Of a stretch of DNA of 64,000 nt, positions 1 through 64,000 are shown one piece after another. The stretch covers positions 6,983,411 through 7,047,410 of the forward strand of contig NZ_CP036348.1 in NCBI RefSeq assembly GCF_007753095.1, given 5' to 3'. Under the pieces are notes generated by a model. The model ran no database searches, was not told the origin of the DNA, and saw nothing but the letters and a program-made list of their open reading frames with translations. This DNA comes from Rosistilla carotiformis (GTDB taxonomy: Bacteria > Planctomycetota > Planctomycetia > Pirellulales > Pirellulaceae). Within the stretch, counting starts at the first letter, position 1, and every line of letters starts with the position of its first letter. Both the position numbers and the translations under genes were made by a program.

Positions 1-1211
1 CCGGCTGCCACGCCTGTACCACCATGGAACCGGTCGTCGCGCAATTGCAGCGTGAAGGCGTTGCCATCCGCCGCGTCGACGCCGCACGGGAAATCCATCT
101 CGTTCAACGCTATCGCGTCGCCAGCTTCCCCACCTACCTCGTTCTTTCGGGCGGACGCGAAATCGCTCGCCTGCAGGGAACGCAACCGATTCAAAACCTG
201 CGACAAGCTCTGGCCAACCGGCAGGGCGAACGGATTCGCGACACCGGGGCTCGCAATGTCCAACCGGAAGTTCCGCAGACGCAGCTTTCCAACCTGACAC
301 CCGCCGTGGCGGCAAGTCCTGTCGCCGCAACGGTCTCCGGCGAATCGATGCCCAGCGTCAACTTGGCCCTCGCTGTGGAACGTGCCCAAGCCGCGACGGT
401 TCGGATTCGTGTTCGCGAACAGGGAGCGGTGGGAGTCGCAACGGGAACGATCATCGACACCCACGGCCAAGAAGCTTTGGTGCTCACCTGCGGACACGTA
501 TTTCGCGATTCCGAAGGCAAAGCACCGATCGAAGTCGAACTGTTCGTCCAAGGTCAGATTCACACAGTGCCGGGACAATTAATCGACTACGATGCGAAGA
601 CCCGCGACATCGCCTTGGTCTCGATCCAACCGGGCTTCCCGATCCAGCCGGTGCCAGTGATTACGAAGGACCAGCTGCCCGCATCGGGCGTGGCCGCGTT
701 CAGCTTTGGCTGCGACCGCGGCGCCGATCCGAGTCGTCGCGACACGCGAATCACCGCCGTCAACAAATACAACCAACACCTGGGGGCTTCGAATCTGGAG
801 ATCGCCGGCGCCCCGACGATCGGCCGCAGCGGAGGCGGATTGTTCGATCACCAGGGCCGAATTGTTGGCGTCTGCAACGCCGCCGACTTTGAAGACGACA
901 TCGGCATCTATGCCGGCCCCGGCACGATCCATTGGCAACTGGATCGCGTCAACCTCGCATCGCTCTATCAGCCGCGTGCTGCAATTGCTTCGGCGCCACG
1001 GAACAACAACGTTCCGGAGCCTCCAACCCGATTGGCCGCCGTAACGCAACCGGCGCCGCAAACGTCGCCCGCAGCGACTGCGTCCAACCAAGAAGTGATC
1101 GTGATCTTGCGAGACAAGAACCGTCCCGACACGCCAACACAGATCAAGACCATCGCCGAACCCACAGCCGACATTTTAAAACTTCTGGGTTTAACGACCC
1201 AGCATCGTTGA
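1..1211 (+). CDS. Thioredoxin-fold / trypsin-like serine protease, 5' truncated by window edge
   Basis: The reading frame is open to the left edge. In frame before the first ATG (24) the DNA encodes G-C-H-A-C-T-T, so the true start lies outside the window and a thioredoxin-type CxxC motif (C-H-A-C) is cut by the edge. The thioredoxin-like part continues with a cis-Pro-type SFPTY segment. A linker of about 50 residues follows, then a trypsin-like domain. Counting from the Met at 24, it shows a candidate triad: His158 in TCGHVF, Asp195 in TRDIALV and Ser269 in GRSGGG. The tail after about residue 310 is Pro/Ala-rich. The trypsin-like fold and triad are family knowledge applied to visible motifs. 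Pairing with a redox-active CxxC suggests an envelope protein handling thiols and misfolded proteins, but its substrate cannot be read here. Confidence 0.85.
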   Translation, partial: GCHACTTMEPVVAQLQREGVAIRRVDAAREIHLVQRYRVASFPTYLVLSGGREIARLQGTQPIQNLRQALANRQGERIRDTGARNVQPEVPQTQLSNLTPAVAASPVAATVSGESMPSVNLALAVERAQAATVRIRVREQGAVGVATGTIIDTHGQEALVLTCGHVFRDSEGKAPIEVELFVQGQIHTVPGQLIDYDAKTRDIALVSIQPGFPIQPVPVITKDQLPASGVAAFSFGCDRGADPSRRDTRITAVNKYNQHLGASNLEIAGAPTIGRSGGGLFDHQGRIVGVCNAADFEDDIGIYAGPGTIHWQLDRVNLASLYQPRAAIASAPRNNNVPEPPTRLAAVTQPAPQTSPAATASNQEVIVILRDKNRPDTPTQIKTIAEPTADILKLLGLTTQHR

Positions 1212-1238
1212 TCCATTCTCGCCCACCACTGGATCAAA

Positions 1239-1260
1239 CTGCGGCGACGCCTCGTCGCAG
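1239..1260 (+). terminator. Hairpin downstream of protease gene
   Basis: A GC-rich imperfect inverted repeat (CTGCGGCGACG, CCT loop, CGTCGCAG) lies about 28 nt after the protease stop codon. It has no clear T-run, so it is only a weak candidate for an intrinsic terminator. Another GC-rich palindromic stretch lies near 1370-1395. Nothing else is evident in 1212-1461. Confidence 0.3.
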
Positions 1261-1461
1261 CCCGATGCGCACTGCGGAAGTAAAGTAACGTCCTGCCGGT
1301 CAGGAGATACTTGAAGCAAGACGCCCCCGCATCGATTGAAGTCTCGCGCAGGTGATCGTCGCCCACCACCACGCCACCCGCCGGCGGGGTGGGCCGATGG
1401 AACGACATGTCTACTATGGAGCAACGTTTACGTATCAAACATTTCTCTGGAGAGTATTTCG

Positions 1462-2106
1462 ATGTCGCTGAAAAATCTGTGGTCCCTTCGTTTAAGTCTT
1501 GGGCTGATCGCCACCCTGGCCTGTTCGACTTTGGCAAAGGCCGACGATCCTGCGATTGCTAGCGATGCGAAACAAACAAAGCCTCTGGAGGTTGGCGGGA
1601 CGCTCCCTGATGTTGCTGTCAAATCGGTCGATGGCAAACCGGTCAGCATCGCATCACTGCACCAAGACAAGCCTGTTGTCTTGGTCTTCTTCCGTGGCGG
1701 TTGGTGCCCGATTTGCACCCGGCACACGCAAACGTTGATCCAGGCTTACCCTGCGATCAAACAACTGGGAGCGGAACTGGTCGGCATCAGTCCCGATGAT
1801 CCGGAGCATTCGCAAGCGAACGTCGCCAAGAATTCGATTCCGTTTCCCATCCTTTCGGATTCCGATCTGACAGCAACCAAAGCGTTTGGGCTCGCATTTC
1901 AAGTCGATGCGCCAACCTTGGAACGCTACAAAGGATTTGGGATCGACCTCGAAAAAGCTTCCGGATTCAAGCACCACGCGCTCCCGGTACCGGCGGTTTA
2001 TATCGTCGACAAAAGTGGCCAAATCGTGTTTGCTCACAGCGACCCCGACTACCGCGAACGACTGGACACCGGAAAGATTGTCGCTGCGTTGAAGCAACTG
2101 AAATAG
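1462..2106 (+). CDS. Secreted peroxiredoxin-like (AhpC/TSA family) protein
   Basis: A 214-residue thiol peroxidase-like protein. The start at 1462 is chosen because a purine-rich CTGGAGAG lies just upstream and because it leaves a proper signal peptide (M-S-L-K-N-L-W, hydrophobic core, cleavage near A-K-A). The frame is open further upstream but that part is unlike coding sequence. The mature part has the AhpC/TSA fold signature VVLVFFRGGWCPIC, with Cys82 and Cys85 forming a CPIC motif. Cys82 is the expected peroxidatic residue of the GGWCPxC subgroup. The family reduces peroxides using thiol donors. Periplasmic location is inferred from the signal peptide. It follows the thioredoxin/protease gene on the same strand, about 250 nt away, so a shared envelope-stress role is possible but not shown. 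Confidence 0.85.
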   Translation: MSLKNLWSLRLSLGLIATLACSTLAKADDPAIASDAKQTKPLEVGGTLPDVAVKSVDGKPVSIASLHQDKPVVLVFFRGGWCPICTRHTQTLIQAYPAIKQLGAELVGISPDDPEHSQANVAKNSIPFPILSDSDLTATKAFGLAFQVDAPTLERYKGFGIDLEKASGFKHHALPVPAVYIVDKSGQIVFAHSDPDYRERLDTGKIVAALKQLK

Positions 2107-2133
2107 TGCCAACAATTTCCGTGCCGGCACCGC

Positions 2134-3027
2134 CTATTGGTGTCTGGCAGCCTCGGACAGGTACTGAGCCAACGCCCTGAAGTCGTCGATCGTCAACGGT
2201 GTCGCACAAGCGGCAGCGGCGTGAGGCGCAGCCAACGGAAACGGCTTCCCCCGCGGCAAGCCTTGCATCGCAAAGGCTTTGGGGCCGGGGATGCCCAAGA
2301 AAAATTCGCCGACGTCGACATGTAAGTGTCGCGTCTCGCGGAAGTTTTCGGGCAAAAACATCCCCTGCCCATCGACCACTTCGGCCGGCTCCCCGCCGCG
2401 GATGAACCAAACGGCCGAACTGACCAAGCCCGACTTGGGCTGCACCCAAATCAGGTGCCTCGCGACGACCTTTTCGTGCCGTTTATCGACGGCGACCAAC
2501 GCGGGAGAATCGATCACAATCGCCGTAGCCAGTCGAAGCGCAACGGTCAGATGATCTAAAGACTGTTCGGCAGCTTGCAACACCTGTGCCCCGATCATCC
2601 CCAGCCCCGCCGCCCCATCCTGGTCGCTGACAATCCGGAAATTTTCCCCGTCGGCAACGGCCATCCCAATCCCGACCCGCTGTAGACGATGTTCCCCCTG
2701 GACCTGGTGGACATCCGCAGCAATCACCGTCGTAAACATTTCCGCATACCGCAGCACCACCTGCGAGACCCCGGAAACTTCCCCACCAGTCACATCAGGC
2801 GTAGCCACCAGAACCAAATCCGACCAACCTTCCAAACCATTGGCGGAGACCAAAGAACCGGCGGGAAGCCTTGAAATTGCAGCCTCATCATCCGCATCAG
2901 CACGACAGGCGCCCAGAATAGTACCGACCGTTAACGCAACGTAGATCACCGCAACGGTGACCGCTGGAGATCTCCAATTCGTATCGCCCGAATGGAACCG
3001 TCGTGTGATGTTCAGGTTCGTCAACAT
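2134..3027 (-). CDS. Membrane-anchored hypothetical protein
   Basis: I do not recognise this 297-residue protein. The start at 3027 is chosen over the upstream Met because an AGGAG motif sits 6 nt before it. The N-terminus is basic and followed by one hydrophobic segment (about residues 20-42), so the protein is probably anchored to the inner membrane or exported. The rest mixes beta-rich stretches and Ala/Val-rich helices, ending with a segment beginning TPLTIDDFRALAQYL. There are no obvious catalytic motifs or metal-binding clusters. It is divergent from the NRPS gene, sharing a 207-nt intergenic region, and convergent with the peroxiredoxin gene (27 nt apart). A lineage-specific planctomycete envelope protein is the most that can be said. 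Confidence 0.7.
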   Translation of the reverse strand: MLTNLNITRRFHSGDTNWRSPAVTVAVIYVALTVGTILGACRADADDEAAISRLPAGSLVSANGLEGWSDLVLVATPDVTGGEVSGVSQVVLRYAEMFTTVIAADVHQVQGEHRLQRVGIGMAVADGENFRIVSDQDGAAGLGMIGAQVLQAAEQSLDHLTVALRLATAIVIDSPALVAVDKRHEKVVARHLIWVQPKSGLVSSAVWFIRGGEPAEVVDGQGMFLPENFRETRHLHVDVGEFFLGIPGPKAFAMQGLPRGKPFPLAAPHAAAACATPLTIDDFRALAQYLSEAARHQ

Positions 3028-3138
3028 CGCTCTCCTAACAAATGACACAAGGCAGAGATTCCGAAGGTGTACATGCAAACCGTCAACCTGTCACCAAACC
3101 CCACTTTAGTGGAAAATAGATTGTAGAGTGGTCTCTGC

Positions 3139-3166
3139 TTGCAGACGACCTATTCTACCGTATAAG
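3139..3166 (+). promoter_or_regulatory. Possible sigma70-like promoter for the NRPS gene
   Basis: TTGCAG (3139-3144) and TATAAG (3161-3166) are separated by 16 nt, about 68 nt before the NRPS start codon, in the divergent region shared with the hypothetical gene. Planctomycete promoters are poorly defined, so this is a pattern match only. Confidence 0.25.
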
Positions 3167-3234
3167 CCTAAACTTCAGTTTTACAGCCTGTTGGACGACA
3201 GTGACCTAGCAGCACGCCACCATCCGCAAGCTTT

Positions 3235-6200
3235 GTGGAGACGGATAAACACCCCGCAGTGAAGCTCCGAAATCTGAAGCGCTCGCGAGAATCGATAGGT
3301 ACAAAATTGTTGGACGCGACGGAAAACAGCATCGACCACAATCCGCACCACCAGGGCTTCTCGGCACCTGTCGCTACCTCTGCGCCAAAAGAGCTGCCGA
3401 CGCTGGTCCATCGCTTGCGTTGGTACGGGCAAACCGAACACGCCGATCGCACCGCGTTCACGATGGTCTTGGATCATGACTTCAACGACACGCAATTAAA
3501 CTATCGCGATCTCGACCATCGCGCCCGCGCGATCGCCGCTCGCATCCAAGCCCTTGGCGGCGCGGGCGAGCGCGTGCTGATCGTTCTCGACCCCGGCATG
3601 GACTACGTCAGTTCGCTGTTCGGGTGCATGTATGCCGGTGCGGTTGCGGTCCCCGTCTATCCGCCCAGCATGTTGCGACTACAACACACTCTGGGTCGGC
3701 TGCAAGCGATCATTCAAAACGCCGACGCCAAAGTGATGCTTTCCAGCCGTGAGATCATCGGTCCGCAACTCAGCCCTCTCTGGAATCTCGACAACGCCGC
3801 GGCAATCGCGGTCGATGAGTTGTCGCTGTCGGCCGCCGACGACTGGCGTCCCTCGGCACCAGCCCCCGACGAACTGGCCCTGCTGCAATACACTTCCGGT
3901 TCGACAGGGATCCCTCGCGGCGTCGCGCTGACGCACGCCAACTTGATGCACAATCTGCGAGCCCTCGTCCGGCACTACCACTTCCCCGGCGCCAAAGCGT
4001 TGCACTGGCTGCCTCCCTATCACGACATGGGGTTGATCGGCGGGATCCTGTTGCCCGCTTATGAAGGTGTCGAGACGGTCATCCTGACGCCCAAGAACTT
4101 CATCTCCAATCCGCTGCACTGGTTGCAAGCGATCGACCGCTACCAAGGGACCAGCAACGGCAGTCCCAACTTTGGATATGAGCTGTGCGTTCGCAAGATC
4201 AAGCCGGAGCAGTGCGAGGGGCTCGACCTGAGCAGCTGGAAAGTTGCGGTTTCGGGCGCCGAACCGGTTCGCGCTGCGACCGCAAAACGATTCACGGAAA
4301 AGTTCCAACCGTATGGCTTCGATCCATCCGCCTTCTCGCCCGCGATGGGGATGGCTGAAACGACAGTTATCATGACCGGCAGCCCGCTGGGTAAGATGCC
4401 GATCATGTACGAAGTCGACAGCCGCGCGCTGGCCGCTGGCCGCATCGAACAGGTTGACGCACCGGGGCCTGGCACGCAGACGTTGGTCAGTTCCGGCGAA
4501 GCGGTTTTGGGAATGGAAGTCGAAATCGTCGACCCGCAAACCTGTCGTCTGGCGGGGCCAGGCCAGGTCGCCGAGATCTGGGCGCGCAGCGGTTCGATCG
4601 CCGCAGGCTACTGGAACCAACCCGAACTAACGCAAGCCACCTTTCACGCGACGATCGCCGACACGGGCGAATCGGGCTACTTGCGGACTGGCGACTTGGG
4701 CTGCATCATCGATGGGCAATTGATCGTCACCGGGCGGATCAAGGAATTGATCATCATCGGCGGACGCAATTATTATCCGCACGACATCGAAGCGACCGTG
4801 CAATCGATCAGCGAAGCCTTTAAGCCCGATTCGGGGACGGCCTTTTCGATCGACCACGATGGGCAAGAGCAGCTGGTCGTGCTGCAAGAGGTTTGGCGGC
4901 CGGGCAAATTTGCTATCGACAACCTGCTGCCCGAAGCCTTGGAAGCGATCGCCGAAAGTCATCAGGTCACGCCCCATGCGATCGTGTTGGTGAAGTCGGG
5001 ATCGTTGCCCAAAACATCCAGCGGGAAACTGCGCCGTCGCGATTGCCGGCAGATGTTCCTCGACGGTGAGCTTTCCGAAGTCCGACGCTGGCAAGCGGGC
5101 GGGTTCGCCGCAACCCAGGCGGCTGCAGAATTCGAAGCTCCCGAAACGGAGACCGAAGTCGCACTGGCATCGATCTGGAACGAACTGCTGCATGTCGATG
5201 AGATCAGTCGACACCATGACTTCTTCGATCTCGGCGGCCAGTCGCTGCTGGTTGGCCAGTTGGTCACGCGGATCGGCGAACAGTTTGGTGTCGAAATCGG
5301 ACTCTCGACGCTCTTCAGCCACAGCACACTCGGCCGACTTGCCGCTGCGATCGATGAGGGGGAAGGACGCCTTAAAGACGAAGTCACGCGACGGGATCAC
5401 GACGCCAAGGTGGCGCCGCTGTCGGCCGCGCAACAACGCTTCTGGTTGTTGCACGAACTGGAACAGACCAACGTGTTTTTGCATGTCCCCGTCTCGCTGC
5501 AAATCACCGGCGACGTCGACGCCGATCGATTGGAAGCCTCGCTCGCCGCGATCTGCCAGCGTCATCCGGCGCTGCGAACGATCATCGAGATGTCGGGCGA
5601 TGTGCCGATGCAACGCGTGCTGGACGACGCGCCGCTGCGGCTGCAACGTTTAAACGCGTCGCCCGAAAGCGTCGCCAAAGTCCGAGCCGATTTGGTTCGC
5701 CAGCCGTTTGATTTGCAAACCGCACCGCTGATGCGAGCGGCTCTGATCGAAACCGGTCCGTCGCAATATCAGCTGGAGATCGTCCTACATCACATCGTTT
5801 GTGATGCCAGCTCGGTCGAGATCCTGTTGCGAGATCTGATCGCCGCGGCTCCGGTCGATGCAGAACAGCTGACCTATCTCGATTTCGCTCAGTGGGATCA
5901 ATCCGAATCGCACATCGCACAGATCGATCAAAAGGTCGGCTATTGGCAAACGCGACTCGCCGGAATTCCCGAGCGTCTACAACTGCCGGTCGCGGAATCC
6001 GATGTGGCCGCGTCCGACGAATCGCCAGCGATCACGCGAGCCTTGGATGGTTCGCTCGCTCGCGATCTCGAAAGCGTCGCTCGCGACCATGGCACCACCG
6101 CGTCGATGGTCTACCTGGCCGCCTACCAACACGTCCTCTCGCGATACACCGGATCGTCCGATCTGCCGATCGCGATGCCGACGACCGATCGCCCCTCGTC

Positions 6201-8616
6201 GCAACTGGCCGCAACGGTCGGATGCTTCATGAATCCGATCATCTTCCGTGGCCAGATCGATCGCCAAGCCTCGTTCCTGCGATTGCTGCGATCGACGCGA
6301 GACCATCTGCTGCAAGATCTGGAACATGCCAACGTGCCGTTCCAACGCGTGGTCGAATCGATCGATCATCAGCGGTCGTTGGATGCGATGCCGCTGGCCC
6401 AAAACATGTTCCTGTTCCAACAGCCGCTGCATGCCAGCGACGCCCCGATCGAGATCGCTGGCGGCACGCTGCAAGCGGTCCAACCCGACTACGCCGCCGT
6501 CACGGCATACGACCTGTCGATGGTCATCCATCCGTCGTCGACGACCGAGATCACGGTGGTGCACAACGATCACATCGATCGTGCGACAGCGGAAGGCGTT
6601 CTGGATCTGATGGAAGCGACGCTGCAAGCGATCGCCGCCAATCCCGCTTGTGCGCTGATCGACTTGCCCAGTGCATCGCCGACCGATCGCAAAGCTTTCG
6701 AACAACTCAATCTCGCCACCGCCGCGGAATGCGATTCGGCAACGCTCTGCCAACGGCTAGCCGATGTCGCCGCCAATGCAGCCGATAAGATTGCGATCAC
6801 CGACGACCATCGCGGACTCAGCTACAGCGCTCTCGACGCGCAATCGACAGCCTTGGCCAAGGTCTTGCGGCAACGAGGCATCGCGGCCGGGAATCTGGTT
6901 GGCGTCGACATGCAGCGATCGATCGAGATGCTTGTCGGGATGCTGGCGGTTTGGAAAGCGGGAGCGGCTTATGTGCCGTTGGATCCGGCACTGCCGCAAG
7001 AGCGACTGGCGATGATGATCGAAGACGCCGGGCTCGCGGCGATCCTCTCCGATACAACATCGATGCAGGCCGACGTTCCCGTCTGGCAGTTCGCCGAACT
7101 GAGTCGATTGGATGCGCAAGATCTGTCGCTGGACGGACCTCTGCCGACAGATCTCGCTTACGTGATCTATACATCCGGTTCGACGGGCAAACCCAAAGGA
7201 GTTGCGATCGAACATCACAGCGTCGCCAATCTGTTGAACAGCTTTGCCGCGCGTCCCGGCTTCACCGCCGACGATTCGATCTTGGCTCTAACCACGACTT
7301 CGTTTGACATCTCGGTATTGGAGCTGTTCCTGCCGCTGTGGGCCGGCGGGCACGTGCGGTTAACCGCCGATCGAGCGGCGACCGAACCGGAGTCACTGAA
7401 ATCGATCCTCGAAACCGAACCGATCACTCACCTGCAGACGACGCCCTCGACACTGCGTGTCTTAATGACGACTGGTTGGACGCCCAGCCGGCAGTTGCGA
7501 GTGTTCAGCGGTGGCGAACCGTTGCCAGCCGATCTCGCGAGCCAGTTGTTGGCCAGCGGCTGCGAGCTGTGGAATGTCTATGGTCCGACCGAGACGACCG
7601 TCTGGTCGACGATCTCCCGAGTCGAAGGCGAACGCGTTTGCATTGGTCAAGCGATCGATAATACCACGATCCATCTGCTCGATCCCGAATTGCGCCCCGT
7701 TCCACGCGGCGTCTCGGGCGAGTTGTGCATCGGCGGTGCCGGCGTGGCTCGCGGCTACTGGAATCAACCCGAACTAACTCGCCAGCGATTTGTCACGCTG
7801 CCGCCGACGTCCTTCTCCGCCGACGACTCATCCACAACCGACCAGCCCTCGCCGCGCGTCTACCGGACCGGCGACCAAGTGCGAATCGACAGCCGAGGCG
7901 AACTGCACTTCTTGGCTCGCAACGACCGGCAGATCAAACTGCGCGGCTTCCGGATCGAGCTGGATGAGATCGAATCGGCGATCGAATCGGTCGCGGGAGT
8001 TCATCGCGCGGCGGTCGTCGTTCGCGGCGAAGCTGCTCAACAGCAGATCGTCGCCTTCTGCCAAACCGACGTCGATGTCGATGCGATTCGCCGATCGATC
8101 GGCGGGCGGCTGCCGCAATACATGCTGCCGTCGACGATTTGTCGGCTGCCAGCGATCCCGCAAACTCCCGCCGGCAAGACCGACTACAAAGCGTTGCCGC
8201 TGCCGAACACGGAGCCTGTGGCGGTCGCAGCGATTGCGCTGCCGCAGTCGCCGCTGGAACATGCGGTTGCCAATCTCTGGCAGGAAGTTTTGCAGACCGG
8301 ACCGATCGGCCGCGACGTCAGCTTCTTCGAGCTCGGCGGCAATTCATTGCAAGCGGCCCAGCTGCTATCGCGGCTCCGCGACCAATTCGAAGCGAAGATT
8401 CCGCTGCGGCTGCTGTACGATTCGCCAACGATTGCAGCGATCGCCGAATCGATCGTGCAGGACCAGCTGCAACAGGCCGATATCGATGAAATCCGCATGC
8501 TTGAAGAACTGGAGAGCCTCTCGGACGAGGAGGTGCAACGACGACTGGGCAGCTTGGATGCCAGCGGCGACGACGCAGGTCGCGACCGCAACGACAACTT
8601 GAGCGATTCCCAATAG
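3235..8616 (+). CDS. Nonribosomal peptide synthetase, FAAL-ACP-C-A-PCP
   Basis: A 1793-residue assembly-line enzyme. Domain order: fatty acyl-AMP ligase (about 55-625; YTSGSTG from Tyr219, and WLPPYHDMGLIGG near 258, typical of FAAL rather than amino-acid A domains); carrier domain with phosphopantetheine Ser670 in GGQS; condensation domain with HHIVCD (His852, His853, Asp857); adenylation domain with YTSGSTGKPKG near 1312 and core FDISVLELF; second carrier domain with Ser1704 in GGNS. The C-terminus is a short acidic helix ending in a disordered tail; there is no thioesterase, reductase or terminal condensation domain. The FAAL should adenylate a free fatty acid, and the C-A-PCP module should add one amino acid. 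A-domain pocket residues read by eye start D-I-L, with W and V near the NVYGPTE core; substrate not predicted. Start is GTG at 3235 with a weak ribosome site; a slightly later start is possible. Confidence 0.92.
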   Translation: METDKHPAVKLRNLKRSRESIGTKLLDATENSIDHNPHHQGFSAPVATSAPKELPTLVHRLRWYGQTEHADRTAFTMVLDHDFNDTQLNYRDLDHRARAIAARIQALGGAGERVLIVLDPGMDYVSSLFGCMYAGAVAVPVYPPSMLRLQHTLGRLQAIIQNADAKVMLSSREIIGPQLSPLWNLDNAAAIAVDELSLSAADDWRPSAPAPDELALLQYTSGSTGIPRGVALTHANLMHNLRALVRHYHFPGAKALHWLPPYHDMGLIGGILLPAYEGVETVILTPKNFISNPLHWLQAIDRYQGTSNGSPNFGYELCVRKIKPEQCEGLDLSSWKVAVSGAEPVRAATAKRFTEKFQPYGFDPSAFSPAMGMAETTVIMTGSPLGKMPIMYEVDSRALAAGRIEQVDAPGPGTQTLVSSGEAVLGMEVEIVDPQTCRLAGPGQVAEIWARSGSIAAGYWNQPELTQATFHATIADTGESGYLRTGDLGCIIDGQLIVTGRIKELIIIGGRNYYPHDIEATVQSISEAFKPDSGTAFSIDHDGQEQLVVLQEVWRPGKFAIDNLLPEALEAIAESHQVTPHAIVLVKSGSLPKTSSGKLRRRDCRQMFLDGELSEVRRWQAGGFAATQAAAEFEAPETETEVALASIWNELLHVDEISRHHDFFDLGGQSLLVGQLVTRIGEQFGVEIGLSTLFSHSTLGRLAAAIDEGEGRLKDEVTRRDHDAKVAPLSAAQQRFWLLHELEQTNVFLHVPVSLQITGDVDADRLEASLAAICQRHPALRTIIEMSGDVPMQRVLDDAPLRLQRLNASPESVAKVRADLVRQPFDLQTAPLMRAALIETGPSQYQLEIVLHHIVCDASSVEILLRDLIAAAPVDAEQLTYLDFAQWDQSESHIAQIDQKVGYWQTRLAGIPERLQLPVAESDVAASDESPAITRALDGSLARDLESVARDHGTTASMVYLAAYQHVLSRYTGSSDLPIAMPTTDRPSSQLAATVGCFMNPIIFRGQIDRQASFLRLLRSTRDHLLQDLEHANVPFQRVVESIDHQRSLDAMPLAQNMFLFQQPLHASDAPIEIAGGTLQAVQPDYAAVTAYDLSMVIHPSSTTEITVVHNDHIDRATAEGVLDLMEATLQAIAANPACALIDLPSASPTDRKAFEQLNLATAAECDSATLCQRLADVAANAADKIAITDDHRGLSYSALDAQSTALAKVLRQRGIAAGNLVGVDMQRSIEMLVGMLAVWKAGAAYVPLDPALPQERLAMMIEDAGLAAILSDTTSMQADVPVWQFAELSRLDAQDLSLDGPLPTDLAYVIYTSGSTGKPKGVAIEHHSVANLLNSFAARPGFTADDSILALTTTSFDISVLELFLPLWAGGHVRLTADRAATEPESLKSILETEPITHLQTTPSTLRVLMTTGWTPSRQLRVFSGGEPLPADLASQLLASGCELWNVYGPTETTVWSTISRVEGERVCIGQAIDNTTIHLLDPELRPVPRGVSGELCIGGAGVARGYWNQPELTRQRFVTLPPTSFSADDSSTTDQPSPRVYRTGDQVRIDSRGELHFLARNDRQIKLRGFRIELDEIESAIESVAGVHRAAVVVRGEAAQQQIVAFCQTDVDVDAIRRSIGGRLPQYMLPSTICRLPAIPQTPAGKTDYKALPLPNTEPVAVAAIALPQSPLEHAVANLWQEVLQTGPIGRDVSFFELGGNSLQAAQLLSRLRDQFEAKIPLRLLYDSPTIAAIAESIVQDQLQQADIDEIRMLEELESLSDEEVQRRLGSLDASGDDAGRDRNDNLSDSQ

Positions 8617-8632
8617 CGAACGAGCCCGAAAC

Positions 8633-10351
8633 ATGACCACGACAGAAACCATTCGCGACATCGACCACTTGATCCTCGGCGCCGGCCCTGCGGGGCTGCA
8701 GCTTGCCTATTTCATGGACCGCGAACAACGCGATTATCTGGTTCTCGAAGCAAACGACCGCGCCGGAGCGTTTTACGAACGGTTCCCGCGACACGGCAAG
8801 CTGATCTCGATCAATAAGGTCTACAACGGCTATACCGAGCGACGGGCCCAGCTTCGATACGACTGGAACTCGCTGTTGTGCGATGACGATGGCTTCAACT
8901 TCCAGAACTACACCGACGCCTATTACCCAAACGCACAACTGTACGCGCAATACCTGCGAGATTACGCAGCCCGCTTCGATCTGAAGATCCAGTACAACAC
9001 TTGGATCAGCGACGTCAGCCGCGCCGAGGACGGAACCGACCGGTTTATCGTTCGCGATGCCGACGGGAACCTCTATCGTTCGCGAACGTTCATCGTCGCG
9101 ACGGGAGTTTCCAAGCCGTACGTTCCCGAAATCCCCGGTATCGAACTGACCGAAAACTACTTCGACATGTCGATCGATCCCAAGGATTACGCCGACCAGC
9201 GGCTGTTGATCATCGGTAAGGGGAACTCCGCGTTTGAGACGGCGAACCATCTGCTCAACGCCACCCGCGTCACGCACCTGGCCAGCCCCGGGTCGATCAA
9301 GATGGCTTGGCAGTCGCACTTCTTCGGCCACCTGCGAGCTGTTAACAACGAGTTCCTGGACACCTACATTCTGAAGGGACAGAACTCCGTCCTCGACGCC
9401 AACATCGACAAGATCGAAAAGGTCGACGGGGAATACCGCGTCAACATCACGTTTACGCATGCCGAAGGACAGCGAGCGGAAATGGCTTACGATCGCGTCA
9501 TCTGCTGCACCGGATTCCGCTGGGATCCCAAGTTCTTTGGCGAGAACTGCCGCCCCGATATGGCTTGCGAAGACCGTTTGCCCGCGATGACAAGCGGCTG
9601 GGAATCGACAAACATTCCCAACCTGTATTACGCCGGCACGATCATGCAGATACGCGATCTGAAGAAGACGATGTCGAACGTGCTGCACGGTTTCCGATTC
9701 AACATCAAATCGCTGTACAACATCATCGCACAGCAACACGAATCGACTCCTTATCCGTCGCACAAACTGCCCGTGGCTGCCGAACCGATCGCCGACAAGA
9801 TCATCGACCGCGTCAGCAGCGACGCGGGACTGATGCACCAACCGGGATTCTTGGGCGATTGCATGGTGGTCGACCGCGAGACGGGCGAGGCGCGGTATCA
9901 CGAGGGGCTGGCTGTCGATTACATCTTGGACAGCGAATTTGGCCAACAGCAAGACTATTACATCATCACGATGGAATACGGCGACTTTGAAGGGAACGTC
10001 TTCAGCCTCGAACGCGAGCCGCATCCGGAGAAGGCTTACAACGACGCCTACCTACATCCGCGGATCCGCCACATGCGCGGCAACGCATTGATCGCCGAGC
10101 ATCACATCAGCGAATCTCTTGAAAATGACTGGCGGCTGAACGAACATTGCGGCAAGCGCAAGCTGATCCGCGCGATCGATTTCGTCGGCCAAGAGGATCC
10201 GACGCAGTACCAGCAGACCCATTTCCAAAAGTTGGTCTGTTTCTTCGAACGGCAGCTAGCCGTCGACACCGCGTCGGCAACCCCGATGTGCCACGAGTCG
10301 AGCAGCCCCACAGCGTGCTCCACCGCCTGCGAAGTTTCCGAAAAGGCGTAG
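8633..10351 (+). CDS. FOXRED2-like FAD/NAD(P)-dependent oxidoreductase
   Basis: A 572-residue two-dinucleotide-binding flavoprotein, starting 16 nt after the NRPS stop and so probably co-transcribed. The FAD Rossmann motif GAGPAG is at residues 16-21. The NAD(P) site GKGNSAFE is near residue 197, and a CCTGFRWD segment resembles the C-terminal FAD motif of flavin monooxygenases. The stretch FPRHGKLISINKVY, followed by a YDWNSLL segment, closely recalls the eukaryotic ER flavoprotein FOXRED2 (remembered family resemblance, no search done). The C-terminal third (from about residue 385) has no motif I can name. Position in the NRPS operon suggests it oxidises the acyl, aminoacyl or polyketide intermediate, for example by hydroxylation, but neither substrate nor reaction can be read from the sequence. 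No signal peptide, so cytoplasmic. Confidence 0.8.
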   Translation: MTTTETIRDIDHLILGAGPAGLQLAYFMDREQRDYLVLEANDRAGAFYERFPRHGKLISINKVYNGYTERRAQLRYDWNSLLCDDDGFNFQNYTDAYYPNAQLYAQYLRDYAARFDLKIQYNTWISDVSRAEDGTDRFIVRDADGNLYRSRTFIVATGVSKPYVPEIPGIELTENYFDMSIDPKDYADQRLLIIGKGNSAFETANHLLNATRVTHLASPGSIKMAWQSHFFGHLRAVNNEFLDTYILKGQNSVLDANIDKIEKVDGEYRVNITFTHAEGQRAEMAYDRVICCTGFRWDPKFFGENCRPDMACEDRLPAMTSGWESTNIPNLYYAGTIMQIRDLKKTMSNVLHGFRFNIKSLYNIIAQQHESTPYPSHKLPVAAEPIADKIIDRVSSDAGLMHQPGFLGDCMVVDRETGEARYHEGLAVDYILDSEFGQQQDYYIITMEYGDFEGNVFSLEREPHPEKAYNDAYLHPRIRHMRGNALIAEHHISESLENDWRLNEHCGKRKLIRAIDFVGQEDPTQYQQTHFQKLVCFFERQLAVDTASATPMCHESSSPTACSTACEVSEKA

Positions 10352-10374
10352 GCACCAAAGCGCAACGCGATCAG

Positions 10375-10484
10375 CGCATACGAGCACGAAGCGCAGGCGA
10401 GTGACCAAGCTCCTCTCGCTTGCGCTTCGTGCTAGCATGCGAGTGCACAATTTTCACTCGATTGCGCCTCGTGCTGGTATGCGA
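10375..10484. repeat. Palindromic intergenic repeat, family A (three half-units)
   Basis: Three related arms with core CACGAAGCGCAAGCGAG: one forward (10375-10405), then two reverse-complement copies (about 10412-10440 and 10456-10484). Arms 1 and 2 can fold into a long hairpin. The same family occurs at 38882-38964. The rest of the 337-nt gap 10352-10688 holds a perfect 7-bp hairpin at 10547-10564 (GCACTTG, loop TCCG, CAAGTGC) and no gene I can support. The repeat is probably a REP/MITE-like element; possible roles are transcription termination or mRNA 3'-end stabilisation. Confidence 0.75.
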
Positions 10485-10688
10485 AACGCAGCCCAGCGCC
10501 CAAGCGAGATGCTGGCCAGGGGAACGTCTGAACACTGCCATGCAATGCACTTGTCCGCAAGTGCCAGCGTAATATCGGCAATCATCGGGATAGTTTTTCA
10601 ATGACCCATTCAAACTGGCTATAACCGATCGGGCAGTAGCCGCGGGGCTTCGGTATCGTAATTCTCGATAAACGAAGGAACGCCGAGT

Positions 10689-10904
10689 ATGTCAGTGAAA
10701 TGGTATTGCATGAAGCGTGGCTGGTTGGGTTCGAAACGAGTCGGCCCGATCCGCGAACCTGAATTTCTGCATCGGATCGATTCGGGGGAAATTCGTCCCG
10801 AAACACTTATCCGCTGCCTATCCAAGACACGTGGTGCTTGGGTCTTTATGAGAACGATCACGCCAGCGATGAAACGCTGGAACGAAAAACATCCCGTTGC
10901 GTAG
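10689..10904 (+). CDS. Small GYF_2-like (DUF4339-type) protein
   Basis: A 71-residue basic protein preceded by a good ribosome site (GAAGGA, about 9 nt before ATG). The pattern W-Y-C-M-K-R-G-W, then VGPIREPEFL, GEIRPETLI and a tryptophan in GAWV resembles GYF_2/DUF4339 modules (W-Y, G-P-x-x, G-x-I-x-x-x-T-L, W), which are frequent in planctomycetes. Such modules are thought to bind peptides or other proteins. There is no signal peptide or transmembrane segment. It sits alone between the family A repeat and a converging glycosyltransferase gene, with no visible operon partner. The assignment rests on motif spacing and the ribosome site only. Confidence 0.6.
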   Translation: MSVKWYCMKRGWLGSKRVGPIREPEFLHRIDSGEIRPETLIRCLSKTRGAWVFMRTITPAMKRWNEKHPVA

Positions 10905-10954
10905 ACACTGGATAAGCGAGCAGCTCAATCTATGTAATGCAAACTCCTTCGTGT

Positions 10955-12187
10955 TCACAATGATTGGCTGTCGACAGTGTTGGATCGGTGCGGTGAATGT
11001 GGATGTTTTGTGATCGTCTGGCCCGAGATGTCATAGCGGACGTCACGCCAATCGATGCTTTGCGCCGTGATGCATTTCCAATAGAAGACCGGTGAGATTA
11101 GCTGGCTCAGTAAAACCCAGAACGGTAGCGCGGCGACGGACATCCACCTCCAGGACCTCCACTGCACGGCTCGACTGGCCAGCCGTCGCCGGACTCCCCA
11201 TTGGCAGAGTCCCACCAATAGCGAGTTGGAGACTTCGAAGGCTGCAAGCGCCGCAAGCACCCCAATCATGTCGTTCGAGTTGGATTGCGTTCCGGCAACG
11301 ATGATCAGTAACGCTGCCAAGAAGGGGACGATGATGGAGATAATGCCGTAGCCGACCGTGGCTGGCCAGCTGGGGTGATACAACTTTGCCAGTAACATTT
11401 GCCGAGGCACCCAGTCGATCACGTTGGCCAGCGTTGTCGATTCACGATTGACGATCATCGCAGTCGGCACAAACGCTTGCCGATAACCATGGTTGCGGAG
11501 CAGCCGATACAGCATGGTGTCTTCGCATAGCGTACCGGACCAGTGTTTCAGCAGATCGGCCTTGTCGATAACATCCCGGCGGATCGCAAGGCTTCCGCCC
11601 CAGGCGATTCGCAGCAGCACCATATTCACTGCGGCGGGAACATTCCATAGGTAGCGTATCATCGACCCGGGCGAGTTGGGCTGAGGCATGTACCAGCGAT
11701 TCCCGGTGGCAACACCGACGCCGGGATCGGCAAGCGGTGCCGCGAGATCGGCCAGCCAATTAGGACCTGGAACCGCATCGGCATCACACAGGGCGACGAT
11801 CTGGAACGACGCATCCAAGTTCCCGATCGCTTGAACCAAACTGCTGCATTTCAAGCTGCACGTCGGTGGCGGGTTTTGCAAGACTTCGATTTGCAGCCCG
11901 GCACGCCCTTCAAATTTCCGCAGCACCGACCAAGCGGGGTCTTCGTCGCTGTCGACGACCACGCAAAGCAAGTAGTTCGCATAATCTTGCGACAGCAGGC
12001 TCTGCAGGCAATCCGACAGGAAAGGGTCCGCGCCGCGAAGGCAAAGGATAATCGCAGCCTTCGGTTGGTTGGCTGTTTGCCGGTCGCAACCGCTTCGCGA
12101 CATGAACCAAACAAAGCAAACCGCCGCAGTCGTCTGGATTGCAACAATCACCGCGATCAAACAATAGAGAGCGGAGACGATCGTCAC
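10955..12187 (-). CDS. Membrane GT2/GT21-like glycosyltransferase (paralog a)
   Basis: A 410-residue integral membrane glycosyltransferase. One N-terminal transmembrane helix (residues 5-28) is followed by a GT-A domain with AAIILCLRGADPFL, nucleotide-sugar Asp in VVVDSDEDPAW, a D-A-D motif in LCDADAVPGPNW and the third Asp in LCEDTML. Hydrophobic helices follow. The Q/RxxRW acceptor motif of processive or ceramide-type enzymes appears only as a degenerate RQMLLAK. The arrangement fits GT21 ceramide glucosyltransferase/HpnI-like enzymes that glycosylate lipid acceptors at the inner membrane. It is clearly a paralog of the product at 22685-23962: both carry PTCSLKCSSLVQA. It is divergent from the condensation-like gene across 113 nt. 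It probably transfers the first sugar onto the lipid product, though that is inference. Confidence 0.85.
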   Translation of the reverse strand: MTIVSALYCLIAVIVAIQTTAAVCFVWFMSRSGCDRQTANQPKAAIILCLRGADPFLSDCLQSLLSQDYANYLLCVVVDSDEDPAWSVLRKFEGRAGLQIEVLQNPPPTCSLKCSSLVQAIGNLDASFQIVALCDADAVPGPNWLADLAAPLADPGVGVATGNRWYMPQPNSPGSMIRYLWNVPAAVNMVLLRIAWGGSLAIRRDVIDKADLLKHWSGTLCEDTMLYRLLRNHGYRQAFVPTAMIVNRESTTLANVIDWVPRQMLLAKLYHPSWPATVGYGIISIIVPFLAALLIIVAGTQSNSNDMIGVLAALAAFEVSNSLLVGLCQWGVRRRLASRAVQWRSWRWMSVAALPFWVLLSQLISPVFYWKCITAQSIDWRDVRYDISGQTITKHPHSPHRSNTVDSQSL

Positions 12188-12300
12188 AGAGCATTTTTCC
12201 TAGGAGCGGTACACGATGGTCGAAATCGCACGCCATCGTCGATGCGACCGAGCGGGATTATACTACTTCGATTTGTGATCGCAGAGGATGCTTCGAGAAG

Positions 12301-13638
12301 ATGGCAAAGCCATTGCCTTTGACGCCGTTTGAGCGATGTATGTTGTGGAGTGATCGGGACGATTACCCATGTCTGTGCATCGGCCGTGTTCTGCTGGAAG
12401 GGCAGCTGGATCGGCAGGCATTCGAGTCGGCGCTGCTCAAGACGCTGGAATATCACTGGCTGTTGCGAGCGACCGTTTCGCATGGACGTCGGAAACGATG
12501 GATCGTTCGAGACGCAAGTCTGCCGCCGATCGAGTGGCAGCAGGGGCCAACGGGACGACCGCTTCCTCCGGCACCGCGAATCGATCTCGATCGCGAAACC
12601 GGTTTGCGGGGTGTGGTCGTTCAAGACAGCCACCGCGTCGAATTAACTCTCCAAATGCACCACGCCTGCTGCGATGGTGCTGGGTTGTTGCGTTTTTTCG
12701 AGGATTTGCTGTCCCACTACGCAACGGAGCAGTCCGGCTTTAAACCAGCGACTGCGGTACCGCCCGTCGATCCCCAGAGGCTGCAGTCTCGCGGTCGGTA
12801 CGGGTTCACGATGTCAAAAGCGCTGAAGATTCTGCCTCGGCAATCGGTTGGCTTGATCGGTGCGCTACAATTCTGGCGACGCCAGCCGGAATCACTCTCT
12901 CTACCACAGACACCGGGGACGATGCGGGCCGAAGCAGTCTTCCCCTCGTCGACGACTCTCGAAGTTTCATCCCAAAATACAGTCGAGCTACGGAAAGCCG
13001 CTCGCCGCCGCAACGTCTCCCTCAACGAACTATTGGCCCGCGACTTCTTTCTTGCCCTCTGGGATTGGCAGGCAGCCTATGGCGTGCGCGAAGATCAAGC
13101 GTGGCTGCGGATGATGATTCCAATCAACATGCGAGATAAGTCGCACGCGACGCTGCCCGCGATGAATGCTGTCAGTTCGATCTTTCTGGATCGTCGCCCA
13201 GGCGACGTTGAAGATGAAACGCAGTTGTTGCACAGCATTCGCGACGAGATGGAGATCATTCGCAGATTCGATTTACGATACACTTTTTTGCTCAGCCTGT
13301 GGTTGATGCAATGGATCCCGGGAGCGCTCCGTCGCTCGGCTACCAACAACGGCCGCACGATATCGGTGATCTTCTCAAATGCAGGGAAATTGTTCCGCCG
13401 CTGCAAGCTTCCCCGAATCGACGGGTTCCATCACGCTGGCAATCTGAAAGTTCTGGACATCGACGGGCTGGCCCCCATCACTTCACAGACCGCCGCAACC
13501 CTATTTGCGTTCGAATACAACAAGCGTTTGAAGTTGAATCTCCACTTTGATCCTCGAGTCATTAGCGACGCGCAGGCGGGACAGTTGCTGCAGATATTCC
13601 TCCAGCGAACCGTCGCCACGACCGCAACCAACACCTAG
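12301..13638 (+). CDS. Stand-alone condensation / PapA-like acyltransferase
   Basis: A 445-residue member of the CoA-dependent acyltransferase superfamily (NRPS condensation, PapA, wax ester synthase). The catalytic signature is complete: MHHACCDGAG with His120, His121 and Asp125. The opening LPLTPFERCMLW resembles condensation-domain N-termini, and a second conserved region contains MMIPINMR followed by D-K. The start at 12301 is chosen because upstream codons would run into the divergent glycosyltransferase gene; AGAGG lies about 13 nt upstream. The gene converges with the PKS and their stop codons overlap in a CTAG. Such enzymes form esters or amides from carrier-bound acyl chains. Since the NRPS has no release domain, this is the best candidate for chain release onto an alcohol, amine or sugar (inference by analogy with PapA5). 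Confidence 0.85.
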   Translation: MAKPLPLTPFERCMLWSDRDDYPCLCIGRVLLEGQLDRQAFESALLKTLEYHWLLRATVSHGRRKRWIVRDASLPPIEWQQGPTGRPLPPAPRIDLDRETGLRGVVVQDSHRVELTLQMHHACCDGAGLLRFFEDLLSHYATEQSGFKPATAVPPVDPQRLQSRGRYGFTMSKALKILPRQSVGLIGALQFWRRQPESLSLPQTPGTMRAEAVFPSSTTLEVSSQNTVELRKAARRRNVSLNELLARDFFLALWDWQAAYGVREDQAWLRMMIPINMRDKSHATLPAMNAVSSIFLDRRPGDVEDETQLLHSIRDEMEIIRRFDLRYTFLLSLWLMQWIPGALRRSATNNGRTISVIFSNAGKLFRRCKLPRIDGFHHAGNLKVLDIDGLAPITSQTAATLFAFEYNKRLKLNLHFDPRVISDAQAGQLLQIFLQRTVATTATNT

Positions 13639-16600
13639 CAGACGGCTGACGGATCGTCGACGGCTCCGTTTTCCTGCAGGTAGGCATAACAGGTCGACAG
13701 CAGTTGCTTGTCGGCCGGCGGGCACAAGATCCCTGATCCGGCTAACGCGTCGAGGGTTCGCTTGCAATCAAATCGCGGGTGGATTCCACGTTTGCCGCCC
13801 GACGTCAGCCGCGGCATCAGGACTTCGGTGAGAACTTCTAAGCTGGCGTCGTGATCAGATGTTTTGGCATCGATCCGTTGGCACCACTCTTCGTGCGAGA
13901 TCAAATCGACTTGCGAGCCAATGCTCTGCATCCAGTTCACAAGGACTTCGTCGTTGAGCGGTTGAGGGTTGGTCAGATGAAACGTCTGGCCCAGGTTTGC
14001 GTCGTGCTGCGACAACGCCACGATCGCACGGGCGACGAAATCGACAGGCGTGATGTCCAGTTGTAACGACCGGAAGGGAGCCGCCCCGACCGACACACAC
14101 GCTCGCACGATCGTGTGCAGCAGATCGTCGACGTTTGCAACGCCGGTTTCGCTGTGTCCGGTCACGTGTCCTGGGCGGTAAATGGTCACGGGCAGCCCAC
14201 GTTGCCGCGCCGTTTCGATCATCTTTTCCGCGACCCATTTGGTTTGGGCGTATCCGTAGATCAAGTCTTCACAGCGAGGCAGGAGATCCGATTCCGCCAC
14301 GTCGCAACCGCGGTTGGCATCGGTCCCGTGCACCATGAATGTCGAGACGTAGTGCAGCGGCTTCGTTTTGTTATGGCATGCCAAACGCAACATCTCTTGA
14401 GTGCCGACCACATTGGGGCCGTGCAACGCATCGTAGGGAAGCATTAGATTGGGGCTAGCCGCGTTGTGGTACAGCACGTCCATCTCGTCGGCCAGGCAAG
14501 AGAACGCTTCGGTCGACAGCCCCAGCTGAGGTTGAGCGATATCGCCAAGCTGGATCTTCACGCGGTCTGCCGCTCCGTTGGGGCAGAGTCGATATTTTGC
14601 CAGATTGTCGACGATCCGTTGCATCCCCGATTCGAGATCGCGTGCGCGAACCAAGCAGGTAATTTCCGAATCGGTCGTTTCCAGCAACTCGTGCAAAAGA
14701 TGGGCTCCGATAAACCCGGTTGCTCCGGTCAACAGAACCTTCGCAGGCGGGTCGCTGGAATAACGCTTGGCAGCTGGCAAAACCGAATCGTCCAAGGCTG
14801 CATCTCTTTCAAAATCGATCCCTTTCGACGGCACCTCTGTTGGCGTCGGTCCCTCGCCACGCTGTGGCTCCACCGCGATCCGTTCAAGCAATTGCTGCTG
14901 CAGCAACACGCTTAGCTCACGAACGTTGACGCCGCTCAACAGACCTCCCATCGGGATGCGGATGCCGGCAGCGGTTTCGAGCCGATTGACCAATTCGACC
15001 GCCATCAACGAATCGATGCCCAGAGTGGTCAGCGAACGCGTTCGGTCGACATCTTGGTCCTGGCTTCCGAAGACTCCGGCAACCTGTTGGGCAACGAAGT
15101 CTTCAAGGAACGCAGGCCACTGATCTGCCGGCATCGCCTTGAGCTCTTCCGGTAGCGACGAACCGCAGCGGCTGCTGCCACGTTCATTCACAACGCCAGC
15201 GTAGACCGGCAGCCGGGTGAGCGCGGGGCTCAGCTTGCTCAATCGCTGCCAGTCGACGCGTGCTGCCGACAACAAAGGCACATCGCGTTGCAGAAGTTGG
15301 CCCAGCAGATCCAATGCCTTCCCCACGGGAAACGCTTGCATCCCCAGAGTATCCAGGTATTCGGCCGTCTTCTGATTCCGGTCGACAAAGCCGGCACCGA
15401 GGATGGCGCCCCAGTTCACCGTCATCGCGGGCAGGTTGCGGGCGTGGCGATAACCAGCCAACGCATCGAGAAAGCTGTTGCCGGCGTTGTAATTCGATTG
15501 CTTCGGAGCACCGATCACGGCGGAAAACGAGGAGAAACAAATGAAGTGATCGAGCGGCAATTCGAGCGTTGCCTGGTGCAGGTTCCACGCTCCGAGCATC
15601 TTGGGTTGAAGCACGCGATTAAATCGCTGCACATCCAGTTCGCTGATGAACTCATCGTCCAGCACCATCGCCGCATGCAGGACCCCTTTGAGCTCTGGCA
15701 TGTCTGCTTGAATCGTATCGATCACGCGGTTGGCGGCTTCTGCGTCGGTGACATCCCCGCGGGCATCGACTACACAGATGCCTTCGTCACGCATCCTTTG
15801 GATTGCGTCGGACGACGCCTGGTCGGGGCCCGAACGACTCATCGAAACAAGATTTCTTGCACCTTGGCTGGCCATCCATTTGGCAACTTCAAAACCAAAA
15901 CCTCTTGCACCGCCGGTGATCAGGTAGGTTGCGTCTGCTTTAAACAGATGTCCTTCCTGGGTGCACGGCCCAACGATGCGTCGCCCCGTTGCCGCGTCGG
16001 ACGCTGGACTTTCGAACGACAGTACATTTTTGCCGATGTGTTGGCCTTGAGCCATATAGCGGAAGGCTTCTGCCGCTTCGCTGATCGGGAACTGGGTCAG
16101 CGGCAGCGGTTTGTAATCTCCCGCCGCAAAACGGTCGCTCAGTTCTCGCAGAACGTTTGCGATCTCCGCTGGCCGCTGATCGATAATTTGCGCCAGGTCG
16201 ATCACATGGTACGAGATGTTGTGCTTGAGCGCAGCCAGGCCGATCTTGGAGTTCCCGTAGACATCCACTTTCCCAATTTCCAGGAAGCGGCCAAAGGGAG
16301 CCAACACCGAAAGGCTCTTCGGAACAAACTCGCCCGCCAATGAATTGAGAACCGCGTCGACTCCAGCGCCGTCGGTCAACTGCATGATCTCGTCGGCAAA
16401 GCGAACGTTCCGCGAATCCATCACGTGAGCAACGCCCATGCGTTTCAACAGTTCTCGCTTTTCGGGCGTCCCCGCCGTCGCGAAAATCTCCAGCCCCAGG
16501 TGCTGTGCAGTCTGCACGGCGGCTTGCCCGACCCCGCCGGCTGCAGCATGGATCAGGATTTTCTCACCAGCCCGCATTCGCGCGATCCGGCCGATCGCAA

Positions 16601-19600
16601 CCTCCGCAGTCATAAACGCGGTAGGCACCGTCGCCCCTTGCGCGAAACTAAGATCCGCTGGCAGCTTGAAGACCATCCGATGATCGACGACCAGATGCGA
16701 CTGGAAGCTGTAGCCCGCGATGCCACACACACGATCGCCCGGTTGAATCGAGTCGACGTTTTCGCCAACACGCTCGACGACGCCAGCAAAGTCGTCGCCA
16801 AACCACAGCAGATCGATCGAGTTGCCTGGGTACATCCCCAACGCCTTCATGACGTCGCGAAAGTTGATCCCTCCCGCCATCACTTGGACTTCGATCTCAT
16901 CGGGTTGCGGGCTGCGGCGATCGGTTTCGTTGAGCGAAAGGTCTTCCAGTACACCCGGTTTTTGCATCTGCAATCGATACGCTCGGCTGGTTGGCCCGCC
17001 GGCGTTCCAATCGAATTGTCGCGTCGGTAGATCGGCAGCGTTGGCTCGATGCAAGCGGTTGACCAACCGCGACGTTCCACGCAGCGCAACTTCCGCTTCC
17101 GGTTCGGCAGCCCTCAATTCATCGACAATATTTGCGACGTCATCCGCATTGGGCTCCACGTCCAAATCGATCAATTGCCAGCCAAGGTCGAAGACTTCGC
17201 TGCGCGCCACGCGGCAAAAGCCGACCAATGGCGAGGCGGCAAGCCCGTCGACTCGATCGGTATCGGATGTCGATTGCGCACCACGGGTCAAAACGTGAAC
17301 GCGGGGTTGAGGACTCAGGTTCCAATCACCCAGAGCCTGAACCAGATGCATGCAGCTCAACACTCCAACCTTTTGTGCATCCAGCAGCCGGTCGATGTCC
17401 AGTGCCGATGCGGGCGTTGAAAGTCCCCAGCCGTGAACAATCTTTTCAACGGTTCGGTCGCCCAGTCGCGCGTCGTGGAAGAGGCGTTGAAGTTCGTCGA
17501 CGGAACCGTCGACAACCGTAAATTCGTTTTCGTCGGTTTGTTGGTACTCGGCACCTCGTCGCACTCGCACGACTTCCCCCAACTCACGATCCCACTGGAG
17601 GGCAAGCTCGGTCGAGACAGGATCCTCCCCAACGAACATCAAAGTGATCGCATCGCTGCTCGGTTCGACATCGTCTTGTCTTGCCATCGAATCCGCGTCG
17701 GCCGATACGGATTGCGTCTCGGGAGCGTGCGCAATGAAGACCGCCTGTTCCGCGTCATCGGCGCATTTGAACGACGCAACGTCCTGGAAGCCACTCTGCT
17801 GCAGCAGTGCTTCCCAAGCGTCGCGGCTGAGCAACGGCGAATCGCTTCGGTGCGCGTCCTGGAACGACCACCAGCCTTTCAGCAATCCGAACACGTTGTC
17901 CCAGATCGGCCTTCTTTCGACGACCTCCAGGAAGACGAACAGTCCTTCGGCCGCCAAACAAGACTTGGCGTTCGCGAGCGCTACGGACAAATCTTCCGTT
18001 GCGTGCAACACGTTAGTCGCGATCACGATGTCGAAACTGTGCGGTTCGATCCCCTGATCCTCAGCCGGTCGTTGGAGATCAAACAGCTGATAATCCATCG
18101 CAGGACAATCGTCGAATCGCTGCTTTGCATCGGCGAGAAACGCGCCGCCGATGTCGGTGAACAGATATTCAAACCGATCTGCGGGGAGCGTCTGGACAAT
18201 TTGTCCCGTCAACGATCCCGTCCCGGCACCAATTTCCAGCACGCGGACGGTACGCCGCGGCGGCAGATTGGCAACGCTCTGCCCGACGACCGTTTTCAGC
18301 AATTGATTGAACGCGGGAAAGTCGCATCCCTGCGTATAAAAATGATCGACCAGGTGACTCGATCCGCCGGGGAACAATAGCTCCAGCGGATCGATCTCAC
18401 CCGACATCACATCAGCCAAACGCAGGCACGACGCGGTCACCAGATCGACTTCCGCAGCAAACCGCGGATACTCTTCTGCCAGATCAGCGAGCAACTCTTT
18501 CGTGTCGCGTGTCGCCAATGTTGTGGTTGCTCGCCAGCCCGATCCATCTGCTGCGATCACACCCGCATCGGCAAGCCAGTGCAGTTGAGCCTGCAGCAAC
18601 TGAGTGTGCTCTTCGACGATCCCCAACGCTTCCATCAACTGGTCGGCGGTGAAGCGATCCCCTGCCTGATATGACCAACCGAGTTGTCGCAGCGCGTTCA
18701 CGATGCAAGCGAGCACGACCTGCTGCATCCGTGGCAGAAAGTCGGCATAGTAGTCGCCAAGCCCATACTGATCGACCAGGTCGGCAGCCTGCGATTCGAC
18801 GGGCCGCAGCAATTCGCTGGATGAAGGGAAGTCGCATGCGCCGGTGGCTTGGGTTCCTCGAATCCGCTGCGGTTGCCACTGGAACCGATACAGGCAGTCA
18901 TCGATTGGGCGAGTGACGCCAGTCCGCTGGACCTTCGCGACGCGGAAACCTTGGATCTCCGCGATCGTTTGTCCGGCGCTGTCGATCACAAAAAGATCGT
19001 ATTCAAAGCAATCGGACTCGGCAGCCGTTTGAACCGCGTGAACCCAAAATTGCAGCGGCAAGCTGTTGCAGTACAAATGCACTCTGCGAATGGATTCGGG
19101 CAAGTAAAAATCGTCGCCTTGTTCAGCATCCGCTTCGGCGTACTGCGTGCCATGAGTTGCTTGCAGGCAGGCGTCTAAGATCGCCGGATGCCAGCGATAT
19201 TCGGCGGCCGCCGAGGCGCCCAAACCCGAAGCGTCGACCCAGGCCAGCGATTCTCGCCGCAGCGGCGAACCATCGAATGAGGTCTCGCTAAGTGACGCTG
19301 GTTCACCATGCCTGAGATGTTGAATCAACGAGAACGCATCGCCAAATCCATACCCCGACCGATGCAGATTGTCGTACAGGTTCTCATGCGAAACAGTGCA
19401 TGGCAGCCGGCTTTCGATCGCCTGCAGATTTGGCTTGGGCTGGATCGGATCGGCCGGCAGCAACACCAACCGCCCGCAGGCATTGGTTTGCCAATTCTGT
19501 TTATCGGTGGAACTGTGGATAGAAAACGACTTGGTCTGTTCTTCGAACACGACTTGAATCGTCGGCATCAGATCGGGATCGATAAACAATGCCTCCAGGC

Positions 19601-22508
19601 ATTGCAAGTCTTCGACAACATACGCATCGCCAGGAAGCATCGCGTCGGCGACCGCAAAACCGATCTCTGCAAAACCAGCGGCCGGGAACACGATGCCATC
19701 CCAGATTTGGTGATCTCGCAAGTACGGAAAACGGTGTGGGTCGAGCGTCAATTGCCACGTCGGATTTGCCGATTGCAGACGTTTGCCCAACAGCGGGTGC
19801 AGAGGTTTGTCGAGCCTGGCAAGGTCGCGGCCTTTGTCGAGCCAGTATTCTTGGTAGGTCCAAGGATAACGGGGCTGGAGGACGAAGTTGCCCGCGCACT
19901 GATTCAAAGCCTGCCAATCGACCAAGAGCCCAGCGACATGCATCTGGGCGACGTTCTTGAGCAGCGTGGTTGTCGAATCGGTTTGGCGTGCGAGCGAATG
20001 GAATACTTGAGCGGATGCATCGAGAGATGCGAGGCACTGGGCCATCGAACTTCGAAGTGCAGGATGGGGGCCAATTTCGAGAAAGTTCCCGTGCCCGGCA
20101 GCGACCAAGGCGGCAAAGCCTTCGTCGAACAGAACCGGTTGGCGAACGTTATGCCACCAATATTGAGCGTCCATCGTCTGGCCGTCTTGTGGCCGTCCGG
20201 TGACCGTCGAAATGAAAGGGATCGTCGACGGTTGCGGATTCAGGAATTCCAACGCCTGCAGTAACGGTTCCTTGATCGCATCCATCTGGTACGTATGGAA
20301 GGCATAATCGAGTCCCAAGTCGCGGACAAATTTCCCGGCTTGTTTCAGTTGGACTTCCAGGTCAGCAACCGTCTGGGAGTCGCCGCCAATCGTGACCAAC
20401 GAGGGACTGTTGACCGCGGTGACTTCCGCCGCGGCATCGCCGATCAACGCACGCGCCTCGGCCACCGTCATACCAACGGCCAACATCTTGCCCGCACCAC
20501 CGGTCCCATCCTGCAACCGGCTGCGATGATAGACAAGCTGCGTCGCTTCTTCCAACGTATAGATGCCCGCACACCACGCGGCCGCAACCTCTCCCACGCT
20601 GTGACCGATCACGCTGTCGGGTGTGATCCCCCAAGTCTTCCACAGTTCAACCAAAGCGACCTGAAGCGCGAAGATCGCGGGCTGGGCAACTTGCGTGCTG
20701 TCGATCTTCGATTCGCTGGCATCGCACAACATCGCTTCCTTCAGCGACCATCCGCTGACCTGTTGGAATAGCGTGTCGATCTTTTCGATGGTTGCTGCGA
20801 CGATCGGTTCGCGCGCGATTAAGTCTTGCCCCATCGTCGCCCACTGAGACCCTTGGCCTGTGAAAACGAACGCGTTGGTTCCTGGCTGCGTTTCCGCATG
20901 GCCAACCACAACACTCTCTTCCACGTCGTCACCACGCAACCACGCTCTTAGGTTGCCCGCGAGTTGTTTGGCGTCGCGACCACGCAGCACCATGCGTTGC
21001 GAGTGTTGCTCTTTGCGCGTTCCAGCTGAATAGCAGAAGTCGGCAAGTGCGGCTGAATCATCACCGCCGAACTCCTTCAACCGGCGACTGTATTGTTTTG
21101 CATAACCACGCAGCGCTTCATCGTCGCGAGCTGAAATCGGCAACAGGAAAGGTCGTGTCGCAGGGGTTTCGGAACTGGATTTGTGTTGCTTCGTTTGCGG
21201 AGCCGACTGCACCACGGCGCTGGCATTGGTGCCACCAAAACCAAACGAATTGATCGCCGCACTGATCGGTTGATCCTGCGTCGCGATCGGTTGCAATCTG
21301 TCGACGACTTTCAGTTTCAGCGAGTCAAAGGGAATCGCGGGGTTCGCCGCTTCGAAGTTGCCGCTGGGCGGAATCGTTTGGCGGTCCATGATCAAGGCAA
21401 GCTTGAACAAGCCTGCGATACCCGATGCCGGTTCCAGATGCCCGAGGTTCGTCTTGATCGACCCCAGCCAACAATCGTCCCCCGCGGCACGGCCTTTGGA
21501 GACGACCGCCCCGATCGCCGCTGCCTCGATGGGATCGCCGACCGGCGTTCCGGTTCCGTGGGCTTCGACGTAACAGACTTCATTTGGAGCAACGCCCGCT
21601 TCGTCGAGTGCCCGTCGCAACAGCTTGCTTTGTGCCGCCGAACTGGGAACCGTCATCGACGACGTGTGACCATCCTGGTTGACGACTGCCGAGCGGACGA
21701 CGGCGTAGATGTGGTCGCCATTGTCGATCGCATCGGCCAGCGGTTTCAGCAAAACCATCCCCGCCCCTTCGCTGCGAACGTAGCCGTCGGCCCGATGATC
21801 AAAAGCGAAGCACTCGCCGGCGGCCGACAACATCGACGCTTTGCTGAATCCGATGCTGGCGTTGGGCGTCAGCAACGCGTTGACGCCGCCAGTCAGCGCG
21901 GCATCGCATTCACCCGACCAAATCGATCTACAAGCCATCGAAAATGCGACCAGCGCCGACGAACAAGCGGTGTCGACCGCCAGGCTGGGGCCACGCAAGT
22001 CGAACAGATAGGAGATCCGGTTGGCGACGATGCTCAGCGTTCCGCCGGTGTTCGAATGAACATCCAGATTGCCCAGGTCGTTTAATTGCAGGCTGCCGTA
22101 ATCGTGACTGGAAGCTCCCACAAACACGCCAACGTTTGTGCCTCGCAAACTGCTGGGAGGAATTCCGGCATCTTCGCACGCCTCCCAAGCCACTTCGAGC
22201 ATCCAGCGTTGTTGGGGATCCAAGCGAACCGCTTCGCGTCGCGAAAAACCCCAGAACGTCGCATCGAACTCTTTCAGTTGATCGACAAAGCCGCCGCGTC
22301 GCGCCGTCATGTGGCCAGCCGAATTGGGATCCTCATGGAAGTATCGATCGATGTGCCAGCGATCTCCTGGGACGTCCGAGATCGCACTGCCGCGGCGAGC
22401 CAACAGCTGCCAAAGCGAATCGGGATCTCGGATCCCACCGGGTAGACGGCATCCCAGCCCAACCAAGGCCAACGGTTGACGCTGCGTCGTCTGATTCCTT
22501 TGCGTCAT
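13635..22508 (-). CDS. Highly reducing type I PKS, KS-AT-DH-MT-ER-KR-ACP-TR
   Basis: A 2957-residue single-module polyketide synthase. KS: Cys182 in DTACSSA, His317 in EAHGTGT, His357 in KTNLGHLEP. AT: Ser637 in GHSVGE, with YAFH at the specificity position (a hybrid of malonyl HAFH and methylmalonyl YASH). DH: His933 in DHQIWDG and Asp1112 in LDACLQ. C-methyltransferase: EIGAGTG near 1427. ER: AAAGGVGQAAV near 1990. KR: ITGGARGFGF near 2198, with Tyr in SNYNAGN near 2339. ACP: Ser2500 in LGIDSLM. Terminal thioester reductase: TGATGFIGAH near 2595 and YAQTK (Tyr2753, Lys2757). All domains look catalytically complete. It should build a saturated, methyl-branched chain, probably iteratively, and release it reductively as aldehyde or alcohol. 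Start at 22508 is chosen for TAGGA about 10 nt upstream; longer forms from 22541, 22580 or 22619 lack one. Confidence 0.93.
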   Translation of the reverse strand: MTQRNQTTQRQPLALVGLGCRLPGGIRDPDSLWQLLARRGSAISDVPGDRWHIDRYFHEDPNSAGHMTARRGGFVDQLKEFDATFWGFSRREAVRLDPQQRWMLEVAWEACEDAGIPPSSLRGTNVGVFVGASSHDYGSLQLNDLGNLDVHSNTGGTLSIVANRISYLFDLRGPSLAVDTACSSALVAFSMACRSIWSGECDAALTGGVNALLTPNASIGFSKASMLSAAGECFAFDHRADGYVRSEGAGMVLLKPLADAIDNGDHIYAVVRSAVVNQDGHTSSMTVPSSAAQSKLLRRALDEAGVAPNEVCYVEAHGTGTPVGDPIEAAAIGAVVSKGRAAGDDCWLGSIKTNLGHLEPASGIAGLFKLALIMDRQTIPPSGNFEAANPAIPFDSLKLKVVDRLQPIATQDQPISAAINSFGFGGTNASAVVQSAPQTKQHKSSSETPATRPFLLPISARDDEALRGYAKQYSRRLKEFGGDDSAALADFCYSAGTRKEQHSQRMVLRGRDAKQLAGNLRAWLRGDDVEESVVVGHAETQPGTNAFVFTGQGSQWATMGQDLIAREPIVAATIEKIDTLFQQVSGWSLKEAMLCDASESKIDSTQVAQPAIFALQVALVELWKTWGITPDSVIGHSVGEVAAAWCAGIYTLEEATQLVYHRSRLQDGTGGAGKMLAVGMTVAEARALIGDAAAEVTAVNSPSLVTIGGDSQTVADLEVQLKQAGKFVRDLGLDYAFHTYQMDAIKEPLLQALEFLNPQPSTIPFISTVTGRPQDGQTMDAQYWWHNVRQPVLFDEGFAALVAAGHGNFLEIGPHPALRSSMAQCLASLDASAQVFHSLARQTDSTTTLLKNVAQMHVAGLLVDWQALNQCAGNFVLQPRYPWTYQEYWLDKGRDLARLDKPLHPLLGKRLQSANPTWQLTLDPHRFPYLRDHQIWDGIVFPAAGFAEIGFAVADAMLPGDAYVVEDLQCLEALFIDPDLMPTIQVVFEEQTKSFSIHSSTDKQNWQTNACGRLVLLPADPIQPKPNLQAIESRLPCTVSHENLYDNLHRSGYGFGDAFSLIQHLRHGEPASLSETSFDGSPLRRESLAWVDASGLGASAAAEYRWHPAILDACLQATHGTQYAEADAEQGDDFYLPESIRRVHLYCNSLPLQFWVHAVQTAAESDCFEYDLFVIDSAGQTIAEIQGFRVAKVQRTGVTRPIDDCLYRFQWQPQRIRGTQATGACDFPSSSELLRPVESQAADLVDQYGLGDYYADFLPRMQQVVLACIVNALRQLGWSYQAGDRFTADQLMEALGIVEEHTQLLQAQLHWLADAGVIAADGSGWRATTTLATRDTKELLADLAEEYPRFAAEVDLVTASCLRLADVMSGEIDPLELLFPGGSSHLVDHFYTQGCDFPAFNQLLKTVVGQSVANLPPRRTVRVLEIGAGTGSLTGQIVQTLPADRFEYLFTDIGGAFLADAKQRFDDCPAMDYQLFDLQRPAEDQGIEPHSFDIVIATNVLHATEDLSVALANAKSCLAAEGLFVFLEVVERRPIWDNVFGLLKGWWSFQDAHRSDSPLLSRDAWEALLQQSGFQDVASFKCADDAEQAVFIAHAPETQSVSADADSMARQDDVEPSSDAITLMFVGEDPVSTELALQWDRELGEVVRVRRGAEYQQTDENEFTVVDGSVDELQRLFHDARLGDRTVEKIVHGWGLSTPASALDIDRLLDAQKVGVLSCMHLVQALGDWNLSPQPRVHVLTRGAQSTSDTDRVDGLAASPLVGFCRVARSEVFDLGWQLIDLDVEPNADDVANIVDELRAAEPEAEVALRGTSRLVNRLHRANAADLPTRQFDWNAGGPTSRAYRLQMQKPGVLEDLSLNETDRRSPQPDEIEVQVMAGGINFRDVMKALGMYPGNSIDLLWFGDDFAGVVERVGENVDSIQPGDRVCGIAGYSFQSHLVVDHRMVFKLPADLSFAQGATVPTAFMTAEVAIGRIARMRAGEKILIHAAAGGVGQAAVQTAQHLGLEIFATAGTPEKRELLKRMGVAHVMDSRNVRFADEIMQLTDGAGVDAVLNSLAGEFVPKSLSVLAPFGRFLEIGKVDVYGNSKIGLAALKHNISYHVIDLAQIIDQRPAEIANVLRELSDRFAAGDYKPLPLTQFPISEAAEAFRYMAQGQHIGKNVLSFESPASDAATGRRIVGPCTQEGHLFKADATYLITGGARGFGFEVAKWMASQGARNLVSMSRSGPDQASSDAIQRMRDEGICVVDARGDVTDAEAANRVIDTIQADMPELKGVLHAAMVLDDEFISELDVQRFNRVLQPKMLGAWNLHQATLELPLDHFICFSSFSAVIGAPKQSNYNAGNSFLDALAGYRHARNLPAMTVNWGAILGAGFVDRNQKTAEYLDTLGMQAFPVGKALDLLGQLLQRDVPLLSAARVDWQRLSKLSPALTRLPVYAGVVNERGSSRCGSSLPEELKAMPADQWPAFLEDFVAQQVAGVFGSQDQDVDRTRSLTTLGIDSLMAVELVNRLETAAGIRIPMGGLLSGVNVRELSVLLQQQLLERIAVEPQRGEGPTPTEVPSKGIDFERDAALDDSVLPAAKRYSSDPPAKVLLTGATGFIGAHLLHELLETTDSEITCLVRARDLESGMQRIVDNLAKYRLCPNGAADRVKIQLGDIAQPQLGLSTEAFSCLADEMDVLYHNAASPNLMLPYDALHGPNVVGTQEMLRLACHNKTKPLHYVSTFMVHGTDANRGCDVAESDLLPRCEDLIYGYAQTKWVAEKMIETARQRGLPVTIYRPGHVTGHSETGVANVDDLLHTIVRACVSVGAAPFRSLQLDITPVDFVARAIVALSQHDANLGQTFHLTNPQPLNDEVLVNWMQSIGSQVDLISHEEWCQRIDAKTSDHDASLEVLTEVLMPRLTSGGKRGIHPRFDCKRTLDALAGSGILCPPADKQLLSTCYAYLQENGAVDDPSAVC

Positions 22509-22684
22509 CGCCAAGCATCCTATTTCGTTCACGATATCCATTTGTGCTGGCGAGCATATCACCACTTCTTGACTCACCATACCAAAACAGCTCGGTTTTG
22601 AGAGCAAGTCGCGACACAACTTTTTGGGCGGTCCGGCGGCCCAGCCCCCCCCTTTTTGCGAGGAAATCGCGATGGCGACTTAGA

Positions 22685-23962
22685 CTAGACGGACAGGTTT
22701 GCCTCGGAGGGAACCTGTTGATTGTCAACGTAGGGGCGGTAGGCAACCATCTCGACGCGCCGCTGGCTGTGCAGACGATAGGTGATCCCTCGCCAGTTCA
22801 CCTGCCGCACCCAGATCGCTTTGATGGTGCAATAGACGTGCGTCAGCTGGCATACGGGGAGCAAGGCAAAGACCTGTGCCGCTTCACTCCACGACATCCG
22901 GTGCAGTGAATCGCCTCTCGTGGCGACCGCTTCGCCGACCGCAACGCGAACCGTTCGCCAGCTGAGAAACATGCAACCGTTGGCGATGAGCATCGATGAC
23001 GTCAGCAATGCGGCCGCAGGCCAGTCGCCCCAGCAGAGCGCGGCGATCAGAAATAACAACCAGCCCGCGGTAAACAAAGCCAAGGCAGCTGCGTGAACGA
23101 CTGTCCCCGCAAATGTGGGTTCGTAGACTCGGCTCCACGTGAGCATGCGTGTCACGTAGCGGCCGACAAATGCGGTCGTGCACTGGTCTCGATTGACCAT
23201 GATCAGATTGGGAGCGAAATGAACTCGCAGCCCGAGCCGAGTCATCGCCGCTTTGATCGGACCGTCATCGACAACGGAGGTCTTCCAGTCGTCGACCAGC
23301 CCCGACGACAAGAGGTCGGCGGTGCGGATCGCGCAGGTCCCCGCCCAGGGGTTTGCGTTGATCGCCGTCGCTACCAACGCGCCGGAATTCCAAAGGCTTC
23401 TCAAAACCGATCCCGTATCGCGTCTGCGAGGATCGAACCATTGGTTGCCCGTGACGACTCCGACCTTCGGATCCGATAGCGGTTGGACCACGTCGCGCAG
23501 CCAATTGGCGTGCGGAACAACATCCGCATCCACCAACACGACCACTTGGCTAGTCGATGAGATCTGGCTTGTCGCCTGTACCAGCGAACTGCATTTCAGG
23601 CTGCACGTTGGCAACGGATTCTGCAGTTCGACGATGCGGATGCGATCCTGTGCGTCGCGTTCCGACTTGACTTGCATCGCAACATCCCATGCTGGGTCGC
23701 ACCGATTGTCGACCACCACGATGACTTCGAAGTCGGGATAAGATTGCTCCAGCAAACCTCGCAACGTCTGTTCCAGGAAAGGGTCACAGCCTCGCAACGA
23801 CAGCAACACCGAAGCCTTGGGGGCGAAGGGTTGGTTTTCATGCAGCCTATGATTCCCCATGCCAGGCCGGACAATCCGTGCGGCAAAGAACCAGGCGAAG
23901 CCCCAATTTGCAATCGACCACAGCAACAGCGCGATCGAATAAATTGCAGCGATCGAGATCAT
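22685..23962 (-). CDS. Membrane GT2/GT21-like glycosyltransferase (paralog b)
   Basis: A 425-residue membrane glycosyltransferase, paralogous to the one at 10955-12187. N-terminal helix (4-28), then a GT-A domain with SVLLSLRGCDPFL, VVVDNRCDPAW, VLVDADVVPHANW and the third Asp in SVVDDGP. The acceptor motif region reads TRMLTW, closer to the (Q/R)xxRW motif than paralog a. Several hydrophobic helices follow (about 270-340), and both paralogs end in a conserved VNWRGITY/IDWRDVRY-type segment. GT21 ceramide-glucosyltransferase/HpnI-type chemistry on a lipid acceptor is the likely activity. It lies upstream of the PKS on the same strand (176 nt gap) and downstream of four more glycosyltransferase genes in the same direction, so it may be part of that operon. 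Confidence 0.87.
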   Translation of the reverse strand: MISIAAIYSIALLLWSIANWGFAWFFAARIVRPGMGNHRLHENQPFAPKASVLLSLRGCDPFLEQTLRGLLEQSYPDFEVIVVVDNRCDPAWDVAMQVKSERDAQDRIRIVELQNPLPTCSLKCSSLVQATSQISSTSQVVVLVDADVVPHANWLRDVVQPLSDPKVGVVTGNQWFDPRRRDTGSVLRSLWNSGALVATAINANPWAGTCAIRTADLLSSGLVDDWKTSVVDDGPIKAAMTRLGLRVHFAPNLIMVNRDQCTTAFVGRYVTRMLTWSRVYEPTFAGTVVHAAALALFTAGWLLFLIAALCWGDWPAAALLTSSMLIANGCMFLSWRTVRVAVGEAVATRGDSLHRMSWSEAAQVFALLPVCQLTHVYCTIKAIWVRQVNWRGITYRLHSQRRVEMVAYRPYVDNQQVPSEANLSV

Positions 23963-24035
23963 GGGGAACCTGTTGGAAGCATCACGCGGCGGTATCGAGG
24001 GGGAAAGTGTTTGTAGATCGATCCGGAGTTCGTCG

Positions 24036-24950
24036 TTAATCCGATCGCATCAGCATCCGCAGCAAGAGCCCCGCAAAACGGAAGGCATCTTTGCAGAGGG
24101 TCCACGATGTCCATCGCACTCTGCGGATTCCGGACTTATCGAACCGCCAATTTGCGGTGCTGCCGCTGATCAGATGTCGCCCTCCGGCGAGGCGTTGGTT
24201 TTCCTTCGCCTCGGGACCGCTGACGTAGACCGCTCCCCTGCCACCGCTGACGTGCGCGTAGCCATGTCGCTGGTGAATGACCGGCGCTACGGCTGTGATA
24301 TCGACGACCGGGATGCCGTTGGATTTGCTGTGAGCGACCATCCAGTTGTCCCAATTCCCACGCCCGATGGCAAACGCGGGAAGATCTTGAAAAAGGTCGG
24401 CGGTGAAGATGAAGTAGTCTTTGCAGACAACCGATGCCAGTTCGCCCTGCGTCTCACATTTCTGGAAACAATCGTCGAGCCAGCCAGCCGCGGGATGTTG
24501 CACTGCGGCGGGAACATCCAGCTCGGTTCGCTGCCCGATCGCCAGCCACGACGCGAGGTCGGAATCTTGCAACCGTCGCACCGAATGGGTGAAACGCTGG
24601 TCTAGCACGATATCTCCATTAACAAAGGCGCGGACGCTGCCGCGTGCGATGTCGGCTGCGACACGAAACACATCGTCCAGCAATGGAGTGCCAAGTTCAT
24701 TGGTCGCGATGCACGGAAGGCACGTAAAGCGAGCGCGAAGATCGTCGGGGATCGAGGTGTCGGAGAACAGCAGGATCTCCACGTCCGGTCCCAGCATCTG
24801 CCAGCTGGCCAGCGCATTGCGTTGGTGCGTGTCGGCTTCGCCAACAAACGGCTTCAGCACCGTGAAGATCGTGACCAACGGACGGGCGTTAGCCTCCGCT
24901 TTCCTTAATCGGGCGCTTGGGCGTGCTGCCGAAAGTGTTGTTGGTGTCAT
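24036..24950 (-). CDS. Putative nucleotide-sugar glycosyltransferase
   Basis: A 304-residue cytoplasmic protein. The start at 24950 has AGGATAAA upstream and lies 5 nt after the stop of the preceding GT8-like gene, which argues for translational coupling. Motifs seen: FTVLKPFVG, QRNALASW, EILLFSD, FVNGDIVL (the DxD-like position appears as G-D), IGRGNWDNWM and the final HQRHGYAHVSGG. This combination defines a family I remember from O-antigen and exopolysaccharide loci, where it is annotated as a glycosyltransferase-like protein of unproven activity. The C-terminal 40 residues are Arg/Trp-rich and may associate with the membrane. Its place among glycosyltransferase genes supports a role in decorating the cluster product. 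Confidence 0.7.
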   Translation of the reverse strand: MTPTTLSAARPSARLRKAEANARPLVTIFTVLKPFVGEADTHQRNALASWQMLGPDVEILLFSDTSIPDDLRARFTCLPCIATNELGTPLLDDVFRVAADIARGSVRAFVNGDIVLDQRFTHSVRRLQDSDLASWLAIGQRTELDVPAAVQHPAAGWLDDCFQKCETQGELASVVCKDYFIFTADLFQDLPAFAIGRGNWDNWMVAHSKSNGIPVVDITAVAPVIHQRHGYAHVSGGRGAVYVSGPEAKENQRLAGGRHLISGSTANWRFDKSGIRRVRWTSWTLCKDAFRFAGLLLRMLMRSD

Positions 24951-24955
24951 TGGCT

Positions 24956-26023
24956 TTATCCTGCGGCCCACATCGAAGTCAATCGTCGGGAAGAGATCGT
25001 CGCTTGTTTGATCGCGGCAAGCACTTGCCGATTGAACCAATCCTTGAAGTTGGACCTGCTGGTATCGGGCCGCCACCCGCGCCAGGCAGTTTCATCCAGC
25101 CCCTCGTAAAAGACTTCGCTGCGAGGGTGATTGGAGTTGTGTTGCCAAGGCTTGAATTCTGTCGTGAAGTGCACGATCGCCGGATCGGTCCGCATCCGAT
25201 CCCATTGGTTCACTTCGATTGGCGCGTGCCGTGCCGACGGATACTCAAACACATGCGCCCCCTGGTTCCAGCGCGGATCAAAGCGTCCCCAGTTGCCATG
25301 ACAAGCCACGTTGAGCGCGTACTGATCCCAGCACCAAACGTACTTTTGATTATCGCGGAGCGTTTTCAGCAATCGCGTCGCCATCTCTTCCTTGCGCCAC
25401 AGGTCAAGATTCAGAACCATCACGCCGCTATTGAAGTACTCGCTGGATCCGTCGAGCCCTAGTTCGCGGTAGTTCCGGATCGGAGAGAGCGACGCCATAT
25501 AAGGATTGGCCATGCGATAGTTCGCACATCCAAGTCGCGCGTCGACATAGGGGCAAGCGACGTCGACGGTTGCCAGGCAGAAATTGGCTTCGATCGGCAA
25601 CGCCCACAAGTGGCCAAGGTCCTCTTGGATGAACAGGTCCGAATCGAGATAGATCACCCGTCGCACATCGCTTGGCAACAGTTCGGCAGTCAGCAGCCGG
25701 AAGTAGGCGGTGTGTGAAATATGATGCGAGATCGTCAGGTCTGCGAAGATCGCGCGATCGGGCTGGATCACGTGGATATCGATCGGTTCGTCTGCGAGCG
25801 TCGCTTCGATCATCGACCAATTTGCGTCGTTGATCCCACCGGTGATGAAGAACAAACGAATCCGAGAACCTTTTGCCAAGTTGCGGCAGGCGCTCTTGAG
25901 CGTCACTGCCAACGGCATCGCATAGGCGTCGTCGGCCGCACAAACGACATCGATCGTCGCATCGGATCGATCGGCGGGCGGAGCGTGCTGCGCTGTCGCG
26001 GCGGTTGATTGTTGTGTGTTCAC
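24956..26023 (-). CDS. GT8 family glycosyltransferase
   Basis: A 355-residue retaining-type glycosyltransferase. The start is taken as GTG at 26023, which overlaps the upstream stop as GTGA and has GGAG about 9 nt before it. An in-frame upstream Met would force a 46-nt overlap. GT8 hallmarks: IDVVCAADDAYAMPL at the N-terminus, VIYLDSDLF (metal-binding DxD), YFNSGVMVLNLDLW, DQYALNVACHG, and HFTTEFKPW with the conserved His near the end. LPS galactosyl/glucosyltransferases (RfaI/RfaJ, WaaJ) are the best known members; the actual sugar cannot be read from the sequence. It is coupled to the genes on both sides in the minus-strand glycosyltransferase operon. Confidence 0.88.
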   Translation of the reverse strand: MNTQQSTAATAQHAPPADRSDATIDVVCAADDAYAMPLAVTLKSACRNLAKGSRIRLFFITGGINDANWSMIEATLADEPIDIHVIQPDRAIFADLTISHHISHTAYFRLLTAELLPSDVRRVIYLDSDLFIQEDLGHLWALPIEANFCLATVDVACPYVDARLGCANYRMANPYMASLSPIRNYRELGLDGSSEYFNSGVMVLNLDLWRKEEMATRLLKTLRDNQKYVWCWDQYALNVACHGNWGRFDPRWNQGAHVFEYPSARHAPIEVNQWDRMRTDPAIVHFTTEFKPWQHNSNHPRSEVFYEGLDETAWRGWRPDTSRSNFKDWFNRQVLAAIKQATISSRRLTSMWAAG

Positions 26024-27318
26024 GAATCGTGCTCCGCATCGCCCCGTTCGGCCTTCGCAAACCAATCGATCACCTTCTGGCGTGCGCGAACCACCGGCCC
26101 AGCGACCGGATGCCGATGGATCGAATCAAAGATCGCGTGGGCCTGGCCCAGTTCATCGCGCAACCCATCGATCATCCGATGCAGCAGTTCCGTTTCACGC
26201 TCGGCATCCGCCAGTTGCGTTTGCAATTTTTGAAGGTCGTCGTTTTGGAAGACGCCACGCATCGGGTAGGCTGCTGGCAAACAGAGCGACGGCGGTGCAG
26301 CGTCCGCCGGCGGCAAGATCGCTTTGGGAAACCGAGGCGTCCGATCGCTGCGGACCGCGCTTTGCGCCTGACCCAGCATCGCCTGAATCAACTGGACCAT
26401 CAAATCGCTGGCCGGGGATTGAAGCTGCAACGCGTCGTGTAGCACCGATTTTTGATAGTGCATGCGAGCTTCAGTTGGCCGAATCAATTGTTCTAGCGTT
26501 TGTGCGATCTGTTCCTTTGCGGTGATTCGCCAAGCGGCATCGGCATACAACGGGCTGTTGGTGTAATCGAGAATCGCCGTCGGCTTGCCCAACAGCATCG
26601 ATTCCAATTGCGCCGTCGATGGCGTTGTGATCGTGGCGTCAACGCGATCGAGCACGTCGGCCAGATCGCTGTCGCTCTCCTGGTTCTCGACTCCGATCCG
26701 ACGGTCCATTCCGCCTTTCAGCCGCCATGCGATTTCGATCCGTCGGCCATCGAGCCGATCGGTGTCGCGAACCGTGTCGCAAAGATCGGCTAGCGATTGA
26801 GCGATTTGTTGCCGCTGCGAATCGGTAAAGCCTGGGCATCTGGCCGTCATCACCAGGATTCGGAAGACGTTTGGATCGCGTGGGAGATTGCGAGTGGTGT
26901 CGCGTGCGGCGAGATCATCGAAGCGGGGAATCCCTACGATCTCGATCTTGTCAGCGTTCCCCCAAGACCATAGCACTCTCGCTTGCGCCGCCCCAATGCA
27001 CGCGACTTTGTCCGACAGGACCGGACGCATCGTCCAAGGCGATGCTGGCTCATCCGCTCGGTTTTCCCAAGCGTTTCGCCATTCCAAGATGCCATCGATC
27101 GCATACAGCGTCGCGACACGGCGGCTTTGCAGCTGGCGGATTGCCGATCGAAACCGCTCGAAGTGCTCCGAAAAGAAGATCGCCAAATCGCCCGGTACCG
27201 CAAGCTTCAGGACTTCCTCGGCTGTGGCGATGCGAATCGGCAGTCGGCCCATCAGCGGTGCCGCGTGGTGCGCCACTTCGCTGTCGGTGCCAACATAAAA
27301 AACCGTTCCACTCGCCAC
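26020..27318 (-). CDS. GT-B-like glycan biosynthesis protein with C-terminal coiled coil
   Basis: A 432-residue protein. GTG at 27318 is chosen, with AAGGA about 12 nt upstream; the frame stays open to 27726 but that part overlaps the GT4 gene and reads as a shadow. The N-terminal half begins TVFYVGTDSEVAHH and carries LYAIDGILEWRNAWENR. The second half has VDATITTPSTAQLESMLLGKP followed by DYTNSPLY, a pattern of GT-B-fold or CDP-glycerol/capsule-type enzymes in which a Ser/Thr-rich loop binds the donor. Residues from about 370 form a heptad-rich coiled coil (DDLQKLQTQLADAERETELL), which is unusual for these enzymes and suggests oligomerisation or a scaffold. Exact chemistry is not recognised. 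Its stop overlaps the start of the GT8 gene. Confidence 0.7.
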   Translation of the reverse strand: MASGTVFYVGTDSEVAHHAAPLMGRLPIRIATAEEVLKLAVPGDLAIFFSEHFERFRSAIRQLQSRRVATLYAIDGILEWRNAWENRADEPASPWTMRPVLSDKVACIGAAQARVLWSWGNADKIEIVGIPRFDDLAARDTTRNLPRDPNVFRILVMTARCPGFTDSQRQQIAQSLADLCDTVRDTDRLDGRRIEIAWRLKGGMDRRIGVENQESDSDLADVLDRVDATITTPSTAQLESMLLGKPTAILDYTNSPLYADAAWRITAKEQIAQTLEQLIRPTEARMHYQKSVLHDALQLQSPASDLMVQLIQAMLGQAQSAVRSDRTPRFPKAILPPADAAPPSLCLPAAYPMRGVFQNDDLQKLQTQLADAERETELLHRMIDGLRDELGQAHAIFDSIHRHPVAGPVVRARQKVIDWFAKAERGDAEHDS

Positions 27319-27421
27319 CGCTCGCCCATCCTTGCGCCCACCACTTCGATTGTCGTTGCGATTCTGCCGCTGCAGAAATCGATCGCACCGGCACCTACTA
27401 TCCCCGATGTTTCGCAAGGGT

Positions 27422-28690
27422 TCAAGCGGGACGGCCGCTGGCGAGACAAAGGTCGTGCTCGCGCAGCCACGCGACCAGGTCGCTGTAGACCGATTTCGCC
27501 GACAGTTCAGTCCGATCGAACTGCAACATCCGTTGCGACATCTCGCGCCGCATCGCCGCACTATCGACCAATCGCTGGCAGGCAGCGGAAAATTCCGCGG
27601 CGGTATCGGCAACCAACACTGCCTCTTTTGCTGCTTCGGAGAGCCCTTGAGTGCTGTGGGGATGGACCACCAGCGGCTTGCCAAACCGAAACGCTTCGAT
27701 CGTCTTGATTTTGATGCCGCTTCCAAACCGGATCGGATTGATCACCACATCGACTTGGTCGTAAAAAGCGTCAAGCGGTTGCACCACTCCCAGACAGCGA
27801 ACCTGCGGTGCCCCTGAATCCGTTGGGCCATCCATCTCGCTGCTCAGCGATCCGGCCACGAGCAATTCAACATTCTGCGCCGACAGGCCGTTATTCCAGA
27901 CCTCGTCGATAAACCATCGCAGGCCATCGCGATTGGCGGCATTGCCAGATCCAATCATCCCGATCCGGACGGGGGCGTCCGGCAACCGCCGCGGCGGATC
28001 GATGACATCTGGCCTCGCGTGCCGATCGTGATCGTGACCGACTTGAACGACGTCGACCTCGGGCACCATCGCGCGAAGCGTCTTCGCTTCGTCGGCTTGG
28101 GCGGCGAGAATCAAATCGAACAGGCCAAGCGTCTGAGCCTCTTCGTCGCGAGTGATCTCGATCCAATGGTCGGCTCCGTACCGCGAGAAGCTCTGTTGCC
28201 TCTGGTGCAGCACGTCCTGCGTATCGACAACCGCCAGAAAAGGTCGCTGGCCGGACGGGAACGCTTCCAGCAGGTTGCCCCAGATAACGTAATTGCAGAG
28301 GACCAAATCGGGATGCAGGCGGGCGACCAGTTTTTGAAACTGCGCCGGCGCAGCTGGCCAGCGATAGGTTTGCAGCGTGGCCGGCGGCGACTTTGAAACA
28401 CCGGCAGCTTGAGAAGCGGGACGCTTCGCTTTGCGACGTCGTCGACCGAACATGTTCGCGATCCTCTGAACTCGCTTTGCAAACCAAGAGCCATTCGGAT
28501 CAAACGCAACGATCTGTAATCCGAGTTCGCGCGTCGCCAGGATGTCGCTATCGGTCAGCGGCACCATGTAGAAGCAGGTCGCGCGAAAACCTTGCGACTT
28601 CAGAAACTGCAGCAGTGCCCAAGATCGCTGCTGCGATCCATTCTCTCGCCGCCAGAACGGTTGATCGGTAACGAGTAACAGAGTATTCAT
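27422..28690 (-). CDS. GT4-like glycosyltransferase
   Basis: A 422-residue GT-B enzyme. N-terminal acceptor domain begins MNTLLLVTDQPFWRRENG and includes HPDLVLCNYVIWG. The C-terminal donor domain has the GT4 pattern: VRIGMIGSGNAANRDGL, ELLVAGSL, the INPIRFGSGIKIKTIEA stretch containing the E-x7-E-like region, and GKPLVVHPHSTQGL. GT4 enzymes transfer sugars from nucleotide or lipid donors with retention. It is the first gene of the minus-strand run of five glycosyltransferase genes that reaches down to 22685, and is divergent from the sulfotransferase gene across only 48 nt, so the two probably share a promoter region. Sugar specificity is unknown. Confidence 0.87.
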   Translation of the reverse strand: MNTLLLVTDQPFWRRENGSQQRSWALLQFLKSQGFRATCFYMVPLTDSDILATRELGLQIVAFDPNGSWFAKRVQRIANMFGRRRRKAKRPASQAAGVSKSPPATLQTYRWPAAPAQFQKLVARLHPDLVLCNYVIWGNLLEAFPSGQRPFLAVVDTQDVLHQRQQSFSRYGADHWIEITRDEEAQTLGLFDLILAAQADEAKTLRAMVPEVDVVQVGHDHDRHARPDVIDPPRRLPDAPVRIGMIGSGNAANRDGLRWFIDEVWNNGLSAQNVELLVAGSLSSEMDGPTDSGAPQVRCLGVVQPLDAFYDQVDVVINPIRFGSGIKIKTIEAFRFGKPLVVHPHSTQGLSEAAKEAVLVADTAAEFSAACQRLVDSAAMRREMSQRMLQFDRTELSAKSVYSDLVAWLREHDLCLASGRPA

Positions 28691-28738
28691 TGAGCGATCA
28701 TCATAGCCATTGCTTCCAACCGAATTGTCAGAACATCG

Positions 28739-29593
28739 ATGCTGCGTTTTTTAAAGCCGAAGCCGCCGGAGCTGTTTTTCATCCGTGGGTACGCCAAATC
28801 AGGGACCAATTGGTTGTGCAATCTGATGAACCTGCATCCGCAGGTGCGGTGTTGTGGCGAGTTTCATTTCCCGACGCTATTTCGTGGACTGTTGGGGGAG
28901 CAGGAAGATCTCACGGCACTCCTGAAGAAGAATGAAAATCGTCCAATCTTGGAAGATCGCTTGCATCAGATGATCCGAGATCTCGTCGTCGACGTTTGCG
29001 GGCCTGCACGACTGTGCGGCGATCGCACGCCATGTCCGCTGCGGTCGCTGATCATCCCCGATTCGAAGACCCTCTACATCACCCGCGACGGTCGCGATGC
29101 GATGGTCAGTTGGACTTACCACAGCATGAATTTGGATATCGAAGAGTGGCCGGAAATGAAAGCCAAGGTAAAGCAAGTTCAAGCGGATCCCAACTACTTC
29201 GAGACCCACAAAAACGAACTGCTCTCGTGCGAGCAGAGTGTACGGGCATTTGCCGCGCAATGGAACGCGGTCGTCTGCGATGACTTCGACGTGATGCGCG
29301 CCGCCGACCGCGGCGAGATCCCACTGGACTATCACTGGGTGCGGTACGAGGATCTGCATCGCGACACGCTGGCTCGCCGCGATGAAATCTATCGATTCTT
29401 GAACCTCAAACCCAAACAGGCGCAACCGTTGACCGCGAAGACCGAAGCGGGATTTGGAAATGGGAAGACCAATCGGCCCCACCACTTCTATCGCCGTGGA
29501 TGCGCCGGCACCTGGCAGGAGTATTTCACCGACGAACAACGCAATTGGTTTGAATCCGAAGCAAGCGAAGCGTTGCAGTTGGTCGCCGCATGA
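28739..29593 (+). CDS. PAPS-dependent sulfotransferase
   Basis: A 284-residue soluble sulfotransferase. The 5'-phosphosulfate-binding loop RGYAKSGTNW (residues 16-25) is complete. The 3'-phosphate site TRDGRDAMVSWTYH follows at about residue 116, and the C-terminal conserved element RRGCAGTWQEYFTDEQ matches the RxGxxGxW motif of the family. It should transfer sulfate from PAPS to a hydroxyl or amine of a small acceptor. It is the only plus-strand gene inside the glycosyltransferase block: divergent from the GT4 gene at 28690 and convergent, 7 nt apart, with the GT2 gene. The context points to sulfation of the glycan or lipid made by this cluster. No PAPS synthesis genes lie in the window. Confidence 0.92.
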   Translation: MLRFLKPKPPELFFIRGYAKSGTNWLCNLMNLHPQVRCCGEFHFPTLFRGLLGEQEDLTALLKKNENRPILEDRLHQMIRDLVVDVCGPARLCGDRTPCPLRSLIIPDSKTLYITRDGRDAMVSWTYHSMNLDIEEWPEMKAKVKQVQADPNYFETHKNELLSCEQSVRAFAAQWNAVVCDDFDVMRAADRGEIPLDYHWVRYEDLHRDTLARRDEIYRFLNLKPKQAQPLTAKTEAGFGNGKTNRPHHFYRRGCAGTWQEYFTDEQRNWFESEASEALQLVAA

Positions 29594-29600
29594 GTTTTTT

Positions 29601-30494
29601 TTAGCTCCGTGGTGCCCGGAATTCTCCCCACGAAATGCTCGCACGAATCATATGCGAGACCCATTCGTCGGGCTCTACAAAACGACGTTTGATCCGATAC
29701 AGCAGCATCGAATACATCGCGTCGAAGCCATTGGCCATCCGTCCTGTGACGGTCCGCCCCGCGGCGACATTCTCCATTCCCTGGCCAACGAAATAGTCGC
29801 GGATAAATTTTTCGCTGGCCCGTCGCGCGGGCACGATATGTCGAAGCGGCGCGTCCGGGACCCAGCGTCCGCGTCCTCCGCAGCGGACGATTTCCCGCAG
29901 CACTGCGATCTCTTCGCCTCCCATCATTCCCGAACCGACGCGTCCCCACCGCGGGTCGTAGCGATGGGCCTGTTGCACATCGGTGCGAACGGCGAAGTTC
30001 GCGCCGTATGGCAAACGCTCCGCCGTCAGTTCGACCTCTGCATCCCCCAGCATCCGCGGCGAAAAGGCCGGATTGCACTTCTCCCACGTTTCGGAAATCC
30101 AGTCGGGACATCCGGGCGGTTCAAACCATGGTTCGATACAACCGCCAAAAAAAGCGATGTCCGGGGCCGCCTCAAATGCGCTGCGATAGGCGTTCAGCCA
30201 CTGCTTGGAAACCAAAACATCGTCGTCGGTCCAGAGAATGTAGTCGCCCGTCGCTGTATCGATCGCGCGATTGCGAGAGAGCGACAGCCCCTGCTGAGGT
30301 TCGTGAACGTATCGAATCGGCAGCTGTAGGGCGAAGCTCCCAATCACATCGGCGGTATCATCCGAAGAGTTATTATCGACGACGATCAATTCCCATTCGA
30401 TGGGATCGCCCATCTCCATTTCGGCGATCGATTGAAGCGTGCGTCGGAGCAAACCGGAGCGATTCCAGGTGCAGATCGCGACGCTGATCTTCAT
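29601..30494 (-). CDS. GT2 family glycosyltransferase
   Basis: A 297-residue GT-A enzyme. The start is ATG at 30494, inside an ATGA overlap with the stop of the upstream GT4 gene, where the product begins MKISVAICTWNRSGLL, the canonical GT2 opening. Nucleotide-binding VVDNNSSDDT and the metal-binding DxD in LWTDDDVLV are present. The segment GMMGGEEIAVLREI supplies the likely catalytic-base position near a G-G-E-E. No strong transmembrane helices are visible, so it is probably cytoplasmic or peripheral. It forms a two-gene unit with the GT4 gene upstream. Sugar and acceptor are unknown. Confidence 0.88.
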   Translation of the reverse strand: MKISVAICTWNRSGLLRRTLQSIAEMEMGDPIEWELIVVDNNSSDDTADVIGSFALQLPIRYVHEPQQGLSLSRNRAIDTATGDYILWTDDDVLVSKQWLNAYRSAFEAAPDIAFFGGCIEPWFEPPGCPDWISETWEKCNPAFSPRMLGDAEVELTAERLPYGANFAVRTDVQQAHRYDPRWGRVGSGMMGGEEIAVLREIVRCGGRGRWVPDAPLRHIVPARRASEKFIRDYFVGQGMENVAAGRTVTGRMANGFDAMYSMLLYRIKRRFVEPDEWVSHMIRASISWGEFRAPRS

Positions 30495-31642
30495 GAACTT
30501 CCGACTCCCTGTTCGGCAGCCAATGCCATCAAATCGCTGTAGAGAACCGCAACGGGGTCCTCGTGATACCGCTGCCGAATGTGTTGTCCCGCCAATTGGC
30601 CGATCTCTTGCCAGCGATCTCTTTTTTGCCAAGCCGCTTCGAGTGCGTGGTCGATCAGTTCGGCTGTCGCAGCCGGTGCGATGAACCCCGTCTCACCATC
30701 GCGGATCAATTCTCGATTGCGGCCGACAGCTGTCGTGACGCAAACGCGATTGCACAACAAGGCTTCGACGACTGCCAACGCGGCACCTTCAAAACGGGAG
30801 GGGAGAACCAGACCGTGGTGATTCGCCCACAACTTTTCAATCGTTTCGGAGAAGCCTTCGTAGTGGATCTGATCCTGCAGTCCATGCCGCGCGATGAGGT
30901 CTTCGGTTTGTCGAAGGAAGCCCTGCGATTCGCCGTACAGATGTAGCGACAGATTCCGCTGTCGCCATTTGTCTTGCCGCAGAACGTCGATCAACAGGTC
31001 TTGGCCCTTGGAGGGAAAGTGCAATCGCCCGACACAGGCCAAACGAAAACCGTCGCGATCGGTTGGCCAGGCCGGTTGGGCATCCCAGGAAACATTAAAC
31101 GGATTGTCGATGATCTTTGCCGTTTCGATCCGCATCGCCAACATCGTCTCAACACGCTCAAGATTCTCCTGGGAAACGAAATAGACTCTGGCCGCACCGG
31201 CATACGCGGCTCGGAAGGCGTCCAGGAAATACGAATCGAGATAGTCGGGGCTGGCGCATTGGACATTGATCGCGTAGGGAATTTGCCGACGCATCAGCTC
31301 CGCTGCCGGGGAGACTGTATTTAAATGATAGCCGAGGGTAACCAGGGCCAGATCAGGCTGCTCTTTGGCCAACCACCGCTGGATATGCTGGGCATCGGTC
31401 TTGGGCCACCGCGCGGGATTGAGGCTGTTGAACCACGATGGCGGATGCGGCACGGGCCGCGTGCTCACGCTCGCTCCTGCTCGACGAAGCGATTCGAGCG
31501 CTTTGGCCTCGGGATCCCAGCGGCGAAAACTAACGCAAACTTGGTGTGCGTCGGCCCGCATTCGGTGCGCGACTCGCGACCAAAGAACTTCGCTGCCGCC
31601 CCACGGCATGCCTGTCATCGTGGAATAAAACGCGAACTTCAA
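30491..31642 (-). CDS. GT4 family glycosyltransferase
   Basis: A 383-residue GT-B glycosyltransferase. The start codon is TTG at 31642, accepted because the product then begins MKFAFYSTMTGMPWGGSE, the conserved donor-side opening (G-G-S-E) of GT4 enzymes. The C-terminal domain has FRLACVGRLHFPSKGQDLLI, LPSRFEGAALAVVEALLCN (the E-x7-E signature) and GETGFIAP. It is the promoter-proximal gene of a two-gene unit with the GT2 gene, which it overlaps by 4 nt, and is divergent from the ABC exporter operon across 177 nt. Confidence 0.9.
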   Translation of the reverse strand: MKFAFYSTMTGMPWGGSEVLWSRVAHRMRADAHQVCVSFRRWDPEAKALESLRRAGASVSTRPVPHPPSWFNSLNPARWPKTDAQHIQRWLAKEQPDLALVTLGYHLNTVSPAAELMRRQIPYAINVQCASPDYLDSYFLDAFRAAYAGAARVYFVSQENLERVETMLAMRIETAKIIDNPFNVSWDAQPAWPTDRDGFRLACVGRLHFPSKGQDLLIDVLRQDKWRQRNLSLHLYGESQGFLRQTEDLIARHGLQDQIHYEGFSETIEKLWANHHGLVLPSRFEGAALAVVEALLCNRVCVTTAVGRNRELIRDGETGFIAPAATAELIDHALEAAWQKRDRWQEIGQLAGQHIRQRYHEDPVAVLYSDLMALAAEQGVGSS

Positions 31643-31819
31643 TGGGGGAGCACCTGATCGATGACAGCGACGAAGGCAAGTGAAGCGATCGATTTCGCTT
31701 CGGCGTGAATCTGCAGCATGCTATCACAGCAAATGCTGTTGGTGAATCCGATGGGGTTTTGTTATCAGGCAACTTTCATTCGTTGAAATCGTTCAGTACC
31801 TGTCGGGACAAAATATCCG

Positions 31820-33442
31820 GTGAGCCTCCTTCTACTCATGTTGCGTTCCTCGTGGAGAGCGAGCTTGGCATCGATTGTCTTTGGTGGAGCCAGTGGATTG
31901 GCGATGCTTGGATTGATCACGTTGATCCATCAATCGTTCACGCAGCAAGCAGCCGCATCCAATCGCTTGGCAACACTGTTTGGCTTCGCTTGTCTTGCAG
32001 TGTTGGTTCTGCAGGTGGTCTCCAAGTGCATTTTGACCCGCCTTTCCCAGTCGACCGCGGCCCGTTTGCAGTTTGAATTATGCAATCGCATCGCTGCCGC
32101 CCCGTTGCCCGAATTGGAAGCCTGTGGCCCCCATCGCCTGCTGGGCACGTTGGGTGGAGACGTCGGTGCGATCACCAACGCGCTCTCGCAATTCCCAACC
32201 GTATGCGCCAATGCGATGGTGCTGATCAGCGGTCTGGTCTACTTGGCCAGTCTGTCGCTACCGCTGGCGATCGGCTCGGTGATCATGGCGTCGCTAGGCA
32301 TTGCCAGCTATCTGGGCGGATTGCACTGGGCCAACTACCACCTGCGGCAAGCGCGCGAGGATCGCGACGAAGTCAGGAAGCAGTTGCAGGCGATGGTGTT
32401 TGGGATCAAAGAGCTGAAAGGGAACAATCGTCGCTGCGTTGAATTCATGTACGACGTGCTGCTGCCGGCCGACACCGCGATGCGGGAACGTTTGATAAAA
32501 GGGACCGATATTCTCGGTGCCGCACACACCTGGGGACGTCTATCGCGTTTCATCGGTATCGGGCTGTTGATCTTTGTCTGGCCGCGGTTCTGGCCGGTCA
32601 CATCCGAAACCTTGATGGGATACACGCTGACGATCCTGTATCTGACCAGTCCTCTGGACAGCATCCTTGGCTGGTTGCCGGCGCTGAACAACGCCAACAT
32701 CTCGCTCAATAAAATCAACGCGCTCGGGTTGATGATCGATCCGTCCAAAGCGATCGCTTGCGGAACGCAGATTCCCGAGTTTCGCTCGATCTCGCTCCGC
32801 AACGTCTCTTACGCCTACCGGTCTCCGCATTCCGACCAAGAGAGCTTCCATCTGGGCCCCATCGATCTCTTGGTGATGCCCGGCGAGGTGCTGTTTATTG
32901 CCGGTGGCAACGGTAGCGGGAAGACGACGCTAGCGAAATTGCTGACCGGTTTGTACACGCCCGATCAGGGCGAATTGCTGCTGAACAAACAAGTCGTCGA
33001 CCAGGCGGCATTGGGTGATTACCGGCAGATGTTTACGACAGTCTTCGTCGAGGGGCACCTGTTCGACCGACTGCTGGGAATCGACGCCAATCCGATGCAG
33101 TTGAAGCGTTGGGCCAGCATTTTGGGCATCGAAGACAAAGTTGATTTCGAGACCGGACACTTCCGGCTTGGCAAGCTCTCGCGTGGGCAGCACAAACGAC
33201 TCGCCCTGCTGGTCGCCTGTTTGGACCAACGCCCCGTGTTTGTCTTTGACGAATGGGCGGCTGAACAAGACCCCGGGTTTAAAGAAGTTTTCTATCGACA
33301 CATCGTGCCTGAATTGACTCGCAACGGTCGATCGGTCGTCGCGATCACCCATGATGACCGCTACTTCTTCGCCGCCGATCGCGTCGTTGAGTTGGTGGAT
33401 GGGAAGATGGTTTCCAGTCGACGGCAAAGGATCGCAGCATGA
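31820..33442 (+). CDS. PvdE/SyrD-type cyclic-peptide ABC exporter (TMD-NBD fusion)
   Basis: A 540-residue half-transporter with an N-terminal transmembrane domain (about 1-300, five to six helices) and a C-terminal ATPase: Walker A GGNGSGKTT, signature LSRGQHKR, Walker B VFVFDEWAAEQD and switch His in AITHDD. The shortened signature and the D-E-W-A-A-E-Q-D form are characteristic of the cyclic peptide transporter family (TIGR01194: PvdE, SyrD), which moves NRPS products such as ferribactin and syringomycin across the inner membrane. Start is GTG 31820; ATG at 31838 is an alternative. Its stop overlaps the next gene (ATGA), so the three exporter genes form one operon. The substrate is presumably the product of the NRPS/PKS locus. 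Confidence 0.9.
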   Translation: MSLLLLMLRSSWRASLASIVFGGASGLAMLGLITLIHQSFTQQAAASNRLATLFGFACLAVLVLQVVSKCILTRLSQSTAARLQFELCNRIAAAPLPELEACGPHRLLGTLGGDVGAITNALSQFPTVCANAMVLISGLVYLASLSLPLAIGSVIMASLGIASYLGGLHWANYHLRQAREDRDEVRKQLQAMVFGIKELKGNNRRCVEFMYDVLLPADTAMRERLIKGTDILGAAHTWGRLSRFIGIGLLIFVWPRFWPVTSETLMGYTLTILYLTSPLDSILGWLPALNNANISLNKINALGLMIDPSKAIACGTQIPEFRSISLRNVSYAYRSPHSDQESFHLGPIDLLVMPGEVLFIAGGNGSGKTTLAKLLTGLYTPDQGELLLNKQVVDQAALGDYRQMFTTVFVEGHLFDRLLGIDANPMQLKRWASILGIEDKVDFETGHFRLGKLSRGQHKRLALLVACLDQRPVFVFDEWAAEQDPGFKEVFYRHIVPELTRNGRSVVAITHDDRYFFAADRVVELVDGKMVSSRRQRIAA

Positions 33443-34704
33443 CGAACAAGAAACCTAAACGCTCGTGGGTGAGACGTCTGGTTCTCGGTGGGGGCATGCT
33501 TTTCGGCGTGCTTGCTGTCGCAGGATTCTTCTATGTTCGAAGCGTTAGCAATGCGCTGCCCGAACTAAGAACCGTCGATATCCAGCGACGCGACCTCGTG
33601 ATCACGATTGGTACCACCGGCACGATCGAGCCGGATGAAGTGGTGCAAGTAGGGCCCGAGGTGGCCGGCAAGATCGTACGCTTTGGCGTCGATCCCGACG
33701 ACAAACAGAAATCGATTGGCGTCGGGGCTCGTGTCTCGAAAGGGACGGTCCTGTTTGAGATCGATCCGCAACAATTCGAGATGGGGCTGCAAAAGGCACA
33801 AGCTGCGTATGGTTTGGCGCAAGCTGACATCGGGCGTCTGGAGGCACAACTTGCCCAGGCCAGCCGAAACCTGCAGCGGGCGACGCAATTGCGGGCGACC
33901 AACACGCAGAGCGCTTTCGATGAGATCCAGACTGCGCACGAAATGGCAGCCGCCCAGTTGGCGGTTGGACAGGCGAGGTTAAAGCAGGCGGAGACCGAAG
34001 TCCGCCATGCCGAGATCCATGTGGAGCAGACGACGGTCCGGTCGCCGATCGATGGGATCGTGATCGACCGTCGGGCGAACCTGGGCCAGCACGTTCATGC
34101 AGGGCATCCCGGTCTGTTTTTGCTGTCGAAAGATTTAGACCACATGCGGATCCGGGCTTCGGTCAGCGAAAGCGACATCGGCAAAGTGAAGCTTGGGCAA
34201 CCGGCGACCTTCACCGTCGATGCCCATCGCAACGACACGATGACGGGCCGCGTCGAGGAGATTCTGTTCAACGCCCGCCGACAGGGAAACTTTGTTACCT
34301 ACGATGTGGTCATCGGCATCGACCCGACCGACATCGAACTGTTCCCACACATGACCGCCGATGTGGAGTTTGAAGTCTTGCGGCGAGACCACGCTTGGTT
34401 GGTCCCCAATGGAGCGCTCCGTTGGTGGCCCGACTCCAAACAACTCGAAAGCGGAGATCTGCTGGTCGATCGTCCTCAACCGCAAGACAATGCGCGAGGC
34501 CCCAGCGAAGGCGAACAGGCTTGCGTTTGGGTCGCTGCCGGAGACGGACGGGTCCGCCCACTGAAGGTCCGCGTCGGAGTGGACGATGGGGTGCAGACCG
34601 AGGTCCAAGGGGATGGCTTTGCAGAAGCATTGCCGATCGTGGTTGGAACCGTCGACCGCACGACCCTTGCGCGGATCATTCCGACCGCTAAGACGATTCG
34701 ATAA
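33439..34704 (+). CDS. MacA/PvdR-like periplasmic adaptor (membrane fusion protein)
   Basis: A 421-residue adaptor. It has one N-terminal transmembrane helix (about 12-35) and then a barrel-sandwich (lipoyl-like) half with VQVGPEVAGKIVRFG and a long alpha-helical hairpin rich in Ala, Gln and Leu (about residues 110-190). The second lipoyl half has TVRSPIDGIVIDRR, and a beta-barrel domain carries IRASVSESDIGKVKLGQPATF. This is the HlyD/MacA architecture, which links an inner-membrane ABC transporter to a TolC channel. The gene overlaps the preceding exporter gene by 4 nt and precedes the MacB-like gene by 51 nt. It would carry the mature product from periplasm to outer membrane. Confidence 0.9.
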   Translation: MTNKKPKRSWVRRLVLGGGMLFGVLAVAGFFYVRSVSNALPELRTVDIQRRDLVITIGTTGTIEPDEVVQVGPEVAGKIVRFGVDPDDKQKSIGVGARVSKGTVLFEIDPQQFEMGLQKAQAAYGLAQADIGRLEAQLAQASRNLQRATQLRATNTQSAFDEIQTAHEMAAAQLAVGQARLKQAETEVRHAEIHVEQTTVRSPIDGIVIDRRANLGQHVHAGHPGLFLLSKDLDHMRIRASVSESDIGKVKLGQPATFTVDAHRNDTMTGRVEEILFNARRQGNFVTYDVVIGIDPTDIELFPHMTADVEFEVLRRDHAWLVPNGALRWWPDSKQLESGDLLVDRPQPQDNARGPSEGEQACVWVAAGDGRVRPLKVRVGVDDGVQTEVQGDGFAEALPIVVGTVDRTTLARIIPTAKTIR

Positions 34705-34755
34705 GCCGCGTCTCGCGATTTCATTTGAGCAGCGATCGAAGCAGGGATCAGAAGA

Positions 34756-36807
34756 TTGATTGAACTGGGCAACGTCGAAAAGACCTACCGGGTTGGCAAT
34801 TCCGACCTGCCCGTCCTGAAAGGGATCACGCTGAACATTGCCGCCGGCGAATACGTCGCGCTGATGGGCACCTCCGGTTCCGGCAAGACCACGCTGATGA
34901 ACCTGTTAGGTAGCCTGGACCGGTTAACCAGCGGGCAGTATCGGTTCGCCGATATCGACGTGTCGGAATTGACAGCTGGCGAACTTGCCATCTTTCGCAA
35001 TCGCCACGTTGGATTTGTATTCCAAAATTTCAATCTACTGCCGCGGACCTCGGCATTGGACAACGTGCTGTTGCCCACGCTTTACGCCAGCGACGATCGG
35101 TCCCAAGCAGAGAAGGTTCAATACGCCAAACAGTTGTTGGAAACGGTGGGACTTGCCGGGCGTTTGGACCATACGCCCAACCAACTTTCCGGTGGCGAAC
35201 GGCAGCGCGTCGCCATTGCTCGGGCTTTGATCAACCGTCCGCGATTGTTGCTCGCCGACGAACCGACCGGCAACCTCGACTCGAAGACCGAGCTCGAGAT
35301 CTTGGCATTGTTTCGCAAGCTGAATCTCGAACATCGGATCACACTGGTCGTTGTCACTCACGATTCGCAAGTCGCCAAAAGTTCCGACCGTATCGTTCAT
35401 ATGAAAGACGGTGTGATCGCCGCAGATCAACCGAATGAATCCAGCTATTCGGCCGTCGAGCAACCCGAACCGGCTCCGCCAACGAAGCTCTCCGGCGGCA
35501 GGAATCGACAACATTTGGCGGCGACGCTGAACGCAGTCATGGTCGCGATCTTGGCGCTTCGTCGCAACGCTCTGCGAACGGCGCTGACGATGCTGGGGGT
35601 GATCATCGGTGTGGCATCGGTCGTCAATGTGATGGAACTGAGCAGCGGTTCTTCGCGGGCGATCAAAGAGACGGTTGCCAGCATGGGAGCCGATATGTTG
35701 ACAGTCATGTCGACCCATACCTCTTCATCGGGAAGACGCAATCGCTATGTCCCTTTGACGCCGGCGGATGCCGATCAGCTGGCGGAGCAATGCCCTGCGG
35801 TGAAGTTGACGGCACCGATCGTGCACGGACAGGTGCAGCTGGTGTATGGCAACCGCCGCAGTCGACCGACGTTTGTGGTTGGAAGCACAGCCGACTACCT
35901 TCGCGGACGCCACTGGGCCGATACCGACATGGGCCAATTGTTCACCGACGAAAACGTCTTCGATGCGGCGAAGGTCTGCGTGATCGGGCAGACGGTTGCC
36001 AGCGACCTTTTCCTGGACGACTATCCCGTAGGGAAAGAGATTCGAGCCAACGGGATCTCACTGCGCGTTGTCGGTGTCTTGTCGGCAAAAGGTGGTGACG
36101 TGATCGGCAACGATCAAGACGACATCATCGTCGCGCCCTGGACAACTTTTAAATACCGTCTGAATGCCAGTTCGCATGCCACACCGCGATTCGCTGCATT
36201 CGCAGACCAAATGCCAAAAATGCAATTGGTATCGAACCGCCAATCGTCGCGAAATGAAAACCTGAGTCAGATCTATGTGCAGGCGGTATCGCCGGAACAT
36301 ATCGGCGAAGCACGCCAACAGATACGTGAGTTCCTTGCCCGTCGGCACGATGTCAGCGAAGACGTTTTCCAGATTCAAGACCTGACCGAGGTCTCGAAAG
36401 TTACAAATCAAGTTGTCTCCGGGCTGGCGGCACTCGGCTTCATTATCGCCGGCGTTTCGCTACTGGTGGGAGGCGTTGGGATCATGAACATCATGTTGGT
36501 TTCGGTGACCGAACGGACGCGAGAGATCGGGCTGCGGATGGCTGTTGGCGCCGATCGCTCTGCAATCCTTCGCCAGTTCCTGATCGAAGCGACCGTGTTA
36601 TGTATGATCGGTGGTCTGGTTGGAATCGTGTTTGGACACCTTTGTTCGATGGCGATCGGTTGGTTTATGTCGTGGCCCAACGAATTGTCGCTGACCGCCG
36701 CGATCGTCGCCGTCGGTGTCGCTGCCTTTGTCGGCATCCTGTTTGGATATTATCCGGCGAGAAAAGCTTCGCTGTTGGATCCGATCGACGCCCTGCGATT
36801 TGAATAA
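34756..36807 (+). CDS. MacB/PvdT-like ABC transporter (NBD-permease fusion)
   Basis: A 683-residue MacB-type transporter. N-terminal ATPase: Walker [10 protein letters not shown], signature LSGGERQR, Walker [14 protein letters not shown] linker follows, then the MacB permease: first helix in [18 protein letters not shown] (about 275), a large periplasmic core domain, and three C-terminal helices starting with [19 protein letters not shown] and including the FtsX signature [15 protein letters not shown]. Such proteins drive tripartite efflux of peptides, siderophores and antibiotics from the periplasm. Start codon is TTG 34756, giving [14 protein letters not shown]. Its TAA directly abuts the TAG of the convergent TolC-like gene, so the tripartite set is complete at this locus. 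Confidence 0.92.
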
Positions 36808-38685
36808 CTACCGAACAGCTGGACCGGCAGCGGCCGGAGGTTGAGCCAGTTGCGTGTTGGTTGAGGAATCGTCGCCCGATGGCGGTTGGGCGAACACCGA
36901 AGGCGCGTTTAACGCAAAACGACATTCATCCGTTGCTGGCGTTCCAAAACCAACGCCCATCGTTTTCAGCAGCGTTCCGCGAGCGTAGTGCAATTTGATA
37001 AATGCAAGGTTGTAATCGATGACGCTTCGTTGATATTGCGTCTCGGCTCGCGTGGCGCGAATCTGCGCTTCCAGCACATGTTCAACCTGCGCATCGCCAG
37101 CCGCGTGCCGCTGGGTTTGAGCGTCCAAGCGGATCGTTGCCGCATCGTGGCTGAGCGCCATGTAGTGCATCGTCCCCAGCGCGCGATCGAGTTCGATGAA
37201 AGCGGTTCGCAGTTCCGATGAGATCTGCGCTCGCTGTGCATCAGCGAGCGCGTGCTCGCGGCTCAGCTGAAGTTCGGCGTTGCGGATCGCTGCGTTTTCG
37301 CGGCTGTTTTGAATCGAACGGCGATAATCGATCCCGATCTGCCAACCCTGCAACGCCTCGCTGAACAGCGCGGTGTCGGTGGTTGGATCATCGGCCAGGC
37401 GACGGTATTGGCCAACGATATCGACCTGCGGACGGCGAAGGTTCTTGGCCGCTTTCCGCTCCAAAATACGTCGGTCGATATTCGACTGCTGGATCCTCAG
37501 CTCAAGCCGCCCGGTCGTTGCCAACGCGTTGCTCTCGTGCCAATCGAATCGGATCGCTGCTTTGAGCGGAGTTCCGTTTGGGTGTAGCAAGCGGCCGTCG
37601 CAAGCCGGCATGCCCAGCAGCGTTCTCAGTTTCAGTTCAATCGCATAGACGCCGGTCTGCCCATGTCCGGTCCCAGCGATGGCGTTGCGGACTGCAGCAA
37701 CGGCGGAATAATACTGTTGCCGCGCGATCGCTTCGACGTCGGCGGGGCTGACATTCGCAGCGGCCCGCTCTTGCTCTCGCTGCCAGGAGTTGTGCGCGTT
37801 GTCCAGTGCTTTCTGCTTGGCCCTGAGATTTTCATAGGCAAACGCCAGCTCCCAGTAGACGATGCTCACGTCGCGCACGAGGTCTCTTACCGATTTCTCG
37901 ACTTCCAGTTGCGCCTTGCGCTGGCCGATTTTCGAGATCAAGACGCCGCGATATAAGCCGGGTTTGCCAAATGGGCCGGCGATGTCGTTGAATTCGGTCC
38001 CAGCTCCACGCATCAGCGGGTGTCGCACCTCGGCACCATACGCAGCATAAAGACCTCCGGCCAGTTGTTTGTCGTAGCCGCCGACGCCGCCGACAGCCAC
38101 CTTGGTTCCGCTGCGAAGCATCTGTCCCCAGCCGACTTTTGCCATCGTCTCGGGTTGCGAAAAGACGCCGAACTGTCCGCTGGAGAATGCCGAGTTGACG
38201 GAACTGCCCCCGCCGTTCCAAACCAGCGCGGTTTCAAACTGCGTGTCGTAAGCCGATAGCGCCGCGTCGATACCAATATTGGGATCGCTTGCAATCACGG
38301 CTGGATCGAGCGTAGTGCGAATCGCATCGGGATAGGTCAGCACGCGACCACCGTGATCCTGGATCACTTGGCTGTTCGCAAGCGCTCGCTGGACCGCGTC
38401 GTCGAGCGAGATGTCTTCTTGTGGCAGCTGCTGAAAATCATCCACGCTCGGCGGCGTGAGTTCGACCGCGCCCTGGATCGCGCTGTCGCTCAGTTCTTTC
38501 GACGCCTGATAGTTCACCAGGGCGATGACAGATTCAGCCGACGTCGGCTCGGTGGCCGGAGATGTTGCAACCGTCAATTTCTTGGAACGGATGCCGGGAA
38601 GTTTTGCTTGGGAGCGACATCCCTGGCTGCAGAACAGCAGCGGGGCAAGCAACAACACAGCAATCGATCCATAGCTGTGTTTCAT
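36808..38685 (-). CDS. TolC/OpmQ-like outer-membrane efflux lipoprotein
   Basis: A 625-residue outer-membrane factor. The N-terminus has a lipoprotein signal peptide with lipobox-like LLFCSQGC, so the mature protein is probably lipidated at that Cys. The body is dominated by long amphipathic helices and repeats of Ala/Arg/Gln typical of the TolC periplasmic tunnel (for example LDNAHNSWQREQERAAANVS, ERKAAKNLRRPQVDIVGQY and VEHVLEAQIRATRAETQYQR). The C-terminal 40 residues are Pro/Ala-rich and disordered. It is somewhat longer than Escherichia coli TolC. It converges with the MacB-like gene with no gap and would form the exit channel of the cluster's exporter. Expression from its own promoter, in the opposite direction to its partners, is unusual but not rare. 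Confidence 0.87.
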   Translation of the reverse strand: MKHSYGSIAVLLLAPLLFCSQGCRSQAKLPGIRSKKLTVATSPATEPTSAESVIALVNYQASKELSDSAIQGAVELTPPSVDDFQQLPQEDISLDDAVQRALANSQVIQDHGGRVLTYPDAIRTTLDPAVIASDPNIGIDAALSAYDTQFETALVWNGGGSSVNSAFSSGQFGVFSQPETMAKVGWGQMLRSGTKVAVGGVGGYDKQLAGGLYAAYGAEVRHPLMRGAGTEFNDIAGPFGKPGLYRGVLISKIGQRKAQLEVEKSVRDLVRDVSIVYWELAFAYENLRAKQKALDNAHNSWQREQERAAANVSPADVEAIARQQYYSAVAAVRNAIAGTGHGQTGVYAIELKLRTLLGMPACDGRLLHPNGTPLKAAIRFDWHESNALATTGRLELRIQQSNIDRRILERKAAKNLRRPQVDIVGQYRRLADDPTTDTALFSEALQGWQIGIDYRRSIQNSRENAAIRNAELQLSREHALADAQRAQISSELRTAFIELDRALGTMHYMALSHDAATIRLDAQTQRHAAGDAQVEHVLEAQIRATRAETQYQRSVIDYNLAFIKLHYARGTLLKTMGVGFGTPATDECRFALNAPSVFAQPPSGDDSSTNTQLAQPPAAAGPAVR

Positions 38686-38881
38686 CTTAAAACTCTCAAC
38701 ACCTCTAATGACGCAACCCTTGCAATCCCGCGAACTGTTGGGCTACGCGACCAGGGGTAGAATGAACCATTAGCAGTATCGGAAGCACGAAGCCAGAAAA
38801 TCAGCAGGACGACTACGATCCCGTCCGATTGCCTAATCGTCAAAGTTGCTCGTGGGGGGCGCCGGCAAAGACGATCCTCCC

Positions 38882-38964
38882 ATACCAGCACGAAGCGCAA
38901 GCGAGTGAATTCATGGCGCATACGAGTGGATTTCGATCACTTGCTTGCGCTTCGTACTGGTATT
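38882..38964. repeat. Palindromic intergenic repeat, family A (inverted pair)
   Basis: Two 26-27 nt arms around core CACGAAGCGCAAGCGAG: forward at 38882-38907 and reverse complement at about 38938-38964, with a 30-nt loop. They match the arms at 10375-10484. The element begins about 200 nt upstream of the TolC-like start and ends 8 nt before the stop of the converging GH42-like gene. It can form a long hairpin and is probably a genome-wide REP-like element. The remainder of 38686-38972 shows nothing I can assign. Confidence 0.75.
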
Positions 38965-38972
38965 GGTAGGCG

Positions 38973-41189
38973 CTACTTGGCGTTGGCTTGCAGCGACAGC
39001 ACGACCGCTTCGTTTTGTTTCCAGGGGACCGTAACTCGGCGTCCGTCCTGGAGCATGGCTGCCGTCCGTTCGTTACGGACTTGGGTGACGGGGGTGGCGA
39101 ACTGAAGCGTGATTTCTAGCTCCGATGATTTGAGCCCGACCGAGTTACCGCCCCCTTGCGAGTTACCGCTGACGTCGGGATTGAAGCATACGAACAGCAG
39201 CGTCCGGGGCGGCTGGCCGTCGTCGGTGGGCATCCGCCAGTAGGTGATCTCGTATCCAAACGTCTGCTCGCTTTCATCGGCGATCCGAACCCACGGTCGC
39301 ACGCCCGCGTCGAAGATCGGCTGCATGAACCGATCACGCTTAGCGGCGGCTTGCATTCCTTGTTCGCGATAGGCGTTGTACCACTGGGGCGATAGATTCA
39401 TCAGCCACGCTTGGCCCTCTCCAAAGCGTGCACTCTGTCCGGTGGGGAAGTCGCGAATGGCGCGATGGAAACCACTTTCATCGACCTGGCAGGTGTTCTT
39501 GTTGGTCAAGAAGTCGGTCGTGGTTTTGTAGGAGTAGTTCGCGTCCTGATCGACTTCCACCCACAGCGATTTCCCGAAGATCGACTTGGCCGCGAGCGAG
39601 CTCGGCTGCTCGATGCCAAACATATCGTCCAACGCTCCGCCCTCGGAGCGTCCGGTGCCATGTTGGTCCCACATGCCCGGCAGGTAGTCGGCGATGACCG
39701 TTCCGCCTCGTTTGCAAAACGCGCGAATCGCGTCGGCTTCCGCATCGGATAACGCCAAGCAAGCGGGCAGGATCAGAACGTCGTACTCGTCGGGAATTCC
39801 CTGTTGGATCGCATCGACATAACTGACAAAATCGTATTGCAAACCGGAATCGCGAAGCATGTTCTCCCACGCTTTGCGGACGTTGGCGGCGCTGCTGAGT
39901 CGATGGTCGTTGTTGCGATTTCGCCAGGTTTTCCCATGGGCTTCCGCGTCGAGGATCCAGCCGAGTTGAATCGACGCATGGCTGTAATAGATCGCCACGC
40001 GATCGTGTTGCCAGCGGCTGCCGGACATCAGAGGCCCGATGGTGTCGCCCGCCTCGCGATACGACGGTGCCACCTCGCGATGCCACGGTTTCGGTGTCTC
40101 GCCATCGAACCATCCGTCGACCCAGCCGATGAAGCCGCGGTTGCCGTGCGCCAGGTAATACCAAGTCTGCCAGATCGTATCGTCGACCGAGCGATGGAAG
40201 TGAGTGGTGACTGCCGGCAGCCCGTTCTCGGGATTAAGCGAGCGGATGATCGCCTGCGATGAGCCGAGGTTGTAGCTTTCGATGAACTGCACCTTCCGCA
40301 TCAGTTTGGCATAGTCGTATCCGCCAAAGGAGCTCGGCATCTGGCCGCCCACGAGACCGCACGGCGTGGCGGGATCCAGCGTGTTGGAGTACTGAACCAG
40401 CTCGCCGATCTGGTTGCTCCACCACGAGTCGTTGAACGTCCATTGATCCATCAGTGGGCTGGCATCGAACTCGGCGATGCTTGTCTCGCGGAGATGCGGG
40501 AGGAGCGTGTCGTAGCTGATCCATTCGGTTCGCTTAGGCGCGTTCGCCTCGCCGTAGATCTCCGTCAACCAATCCTGGTAGGCTGCCGGATCATCGGTGA
40601 TCTGCCACATCGTCGGATGAACAAAATGCCCCCAGGAGGCTTCATCATCCAGCGCATAGGCGACGCGTTGCGGCGAATCTCTGAGCGCCGTGATATGCTT
40701 CCGCATCCGATCCCGCAGTTGCGATAGCGTCTGCTGGTTCATCGGCACCGTTCGGATGCCGGTCGAATGCAACGCATCGAGATGGGGCTTTACTTCGCCG
40801 CCATCAAACAGATGCAGCAGTCCCTTGCCAGCAGCGTGATCCATATAGAAGGGGAGGCGGAATTTTTCCAGCCACTGCAGTCGCCCGCGCGGCGAACCGG
40901 CGGTGCCGATGTCGTCGCGATCGACAAAGCCGCCGTTGTAACCATGCTCTCGGCTCCAACGCCCCGCGACGTCGTCAAACCCGATTGTCCACCGGTAGGT
41001 CCACGGCATGTAGGTCCAGCTAGGAAACGCCTGCAGTGCCCATTGGCGGTCTTGATGCACGCGTTGGAAATCGCGTGAATGCTGGACGTAGTGCCTGTAC
41101 GGATCGGCATCCTGCTGCCCCACTGCAAGCGACGAAAAAAACAGGACCACTGCGAACCCAAAGGGGACGGCGGTGACTCGCTTGCACAT
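38973..41189 (-). CDS. Secreted GH42-like (beta-galactosidase-type) protein
   Basis: A 738-residue secreted protein. Signal peptide: M-C-K-R-V-T, hydrophobic core, cleavage near SLAVGQQ. The first half looks like a TIM barrel: AYALDDEASWGH carries D-D-E, a plausible acid/base region, and QWTFNDSWWSNQIGE and HGNRGFIGWVDGWFDGE follow. A middle part with YDVLILPACLALSDAEADAI and FCKRGGTVIADY is the class-I glutamine-amidotransferase-like trimerisation domain of GH42 beta-galactosidases. The C-terminal part is beta-rich. GH42 enzymes normally act on beta-galactosides; substrate here is unknown and the catalytic pair is not confidently assigned. Its role in the biosynthetic locus is doubtful: it lies beyond the repeat and next to housekeeping genes. 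Confidence 0.72.
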   Translation of the reverse strand: MCKRVTAVPFGFAVVLFFSSLAVGQQDADPYRHYVQHSRDFQRVHQDRQWALQAFPSWTYMPWTYRWTIGFDDVAGRWSREHGYNGGFVDRDDIGTAGSPRGRLQWLEKFRLPFYMDHAAGKGLLHLFDGGEVKPHLDALHSTGIRTVPMNQQTLSQLRDRMRKHITALRDSPQRVAYALDDEASWGHFVHPTMWQITDDPAAYQDWLTEIYGEANAPKRTEWISYDTLLPHLRETSIAEFDASPLMDQWTFNDSWWSNQIGELVQYSNTLDPATPCGLVGGQMPSSFGGYDYAKLMRKVQFIESYNLGSSQAIIRSLNPENGLPAVTTHFHRSVDDTIWQTWYYLAHGNRGFIGWVDGWFDGETPKPWHREVAPSYREAGDTIGPLMSGSRWQHDRVAIYYSHASIQLGWILDAEAHGKTWRNRNNDHRLSSAANVRKAWENMLRDSGLQYDFVSYVDAIQQGIPDEYDVLILPACLALSDAEADAIRAFCKRGGTVIADYLPGMWDQHGTGRSEGGALDDMFGIEQPSSLAAKSIFGKSLWVEVDQDANYSYKTTTDFLTNKNTCQVDESGFHRAIRDFPTGQSARFGEGQAWLMNLSPQWYNAYREQGMQAAAKRDRFMQPIFDAGVRPWVRIADESEQTFGYEITYWRMPTDDGQPPRTLLFVCFNPDVSGNSQGGGNSVGLKSSELEITLQFATPVTQVRNERTAAMLQDGRRVTVPWKQNEAVVLSLQANAK

Positions 41190-41222
41190 GGGGAAACCTC
41201 GTGCGACGGTGATACGGCGGGA

Positions 41223-44060
41223 CTACTTCACGACCAAGTTGACCAGGCGTCCGGGGACGACGATCTTCTTGACGACCTGCTTGTCGCCGATCGCGGCGAC
41301 CACTTTTTCGTCGGCCAATGCGATCGCTAGGACTTCGTCTTGCGAAAGGTCGGCGGCGACTTGGATCTTGGCGCGGACCTTGCCCTGGATCTGAACCGGC
41401 AATTCGATCGATGATTCGACCAACGCCGCTTCGTCGTGCTCGGGCCAAGTGGCGTAAGTCAGCGTGCCGTCGTGCCCCAGCAGTCCCCACAGTTCTTCAC
41501 CGATGTGCGGAGCGTACGGAGCCAGCATCAAGACAAAGCTCTCCATCGCCGCGCGAGGACGGACCTTCTGCTTGCTGAAGAAGTTGACGAACTCCATCAT
41601 CCGCGCGATCGCTGTGTTGAAGCCCAGCGTGTCGGTATCGTGCGTGACCGCTTTGATCGTCTGATGCAGCACTCGGTTCTGCTCTTCGGTCGGCGCGACG
41701 TCTTGCACCTCCGCAGCCAACGTCGGTGTTTCAGCATCTTCGTCGGCGATCATCCGCCAAACGCGATCCAGGAATTTGCGGATCCCGCCGACTCCGGCCA
41801 TGTTCCACGGCTTGGTCGCTTCCAACGGGCCCATGAACATCTCGTACATCCGCAGCGTGTCGGCGCCATGGACTTTGATGATGTCGTCCGGGTTGACCAC
41901 GTTCCCGCGGCTCTTGGACATCTTGTCGGCTTTGGGAGTCAGTTCGATATCGGTTCCCGACAGATAGGTTTGCCCTTGGCGTTTTTCAGTCATGTCGTCC
42001 GACAAGTCGGCGCCACCAGCGGTCTGCTGCAGGATGTACGAAACCTTGTCGTTGTTCTCGACGCGAACCGGCGTCACGCCCAGCGATGTCAATTTGGCTT
42101 CCGCCGCCTCGGCTGCTGCTTCGCTGACGTGGTACTGCGGTTGGCCAAGGATCATCCCTTGGTTGACCAAGCGGCCAAAGGGCTCGGAACAACTGACGTG
42201 CCCGCGATCGTAGAGAACTTTGTGCCAGAAGCGAGCGTACAGCAGGTGCAGCACCGCGTGCTCGGCACCGCCGATGTACAGATCGACCGGCATCCAAGCC
42301 TTTTCCTTTTCAGGGTCGATAAAGGCGTCGCCGTTCTTGGGGTCGATGAACCGCAGGTAGTACCAACACGAACCAGCCCACTGAGGCATCGTGTTCGTTT
42401 CACGTTTGTAACGTTTGCCGTCGATCTCGACATACAGCCATTCGTCGGGCGATTTGCCCAGCGGCGGTTCCGGTTTTCCGTGCGGTTTGTAATCTTCCAG
42501 ATGCGGCAGATCGATCGGCAGGTCGGCGACATCGACAGCGCGGATGTTGCCCGTCGGATTGCCGGCGTCGTCCAATTCGTGCAGGATCGGGAACGGTTCG
42601 CCCCAGAATCGCTGGCGGCTGAACAACCAATCGCGCAGCTTGTAATTGACAGCTTCGTGCCCGGTCCCTTCGGCTTCCAACGCCTCGGAGATCTTCTGCT
42701 TGAAGTCGGCCGTGGGGACTCCGTTGTACGGACCGCTGTTGATCGCGTTGCCGTGCCCGGCGAAACAGGCTTCGCCCGCCAGCACCTGATCGCGTTCTTC
42801 ATGCACCTCGCCCGGATCGACGACCGGCGTGATCGGCAAGTCGAACTTCTTGGCGAATTCAAAGTCCCGTTCGTCGTGCGCCGGGACCGCCATGATCGCA
42901 CCGGTGCCGTAGTGAATCAGCACGTAATCGCTGATCCAGACCGGGGTCGGTTGTCCGTTGACGGGATTGATCGCGTAGGAGCCGGTGAAGACGCCCGACT
43001 TCTCTTTGTCCTCCTGACGCTCGCGGTCGCTCTTGTTCGCAGCCGCTTGGCAGTAGGCTTCGACCTCCGCTTTTTGATCGTCGGTCGTCAGGCGATCGAC
43101 AAACGGATGTTCCGGAGCGATGACCATGTACGACGCGCCGTAAAGCGTATCGGGGCGGGTCGTGTAGATCCGCAAACTGTCGTCGGTTGGTTTGGCAGGA
43201 AACTCGCTGCGGGCACTTTTCCAAGTCTGGAAGTCATCGACATCGCCGACGAAGAAATCGACTTCCGCCCCTGTGCTGCGGCCGATCCAATCGCGCTGCA
43301 TCGTCTTGATGCTCTCGGGCCAATCGACCGACTCCAAGTCGTTCTGCAAGCGGTCGCCGTAAGCGGTGATCCGCAACATCCACTGTCGCAGCGGACGGCG
43401 TTCGACCGGGTGGCTGCCCCGTTCGCTCTTGCCATCGACCACCTCTTCGTTCGCCAACACGGTCCCCAGCGCCGGGCACCAGTTCACCAACGCATCGCTC
43501 TGGAAGGCCAAGCGGTGATCGTCTTGATAGCTGCGGACCGCGTCGGCTCCCGCGGCGGCGACCTCTGCCGGGATCGGCAGCTCCGCAATCGGACGTCCCT
43601 TCTGTTGATCGGCATCGAACCAGGTGTCGAACAACACCAAGAAGATCCACTGGGTCCAGTGGAAGTAATCGACGTCGGTGGTCGCGATCTCGCGGTCCCA
43701 GTCGTAACTGAAGCCAAGCGACTTCAGTTGTCGGCGGAAAGTGGCGATATTCTTTTCGGTCGACGCTCGCGGCGGCGTGTTCGTTTTGATCGCGTGCTCT
43801 TCGGCGGGCAGGCCAAAGGCGTCGAAGCCCATCGGGTGCAGGACCGAGACGCCGCGCATGCGGTTGAAACGGGACACGATATCGGTCGCCGTGTAGCCTT
43901 CGGGGTGACCGACATGCAACCCATCGCCGCTGGGATAGGGGAACATGTCCAGGGCGTACAGCTTCTTGTCGCCCGGCATCTCGGGGGCGGCGAAGGTTTT
44001 GTTCTGCTCCCAATACGCTTGCCATTTCGGCTCGATCTGGGCAGGGTTGTATCGTGGCAT
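41223..44060 (-). CDS. leuS: Leucyl-tRNA synthetase
   Basis: A 945-residue class I aminoacyl-tRNA synthetase that charges tRNA-Leu. The opening [20 protein letters not shown] is typical of LeuS. The HIGH-type motif appears in [16 protein letters not shown] and the KMSKS motif in [11 protein letters not shown] large CP1 editing domain lies between (about 225-420, with [15 protein letters not shown]). The C-terminal anticodon-binding region ends in [10 protein letters not shown]. The length is slightly above the bacterial norm (about 860-880) because of insertions in the editing and zinc regions. It is a housekeeping gene with an ordinary start at 44060. Confidence 0.98.
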
Positions 44061-44432
44061 CGGATCTGCTGAGGAAGAGTTTTATTAAGGAAATACAGTG
44101 CGTTTCGCGTCGAGGCCCGATTTTACCGGAGCCTGCACCATGCCGATAGCCACGCACCGGCGGACCGTTGGTTTCGCTTGGCAATGGCGACGGCGCCCCC
44201 AACCGCCCATGCGTGGATCGAGAATTTAAGCGATCGAAGCGCGCCGCGGATAAATGGTTCGCCAACGTCTTTGCACGCAGCGTCCATGTCTCCAATGAAG
44301 GCCGAAATCATCGAGTCGCACGAGAGACTCGATCTTGAACCGATCAGCACGCCGCCAAAGGCCAAATAGCCGATTCGGGTGCTTTTGAGAAGTTGCAAGT
44401 TCGCACGGCGGCAGTTCACGCTGCCGGCATGT
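44061..44432. other. Gap between leuS and radical SAM gene; one doubtful small frame
   Basis: This 372-nt gap holds an open frame on the minus strand (44123-44419, GTG start, 98 codons). Its product has two hydrophobic stretches (IGYLAFGGVLIGSRSSLS and IHAWAVGGAVAIAK). No ribosome site stands out, and a plus-strand frame overlaps it, so I do not call a gene. The gap also contains the promoter region of leuS. No RNA gene or repeat was recognised. Confidence 0.3.
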
Positions 44433-46262
44433 CTATTTCGCGTTGGCCATCGCTTCTAATTGCGTCAGCGAACGGCTCTGTTCCTTCTCCAGGAAGGTCC
44501 GTCCGTATTTGACGTTCACGTGATCCCAGGGCAGTTTGTCGGTCAGACCGTATTGCGTGTGGACCTGTTGGTCGATGTCGATCCCCGCGTCGGCGATCGC
44601 GTCCCACCAACGCTGGGCGTCCATGTGTTCGGTCCAGCCGTCCATCCGCGCGCCGCGTTGCCAGGCGAGTTCGATCGCTTTGCCGGTACGGCGATCTCCG
44701 CGGCTGAGCACCCCTTCCAGCAGGCTGGTGTCGATGTCGTGGCACTTGATGTTGATGCTGCGGATCTTCCGGCGGCTCCACAGATATTTGTGCGCCCATT
44801 GGAAATATTCGCGTCGCTGCATGCCGTTCCATTGATAGGGCGTGTGCGACTTGGGGACAAAGTTCGAGACGCTGGCGGTGACTCGCACATAGCGGCCTTT
44901 GACCTCTTTGCCGATCCCCGCGATGTGTTCGGCCATGTCGACGATCCCGTCGAGATCGACAGGCCGCTCGCCCGGCAAGCCGCACATGAAATAAAGTTTG
45001 ACGCTGTCGAAGCCGTTCTCGAACGCATTGCGACAGCCGGCGAAGAGGTCTTCGTTTTTGATCTTCTTGCGAATCTGTTCCCGCATGTCGTCGCGGGCGA
45101 CTTCGGGGGCGAGCGTCAGCGATCCGCGGCGTTCGGATCCGATCAACGCGGGCAGCGTTCGCAGCGTCTCGTTGACACGCAGGCTGGGGACGCTGATGTT
45201 CACGCCCAGCGGCCGGAAGACTTCGTGCAGTCGTTTGACGAGCTCTTCGAAGTGTGGGTAATCGCTCGACGACAGCGACAGGATGCTGATCTCGTTGAAT
45301 CCGGTGTTGCGATACGATTCCATCGCCGCGTTGATGATCGTATCGACGCTGCGGATTCGCAGCGGTCGCTTGATCACGGTGCTCTGGCAGAACCGGCATT
45401 GCCAGGGGCAGCCGCGCATGATCTCGATCGCGATCCGATCGTGGACGCATTCGACGTAGGGGACGATTGGGCTGGTCGGCAGCGGGATCCCTTCGAGATC
45501 GCGGATCACGCTCGGTTCGATCGTCTCGCGGACATCGTTCCGCGTGCGATTGAGCGCGACGACGCGGCCGTCTTGATATTCGGGTTCGTAGAACCGAGGG
45601 ACGTAAGCAAACGGCAACTCGGCGGCGATCTTCTGCAACGCATCGGCGCGTTGCTGCACGCCGGCGGCTCCTTCAGCGAATCCTGCGGCGCGGGCTTGCT
45701 CTCGCAGCTCCAACCACATGTCGCAGATCAGCGGCAGCGCCGGTTCGCCATCGCCGGTGACAAAGAGGTCGATGAAATCGGCCATTGGTTCGGGGTTTTG
45801 GCAGCAGGGGCCGCCGGCGAGGACCAGCGGATCGGCCATCGTGCGATCGGCGGCGTGCAGCGGAATGCCCGCCAGATCGAGCATCGTCAGGACGTTGGGG
45901 CTGCTGACTTCGTATTGCAGCGAGATCCCAAAGACATCGAAATCGGAGACCGCGGTAAACGTTTCCAAGCTGTACAACGGCACGTTGTGTTCGCGCAGCT
46001 GTGCCTCCATGTCTTGCCACGGACAGAACGCGCGTTCCGCCACCCAGTCGTCGCGGCGGTTCATCAGGGAATAGAGGACCTGCAGGCCGTGATGGCTCAT
46101 CCCGATCGTGTAGGCGTCGGGGAAGGCGAGACAGATTTTCCCTTTGACGGTGCGGTGGTCCTTGACGATCGCATTGCGTTCGCCGCCAAGGTATTGTGAA
46201 GGCATCGACACCTTATGCAGGATTCGGCTTTCGACAAATTGCTTCCGTTGGCTATTGATCAT
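44433..46262 (-). CDS. B12-binding-domain-type radical SAM protein (TIGR03960-like)
   Basis: A 609-residue radical SAM protein. The N-terminal half resembles a cobalamin-binding Rossmann domain (KICLAFPDAYTIGMSHHG, then DVFGISLQYEVSSPNVL and PLVLAGGPCCQNPEPMADF). The radical SAM core has the cluster motif C-P-W-Q-C-R-F-C (CxxxCxxC) in MRGCPWQCRFC, followed by KLYFMCGLPGE. It matches the TIGR03960 family, often found fused to or beside a DUF2344/TIGR03936 partner. No such partner lies next to it here. The reaction is not established for the family. Upstream is a divergent Rieske gene. Confidence 0.88.
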   Translation of the reverse strand: MINSQRKQFVESRILHKVSMPSQYLGGERNAIVKDHRTVKGKICLAFPDAYTIGMSHHGLQVLYSLMNRRDDWVAERAFCPWQDMEAQLREHNVPLYSLETFTAVSDFDVFGISLQYEVSSPNVLTMLDLAGIPLHAADRTMADPLVLAGGPCCQNPEPMADFIDLFVTGDGEPALPLICDMWLELREQARAAGFAEGAAGVQQRADALQKIAAELPFAYVPRFYEPEYQDGRVVALNRTRNDVRETIEPSVIRDLEGIPLPTSPIVPYVECVHDRIAIEIMRGCPWQCRFCQSTVIKRPLRIRSVDTIINAAMESYRNTGFNEISILSLSSSDYPHFEELVKRLHEVFRPLGVNISVPSLRVNETLRTLPALIGSERRGSLTLAPEVARDDMREQIRKKIKNEDLFAGCRNAFENGFDSVKLYFMCGLPGERPVDLDGIVDMAEHIAGIGKEVKGRYVRVTASVSNFVPKSHTPYQWNGMQRREYFQWAHKYLWSRRKIRSINIKCHDIDTSLLEGVLSRGDRRTGKAIELAWQRGARMDGWTEHMDAQRWWDAIADAGIDIDQQVHTQYGLTDKLPWDHVNVKYGRTFLEKEQSRSLTQLEAMANAK

Positions 46263-46396
46263 CGTTGTCTGTCTTTCGGATGAGATTACGTCTGAATCGC
46301 AGAAACCGGCAATCTTTGGCTGGCCTCCCCTTGCCGATGCCCCTTGCCCCTCCCTAATTTGTCAGATATCCCTATGCCCTTGCAAGAGACGAATCG

Positions 46397-46714
46397 ATGA
46401 GCGACTTTGAGACCGTTGGAAAAGTAGAAGATTTTGAAGATGGCAAAGGCCAAGCGATTCCGGTCAACGGACGGATGGTCGCCGTCTTTCGCGTGGGAGA
46501 GGAGTTCTATGCGATCGACGACCTCTGCCCTCACATGGGCGCATCGTTGGCTGAGGGGCACGTCGACGATGAAAAGGGAGTCACCTGTCCCTGGCACGCG
46601 TGGCGGTTCTGCATCAAAGACGGCACTTGGTGCGACAACCCCAAAGTGAAAACCGAAGCCTTTGAAGTCCGCGTCGTCGACGGCGAAGTCCAAGTCCTCG
46701 TCTCCGACGACTGA
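46397..46714 (+). CDS. Rieske [2Fe-2S] ferredoxin-like protein (NirD type)
   Basis: A 105-residue single-domain Rieske protein. Both cluster-binding motifs are complete: CPHMGA (C-x-H) and CPWHAW (C-x-x-H). The size and the second motif CPWHAWRFCIKDG fit the small subunit/ferredoxin type seen in nitrite reductase (NirD) and dioxygenase electron carriers. No catalytic partner (nitrite reductase large subunit or oxygenase) lies nearby, so it probably serves as a free electron carrier. It is divergent from the radical SAM gene, which may be its redox partner by position only. Confidence 0.92.
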   Translation: MSDFETVGKVEDFEDGKGQAIPVNGRMVAVFRVGEEFYAIDDLCPHMGASLAEGHVDDEKGVTCPWHAWRFCIKDGTWCDNPKVKTEAFEVRVVDGEVQVLVSDD

Positions 46715-46747
46715 TCGCAAAAAAACGCCAAACGCCGGCAGCGCCGG

Positions 46748-47734
46748 TTATGGAACGGGGACGTTGTCCAAGATCTGCCGGATGCAGTCGTCGACCGTTT
46801 TGCCTTCGGCTTCCGCTTCGTAGCTCAACATCACGCGATGCCGCAGCACGTCGGGAGCTAACGATTTGACATCGTGCGGTGTGATGTAGTTGCGGCCTTG
46901 CAGGAACGCATGCGCCTTACTGGCCTTCATTAGATTGAGCGAACCGCGCGGGCTGGCTCCCGTTTCGATCATCCCTTCGAGTCCGCGGACGCCCAATTCC
47001 GCCGGATTCCGCGTCGCCCGGACGACATCGACCACATAGTCGCGGACCTTGTCGTCGCACCAAATCTTCTCGACGACGCCGCGGGCTCCCATGATATCCT
47101 CGGGCGTCGCGATCGCACTGATCTCCGGCATCGGTTTGCCACCGGCCATCCGATCGACCACTTTGCGCTCTTCATCGCGAGTCGGGTAATCGACCATCAC
47201 CTTCAACATGAAGCGATCGACTTGAGCTTCGGGCAACGGGTACGTTCCCTCTTGATCGATCGGGTTCTGCGTCGCCATGACAAGAAACGGATCCTCAAAC
47301 CGGAACGTCTCGGTGCCGATCGTGACCTGCCGCTCCTGCATCGCTTCCAGCAACGCGGCTTGCACTTTGGCAGGGGCTCGGTTGATCTCGTCGGCCAGGA
47401 TCAAGTTCGAAAAGATCGGCCCCTGCTTGATGCTGTACGTCGCCTCTTTGGGATTGAAGACCTCGGTCCCAATCACGTCGGCGGGCAGCATATCGGGAGT
47501 GAACTGGATCCGCGAAAAACCTGTATGGATCGCTTTGGCAAGGCTGCTGACGGTCAGCGTTTTGGCTAGCCCCGGCACACCCTCGAGCAGGATGTGACCA
47601 CCGGTCAACATGCCGATCAACAGTCGCGAGACCATCGCTTCTTGCCCCACCAGCACCCGGCCCACCTCATCGATCAGCTTGGTGCAGGTTTGCGAATATT
47701 GGGCGATTTGTTCGTCGATTTGTGGAGCAGTCAT
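46748..47734 (-). CDS. MoxR family AAA+ ATPase
   Basis: A 328-residue MoxR-type ATPase. Walker A region is LLEGVPGLAKT, Walker B is LILADEINRAPAKVQAALLE, and sensor-1 is in MATQNPIDQEGTYPLPEAQ, all close to the family consensus. MoxR ATPases act as chaperones that mature or activate metal-containing or von Willebrand factor A-domain proteins. The usual partner genes (DUF58, VWA proteins, transglutaminase-like) are not adjacent; hisS follows upstream 18 nt away on the same strand and may be co-transcribed. A short GC hairpin (GCCGGC-AGC-GCCGGT, 46734-46748) lies at its 3' end. Confidence 0.95.
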   Translation of the reverse strand: MTAPQIDEQIAQYSQTCTKLIDEVGRVLVGQEAMVSRLLIGMLTGGHILLEGVPGLAKTLTVSSLAKAIHTGFSRIQFTPDMLPADVIGTEVFNPKEATYSIKQGPIFSNLILADEINRAPAKVQAALLEAMQERQVTIGTETFRFEDPFLVMATQNPIDQEGTYPLPEAQVDRFMLKVMVDYPTRDEERKVVDRMAGGKPMPEISAIATPEDIMGARGVVEKIWCDDKVRDYVVDVVRATRNPAELGVRGLEGMIETGASPRGSLNLMKASKAHAFLQGRNYITPHDVKSLAPDVLRHRVMLSYEAEAEGKTVDDCIRQILDNVPVP

Positions 47735-47752
47735 ATCGTGAATTGGGATCTC

Positions 47753-49090
47753 TTAGGATTTCAATTTGCTACGAATCGCGTCGAGCAACGGTTCGGGCTG
47801 GTCGGCCGACCACTGCACATCAGTTGTCGATTTATCACGGAGGTCTTTGACCTGGCACGTTCCGGCTTCGAATTCCTGATTACCAGCGATCAACGCCAGC
47901 GTGAACCCGCGGCCGTCGGCGTACTTCAGTTGTTGCCCCAGCTTCTTCGGTTCGGGGAATACCTCGACGCCAATCCCCGCCGCGCGGACAATTGCCGCCA
48001 ACTGCAGGTAGGCGTTCAGTTGCCCCTTGTCGAAATAAGGGATGAAAACCGGTGCCGGCGTTCGGACTTGCGGAAGCATCTCCAACTGCTCCATCGCCGC
48101 CAACAAGCGATCCAGGCCCAGCGAAGCCCCAACGCCCGGCAGGTGCTGCTTGGTGAACAGTTCGGCCAAGTTGTCGTAGCGACCGCCGCTGCAGACGCTA
48201 CCGATCGATGGCAACGCGTCGAGGAAAGTCTCGAAGATCACGCCGGTGTAGTAGTCGAGTCCGCGCGCGATCGTCAGGTCCAACTTCACTCGCGACGCGG
48301 GAACGCCGGCGGCGGCGAGCCCTTCACGCATCTGCTGCAGCCGCTCAATGCCCAACGCCGCGGTGGCGTTTTCGCCGGTGATCTTGCTCAATTGAGCATA
48401 CAGATCGTCGGCGTCGACATCGATCTCGGCCAAGGCGAGAACGGCGCGGGCCTGCGACTCGGAAACGCCCGCCGTATCCTGCATCTCCTGAGCGACTTTG
48501 TCGGCTCCAATTTTGGCCAGCTTGTCCAACGCGCGAAGCACCAAGACCGAATGCTCGGCGATTCCCAAGTGCTCCAACAAACCGGTCAGCACGCGGCGAT
48601 CGTTGATGTGAATCTTGAACGCTTCAAACCCAAGCGCCAGCATCAGCGAATGGATCACCAGCGGCGTCTCGATGTCTGCAGCGACACTCTGCGTGCCGAT
48701 GGTGTCGAAATCGCACTGAATGAATTCGCGATAGCGGCCCGCTTGCGATTTCTCGCCTCGCCAAACCGGCGCGATGTGATACCGCTTAAACGGCGTTCCC
48801 AATTCGTTGATGTGTTGCGCGGCAAAGCGGGCGAAGGGGACGGTCAGATCGAACCGCATGCCAACCTGGCGGTTCCCTTGATCGGTAAACTGGTACAGCT
48901 GGCGATCGGTCTCGTCACTCCCCTTGCCGGTCAAAACCTCCAGGTATTCGAGCGCCGGCGTATCGATCGGGGCGAAGCCAAAACTGCGGAAAACTTCGCG
49001 AGCGATCTCCATGCAGCGTTCCCGCGGCATCATGACTTCGGGCAGATAATCGCGGAAGCCTCGAAGCGTTCGCGGCGTGATTAGTGACAT
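47753..49090 (-). CDS. hisS: Histidyl-tRNA synthetase
   Basis: A 445-residue class II aminoacyl-tRNA synthetase that charges tRNA-His. Start is ATG 49090, giving MSLITPRTLRGFRDYLP; the frame is open 30 nt further. Class II motif 2 lies in YRHIAPVWRGEKSQAGRYREF-like sequence (written here with its conserved Arg-Gly-Glu). The HisRS-specific motifs LDLTIARGLDYYTG and SVCSGGRYDNLAELF are present, and the C-terminal anticodon-binding domain begins near PVFIPYFDKGQLNAYLQLA. A housekeeping gene, probably co-transcribed with the MoxR gene downstream. Confidence 0.97.
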   Translation of the reverse strand: MSLITPRTLRGFRDYLPEVMMPRERCMEIAREVFRSFGFAPIDTPALEYLEVLTGKGSDETDRQLYQFTDQGNRQVGMRFDLTVPFARFAAQHINELGTPFKRYHIAPVWRGEKSQAGRYREFIQCDFDTIGTQSVAADIETPLVIHSLMLALGFEAFKIHINDRRVLTGLLEHLGIAEHSVLVLRALDKLAKIGADKVAQEMQDTAGVSESQARAVLALAEIDVDADDLYAQLSKITGENATAALGIERLQQMREGLAAAGVPASRVKLDLTIARGLDYYTGVIFETFLDALPSIGSVCSGGRYDNLAELFTKQHLPGVGASLGLDRLLAAMEQLEMLPQVRTPAPVFIPYFDKGQLNAYLQLAAIVRAAGIGVEVFPEPKKLGQQLKYADGRGFTLALIAGNQEFEAGTCQVKDLRDKSTTDVQWSADQPEPLLDAIRSKLKS

Positions 49091-49256
49091 ACGATTTTGC
49101 GTGCGTGAAGGAGGAAACACTCAGTTAAGATGGGATTTTAACGCGAACCGCCTCAGGGCGTAAGCAACCCACGGCCTAGCTTGTTGTTCCCTAGCGAGGC
49201 CGGTTATAGTGGACGATCGAGTCCCAACTCCAATCGTCGCCAACGGATTCCGTTTC

Positions 49257-49577
49257 GTGAAACAAGTCATCGCCGTCGTGAAGCCGTATCTCGCCCAAAA
49301 AGTCCTGGGGAGCCTGGAACGTGCGCCGATCGAAGCGATCACGGTCACCGAGGTCAAAGGTTTTGGACGCCAGAAAAGCTATCTAGACCAATACGGCGAC
49401 AGCGAATATTCCGAGGCGTTTCTTCCCAAAGTCGAGATCACCGCTTGGGTGGAAGATGCTCGCGTCGAAGAGATCCTGGCCAAACTGGTCTCCGTCGCCC
49501 GCAGCGGCCGGATGGGAGACGGCAAGATTTTTGTGATGCCCGTGCTCGGGTTCCTGGAAGAACCAAGCGGCACTTAA
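49257..49577 (+). CDS. P-II family nitrogen regulatory protein
   Basis: A 106-residue P-II signalling protein. GTG 49257 is preferred because it yields M-K-Q-V-I-A-V-V-K-P, matching the family start; an upstream GTG (49209) would add 16 unlike residues. The T-loop region VKGFGRQKSYLDQYGDSEYS keeps the Tyr expected for uridylylation, and the B-loop RMGDGKIFVMPV is intact. P-II proteins bind ATP/ADP and 2-oxoglutarate and regulate nitrogen assimilation enzymes and transporters. No glnA or amtB is adjacent, so it is an orphan copy; the T-loop sequence differs from GlnB/GlnK near S-Y-L-D-Q. Confidence 0.9.
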   Translation: MKQVIAVVKPYLAQKVLGSLERAPIEAITVTEVKGFGRQKSYLDQYGDSEYSEAFLPKVEITAWVEDARVEEILAKLVSVARSGRMGDGKIFVMPVLGFLEEPSGT

Positions 49578-49650
49578 GCCGCCGGACGCTCTTCAGTCGC
49601 TGACACCAGCACCAACTCAAGTCGCCAGCGACTAACCGCTAGCGTATGAG

Positions 49651-50097
49651 TTAGAACTCTGACTCGCCGTAAGTCCAGCGAACCAAATCGCCATCTTCCA
49701 GCTCGATTGCTCCAACGCCCTCCTGCGCCCATTCTTCGTTCACGGTGTACAACCAGCCTTCGTTTCCGGAAGTCGTCTTGCCGTTGATCGATTGAACAAA
49801 CGTCATATCTCCTTTGCCGACGATCTCCAACTGGACCGTGTCGTGCATCTCCGCGATCTGACGCATCGCATCGGCGACCGTCGAACCGGCCGGCACCGCA
49901 TCGAGAGCGACTTCGACAGGTTCGCCCTCGCCAAATTCGAAGACAAAGCGAACCGCAACCTTCGGTCCATCCGCAGGCGGCGCCGCGGCGGGCTCGGTCG
50001 CATTCTGGCATCCGACCAAAGCAAGCAACAACAAGCAACCGAACCCAGCGATCCGCTGCAGGCTGGCAACGGAGACGGTTTGACAGACGAACATCAT
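49651..50097 (-). CDS. DUF4430-type lipoprotein
   Basis: A 148-residue putative lipoprotein. The N-terminal signal peptide ends in a lipobox-like LALVGC, after which a Pro/Ala linker leads to one compact beta domain. The segment NEGWLYTVNEEWAQEGVG followed by LEDGDLVRWTYG is the pattern of DUF4430/transcobalamin C-terminal-like domains, which in cobalamin-binding proteins contact B12 or act as cell-surface ligand binders. Ligand is unknown here. It lies between the P-II and tyrS genes with ordinary spacing. Confidence 0.8.
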   Translation of the reverse strand: MMFVCQTVSVASLQRIAGFGCLLLLALVGCQNATEPAAAPPADGPKVAVRFVFEFGEGEPVEVALDAVPAGSTVADAMRQIAEMHDTVQLEIVGKGDMTFVQSINGKTTSGNEGWLYTVNEEWAQEGVGAIELEDGDLVRWTYGESEF

Positions 50098-50138
50098 GAA
50101 AAATTCCTAAAGTGGAAGCGGTGGAAAACGGGGGAATG

Positions 50139-51416
50139 TTAGACGAATCGCAGCAGTGCGTATTTCTTCTTGCCGCGCCGCAGCACCATCACCGATTCGC
50201 TGGCCAGATCGGCTCGCGTCAACTTGTAGTCGATATCCTGCTGCCGCTGGTTATTGATGTAGGCGCTTCCCTCTTGGACCGCCCGACGGGCTTCGCCGTT
50301 ACTGGAAACCAGCCCCGATGTCTTGAACGCTTCGACGACCCAAAGCCCCTCGCCTTCGAGCGACGATTTCGGCAGCTCCTTGCTCGGAACATCGGCGAAG
50401 ATCTGCGTCAGCTCTTTGTCCGACAGATCGCTGATCTCACCACCAAACAGGATCTGCGAAGCGTTCAGCGCGCTCTTCAATCCCGCATCGCCATGCACCA
50501 ACTGAGTCAACCATTCGGCCAACCGCTTCTGCGCGACCGCGGCCCCCGCATTGTTTTCCAGCTCTTGGGCCAGCGACTCGCATTCCTCGCGGTCGATCTC
50601 GGTCAGGTAGTGCAAGCAGGTCATCACGTCTTTATCGTCGACGTTTCGCCAGTATTGGAAGAACTCGTAAGGGCTCGTCCGTTCGGCACTCAACCAGATC
50701 GTTCCCCGTTCGGTCTTGCCCATCTTGCGGCCATCGCTGGTCAGCAGCAACGGCGAGGTCATGCCGTACAACTGCGGCGTCCCCATCCGGCGACCGAGAT
50801 CGATTCCGGCGGTGATGTTGCCCCATTGATCGCTGCCACCCAACTGCACTCGGCAACCGAGCTTCTTGTTCAGTTCGACAAAGTCGTAGGCCTGCAACAG
50901 CATGTAACTGAACTCGGTGTAGCTGAGCCCCGCCTCGCTAGTCAGTCGCGACTTAACCGATTCCTTCCCCATCATCACACCGACGGGAAAGTTCTTGCCG
51001 ACATCACGCAGGAAGTTCAGGTAGCTAAAGTTTTTCATCCAGTCGAAGTTGTTCACCAACTGAGCGGCATTGTCGCCGTCGGAGTCGAGGAAACTCTGCA
51101 CCTGCGACGCGATCCCCGCGACGTTTTTTTCCAACTGGTCGGCCGACAACAGGTTCCGCTCTTCGCTTTTCCCGCTCGGATCGCCAATCATTCCCGTCGC
51201 ACCGCCAACCAACGCGACCGGACGATGCCCGGCGCGTTGAAAACGACGCAGCATCATCAGGGGCAACAGGCTGCCAACGTGCAGACTGTCGGCCGTCGGG
51301 TCGAAGCCCGCGTAGACGCTTTGAGAACCTTCGGACAAGAGTTTCGCAAGTCCCGCTTCATCGGTGACTTGATGGATCAGGTTCCGCCAGCGGAGTTCCG
51401 AGAGGATGTCGGTCAT
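50139..51416 (-). CDS. tyrS: Tyrosyl-tRNA synthetase
   Basis: A 425-residue class I aminoacyl-tRNA synthetase for tyrosine. HIGH-like motif in DSLHVGSLLPLMML, Tyr-binding region in YAGFDPTADS, the QLGGSDQWGNI signature, and the KMSKS equivalent as KMGKTE. The C-terminal S4-like RNA-binding domain begins near SNGEARRAVQEGSAYIN. Length and all motifs fit bacterial TyrRS (TyrZ/TyrS). A housekeeping gene. Confidence 0.97.
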   Translation of the reverse strand: MTDILSELRWRNLIHQVTDEAGLAKLLSEGSQSVYAGFDPTADSLHVGSLLPLMMLRRFQRAGHRPVALVGGATGMIGDPSGKSEERNLLSADQLEKNVAGIASQVQSFLDSDGDNAAQLVNNFDWMKNFSYLNFLRDVGKNFPVGVMMGKESVKSRLTSEAGLSYTEFSYMLLQAYDFVELNKKLGCRVQLGGSDQWGNITAGIDLGRRMGTPQLYGMTSPLLLTSDGRKMGKTERGTIWLSAERTSPYEFFQYWRNVDDKDVMTCLHYLTEIDREECESLAQELENNAGAAVAQKRLAEWLTQLVHGDAGLKSALNASQILFGGEISDLSDKELTQIFADVPSKELPKSSLEGEGLWVVEAFKTSGLVSSNGEARRAVQEGSAYINNQRQQDIDYKLTRADLASESVMVLRRGKKKYALLRFV

Positions 51417-51517
51417 AGGTCTGAAAGCAGCAGCGTGATGTAGAGAATGGAAACAATACGAACACAGGCCCGACAGCCGGGCCTGCGATTTGGTTCACGA
51501 AAATCAAGCCAGCCGAA

Positions 51518-53119
51518 TCAAACGTCGGCTTGCGACCACTGGCCGTCGATGAACCGCCAAGTCGACCCGGTCGGATTTTTGTCCTGCAGCAATTCGGGCA
51601 GGCGTGCTGGCCGAACGGCATCGAAGCAGGTCAGTTTGGCAAATCGTGGCAACGCGGCCGGAATGCCGACGGCGGTGAAGCCGGGGTGGCCGGTCGATGG
51701 ATAGGGACCGCCGTGATTCATCGCGGGACTGACAGCGACGCCGGTCGGCATCTTGTCATTCAAGATCCGGCCGACCTTCGGTTCCAACGCGAAGGCGACT
51801 TGCGGATAAACCGCGTCGTCGGATCCGTCGTTCGCCGAATAGATGCATCCGGTCAGATTGCCTTCCAACGAATCGATCACTTGGGTCAATTGATCGATGT
51901 CGTCGGCAACCACAACCATCGACGCGTTGCCAAACGCTTCGGTCTGGAACGTTTCAGGATCGCTAAGGAATTTCCCGCCCGTTGTTTTCAGCAGCGTGTT
52001 GGATCGGGCACAGCGACCTTCGACCGGATCGCCTCCGCCGCAGACCAATTCCGCCCCTGCGTCGCGCAATGTTTGGATTCCCGCTCCCAACGACTTCGTG
52101 ACCGCGGGCGATAGCAACGTGCCGGGCGTAGCCGCTTGATAGGCAGCCGAAACCGCTTCGACAAATTTGTCCGCGTCCTCACCCTTGGTCATCAGGATGA
52201 TCCCGGGGCTAGTGCAGAACTGGCCGGTTCCCATCAAGGCGCTGCCGACAAAGTCTTTGATGATCGCATCGCCGCGTTCGACCATCGCACCGGGAAGGAT
52301 CGCGACGGGATTGACGCTCGACAATTCCAGATAGATCGGTTTGCCAGCGCGATCGGCAGCCGCTTTGAGTGCCAGACCGGCGCCACGCGAACCGGTGTAT
52401 CCGGTCGCGCCAACGCGAGGATCGGCGACCAATCGCTCGCCATCGGCGTGGTTCAAACGATAGATCAATTGAACCGTTGCGGTCGGCAGGTCGGTCGCTT
52501 GCAGCGCGGCAAACGCTTCTTCAGCGAAGATCTTGGTCGTTTCGGGATGCGAGCTGTTCGCTTTGCCGATCACGGGGTTGCCCGCTGCGATCGCGGCGGC
52601 GAAATCGCCTCCGCTGAGGCTGCCGAAGGCGAACGGAAAGTTATTGGGTCCAAAGACGCAAATCGGCCCCAAGGACTGGTAACACGATCGGATGCCCGCT
52701 TTGGAATCGATCGTCGCGGCGGCCCAATCGCCACTGCGGCAGGCGGCGGCCGCCAAACGCAACTGGTTCGTCGTCCGCGGCAGTTCGACGTCGGCCAATC
52801 GCGGGCTGGCGGGCAGCCCGGTTTCGCGGTTCGCCGCGGCGACCAAGCGATCTTTGGCAGCGTCGATGCGGTCGGCAAAGGCTTCCAAAAACGCAGCGAT
52901 TCGCTCGCGTGGCAGCTGACGCAGTTCAGCATAAGCGGCAGCGGCGGCGTTCAACGCTTCGTCGCAATCCTGCCACGAACTGACCGGAAAAACAGGGCTC
53001 AGCAATTCCATGTTGCTTGGATCGGTCGCTTGAAATACGTTAGTATTCGCGGTGTCGAGCGAAGCAGGCCGCCATTGACCGGCAATCAAAACAGGTTCGG
53101 ATTGGGCTGTTGTGGACAT
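51518..53119 (-). CDS. NADP-dependent aldehyde dehydrogenase (ketoglutarate semialdehyde type)
   Basis: A 533-residue aldehyde dehydrogenase. Start is taken at ATG 53119; an upstream Met at 53152 is also in frame but would overlap the divergent SGNH gene. Catalytic Cys lies in GQFCTSPG and the active-site Glu in YLELSSVNPVAIL, both characteristic of the alpha-ketoglutaric semialdehyde dehydrogenase branch, which oxidises sugar-acid degradation products. Cofactor-binding VFGPNNFPFAFG is present. Physiological substrate is inferred, not shown. No sugar-acid pathway neighbours are present. Confidence 0.9.
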   Translation of the reverse strand: MSTTAQSEPVLIAGQWRPASLDTANTNVFQATDPSNMELLSPVFPVSSWQDCDEALNAAAAAYAELRQLPRERIAAFLEAFADRIDAAKDRLVAAANRETGLPASPRLADVELPRTTNQLRLAAAACRSGDWAAATIDSKAGIRSCYQSLGPICVFGPNNFPFAFGSLSGGDFAAAIAAGNPVIGKANSSHPETTKIFAEEAFAALQATDLPTATVQLIYRLNHADGERLVADPRVGATGYTGSRGAGLALKAAADRAGKPIYLELSSVNPVAILPGAMVERGDAIIKDFVGSALMGTGQFCTSPGIILMTKGEDADKFVEAVSAAYQAATPGTLLSPAVTKSLGAGIQTLRDAGAELVCGGGDPVEGRCARSNTLLKTTGGKFLSDPETFQTEAFGNASMVVVADDIDQLTQVIDSLEGNLTGCIYSANDGSDDAVYPQVAFALEPKVGRILNDKMPTGVAVSPAMNHGGPYPSTGHPGFTAVGIPAALPRFAKLTCFDAVRPARLPELLQDKNPTGSTWRFIDGQWSQADV

Positions 53120-53142
53120 GATTTTCCAGGATTCGTTGGGAC

Positions 53143-54621
53143 TTGTATCCAATCAATAAGGCTTCCAAGCATATCGCCCGAGCTGGCTTTTGGCGAGTGT
53201 GCCGAGCCCGCGGGATCGCCTTTCGATTGATCGCCCTCGCGATTGGCTTGCTGCCATTGCTGATGATCGAATCGACCCTCTGGGTGCTCGATTTGCCGCG
53301 AGCCGAATCGAGGATCGAAGCGATCGGCGAAGCCAACGGCACGCGTCGCCTGTTCCTTCTCAATCGGGCGACCGGACGCTATGAGATCGCTCCGGATCGG
53401 TTGAGCCTGTTCCGCCCGGATTCTTTTGTCGCTGAAAAGCCAGCCGACCTGAGACGCGTTTTTGTCCTGGGAGGTTCGACCGTCCAGGGTCGTCCCTATC
53501 AAATCGAGACAGCTTTTTCGACTTGGCTGGGGCTGGCGCTACAAACGTGTGATCCCCGACATCGATGGGAAGTTGTCAATTGCGGCGGCGTTTCGTATGC
53601 CAGCTATCGCGTGGCGGCGATCCTCGACGAAGTGCTCCAATACCAACCCGATGCGATCATCTTATACATCGGACACAATGAATTTCTGGAGCGTCAGTCG
53701 TTCGGCCAGCTGCAACGCTTGCCCGACTGGCTAGTCCCGTCGCTGAGTGCGGTGGAGCGGATGAGGACGTTCCAATGGCTGCGCAGCCAGATCTTCGCCG
53801 ACGCCGCGTTGGAACCGAGCACTCGCGAATTGCTGACTCACAACGTCGACGCACTCTTGGACAACCAAGGTGGCCTGGCGGAATATCATCCCGATGCGCC
53901 GCCGCGCGAGGCGGTGGAAGAGGCGTTTGCCGACAACCTCGACGCGATGATCGCCTATTGCATGCAGCGGAATGTGCCGGTCATCGTCTGCTGTCCGGCG
54001 AGGAACCTCGTCGATTGCCCGCCATTCAAATCGGAACCGCTGGTGCCGCTGGACGATTCCGATCAGCGAGCATTCGACGTGGCGATGGCGACAGCGACCG
54101 AGGAACAGGCCGCGGCAGCCGATCGCATCGCGGCGCTTCGCACGGCGCAAGCGATCGATCCCCAAAACCCAAGCGTCGCATATCGGCTGGGGCGACTGAT
54201 GTTGCAGGCCGGGGAAATCGAGACGGCGCGGCAGCAACTGACACTTGCCGCCGACAACGACAGTTGCCCGCTGCGGATCCGCAGTTCGATGCAGAGTCAG
54301 ATCCGTGCGATCGCCGCGCAACGACAGGTGCCGCTGCTGGACGTCGATCGACTGATGCAATCGCACAGCCGCAACGGATTGGTCGGGGCAAAGTGGATGG
54401 TCGACCATGTCCACCCGACGGTCCACGGCCATCAAATGATCGCCGATGCCCTATTGGAGATCCTCGTCGACCAGCGGATCACATCAAGCGACGTCGATTG
54501 CCAAAGCAACCGCGAGACGGCCTACGCCGATCACCTGCGATCGCTCGACGAAAGCTACTTCGTCCGCGGCCAACAACGGCTAGAAGGACTGAAGCAATGG
54601 GCCGCCGGCAGGGCGAGATAG
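53143..54621 (+). CDS. SGNH/GDSL-type hydrolase with TPR-like insert, membrane-anchored
   Basis: A 492-residue protein. The start codon is TTG 53143 (AGGA about 11 nt upstream); no ATG gives a better start. One N-terminal hydrophobic helix (about 24-47) suggests membrane anchoring with the enzyme outside. The SGNH catalytic blocks are visible: nucleophile Ser in FVLGGSTVQG, Gly-Asn block in YIGHNEFLE, and the Asp/His pair in VDHVHPTVHGH. An insert near 330-380 resembles a tetratricopeptide repeat (AIDPQNPSVAYRLGRLMLQA). The family removes or transfers acyl groups from glycans and lipids. Its start lies only 23 nt from the divergent aldehyde dehydrogenase start. Substrate is unknown. Confidence 0.8.
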   Translation: MYPINKASKHIARAGFWRVCRARGIAFRLIALAIGLLPLLMIESTLWVLDLPRAESRIEAIGEANGTRRLFLLNRATGRYEIAPDRLSLFRPDSFVAEKPADLRRVFVLGGSTVQGRPYQIETAFSTWLGLALQTCDPRHRWEVVNCGGVSYASYRVAAILDEVLQYQPDAIILYIGHNEFLERQSFGQLQRLPDWLVPSLSAVERMRTFQWLRSQIFADAALEPSTRELLTHNVDALLDNQGGLAEYHPDAPPREAVEEAFADNLDAMIAYCMQRNVPVIVCCPARNLVDCPPFKSEPLVPLDDSDQRAFDVAMATATEEQAAAADRIAALRTAQAIDPQNPSVAYRLGRLMLQAGEIETARQQLTLAADNDSCPLRIRSSMQSQIRAIAAQRQVPLLDVDRLMQSHSRNGLVGAKWMVDHVHPTVHGHQMIADALLEILVDQRITSSDVDCQSNRETAYADHLRSLDESYFVRGQQRLEGLKQWAAGRAR

Positions 54622-54631
54622 TGACGCGATA

Positions 54632-54819
54632 CGTCCCGAAGGGGCAACCGTTTGCATAGCCCAGGGCGAAGCCCTGGGGGGGCGGAAAAGCATTTAATGG
54701 ATGACGCCCTGTAAGGGCAGGCGAAGAAGAACCGCCCTTTCAGGACTAGCGATTCCGACACACCCGATGACACCCAGGGCGATGCCCTGGGCTATGCAAA
54801 TGGCTGCCCCTTCGGGACG
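54632..54819. repeat. Long inverted-repeat element, family B
   Basis: Two 47-nt arms, 54632-54678 and 54773-54819, are near-perfect reverse complements. Each arm also contains its own small palindrome (CCCAGGGC...GCCCTGGG), so nested hairpins can form. The spacer of 94 nt has further short palindromes (GCCCTGTAAGGGC). The arm core CCTGGGCTATGCAAAT recurs at 63504-63552 and, with one mismatch, at 63826-63874. It lies between the converging SGNH and yaiI genes. Likely a MITE-like or REP-like element that may also terminate transcription from both sides; no transposase is seen. Confidence 0.85.
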
Positions 54820-54855
54820 CTCCTACCCAACAACCGAAACTCTTGACGAGTGCCG

Positions 54856-55329
54856 CTACTTCTTCGCGCGTTCCGCGAGGCGGATCGCCCGGGTCAGCAG
54901 GCGGTCGAAGGTGGCGGCAAACGCTTTTTTATCGGTCTCGCCGTAGGGAGCGGTTCGGCCGACGACCATCCCCGCACCGCGAAGGTCGTCCATAAAGTTA
55001 CGCATCGACAACCGGCTGGTGATCGTCTCGGGCGAATACTCTTCGCCCCGCGGATCGATCACAAACAACCCTTTCTCGACTAAGTCACCCGCCAACGGTA
55101 GATCGGCCGTGATTGCCAGATCGCCCCGCTGGCCTTCCGCCGCGATGTAACGATCCGCCTGGTCCGCTCCCTCGCGAACCTGGATCGATCGCACCATCGA
55201 CAAACTGGCGGGAACCTCCATCATCCGGTTGGCGACCAAAATCGTTTCGACATCCAATCGCTTGGCGGCGCGAAACACGATCTGCTTAACATCCATGGGA
55301 GCCGCATCGGCATCGATCCAAATCTTCAC
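54856..55329 (-). CDS. yaiI: YaiI/YqxD family protein (UPF0178, DUF188)
   Basis: A 157-residue protein of the widespread YaiI/YqxD family. It begins [18 protein letters not shown], the family's Asp-rich N-terminal signature, continues with [10 protein letters not shown] and [13 protein letters not shown], and ends in a Lys/Arg-rich helix. The fold is related to PIN/NYN-type nucleases by family knowledge, and the conserved Asp residues (D7, D9) suggest metal binding, but no activity is established. Converges with the SGNH hydrolase gene across the family B repeat. Confidence 0.9.
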
Positions 55330-55476
55330 TTCGCTGGGCTCCTGAGATTCACCGCCACAGAGGTGGCACTTCTATTTTTCGAGTTTCCAACCGCGGCCGA
55401 AGAACCGACATCGGCCGTTGGTGTAACATGGTTCCAGCTTACCCTCGTCTGCCCACCTTTGAAAATCCTGCCCCAA

Positions 55477-57255
55477 ATGAATCGCATGCAACTCTCCTTC
55501 TCAAACCGCATTGTCGTCGCGGTCGCTTTGGCTCTCGTAGCTCCCGCCTGCGGTGCCGCTGAACCATCGATCCGCGAACTGAACCGCTTCGCCGCCGCCG
55601 AAGCCCATCAGGCCGTCGCCGTCGACGCGACTTCTTATTACGCGATCTCCAGCCGATCGATCGGTCGCTATGAAAAACAAACCAACAAACCGATCGGCAA
55701 CTGGACCGCACCCGCCGATTCGAAGATCCAGCATCTGAACAGCGGTCTCGTCTACGACGGGCGTCTGTATTGTGCCCACTCCAACTGGCCCGCCTCGCCG
55801 CTGAAGAACACGCTTGAAATCTTTGACGCCGCGACGCTGAAACCTTTGGAGAGCAAGGCGTTTCCCGAAAGCGAAGGAGCGATCAACTGGATCGATCGCC
55901 AACACGACGCGTGGTGGATCGTGTTTGCGTTTTACGGCGAAGAGGTCAGCCGGACTCAGCTGGTTCGATACGACGACAACTGGAAACCGACAGGCCACTG
56001 GAGTTTCCCGGAACCGGTCGTTCAGCGTTTTCTGCCCAACAGCAACTCCGGCGGCAGCTTTGGTCCCAACGGCGAGCTGTACGTGACCGGGCACGATCGC
56101 GGCGAACTGTACGTCTTGGAGGTTCCTGAGGCCGACGGCGAATTGATCTATGTCAACACGCTGACCGCGCCGCTCGCGGGGCAGGGCATCGCATGGGACC
56201 GCAGCGACGTCGGCTCGCTGTACGGGATCGTCCGTCGCAACAAAGAAGTCGTTGCGATGCAGATGTCCAACACCGAAGAGTTCACGAAATTGAAGCGTCC
56301 GGTGGAGTGGGTTCGCAATAAGAACAATCCCGTGATACCGCCGCGGGGCGAAGGATTTGATGCCACGCGTTGCATGAACCCATGGGTCGTCCGCAGCGGC
56401 GACAACTATCGCGTCTTCTACGCCGGCAGGGACAAGGCGGGGACGCACACGCTCGGAATGGCGACGTCGGCAATTGGCAACCTCGCCGATTGGGAGCGGA
56501 CCGGTCCGCTGTTCGGCTCCGGCGCCCCCGGTTCGTTCGACGCCAAGTGGTGCGTGCTGCCACATGCTGTCAAATTTGGCGACGCGCAATGGCATCTGTA
56601 TTACACCGGGAACGCCGGGCGTGGCGTAGGGCTGAGCGCCTTCCCGGGACTTGGTCTGGCGACCAGCAGCGATGGAATCAACTGGACGCGCAGCGATCGC
56701 CCGCCGGTTCTAGCTCCCAGCGGAGAATACGGCACTCCCGACGCGATCGGGATCGCTGGCGGATCGTTGATCGCGGTCGATCAACCCGACGGGTCGAAGC
56801 AGTGGTGGTTCTACTACACCGGCTGTCCAACAACCGGCAAAGCGCATGCGCTCAACCAGCAGAAGACGATCTGCCTGGCGATTTCCGACGACGGCATCCA
56901 TTGGCAAAAGCGTGGCGCCGTGATGCTCCGCAACCCCGAACGCGACTACGAAAACATCGCCGTCGCCGGTCCGGTCGTGATGCGGGATGACGACGGCATG
57001 TTCCGCATGTGGTATTCGGCGATCGGCACGCGATGGGGCTTTTATTCGATCGCGTACGCCGAATCGGACGATGGCATCTACTGGCGCCGCGGAGCAGAAT
57101 CGGACGACAACCTGCAACTCACTCCCAACGGTTCAGGCTGGGAAAAACAGATGGTCGAATACCCAACCGTGATCCGCGAAGGAGACCATCTGCGGATGTT
57201 CTATTGCGGCAACGGCTACGGCACCACCGGAATCGGAACCGCTGTCTCGAAGTAG
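55477..57255 (+). CDS. Secreted beta-propeller protein (GH43/GH32/GH130-like fold)
   Basis: A 592-residue secreted protein. Start at ATG 55477 (55486 is possible) gives a clean signal peptide ending near PACGAAEP; the frame continues 114 nt upstream but that part looks non-coding. The first 250 residues look like a six-bladed-type propeller with GGSFGPNGELYVTGHDRGEL. The second half has repeated blades of the five-bladed glycosidase type: MNPWVVRSGDNYRVFYAG, WHLYYTGNAGRG, WWFYYTGCPTTG, FRMWYSAIGTRW and LRMFYCGNGYG. These are typical for GH43/GH62/GH32/GH130 relatives, but I cannot identify the catalytic acids, so enzymatic activity is unproven. Probably degrades or binds a polysaccharide outside the cytoplasm. 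Confidence 0.78.
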   Translation: MNRMQLSFSNRIVVAVALALVAPACGAAEPSIRELNRFAAAEAHQAVAVDATSYYAISSRSIGRYEKQTNKPIGNWTAPADSKIQHLNSGLVYDGRLYCAHSNWPASPLKNTLEIFDAATLKPLESKAFPESEGAINWIDRQHDAWWIVFAFYGEEVSRTQLVRYDDNWKPTGHWSFPEPVVQRFLPNSNSGGSFGPNGELYVTGHDRGELYVLEVPEADGELIYVNTLTAPLAGQGIAWDRSDVGSLYGIVRRNKEVVAMQMSNTEEFTKLKRPVEWVRNKNNPVIPPRGEGFDATRCMNPWVVRSGDNYRVFYAGRDKAGTHTLGMATSAIGNLADWERTGPLFGSGAPGSFDAKWCVLPHAVKFGDAQWHLYYTGNAGRGVGLSAFPGLGLATSSDGINWTRSDRPPVLAPSGEYGTPDAIGIAGGSLIAVDQPDGSKQWWFYYTGCPTTGKAHALNQQKTICLAISDDGIHWQKRGAVMLRNPERDYENIAVAGPVVMRDDDGMFRMWYSAIGTRWGFYSIAYAESDDGIYWRRGAESDDNLQLTPNGSGWEKQMVEYPTVIREGDHLRMFYCGNGYGTTGIGTAVSK

Positions 57256-57310
57256 CCTTTGGGTAGTCGGGAGAGTGGTAGGGCTGAGCCGTGTTTCAAT
57301 TTGAGCTACC

Positions 57311-57336
57311 AGCTGGCACGCAATAGCGTGCCAGCT
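57311..57336 (+). terminator. Perfect 11-bp hairpin
   Basis: AGCTGGCACGC, loop AATA, GCGTGCCAGCT: a perfect palindromic stem about 55 nt after the stop of the beta-propeller gene. No T-run follows, so it may be a REP-like element or a weak terminator. The rest of 57256-57539 holds only the ribosome site of the next small gene. Confidence 0.5.
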
Positions 57337-57539
57337 AATTCACTTGAGGACAAGCACTTAATTGCCCTGGCCCGACGCGCTTCATATCGCTGCGGTTGCA
57401 CATCATCGGATACAATACTTGTTGACGTGACACTGTCGGCACATTGCGAATGCACGAATCCTGTCCCGCATTTACGCTGTGTTCAATGATCTTTCGATCC
57501 CGTCTCCCGTGATATGCACACCGGAGGAGATGCTAGGAA

Positions 57540-57764
57540 ATGATTCAGAAATCGAAAACGACTGACACAACCGTCGACGACATCCATCGGACTCGTCGAG
57601 AAATTTCTGAAAGCTTTGCCGGCGATCTTCACGCAATCGTTGAAGATGCACGACAACGCCAAGCCACATCGGGACGCCCTCTCTGGCAACCTCCCGCGAA
57701 CGACCAACCAAACGACAGTCGCATCGAAACGAAGGTCTCGGACACCGACAATCGAACAACCTGA
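57540..57764 (+). CDS. Small antitoxin-like protein (orphan)
   Basis: A 74-residue hydrophilic protein with strong ribosome-binding sequence (GGAGGAG 11 nt before the ATG, and AGGAA directly before it). The product carries VDDIHRTRREISESFAGDL and a following DARQRQATSGRPLW segment. This pattern resembles small planctomycete and cyanobacterial proteins (V-x-x-I-H/V-x-x-x-R-E-I-x-x-x-F) that often occur next to PIN-domain toxins and act as antitoxin-like partners (remembered resemblance only). No PIN or other toxin gene is adjacent: downstream is the converging MntR-like gene 25 nt away. So this is an orphan or the toxin has been lost. Confidence 0.65.
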   Translation: MIQKSKTTDTTVDDIHRTRREISESFAGDLHAIVEDARQRQATSGRPLWQPPANDQPNDSRIETKVSDTDNRTT

Positions 57765-57789
57765 ATCCAAGTTGTCGGATGCGCCCGAA

Positions 57790-58197
57790 TTATTCGGGCC
57801 AGCCTTTGGTCAGGACGCGTTTCATCGCAGCCAGCGTTTCTTTGCTGACATGGTGCTCGATCCCCTCGGTGTCCGCGGCGGCCGTCTGCTCGCTGACTCC
57901 CAATCGCCGCAGAAACGCCTCGACAATCTCGTGCCGTTTTCGCGATTGCGTCGCCAATCGCCTCCCTTTGACTGTCAATTCGATCGGTTGATACGGCTCG
58001 GTCTCGACCAATCCGTCCCGCTGCAAACGCCCGATCGTATTGTTGACCGTAGCGTGTGTGACAGCAAATTGATTGACCAAATCGACGGCGCGACAGACCC
58101 CACGCTGGGCGATCGCGTCGGCAATCGCTTCGACATAGTCCTCCGCAACCTCGCTAGCGTGGTCGGATCGAGTGCGTTGATGCGTCTTGGAGGGCAA
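57790..58197 (-). CDS. DtxR/MntR family metal-dependent transcriptional regulator
   Basis: A 135-residue regulator. The N-terminal winged helix-turn-helix spans about 15-75 (EDYVEAIADAIAQRGVCRAV, then FAVTHATVNNTIGRLQRDGL and TVKGRRLATQ). The dimerisation/metal-binding region has DTEGIEHHVS, the family metal-ligand signature, with Asp/Glu and His ligands. There is no SH3-like domain, as in MntR rather than DtxR. Such proteins repress metal-uptake genes when Mn or Fe is bound. The start codon is TTG 58197. It reads away from the DUF1559 gene; the intergenic region between them contains three TTAG-N6-CTAA sites that may be its operators. No metal transporter gene lies in the window. Confidence 0.88.
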   Translation of the reverse strand: MPSKTHQRTRSDHASEVAEDYVEAIADAIAQRGVCRAVDLVNQFAVTHATVNNTIGRLQRDGLVETEPYQPIELTVKGRRLATQSRKRHEIVEAFLRRLGVSEQTAAADTEGIEHHVSKETLAAMKRVLTKGWPE

Positions 58198-58340
58198 ACC
58201 AGGATCCCTTAAAGGTGCGGATGCGGCGCCGGTTCCGCCGTCAGTCGTCAGTAATTCCCGGCTCGCGGGGGACCCTGGATTCTATCAATTTTGAATTTTC
58301 GACTGAACCCCCTTGATCTTGCCCCACGCGCCGCACTAGT

Positions 58341-58432
58341 TTAGCACCACCTAAGTTAGCCCGCACTAACTCGAGACTGACACAACGAAGAGCCTGCTTC
58401 TTTTATTTGCATGCAAACTTAGCCTGCACTAA
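58341..58432. promoter_or_regulatory. Three TTAG-N6-CTAA operator-like sites (DtxR/MntR type)
   Basis: Three 14-bp palindromic sites with identical half-sites: 58341-58354 (TTAGCACCACCTAA), 58356-58369 (TTAGCCCGCACTAA) and 58419-58432 (TTAGCCTGCACTAA). They lie in the divergent region between the MntR-like gene and the DUF1559 gene, about 40-130 nt before the latter. Sites 1 and 2 are 15 bp apart, and sites 2 and 3 are 63 bp apart (six helical turns). The half-sites recall the DtxR/IdeR operator type TTAGGNNNNNNCCTAA, shortened by one base in each arm. Their binding by the adjacent regulator is inference. Confidence 0.6.
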
Positions 58433-58471
58433 CTCTGCAAATTCAATCAACCACAACCGAAGGGTCATTTC

Positions 58472-59596
58472 ATGCGAGTCGAACGTTTTCTCATTCGCAA
58501 AGACTTTCAAACCGCCTGCAAAAAATGGTCTCGCCGACGAGGGTTTACGCTAGTCGAACTGCTTGTGGTGATCGCGATTATTGGTTTGTTAGTGGGTCTG
58601 TTGCTGCCAGCCGTCCAGGCGGCTCGCGAGACGGCGCGGCGGATGTCGTGCAGCAATCAACTGAAGCAAATTGGACTGGCAACGCACAACTACCACTCCA
58701 CCTTCGGACGGTTCCCATCAGGCTACGTCTCTTATCCGACAAGGAACGGTTCCGCACCCGCTTCGGTTCTGATCGATCCGCTGACCTGGGACGCCGGTCC
58801 CGGTTGGGGTTGGTCGACGGGTTTGCTGCCGTTTGTCGAAGCAAGCACGTTGATCGATAGCATGCGGATCGATCAACCGATCTGGTCGGCGGCAAATCGA
58901 CAAGCGATTGCAACCACGCTGCCGTTGTTCTTGTGCCCCAGCGCTACCGGCGGCGACGGTCCGTTCGATGTTCAGGGCGCGTCGGGCAATCCATTGACCA
59001 TCGGCGGCGGGACGGTTCGTGTCGGACGCAGCCACTACGTCGCAAGCCACGGTCAAGAGAGTTGTTGGGGCGAGTGTGGATCGGCGGCGACGGGAGAGAT
59101 CTTTACCAACATCTACACGTCGACGACGACGATTGTGGCGATCGATGGTGATGCGGGGCGAGTGGCCGACGGGCCGTTCTTTCGGAATTCCAAAACGCGT
59201 TTCCGCGACGTGACCGATGGGACCACGAACACCATTTTTTTTGGTGAGCACAGTTCGGCACTGAGCGACAAAACGTGGGTGGGCGTCGTGCCCGGTGCTT
59301 ACACACATCCACAATTCTCTTCGCCCGAAAACGGTCCCGACGCTGCGGCGACGCTGACATTGGTCCACGCCGGGCCCTCAGGCGGCGAACTGGATATCAC
59401 CGGCAGCCCGATCATTCACCCTGTCAACTTCCCCACCTATCACGTCGGTCAGATGTATTCGCAGCATCCCGGCGGCGGGATGGTTTGCATGGGAGATGGA
59501 AGCGTTCGCTTTATCAGCGAATACGTCGATCTGTTCCTGTGGGCGGAACTGTCGAGTATGAACGAAGGCGAAGTCATCGCTGGGGAGTCGCTGTGA
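58472..59596 (+). CDS. DUF1559 prepilin-type N-terminal cleavage/methylation domain protein
   Basis: A 374-residue planctomycete hallmark protein. N-terminal type IV prepilin-like signal: a basic leader (about 20 residues), RRGFTLVELLVVIAIIGLL and a hydrophobic helix, followed by the DUF1559 domain (ARRMSCSNQLKQIGLATHNY, then FPSGY). Prepilin peptidase should cleave after the Gly. C-terminal H-x-G-x-G-type motifs include YSQHPGGGMVCMGDGSVRF, conserved in the family. The start at 58472 has GAAGGG upstream. It is downstream of three MntR-type operator-like sites and overlaps the next gene by 1 nt. Function of DUF1559 proteins is not established; cell-surface location is likely. Confidence 0.95.
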   Translation: MRVERFLIRKDFQTACKKWSRRRGFTLVELLVVIAIIGLLVGLLLPAVQAARETARRMSCSNQLKQIGLATHNYHSTFGRFPSGYVSYPTRNGSAPASVLIDPLTWDAGPGWGWSTGLLPFVEASTLIDSMRIDQPIWSAANRQAIATTLPLFLCPSATGGDGPFDVQGASGNPLTIGGGTVRVGRSHYVASHGQESCWGECGSAATGEIFTNIYTSTTTIVAIDGDAGRVADGPFFRNSKTRFRDVTDGTTNTIFFGEHSSALSDKTWVGVVPGAYTHPQFSSPENGPDAAATLTLVHAGPSGGELDITGSPIIHPVNFPTYHVGQMYSQHPGGGMVCMGDGSVRFISEYVDLFLWAELSSMNEGEVIAGESL

Positions 59597-59937
59597 TGGG
59601 AACTTCGAAATCGGAAACATCGCTTCCGCGGCTCGGCTTGGGAATGGTTGCGGTTGCCATGGTTGCCGCGGGGCTGTGGTGGTGGATGCGGCCGCCGGCA
59701 CCGCTCAGCGAAAACGGATACGACCTGACGATCGCCCTCTATCGCGTTTGCAACCAACGCAGCGACGAGGGGCTGGAGCGAATCGAGCAGCTGTTGGACG
59801 AAAGCCGAGCGGCGACGGCGGCAGTCGATCCATCGCACGGGATCGTCGCGGCGATCGTTGCAAAAGCGAAAGCAGGGGACTGGGAAGCGGCAGCCAGAGC
59901 GTCGCGACAGGCGTTGGAAGACCAAGTCAAACGCTGA
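59596..59937 (+). CDS. Small single-pass membrane protein coupled to DUF1559 gene
   Basis: A 113-residue protein. ATG at 59596-59598 shares its A with the TGA of the DUF1559 gene (TGATG), so translation is coupled. One transmembrane helix lies at about 14-30 (LGMVAVAMVAAGLWWW), with a short cytoplasmic N-terminus and an 80-residue outer domain. The outer domain is helical and carries two repeats reminiscent of a TPR-like fold (ALYRVCNQRSDEGLERIEQL, then AAIVAKAKAGDWEAAARASR). Not recognised as a named family. Co-translation suggests it works with the prepilin-like protein, perhaps in anchoring or assembly. Confidence 0.8.
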   Translation: MGTSKSETSLPRLGLGMVAVAMVAAGLWWWMRPPAPLSENGYDLTIALYRVCNQRSDEGLERIEQLLDESRAATAAVDPSHGIVAAIVAKAKAGDWEAAARASRQALEDQVKR

Positions 59938-59968
59938 GTATCGGCCGGCGCTGCCGTTATGTTCGGCG

Positions 59969-60006
59969 CGATCGCTGCGATCGGTGCAGTCTCATCGCAG
60001 CGATCG
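59969..60006 (+). terminator. Perfect 13-bp inverted repeat after the DUF1559 unit
   Basis: CGATCGCTGCGAT at 59969-59981 and ATCGCAGCGATCG at 59994-60006 pair perfectly around a 12-nt loop, 31 nt after the stop of the small membrane protein. There is no T-run. It is a candidate terminator or regulatory hairpin. The rest of the 304-nt gap 59938-60241 shows no gene. Confidence 0.5.
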
Positions 60007-60241
60007 GCCGATCGGAACGGTTGGGCAAATTCAAACCGCCGCGGTCGGCTGACGGCGGATTTGTGATCTACGTTTACTAGGCGTGCCCGATCCATCGATG
60101 CGATCGCATGCGGCTTCAAACGCTTCTGAAAATTGCCCGTAGATCGTGCCCGGTGATGGGCTGACAGCGGGTAATGAACGCGCCGCTTTCTCGTCGCGAC
60201 GAAGCCTCCACTCACAACTCAAGACGCTGGTAAGCCGACGA

Positions 60242-61339
60242 ATGAATCTACGGATTGTCAAAAGCGAAGCGGATTTCATGCAACTGCGTGGGGCCTGGGA
60301 CGCGTTGGATCCCGCACCGATGCAGAGCTTCGCCTGGAACTTCGCATGGTGGCAAAGCTTCAGCCGCTACAACGCGCTACGGATCTATTGCTACGAAGAT
60401 CAAGGCTCCGTCGTCGGAATCGCGCCGTTTTATTTCGACCGTCGCCTTGGCCAACGCGCTTTGAAGTTCCTCGGCAGCGGGATCACATGCAGCGATTACG
60501 CGCAATTGATCGTCGCCGACGAACACCGCCAAGATTTCATTTCGGCGATCGCCGAAGACGTCCGTCAGTCGCGGTTCATCCGGATGGTCGAACTCGACGG
60601 CGTCCTCGCCGATCCCTCCCGAAACCCCGACCTCAAGATCGTCGACCGATTGGGAACGCCCTTCTGGCGATACGACCGCGACGTCGAATCGTCTTGGGTA
60701 TTGGATCTGCCCGATTCGTGGGACCAATTTGTAAAGAACTCGGCTTCCAATTTGCGCCGCAAGATTCGCAAAGCCGAACGCCGCATCGACAGCGGGCAGG
60801 TTCAGATCCGTTCGACCCGCAACGACCTACCTATCGAATCGGCATTTGCGACGCTGGTCCGCCTGCACCTGGAACGAACCGATGCCAAGGGGTTGCAGTC
60901 GGCGTTTTGCAATCCGGAGTACGTCCGCTTCCTGCATGCCGCCGCAACCGATTTGATCCCTCAGGGCAAAGCCGAAATCATCACCGCAGGCTACGAAGAC
61001 AAACCGATCGCCGTCCATTTGAATTTGCACGGCGCAAGTGGTCCGCAATTGTATCAGTCTGGCGCATCGCGTGATGCGATGGAACTGGAGCCTGGGCATT
61101 TGCTGTTCACCTACGCGATTCGCCGAACGATCGATGAAGGGATTGCCGAGTTCGACTTCCTGCGCGGCGACGAACCGTACAAAAAGTTCTGGGGCGCTCG
61201 GCCTATTCCCTTGGCAACCGTGAGGTGTGTGTCGAAGAGCCTGCTCACAACCGCTGGGCACAAGTTGGCACTCGGAGCTCGACGACTAAAAGGCGACCTA
61301 CGCAGCTTCCAATGGCGTGGGTTGGGAGTCGCTCGATGA
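60242..61339 (+). CDS. GNAT / FemAB-like acyltransferase (BioF2-type) 1
   Basis: A 365-residue protein of the GNAT/BioF2-like (CelD/BcsL-type) superfamily. Start at ATG 60242; the frame is open about 96 nt upstream but that part is not coding-like. Recognised pattern: FAWNFAWWQSFSRYNALRIY and VVGIAPFYFDRR at the N-terminal GNAT half, the NSASNLRRKIRKAERRI segment that marks the family linker, and EPGHLLFTYAIRRTIDEGIA plus FDFLRGDEPYKKFWGA at the C-terminal half. Relatives transfer acyl or aminoacyl groups; CelD/BcsL-type members occur in exopolysaccharide loci. Its stop overlaps the next start (ATGA). Substrate unknown. Confidence 0.85.
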   Translation: MNLRIVKSEADFMQLRGAWDALDPAPMQSFAWNFAWWQSFSRYNALRIYCYEDQGSVVGIAPFYFDRRLGQRALKFLGSGITCSDYAQLIVADEHRQDFISAIAEDVRQSRFIRMVELDGVLADPSRNPDLKIVDRLGTPFWRYDRDVESSWVLDLPDSWDQFVKNSASNLRRKIRKAERRIDSGQVQIRSTRNDLPIESAFATLVRLHLERTDAKGLQSAFCNPEYVRFLHAAATDLIPQGKAEIITAGYEDKPIAVHLNLHGASGPQLYQSGASRDAMELEPGHLLFTYAIRRTIDEGIAEFDFLRGDEPYKKFWGARPIPLATVRCVSKSLLTTAGHKLALGARRLKGDLRSFQWRGLGVAR

Positions 61340-62556
61340 TCCAAAAGCTGTCCATGTCACTGCTGGAACCGACGGCTTCAAAGCCCAAAATCGGGCAAAA
61401 ACATTACCGCGTGGCGGAGGTCGATCTGCCACAACTCGACTTCCGCGGCCGAATCGTTCGCGACCTCGAAGAACTCGAATCGATCGCCGATCGCTGGCAG
61501 CGATTGATGGAAACCGCGATCCAGCCGAATCTATTCTTCGATCCCGATTTTCTGATCCCCGCGCTGCGGCATCTGAACGATCGCGATGCGGCGGTGCTGG
61601 TGATCGAAGCGCCGCGGCGCATGCATCCCGAAGGCGAACCGGTCCTGTGCGCCCTGATGCCACTGGTCGCGAAACGAATCTACGGCCTGCCATTATCGGG
61701 TCGCGAAATCTGGAAACACGATCAGTGCTTCGATTGCACTCCGCTGTTACGCCGCGATTGCGACGCCGAAGCCTGGCGGTTTGCACTCGAATATTTGGCG
61801 ACCGAGCAGGGCGTGCAATTGCTGAGCATGGACACGGTCAGCGGTCAGGATCGATTTGCGAATCTGATCACCGATCATTTTCATGCCGCATCGATGACCG
61901 TCTTCCACCGCGACGCCTTCACGCGAGCCTGCTTCTTGCCGGCCCCCGATGCAGAAACGTACCTGAATGCTCAAGTCTCCAAGAGTACGCGGAAGGGAAC
62001 GCAGCGATTGAGTCGCAAGTTGGCCGAGCGGGGAGAACTGACAACGCGGTGTGCGGAGGAAGACGACCACGCGACGTGGATCGAAGAATACATCGCCTTG
62101 GAAGCAGCCGGTTGGAAGGGACGCCAAGGGACCGCGTTTGCCAGCAGCGAACGCGGTCTTGGATTCTTCCGCGAGATGGCGACGCGCATGCTGAGCAAAC
62201 GCAAGATGCAGATCCTGAAGGTTTCGCAAGACGAGCGTCCGATCAGCATGATGTGCGATCTAACGACATCCGGACGCGGGGCGCACTTCAAAACCACTTT
62301 CGACGAAACGCTACACGAATATTCTCCCGGCTTGATCGCCGAACTGGAGAACATCCCGATCATGCACGACCGCGGATTGGAGATCGTCGATTCGTGCGCC
62401 GATCCCGACCACTCGATGATCAACCGCGTCTGGCCCGACCGGATCCGATTTCAAAGTCTCGTCGTAGCATTGGGCGGCAAGCTGTCGAACATCGCCGCAG
62501 CCAGCCTACCGATGCTCCAGCTGGTCCATCACTCCATTACAAAGAAGGGAAAATAA
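61336..62556 (+). CDS. GNAT / FemAB-like acyltransferase (BioF2-type) 2
   Basis: A 406-residue second member of the same superfamily, translationally coupled to the first through ATGA. N-terminal half: FRGRIVRDLEELESIADRW, FFDPDFLIPALRHLND. Family linker: SKSTRKGTQRLSRKLAERG. C-terminal half: EYIALEAAGWKGRQGTAF and TTFDETLHEYSPGLIAELE, with DHSMINRVWPDR near the end, which corresponds to the FDFLRGDEPYK block of protein 1. The two proteins are paralogs with different lengths. In the family, FemAB members add amino acids to peptidoglycan precursors and CelD/BcsL members are linked to surface polysaccharides; which applies here is not known. Confidence 0.84.
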   Translation: MIQKLSMSLLEPTASKPKIGQKHYRVAEVDLPQLDFRGRIVRDLEELESIADRWQRLMETAIQPNLFFDPDFLIPALRHLNDRDAAVLVIEAPRRMHPEGEPVLCALMPLVAKRIYGLPLSGREIWKHDQCFDCTPLLRRDCDAEAWRFALEYLATEQGVQLLSMDTVSGQDRFANLITDHFHAASMTVFHRDAFTRACFLPAPDAETYLNAQVSKSTRKGTQRLSRKLAERGELTTRCAEEDDHATWIEEYIALEAAGWKGRQGTAFASSERGLGFFREMATRMLSKRKMQILKVSQDERPISMMCDLTTSGRGAHFKTTFDETLHEYSPGLIAELENIPIMHDRGLEIVDSCADPDHSMINRVWPDRIRFQSLVVALGGKLSNIAAASLPMLQLVHHSITKKGK

Positions 62557-62558
62557 CG

Positions 62559-63449
62559 ATGTTGCAACCACTCCCCACCGCGCTCAGCCAAGACCATCTG
62601 TGCGACCTGGACCAGCAGAAGTTCATCGACGATTTCAATCGCCGTCCGTTTAAGATCGGGCATCAATTGAACGATCATCCGTTGTTCGCATTGGAATCGT
62701 TGATCGCATTGTCGAAAGACCTGCCAGCCGACCGCGTCGAATACAACGCTGGCAACCTGCCGGTATCACAAGACCCGACATCGACGCCGAAAAACGGGCT
62801 GTCGGTGGAAGAGACGATCCAACGGATCCAGCAGTGCCAATCTTGGTTGGTGCTAAAAAACGTTGAACTGAACAACGAATATGGCGACCTGTTGGATCAA
62901 TGCCTCGACCAGGTCAAACCGCTGGCAGCGTTGGTATCCGAAGGGATGACGCACAAGCAGGGCTTCATCTTCATTTCGTCTCCCGGTTCGGTGACTCCAT
63001 TCCATATCGATCCGGAGAATAACTTTCTTCTGCAGATCCGCGGCACGAAGAAGGTCTGGATGTTCGGGCAGAACGATCGCGAAGTCCTCCCCGAAACGCA
63101 GGTCGAAGACTTCTTCTCCGGCGCTCACCGGAACATGCAGTTCGAAGAACGGTTCCGCGAGCGTGGCCAGCAGTTCGATCTGTCGCCCGGCGAGGGTTTG
63201 CACTTCCCCGTCGTTGCGCCGCATTACGTCGAAAATGGCCCCGAGGTCTCGGTCTCGTTCAGCATCACCTTCCAGACCCAAGACTCCTCGGATCGGCAAA
63301 CCCTTCATCGCTTCAACCGCCACTTGCGACGGATCGGTTTGACGCCGTCGAACGTCGGTGAGCGTCCCGGTCGCGACAACGCAAAATTGACGATGTTGCG
63401 GACGCTGCGGAAGGTGAAGAACATCGTGCGCCGTCCCGCCGACGCGTAA
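62559..63449 (+). CDS. Cupin-like / JmjC-type Fe(II)-dependent oxygenase
   Basis: A 296-residue protein of the cupin_8/JmjC-like superfamily. Metal facial triad is visible: His149 and Asp151 in PFHIDPENNFLLQIRG, and His222 in APHYVENGP. The core TKKVWMFGQND between them supports the beta-helix fold. Such enzymes are Fe(II)/2-oxoglutarate-dependent hydroxylases or demethylases; 2-oxoglutarate binding by a Lys/Arg is not located with confidence. It starts 2 nt after the stop of the second acyltransferase, so it is the third gene of the operon. The target may be the product or protein acted on by the two acyltransferases (inference). Confidence 0.88.
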   Translation: MLQPLPTALSQDHLCDLDQQKFIDDFNRRPFKIGHQLNDHPLFALESLIALSKDLPADRVEYNAGNLPVSQDPTSTPKNGLSVEETIQRIQQCQSWLVLKNVELNNEYGDLLDQCLDQVKPLAALVSEGMTHKQGFIFISSPGSVTPFHIDPENNFLLQIRGTKKVWMFGQNDREVLPETQVEDFFSGAHRNMQFEERFRERGQQFDLSPGEGLHFPVVAPHYVENGPEVSVSFSITFQTQDSSDRQTLHRFNRHLRRIGLTPSNVGERPGRDNAKLTMLRTLRKVKNIVRRPADA

Positions 63450-63954
63450 TAACCGTCGGGCCATTGGCCCTTTGAGGGGCGAGTTGTGTGTCGGGCCGCC
63501 GTTACCCAGGCCTTCTGCCTGGGCTATGCAAATTGTTGGACCTTCGGCCCGCGGGATCCAGGAGAAACCCGGCGTCCCAACCCCTGCTCCGGCCAACCGT
63601 TTGTTAATTCGAACGCCGGCCCCGACGGGGGCGCACGTCGATCTGCGATCCCTTCGGGAGCGTCGCGCGCCGTGGTATCGTGTTCCGGAGGTGCGCCGCT
63701 GCGCGTCGACCTCCGGCTACCACCTGAGATCCCTGCGGGATCCCTTTGGCAATCGCGGACTCGGTCGCACCGCCATCGACCGCCGGGCCGTTGGCCCTTT
63801 GGGTGTATTTGCGCGCCTTCTTTTCACCCAGGCCTTCTGCCTGGGCCATGCAAATTGCTGGACCTTCGGCCCGCGATGGGAGCCGAAATCCCATTCGCAG
63901 GCCTGGAGCCTGGGTTACAAAACCTTGCTGGGCCGTTCAGCCCGCCAACACGCG
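63450..63954. repeat. Tandem family B intergenic repeat units
   Basis: Two composite units share a 49-nt core differing at 2 positions: 63504-63552 and 63826-63874. Each is preceded by GGGCC(A/G)TTGGCCCTTTG (near 63458 and 63785). The core contains CCTGGGC(T/C)ATGCAAAT and CCTTCGGCCCG, matching the arm of the element at 54632-54819. A degenerate third unit runs from about 63897 to 63945. Other palindromic GC-rich fragments fill the stretch 63560-63780. No gene is supportable here. Confidence 0.75.
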
Positions 63955-64000
63955 CTAGGCGGCTTTGGCTGTGGCAACTTCTTGTGTCACGCCCGCGACT
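63955..64000 (-). CDS. 3' end of a gene running off the window (partial)
   Basis: On the minus strand the frame ending in TAG at 63955-63957 reads V-A-G-V-T-Q-E-V-A-T-A-K-A-A before the stop, an Ala/Lys-rich ending typical of a real C-terminus, and is open to the window edge. Too short to identify. Confidence 0.4.
   Translation of the reverse strand, partial: VAGVTQEVATAKAA

Follow-up and report, generated by a model that had tools for sequence, protein, structure and literature searches.

A PKS-containing gene set for a probable sulfated glycolipid, separable from an adjoining NRPS, in Rosistilla carotiformis and other Pirellulaceae

The window, a stretch of 64,000 nucleotides from the genome of Rosistilla carotiformis (G000), contains a 35-kb block of biosynthetic and export genes (Table 1), which was compared with a set of 149 genomes of the Pirellulaceae. 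The block comprises an NRPS with a flavoprotein (unit 1, 3235–10351) and 15 genes coding for a PKS, an acyltransferase, six glycosyltransferases, two proteins without family, a sulfotransferase, and exporters (unit 2, 10955–38685). Some ORF starts are probably set too early, because 26020–27726 and 27422–28690 share 305 overlapping bases. An initial annotation had named a FAAL-type NRPS, a flavoprotein, a reducing PKS with reductive release, a stand-alone HHxxxDG acyltransferase, a sulfotransferase, and two ABC export systems. All were recovered, the release as a prediction from domain order and the export systems as a TIGR01194-type fused ABC exporter and an HlyD-MacB-TolC-like set (31820–38685). 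Its count of eight glycosyltransferase-like genes falls to six with a Pfam glycosyltransferase match, as 26020–27726 has only a sub-cut-off match and 24036–25076 has none.

Table 1. Features of the 35-kb block, in window coordinates
Feature	Position	Strand	Evidence
FAAL-ACP-C-A-PCP NRPS, 1793 aa	3235..8616	+	Pfam AMP-binding x2, Condensation, PP-binding x2; FAAL models
FAD-dependent oxidoreductase adjoining NRPS	8633..10351	+	Pyr_redox_3 / Lys_Orn_oxgnase
GT2a, GT2/GT21-like glycosyltransferase, distant HpnI relative	10955..12187	-	Pfam; HpnI 90.3 bits, cut-off 310
AcylT, stand-alone HHxxxDG acyltransferase (condensation / Pap / WS-DGAT superfamily)	12139..13638	+	Pfam Condensation, motif
Reducing PKS KS-AT-DH-MT-ER-KR-ACP-TR, 2994 aa, presumably iterative	13635..22619	-	Pfam, TIGR01746, motifs
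GT2b, second HpnI-like glycosyltransferase	22685..23962	-	Pfam; HpnI 89.9 bits, cut-off 310
Conserved protein without family, start probably later than listed	24036..25076	-	Homologs in relatives
GT8 glycosyltransferase	24956..26065	-	Glyco_transf_8 E 4.1e-38
Conserved protein, possibly GT-B-like enzyme, start probably near 27340	26020..27726	-	TIGR04396 E 7.5e-4, sub-cut-off
GT4-type glycosyltransferase	27422..28690	-	Glyco_trans_1_4 E 2.3e-17
Sulfotransferase (ST)	28739..29593	+	Sulfotransfer_1 E 1.7e-18
GT2 glycosyltransferase	29601..30632	-	Glycos_transf_2 E 2.5e-24
GT4-type glycosyltransferase	30491..31642	-	Glyco_trans_1_4 E 6.9e-24
Fused ABC exporter, cyclic-peptide-exporter subfamily	31820..33442	+	TIGR01194 394.6 bits, above cut-off 286.2
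HlyD/MacA-type periplasmic adaptor	33439..34704	+	HlyD_D23; RND_mfp 126.4 bits, cut-off 94.9
MacB-type ABC permease/ATPase	34756..36807	+	MacB_PCD, ABC_tran, FtsX
TolC-like outer-membrane channel	36808..38685	-	OEP E 8.1e-21

In unit 1, FAAL-type models match residues ~69–614 of the NRPS, and the pocket of its A domain reads DILQFGVVW(K), which may resemble glycine codes. This NRPS is present in 13 of the 149 genomes. Three other genera contribute six genomes in which the flavoprotein adjoins it (L057, L058, L059, L092, L094, L096), and a second NRPS is adjacent to unit-1 genes in six genomes, again of three other genera. This partner NRPS has the organization C-A-MT-PCP-TE in G140, and its ortholog in R. 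carotiformis (G000:C1:133587-138878) lies ~0.58 Mb from unit 1. The NRPS and flavoprotein are probably part of a separate acyl-dipeptide pathway.

The two units are separate, and the 35-kb block is not one inherited unit; the genes of the single locus first proposed are all there, but the NRPS and flavoprotein can be parted from the rest. All 15 genes of unit 2 occur together in G072, in the order of the window, and in a different order in G013, Aporhodopirellula aestuarii (L114, L214), and Rhodopirellula rubra (L115, L215). G111 has 14 of them, in two parts with other genes (~13 kb) in between, and its sulfotransferase-family gene is a different one. PKS, AcylT, and GT2a are adjacent in all five further genomes with the set. 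The stretches covering these 14–15 genes in G013, G111, A. aestuarii, and R. rubra contain no NRPS match, and in G013 and G111 none is found genome-wide at E ≤ 1e-200. Conversely, G006, a complete single contig of the same genus as R. carotiformis, has AhpC, an NRPS 98% identical to that of unit 1, and the flavoprotein followed directly by GH42M and LeuRS, unit 2 being absent there. Across the G006 genome, GT2a (E ≤ 1e-20) and the fused ABC exporter (E ≤ 1e-40) are both without a match, and AcylT (32%) and PKS (53%, another gene) have matches at the level of paralogs only. The fused ABC exporter is present at 60% identity or more in 8 of the 149 genomes and co-occurs with the NRPS in three, the two being adjacent only in G000 and G072, of one genus; in G140, NRPS and PKS are ~110 kb apart. 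The NRPS is thus not co-conserved with the PKS, glycosyltransferase, and exporter genes, and a single NRPS-PKS product was rejected on this ground. Neighbors in one genome may fuse two unrelated pathways into one seeming cluster.

The catalytic motifs of the PKS are present. Among the best 25 of 163 models, its KS-AT-DH part scores highest with Pks2 (1268.8 bits, under the equivalog cut-off of 2400), PfaA reaches 337.6 bits for a cut-off of 1010.1, which does not class the PKS as PUFA-synthase-like, and HglE is absent. The best structure matches of KS-AT-DH are to mycocerosic acid synthase (MAS). The thioester reductase (TR) domain exceeds the TIGR01746 cut-off (328.2 versus 213.35 bits) and has the motifs GxxGxxG and YxxxK in all five aligned PKSs; an ACP followed by a TR is an arrangement that would allow reductive release from the ACP. 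The methyltransferase domain had not been noted in the initial annotation; the PKS of G013 has no such domain.

AcylT has the motif HHACCDG in six of six aligned sequences. It passes the Pfam Condensation cut-off (31.9 bits versus 30.6) and stays below those of PapA_C (24.7 versus 30), the PapA5 subfamily (33.6 versus 396), and WS/DGAT (39.1 versus 309.95). The best NCBIfam model for both GT2a and GT2b is HpnI, the bacteriohopanetetrol glycosyltransferase, yet the scores are far under its cut-off and no cyclase was matched among 29 window proteins, for which reasons hopanoid glycosylation was rejected. The ST has the PAPS-type motifs AKSGTNWL and RDGRDAxVS, which are conserved in G013, and homologs were found in L214 and L215. 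The protein at 26020–27726 has homologs 57 and 55% identical in two relatives. The one at 24036–25076 has no Pfam or NCBIfam match and has homologs in G072, G013 (split), G111, L114 (frame broken), and L115. AlphaFold models of these two proteins are poor (mean pLDDT 43.1 and 40.3, respectively), and PDB profile searches gave a best E of 0.018, to unrelated capsid proteins.

The exporter genes miss the cut-offs of DevA (203 versus 295.8) and DevB (59.4 versus 129), and no MMPL match was found among the 29 window proteins scanned (Pfam, E ≤ 1e-3). An MMPL-family transporter adjoins a reductase or PKS plus GT2a in G059, G046, and G119. Around distant relatives of the fused ABC exporter, an NRPS match of at least 80 bits is near in 37 of 77 loci, and matches of that strength to AcylT, GT2a, GT2b, GT8, or ST in none of the 77 stretches; in G103, G060, and G007, related exporter genes sit with a FAAL-PKS-PKS-NRPS-NRPS cluster. 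Given its peptide-exporter subfamily and these neighbors, the fused ABC exporter is therefore no marker of a glycolipid.

Unit 2 of this marine planctomycete probably builds and exports a sulfated sugar-lipid. We consider it rather likely that 10955–38685 is a self-contained pathway for an oligosaccharide glycoside, sulfated and probably also acylated, of a fatty alcohol made by the PKS, with NRPS and flavoprotein apart. Of the product classes first suggested, the sulfated glycolipid fits the co-conserved PKS, acyltransferase, glycosyltransferases, sulfotransferase, and exporters; the glycolipopeptide is unsupported, because the FAAL-NRPS does not appear as part of unit 2. The domains, motifs, co-conservation, and separability of unit 2 are read from the sequences, and the product, all its chemical steps, the order of the sugars, the sites of acylation and sulfation, and the surface location are predicted from them. 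The PKS, presumably working iteratively, would make an acyl chain that is reduced and optionally carries methyl branches, and the C-terminal TR would free this chain as aldehyde or alcohol. GT2a and GT2b would put the first sugar or sugars onto the fatty alcohol, and the GT8, GT4, and GT2 enzymes would extend the headgroup. AcylT would add an acyl chain and the ST a sulfate, and both export systems may carry the product to the cell surface.

The fatty-alcohol tail is supported by the TR domain and by loci in which a reductase accompanies the glycosyltransferases. G083 and G129 (genes called as longest ORFs) have AcylT, GT2a, GT2b, all four exporter genes, and a stand-alone reductase (501–512 aa, 27–28% match to the TR domain, NAD_binding_4 in G083), with no PKS within the 60 kb examined. 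The stand-alone reductases fall below the TIGR01746 cut-off. For the 149 genomes, 102 of the reductase/TR matches (NAD_binding_4 type, E ≤ 1e-34) were used for co-location. At least 33 of the 89 GT2a matches (25 genomes) and at least 29 of the 124 AcylT matches (26 genomes) lie within 20 kb of one, where 0.55 and 0.74 pairs, respectively, are expected by a crude estimate of chance, in genomes that are related, so that the counts are not independent. Other observations speak against this reading. Among the matches listed, 95 of 124 for AcylT and 56 of 89 for GT2a have no reductase within 20 kb, which is in part an effect of the fragmented state of many assemblies. Twelve genomes outside the family match GT2a (E ≤ 1e-40), and in none of them is a reductase match (E ≤ 1e-40) nearby. 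The G043 and G018 loci have AcylT and reductase without GT2a, beside KR/DH PKS-like and AMP-ligase-like proteins, and AcylT may therefore esterify something else.

The SL-1 and PDIM loci of mycobacteria combine a MAS/Pks2-type KS-AT-DH, an HHxxxDG acyltransferase, a sulfated sugar, and a lipid exporter. Unit 2 shares such a KS-AT-DH and acyltransferase, a sulfotransferase, and an exporter, and differs by reductive release, the in-line C-methyltransferase, six glycosyltransferases, MacB/TolC-type export, and no FAAL match among its proteins (Pfam). Its sulfotransferase is of PF00685/PF13469 type, unlike that of SL-1, Stf0 being PF09037. Pks2, FadD23, PapA1, and MmpL8 are described for SL-1 (PMC9989471). 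Unit 2 might follow the same logic, with the Pap-like acyltransferase esterifying a sugar with the PKS chain and a minor role for the TR. The Pks2 and MAS matches, the HHxxxDG protein next to the PKS, and the MMPL transporters of related loci agree with this, but the TR motifs are kept in every aligned PKS and a reductase gene is present in the two genomes whose loci show no PKS (G083, G129), which makes it unlikely. Still less likely is an LPS-like surface oligo- or polysaccharide locus, in which the PKS chain would be a small embellishment or belong to another product: it would account for the several glycosyltransferase families, the GT8 match to an LPS galactosyltransferase model (under that model's cut-off), and the sub-cut-off match of 26020–27726 to the surface-polysaccharide model TIGR04396, but polymerase, flippase, and O-antigen ligase have no Pfam match in unit-2 proteins (E ≤ 1e-3), and PKS, AcylT, and GT2a are neighbors in all five further genomes with the set. 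Least probable, to the point of being very doubtful, is one combined pathway in which a FAAL-NRPS lipopeptide is completed by the PKS, glycosyltransferases, and sulfotransferase, since the adjacency in G000 and G072, the peptide-exporter subfamily, the PKS/NRPS clusters beside exporter relatives, and the three genomes with both NRPS and exporter (~0.7 expected) are set against the separate occurrences of either unit, the distance in G140, and the NRPS's own partner with a thioesterase.

The preferred reading, a sulfated glycoside of a fatty alcohol, would make unit 2 function like the heterocyst-glycolipid (HGL) loci of cyanobacteria, with a PKS nearer to mycobacterial MAS/Pks2. Described for the HGL loci (hglBCDEA, hglT, devBCA) are a PKS-made chain, the ACP-thioester-reductase protein HglB, and export requiring devBCA (PMC8064123), a glucose headgroup added by HglT (PMC11804610), and synthases that are PUFA-synthase-like (PMC13291983). 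Unit 2 likewise has a PKS for the chain, ACP-TR, glycosyltransferases for a sugar headgroup, and HlyD/ABC/TolC-type export. It differs in that its PKS is one MAS/Pks2-like protein with a methyltransferase, in the added acyltransferase, sulfotransferase, and several glycosyltransferases, and in an exporter outside the DevA and DevB cut-offs. The mycobacterial parallel drawn at first is thus fair for the KS-AT lineage and the acyltransferase type, whereas release and export are closer to the HGL loci.

Tentatively, and with somewhat less than even confidence, the Pirellulaceae may have a widespread, as yet unnamed class of surface fatty-alcohol glycolipids based on the pairing of a reductase with an HpnI-like glycosyltransferase, some of the loci also including a Pap/WS-like acyltransferase. 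A stand-alone reductase and a MAS-like PKS-TR, the latter with a methyltransferase or lacking one, would be exchangeable as sources of the alcohol, and MMPL and MacB/TolC as exporters. The version in Rosistilla and Aporhodopirellula would carry sulfate and so match the mycobacterial sulfolipids in a Gram-negative group, by a different route. None of the titles found by searches of the planctomycete literature describes such a glycolipid pathway, mention inside papers being possible. If the reading of unit 2 is correct, planctomycetes would have a defined route to a sulfated glycolipid, in which a MAS-type PKS is joined with release of a fatty alcohol and a headgroup of several sugars, and one genus offers species with and without the module for direct comparison.

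Unit 1 (the NRPS and a flavoprotein) and unit 2 (the PKS and 14 further genes) are almost certainly separable. In another genome of the same genus (G006), the NRPS and flavoprotein (98% identity each) are directly followed by GH42M and LeuRS, the genes flanking unit 2 in the window, and DNA alignment places the junction at two positions carrying short repeats. A genome-wide search of G006 with four unit 2 genes returned no match for GT2a at E<=1e-20 or for the fused ABC exporter at E<=1e-40, a 32% AcylT match located elsewhere, and, for the PKS, pieces of a different PKS (47-53%). The NRPS has matches at E<=1e-200 in 13 of the 149 Pirellulaceae genomes; in the same genomes, the fused ABC exporter reaches at least 60% identity in 8 of 12 among the matches listed. 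Both occur in three genomes (that of the window, G000, and two relatives, G072 and G140) where about 0.7 are expected under independence; this sharing is slightly above independence, yet two of the three come from one genus. In G140, about 110 kb separate the NRPS from the PKS. The initial annotation had described one 35-kb locus: the gene set is real and co-conserved, but the arrangement in G006 and the gap in G140 indicate that the lipopeptide pathway is joined to unit 2 by adjacency.

Short repeats recur at the unit 2 edges in G000, G006, and G072, and at the G072 junction the 3' end of the flavoprotein gene is duplicated. The GT2a and AcylT genes are just 86-87% identical between G000 and G072, against 96-99% for the PKS, NRPS, glycosyltransferase, and exporter genes, which looks like a local replacement of the pair.

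Features discussed in the text and their positions
Feature	Location	Content or remark
Whole window	G000:C1:6983411-7047410	part of a single contig of 7,437,004 bases
Unit 1	window 3235-10351	FAAL-ACP-C-A-PCP NRPS, FAD flavoprotein
Unit 2	window 10955-38685	15 genes
GT2a	window 10955-12187	HpnI-like glycosyltransferase
GT2b	window 22685-23962	HpnI-like glycosyltransferase
GT2a and AcylT	window 10955-13638	pair diverging from G072
Junctions with G006	window ~10894 and 38937	
Edge repeats	window 38872-38964; L082 (G072) 5535-5618	
Second PKS	G000:C1:997376-1004791	
Second NRPS orthologue	G000, 133587-138878	
Sulfatase, G111	L086 7027-9429	within unit 2 set
Sulfatase, G129	L099 258-1670	beside unit 2 set

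Six genomes belonging to three other genera (G055; G008; G045, G091, G114, and G140) have a second NRPS, C-A-MT-PCP-TE in G140, directly after the NRPS and flavoprotein. G000 has its orthologue (55% in two pieces) about 0.58 Mb from unit 1, assuming a circular chromosome. This association and the orthologue suggest that unit 1 is probably an acyl-dipeptide pathway. NRPS genes with no flavoprotein match within the stretch examined, in G138, G032, and G007, count against a tidy grouping.

Pfam and NCBIfam bear out the NRPS, flavoprotein, acyltransferase (AcylT), PKS, sulfotransferase, and exporters proposed initially; of the eight glycosyltransferase-like genes, six have glycosyltransferase domains and two are other conserved genes without them. 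The PKS contains a C-methyltransferase domain and a C-terminal thioester reductase (TR) above its curated NCBIfam cut-off. When the PKSs of G000, G013, G111, G140, and G119 are aligned, the KS, AT, DH, ER, KR, ACP, and TR motifs are retained with minor substitutions in all five. Four of the PKSs have the methyltransferase region, and that of G013 has shrunk to 15 residues (versus 366), from which we infer that methyl branches in the product would be optional.

The 15 unit 2 genes form a complete set in G072, ordered as in the window, and, differently ordered, in G013, Aporhodopirellula aestuarii (L114, L214), and Rhodopirellula rubra (L115, L215), which makes recent linkage alone a less likely explanation. 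The small family-less gene is frame-broken in L114 and split in G013. G111 has 14 of the genes, interrupted by about 13 kb of others; it lacks the orthologous sulfotransferase and has a different sulfotransferase-family gene, common to G013. Sulfatase genes accompany the sets of G111 and G129 (see table). Among 392 genomes of the phylum, a sample holding few family members, the fused ABC gene gave only G000 and one 36% match at E<=1e-100. The best 80 of 105 relatives in a GTDB scan, which may omit the window's own genome and very near ones, include two intact loci above 70% identity (A. aestuarii and R. rubra) and a partial planctomycete match (69%); the other 77 loci, nine of them under 8 kb, have no AcylT, GT2a, GT2b, GT8, or sulfotransferase match of at least 80 bits.

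Two genomes, G083 and G129, retain AcylT, GT2a, GT2b, ABC, HlyD, MacB, and OEP, with no PKS within the 60 kb examined; there, a protein of 501-512 aa adjoining MacB resembles the TR domain (27-28%). The G083 protein (NAD_binding_4) scores 105.7 bits versus a thioester-reductase cut-off of 213.35; the name "fatty acyl reductase" therefore applies at the level of the superfamily. Taking 102 reductase or TR matches entered from those listed, a distance of 20 kb, and an expectation from uniform 7-Mb genomes, at least 33 of 89 GT2a-like matches (25 genomes; 0.55 pairs expected) and at least 29 of 124 AcylT matches (26 genomes; 0.74 pairs expected) lie near an entered one, and 12 of the 124 AcylT matches lie near GT2a (0.77 expected); these family-wide counts take no account of kinship. 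Pairing of GT2a with a reductase looks like a trait of the family: visual comparison of coordinates put no reductase match near GT2a in any of the 12 genomes outside it that match GT2a (E<=1e-40 for both queries), a threshold at which the reductase query misses the PKS-borne TR of G000. The TR domain of the PKS, the TR-like protein of the PKS-less loci, and the family-wide co-location lead us to lean toward a fatty-alcohol glycolipid as the unit 2 product; that this same glycolipid is sulfated is somewhat less probable.

The unit 2 PKS is not the only one of its type in G000: a second one (53% in part) has a condensation domain ahead of the thioester reductase; the layout is identical in G006, and G072 has corresponding PKS and reductase pieces. 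Two further genomes, G043 and G018 (L197, L200), share a gene set that lacks GT2a and comprises AcylT, a reductase, and AMP-ligase-like and KR/DH PKS-like proteins; it may encode a wax-ester-like pathway.

An MMPL-family transporter adjoins a reductase or PKS plus GT2a in G059, G046, and G119, and G026 has a BLAST homologue. Because a FAAL-PKS-PKS-NRPS-NRPS cluster in G103, G060, and G007 (L105-L111) has genes related to ABC, HlyD, and MacB alongside it, and an NRPS match lies near 37 of the 77 distant ABC loci, the exporter genes alone are no indicator of the exported product.

Unit 2 resembles the mycobacterial SL-1 system in PKS lineage, acyltransferase type, and predicted sulfation, but its proteins miss the SL-1 equivalog cut-offs. 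Judged by architecture, the closest system is that of heterocyst glycolipids, in which HglB combines an ACP with a thioester-reductase domain, export requires devBCA (PMC8064123), and HglT supplies the glucose (PMC11804610); its PKS is of a different lineage (PMC13291983). In related isolates including Rosistilla ulvae EC9, antiSMASH is reported to place PKS/NRPS clusters below 10% similarity to known ones (PMC8303584). Unit 2 is a real co-conserved gene set that lies outside the glycolipid systems tested.
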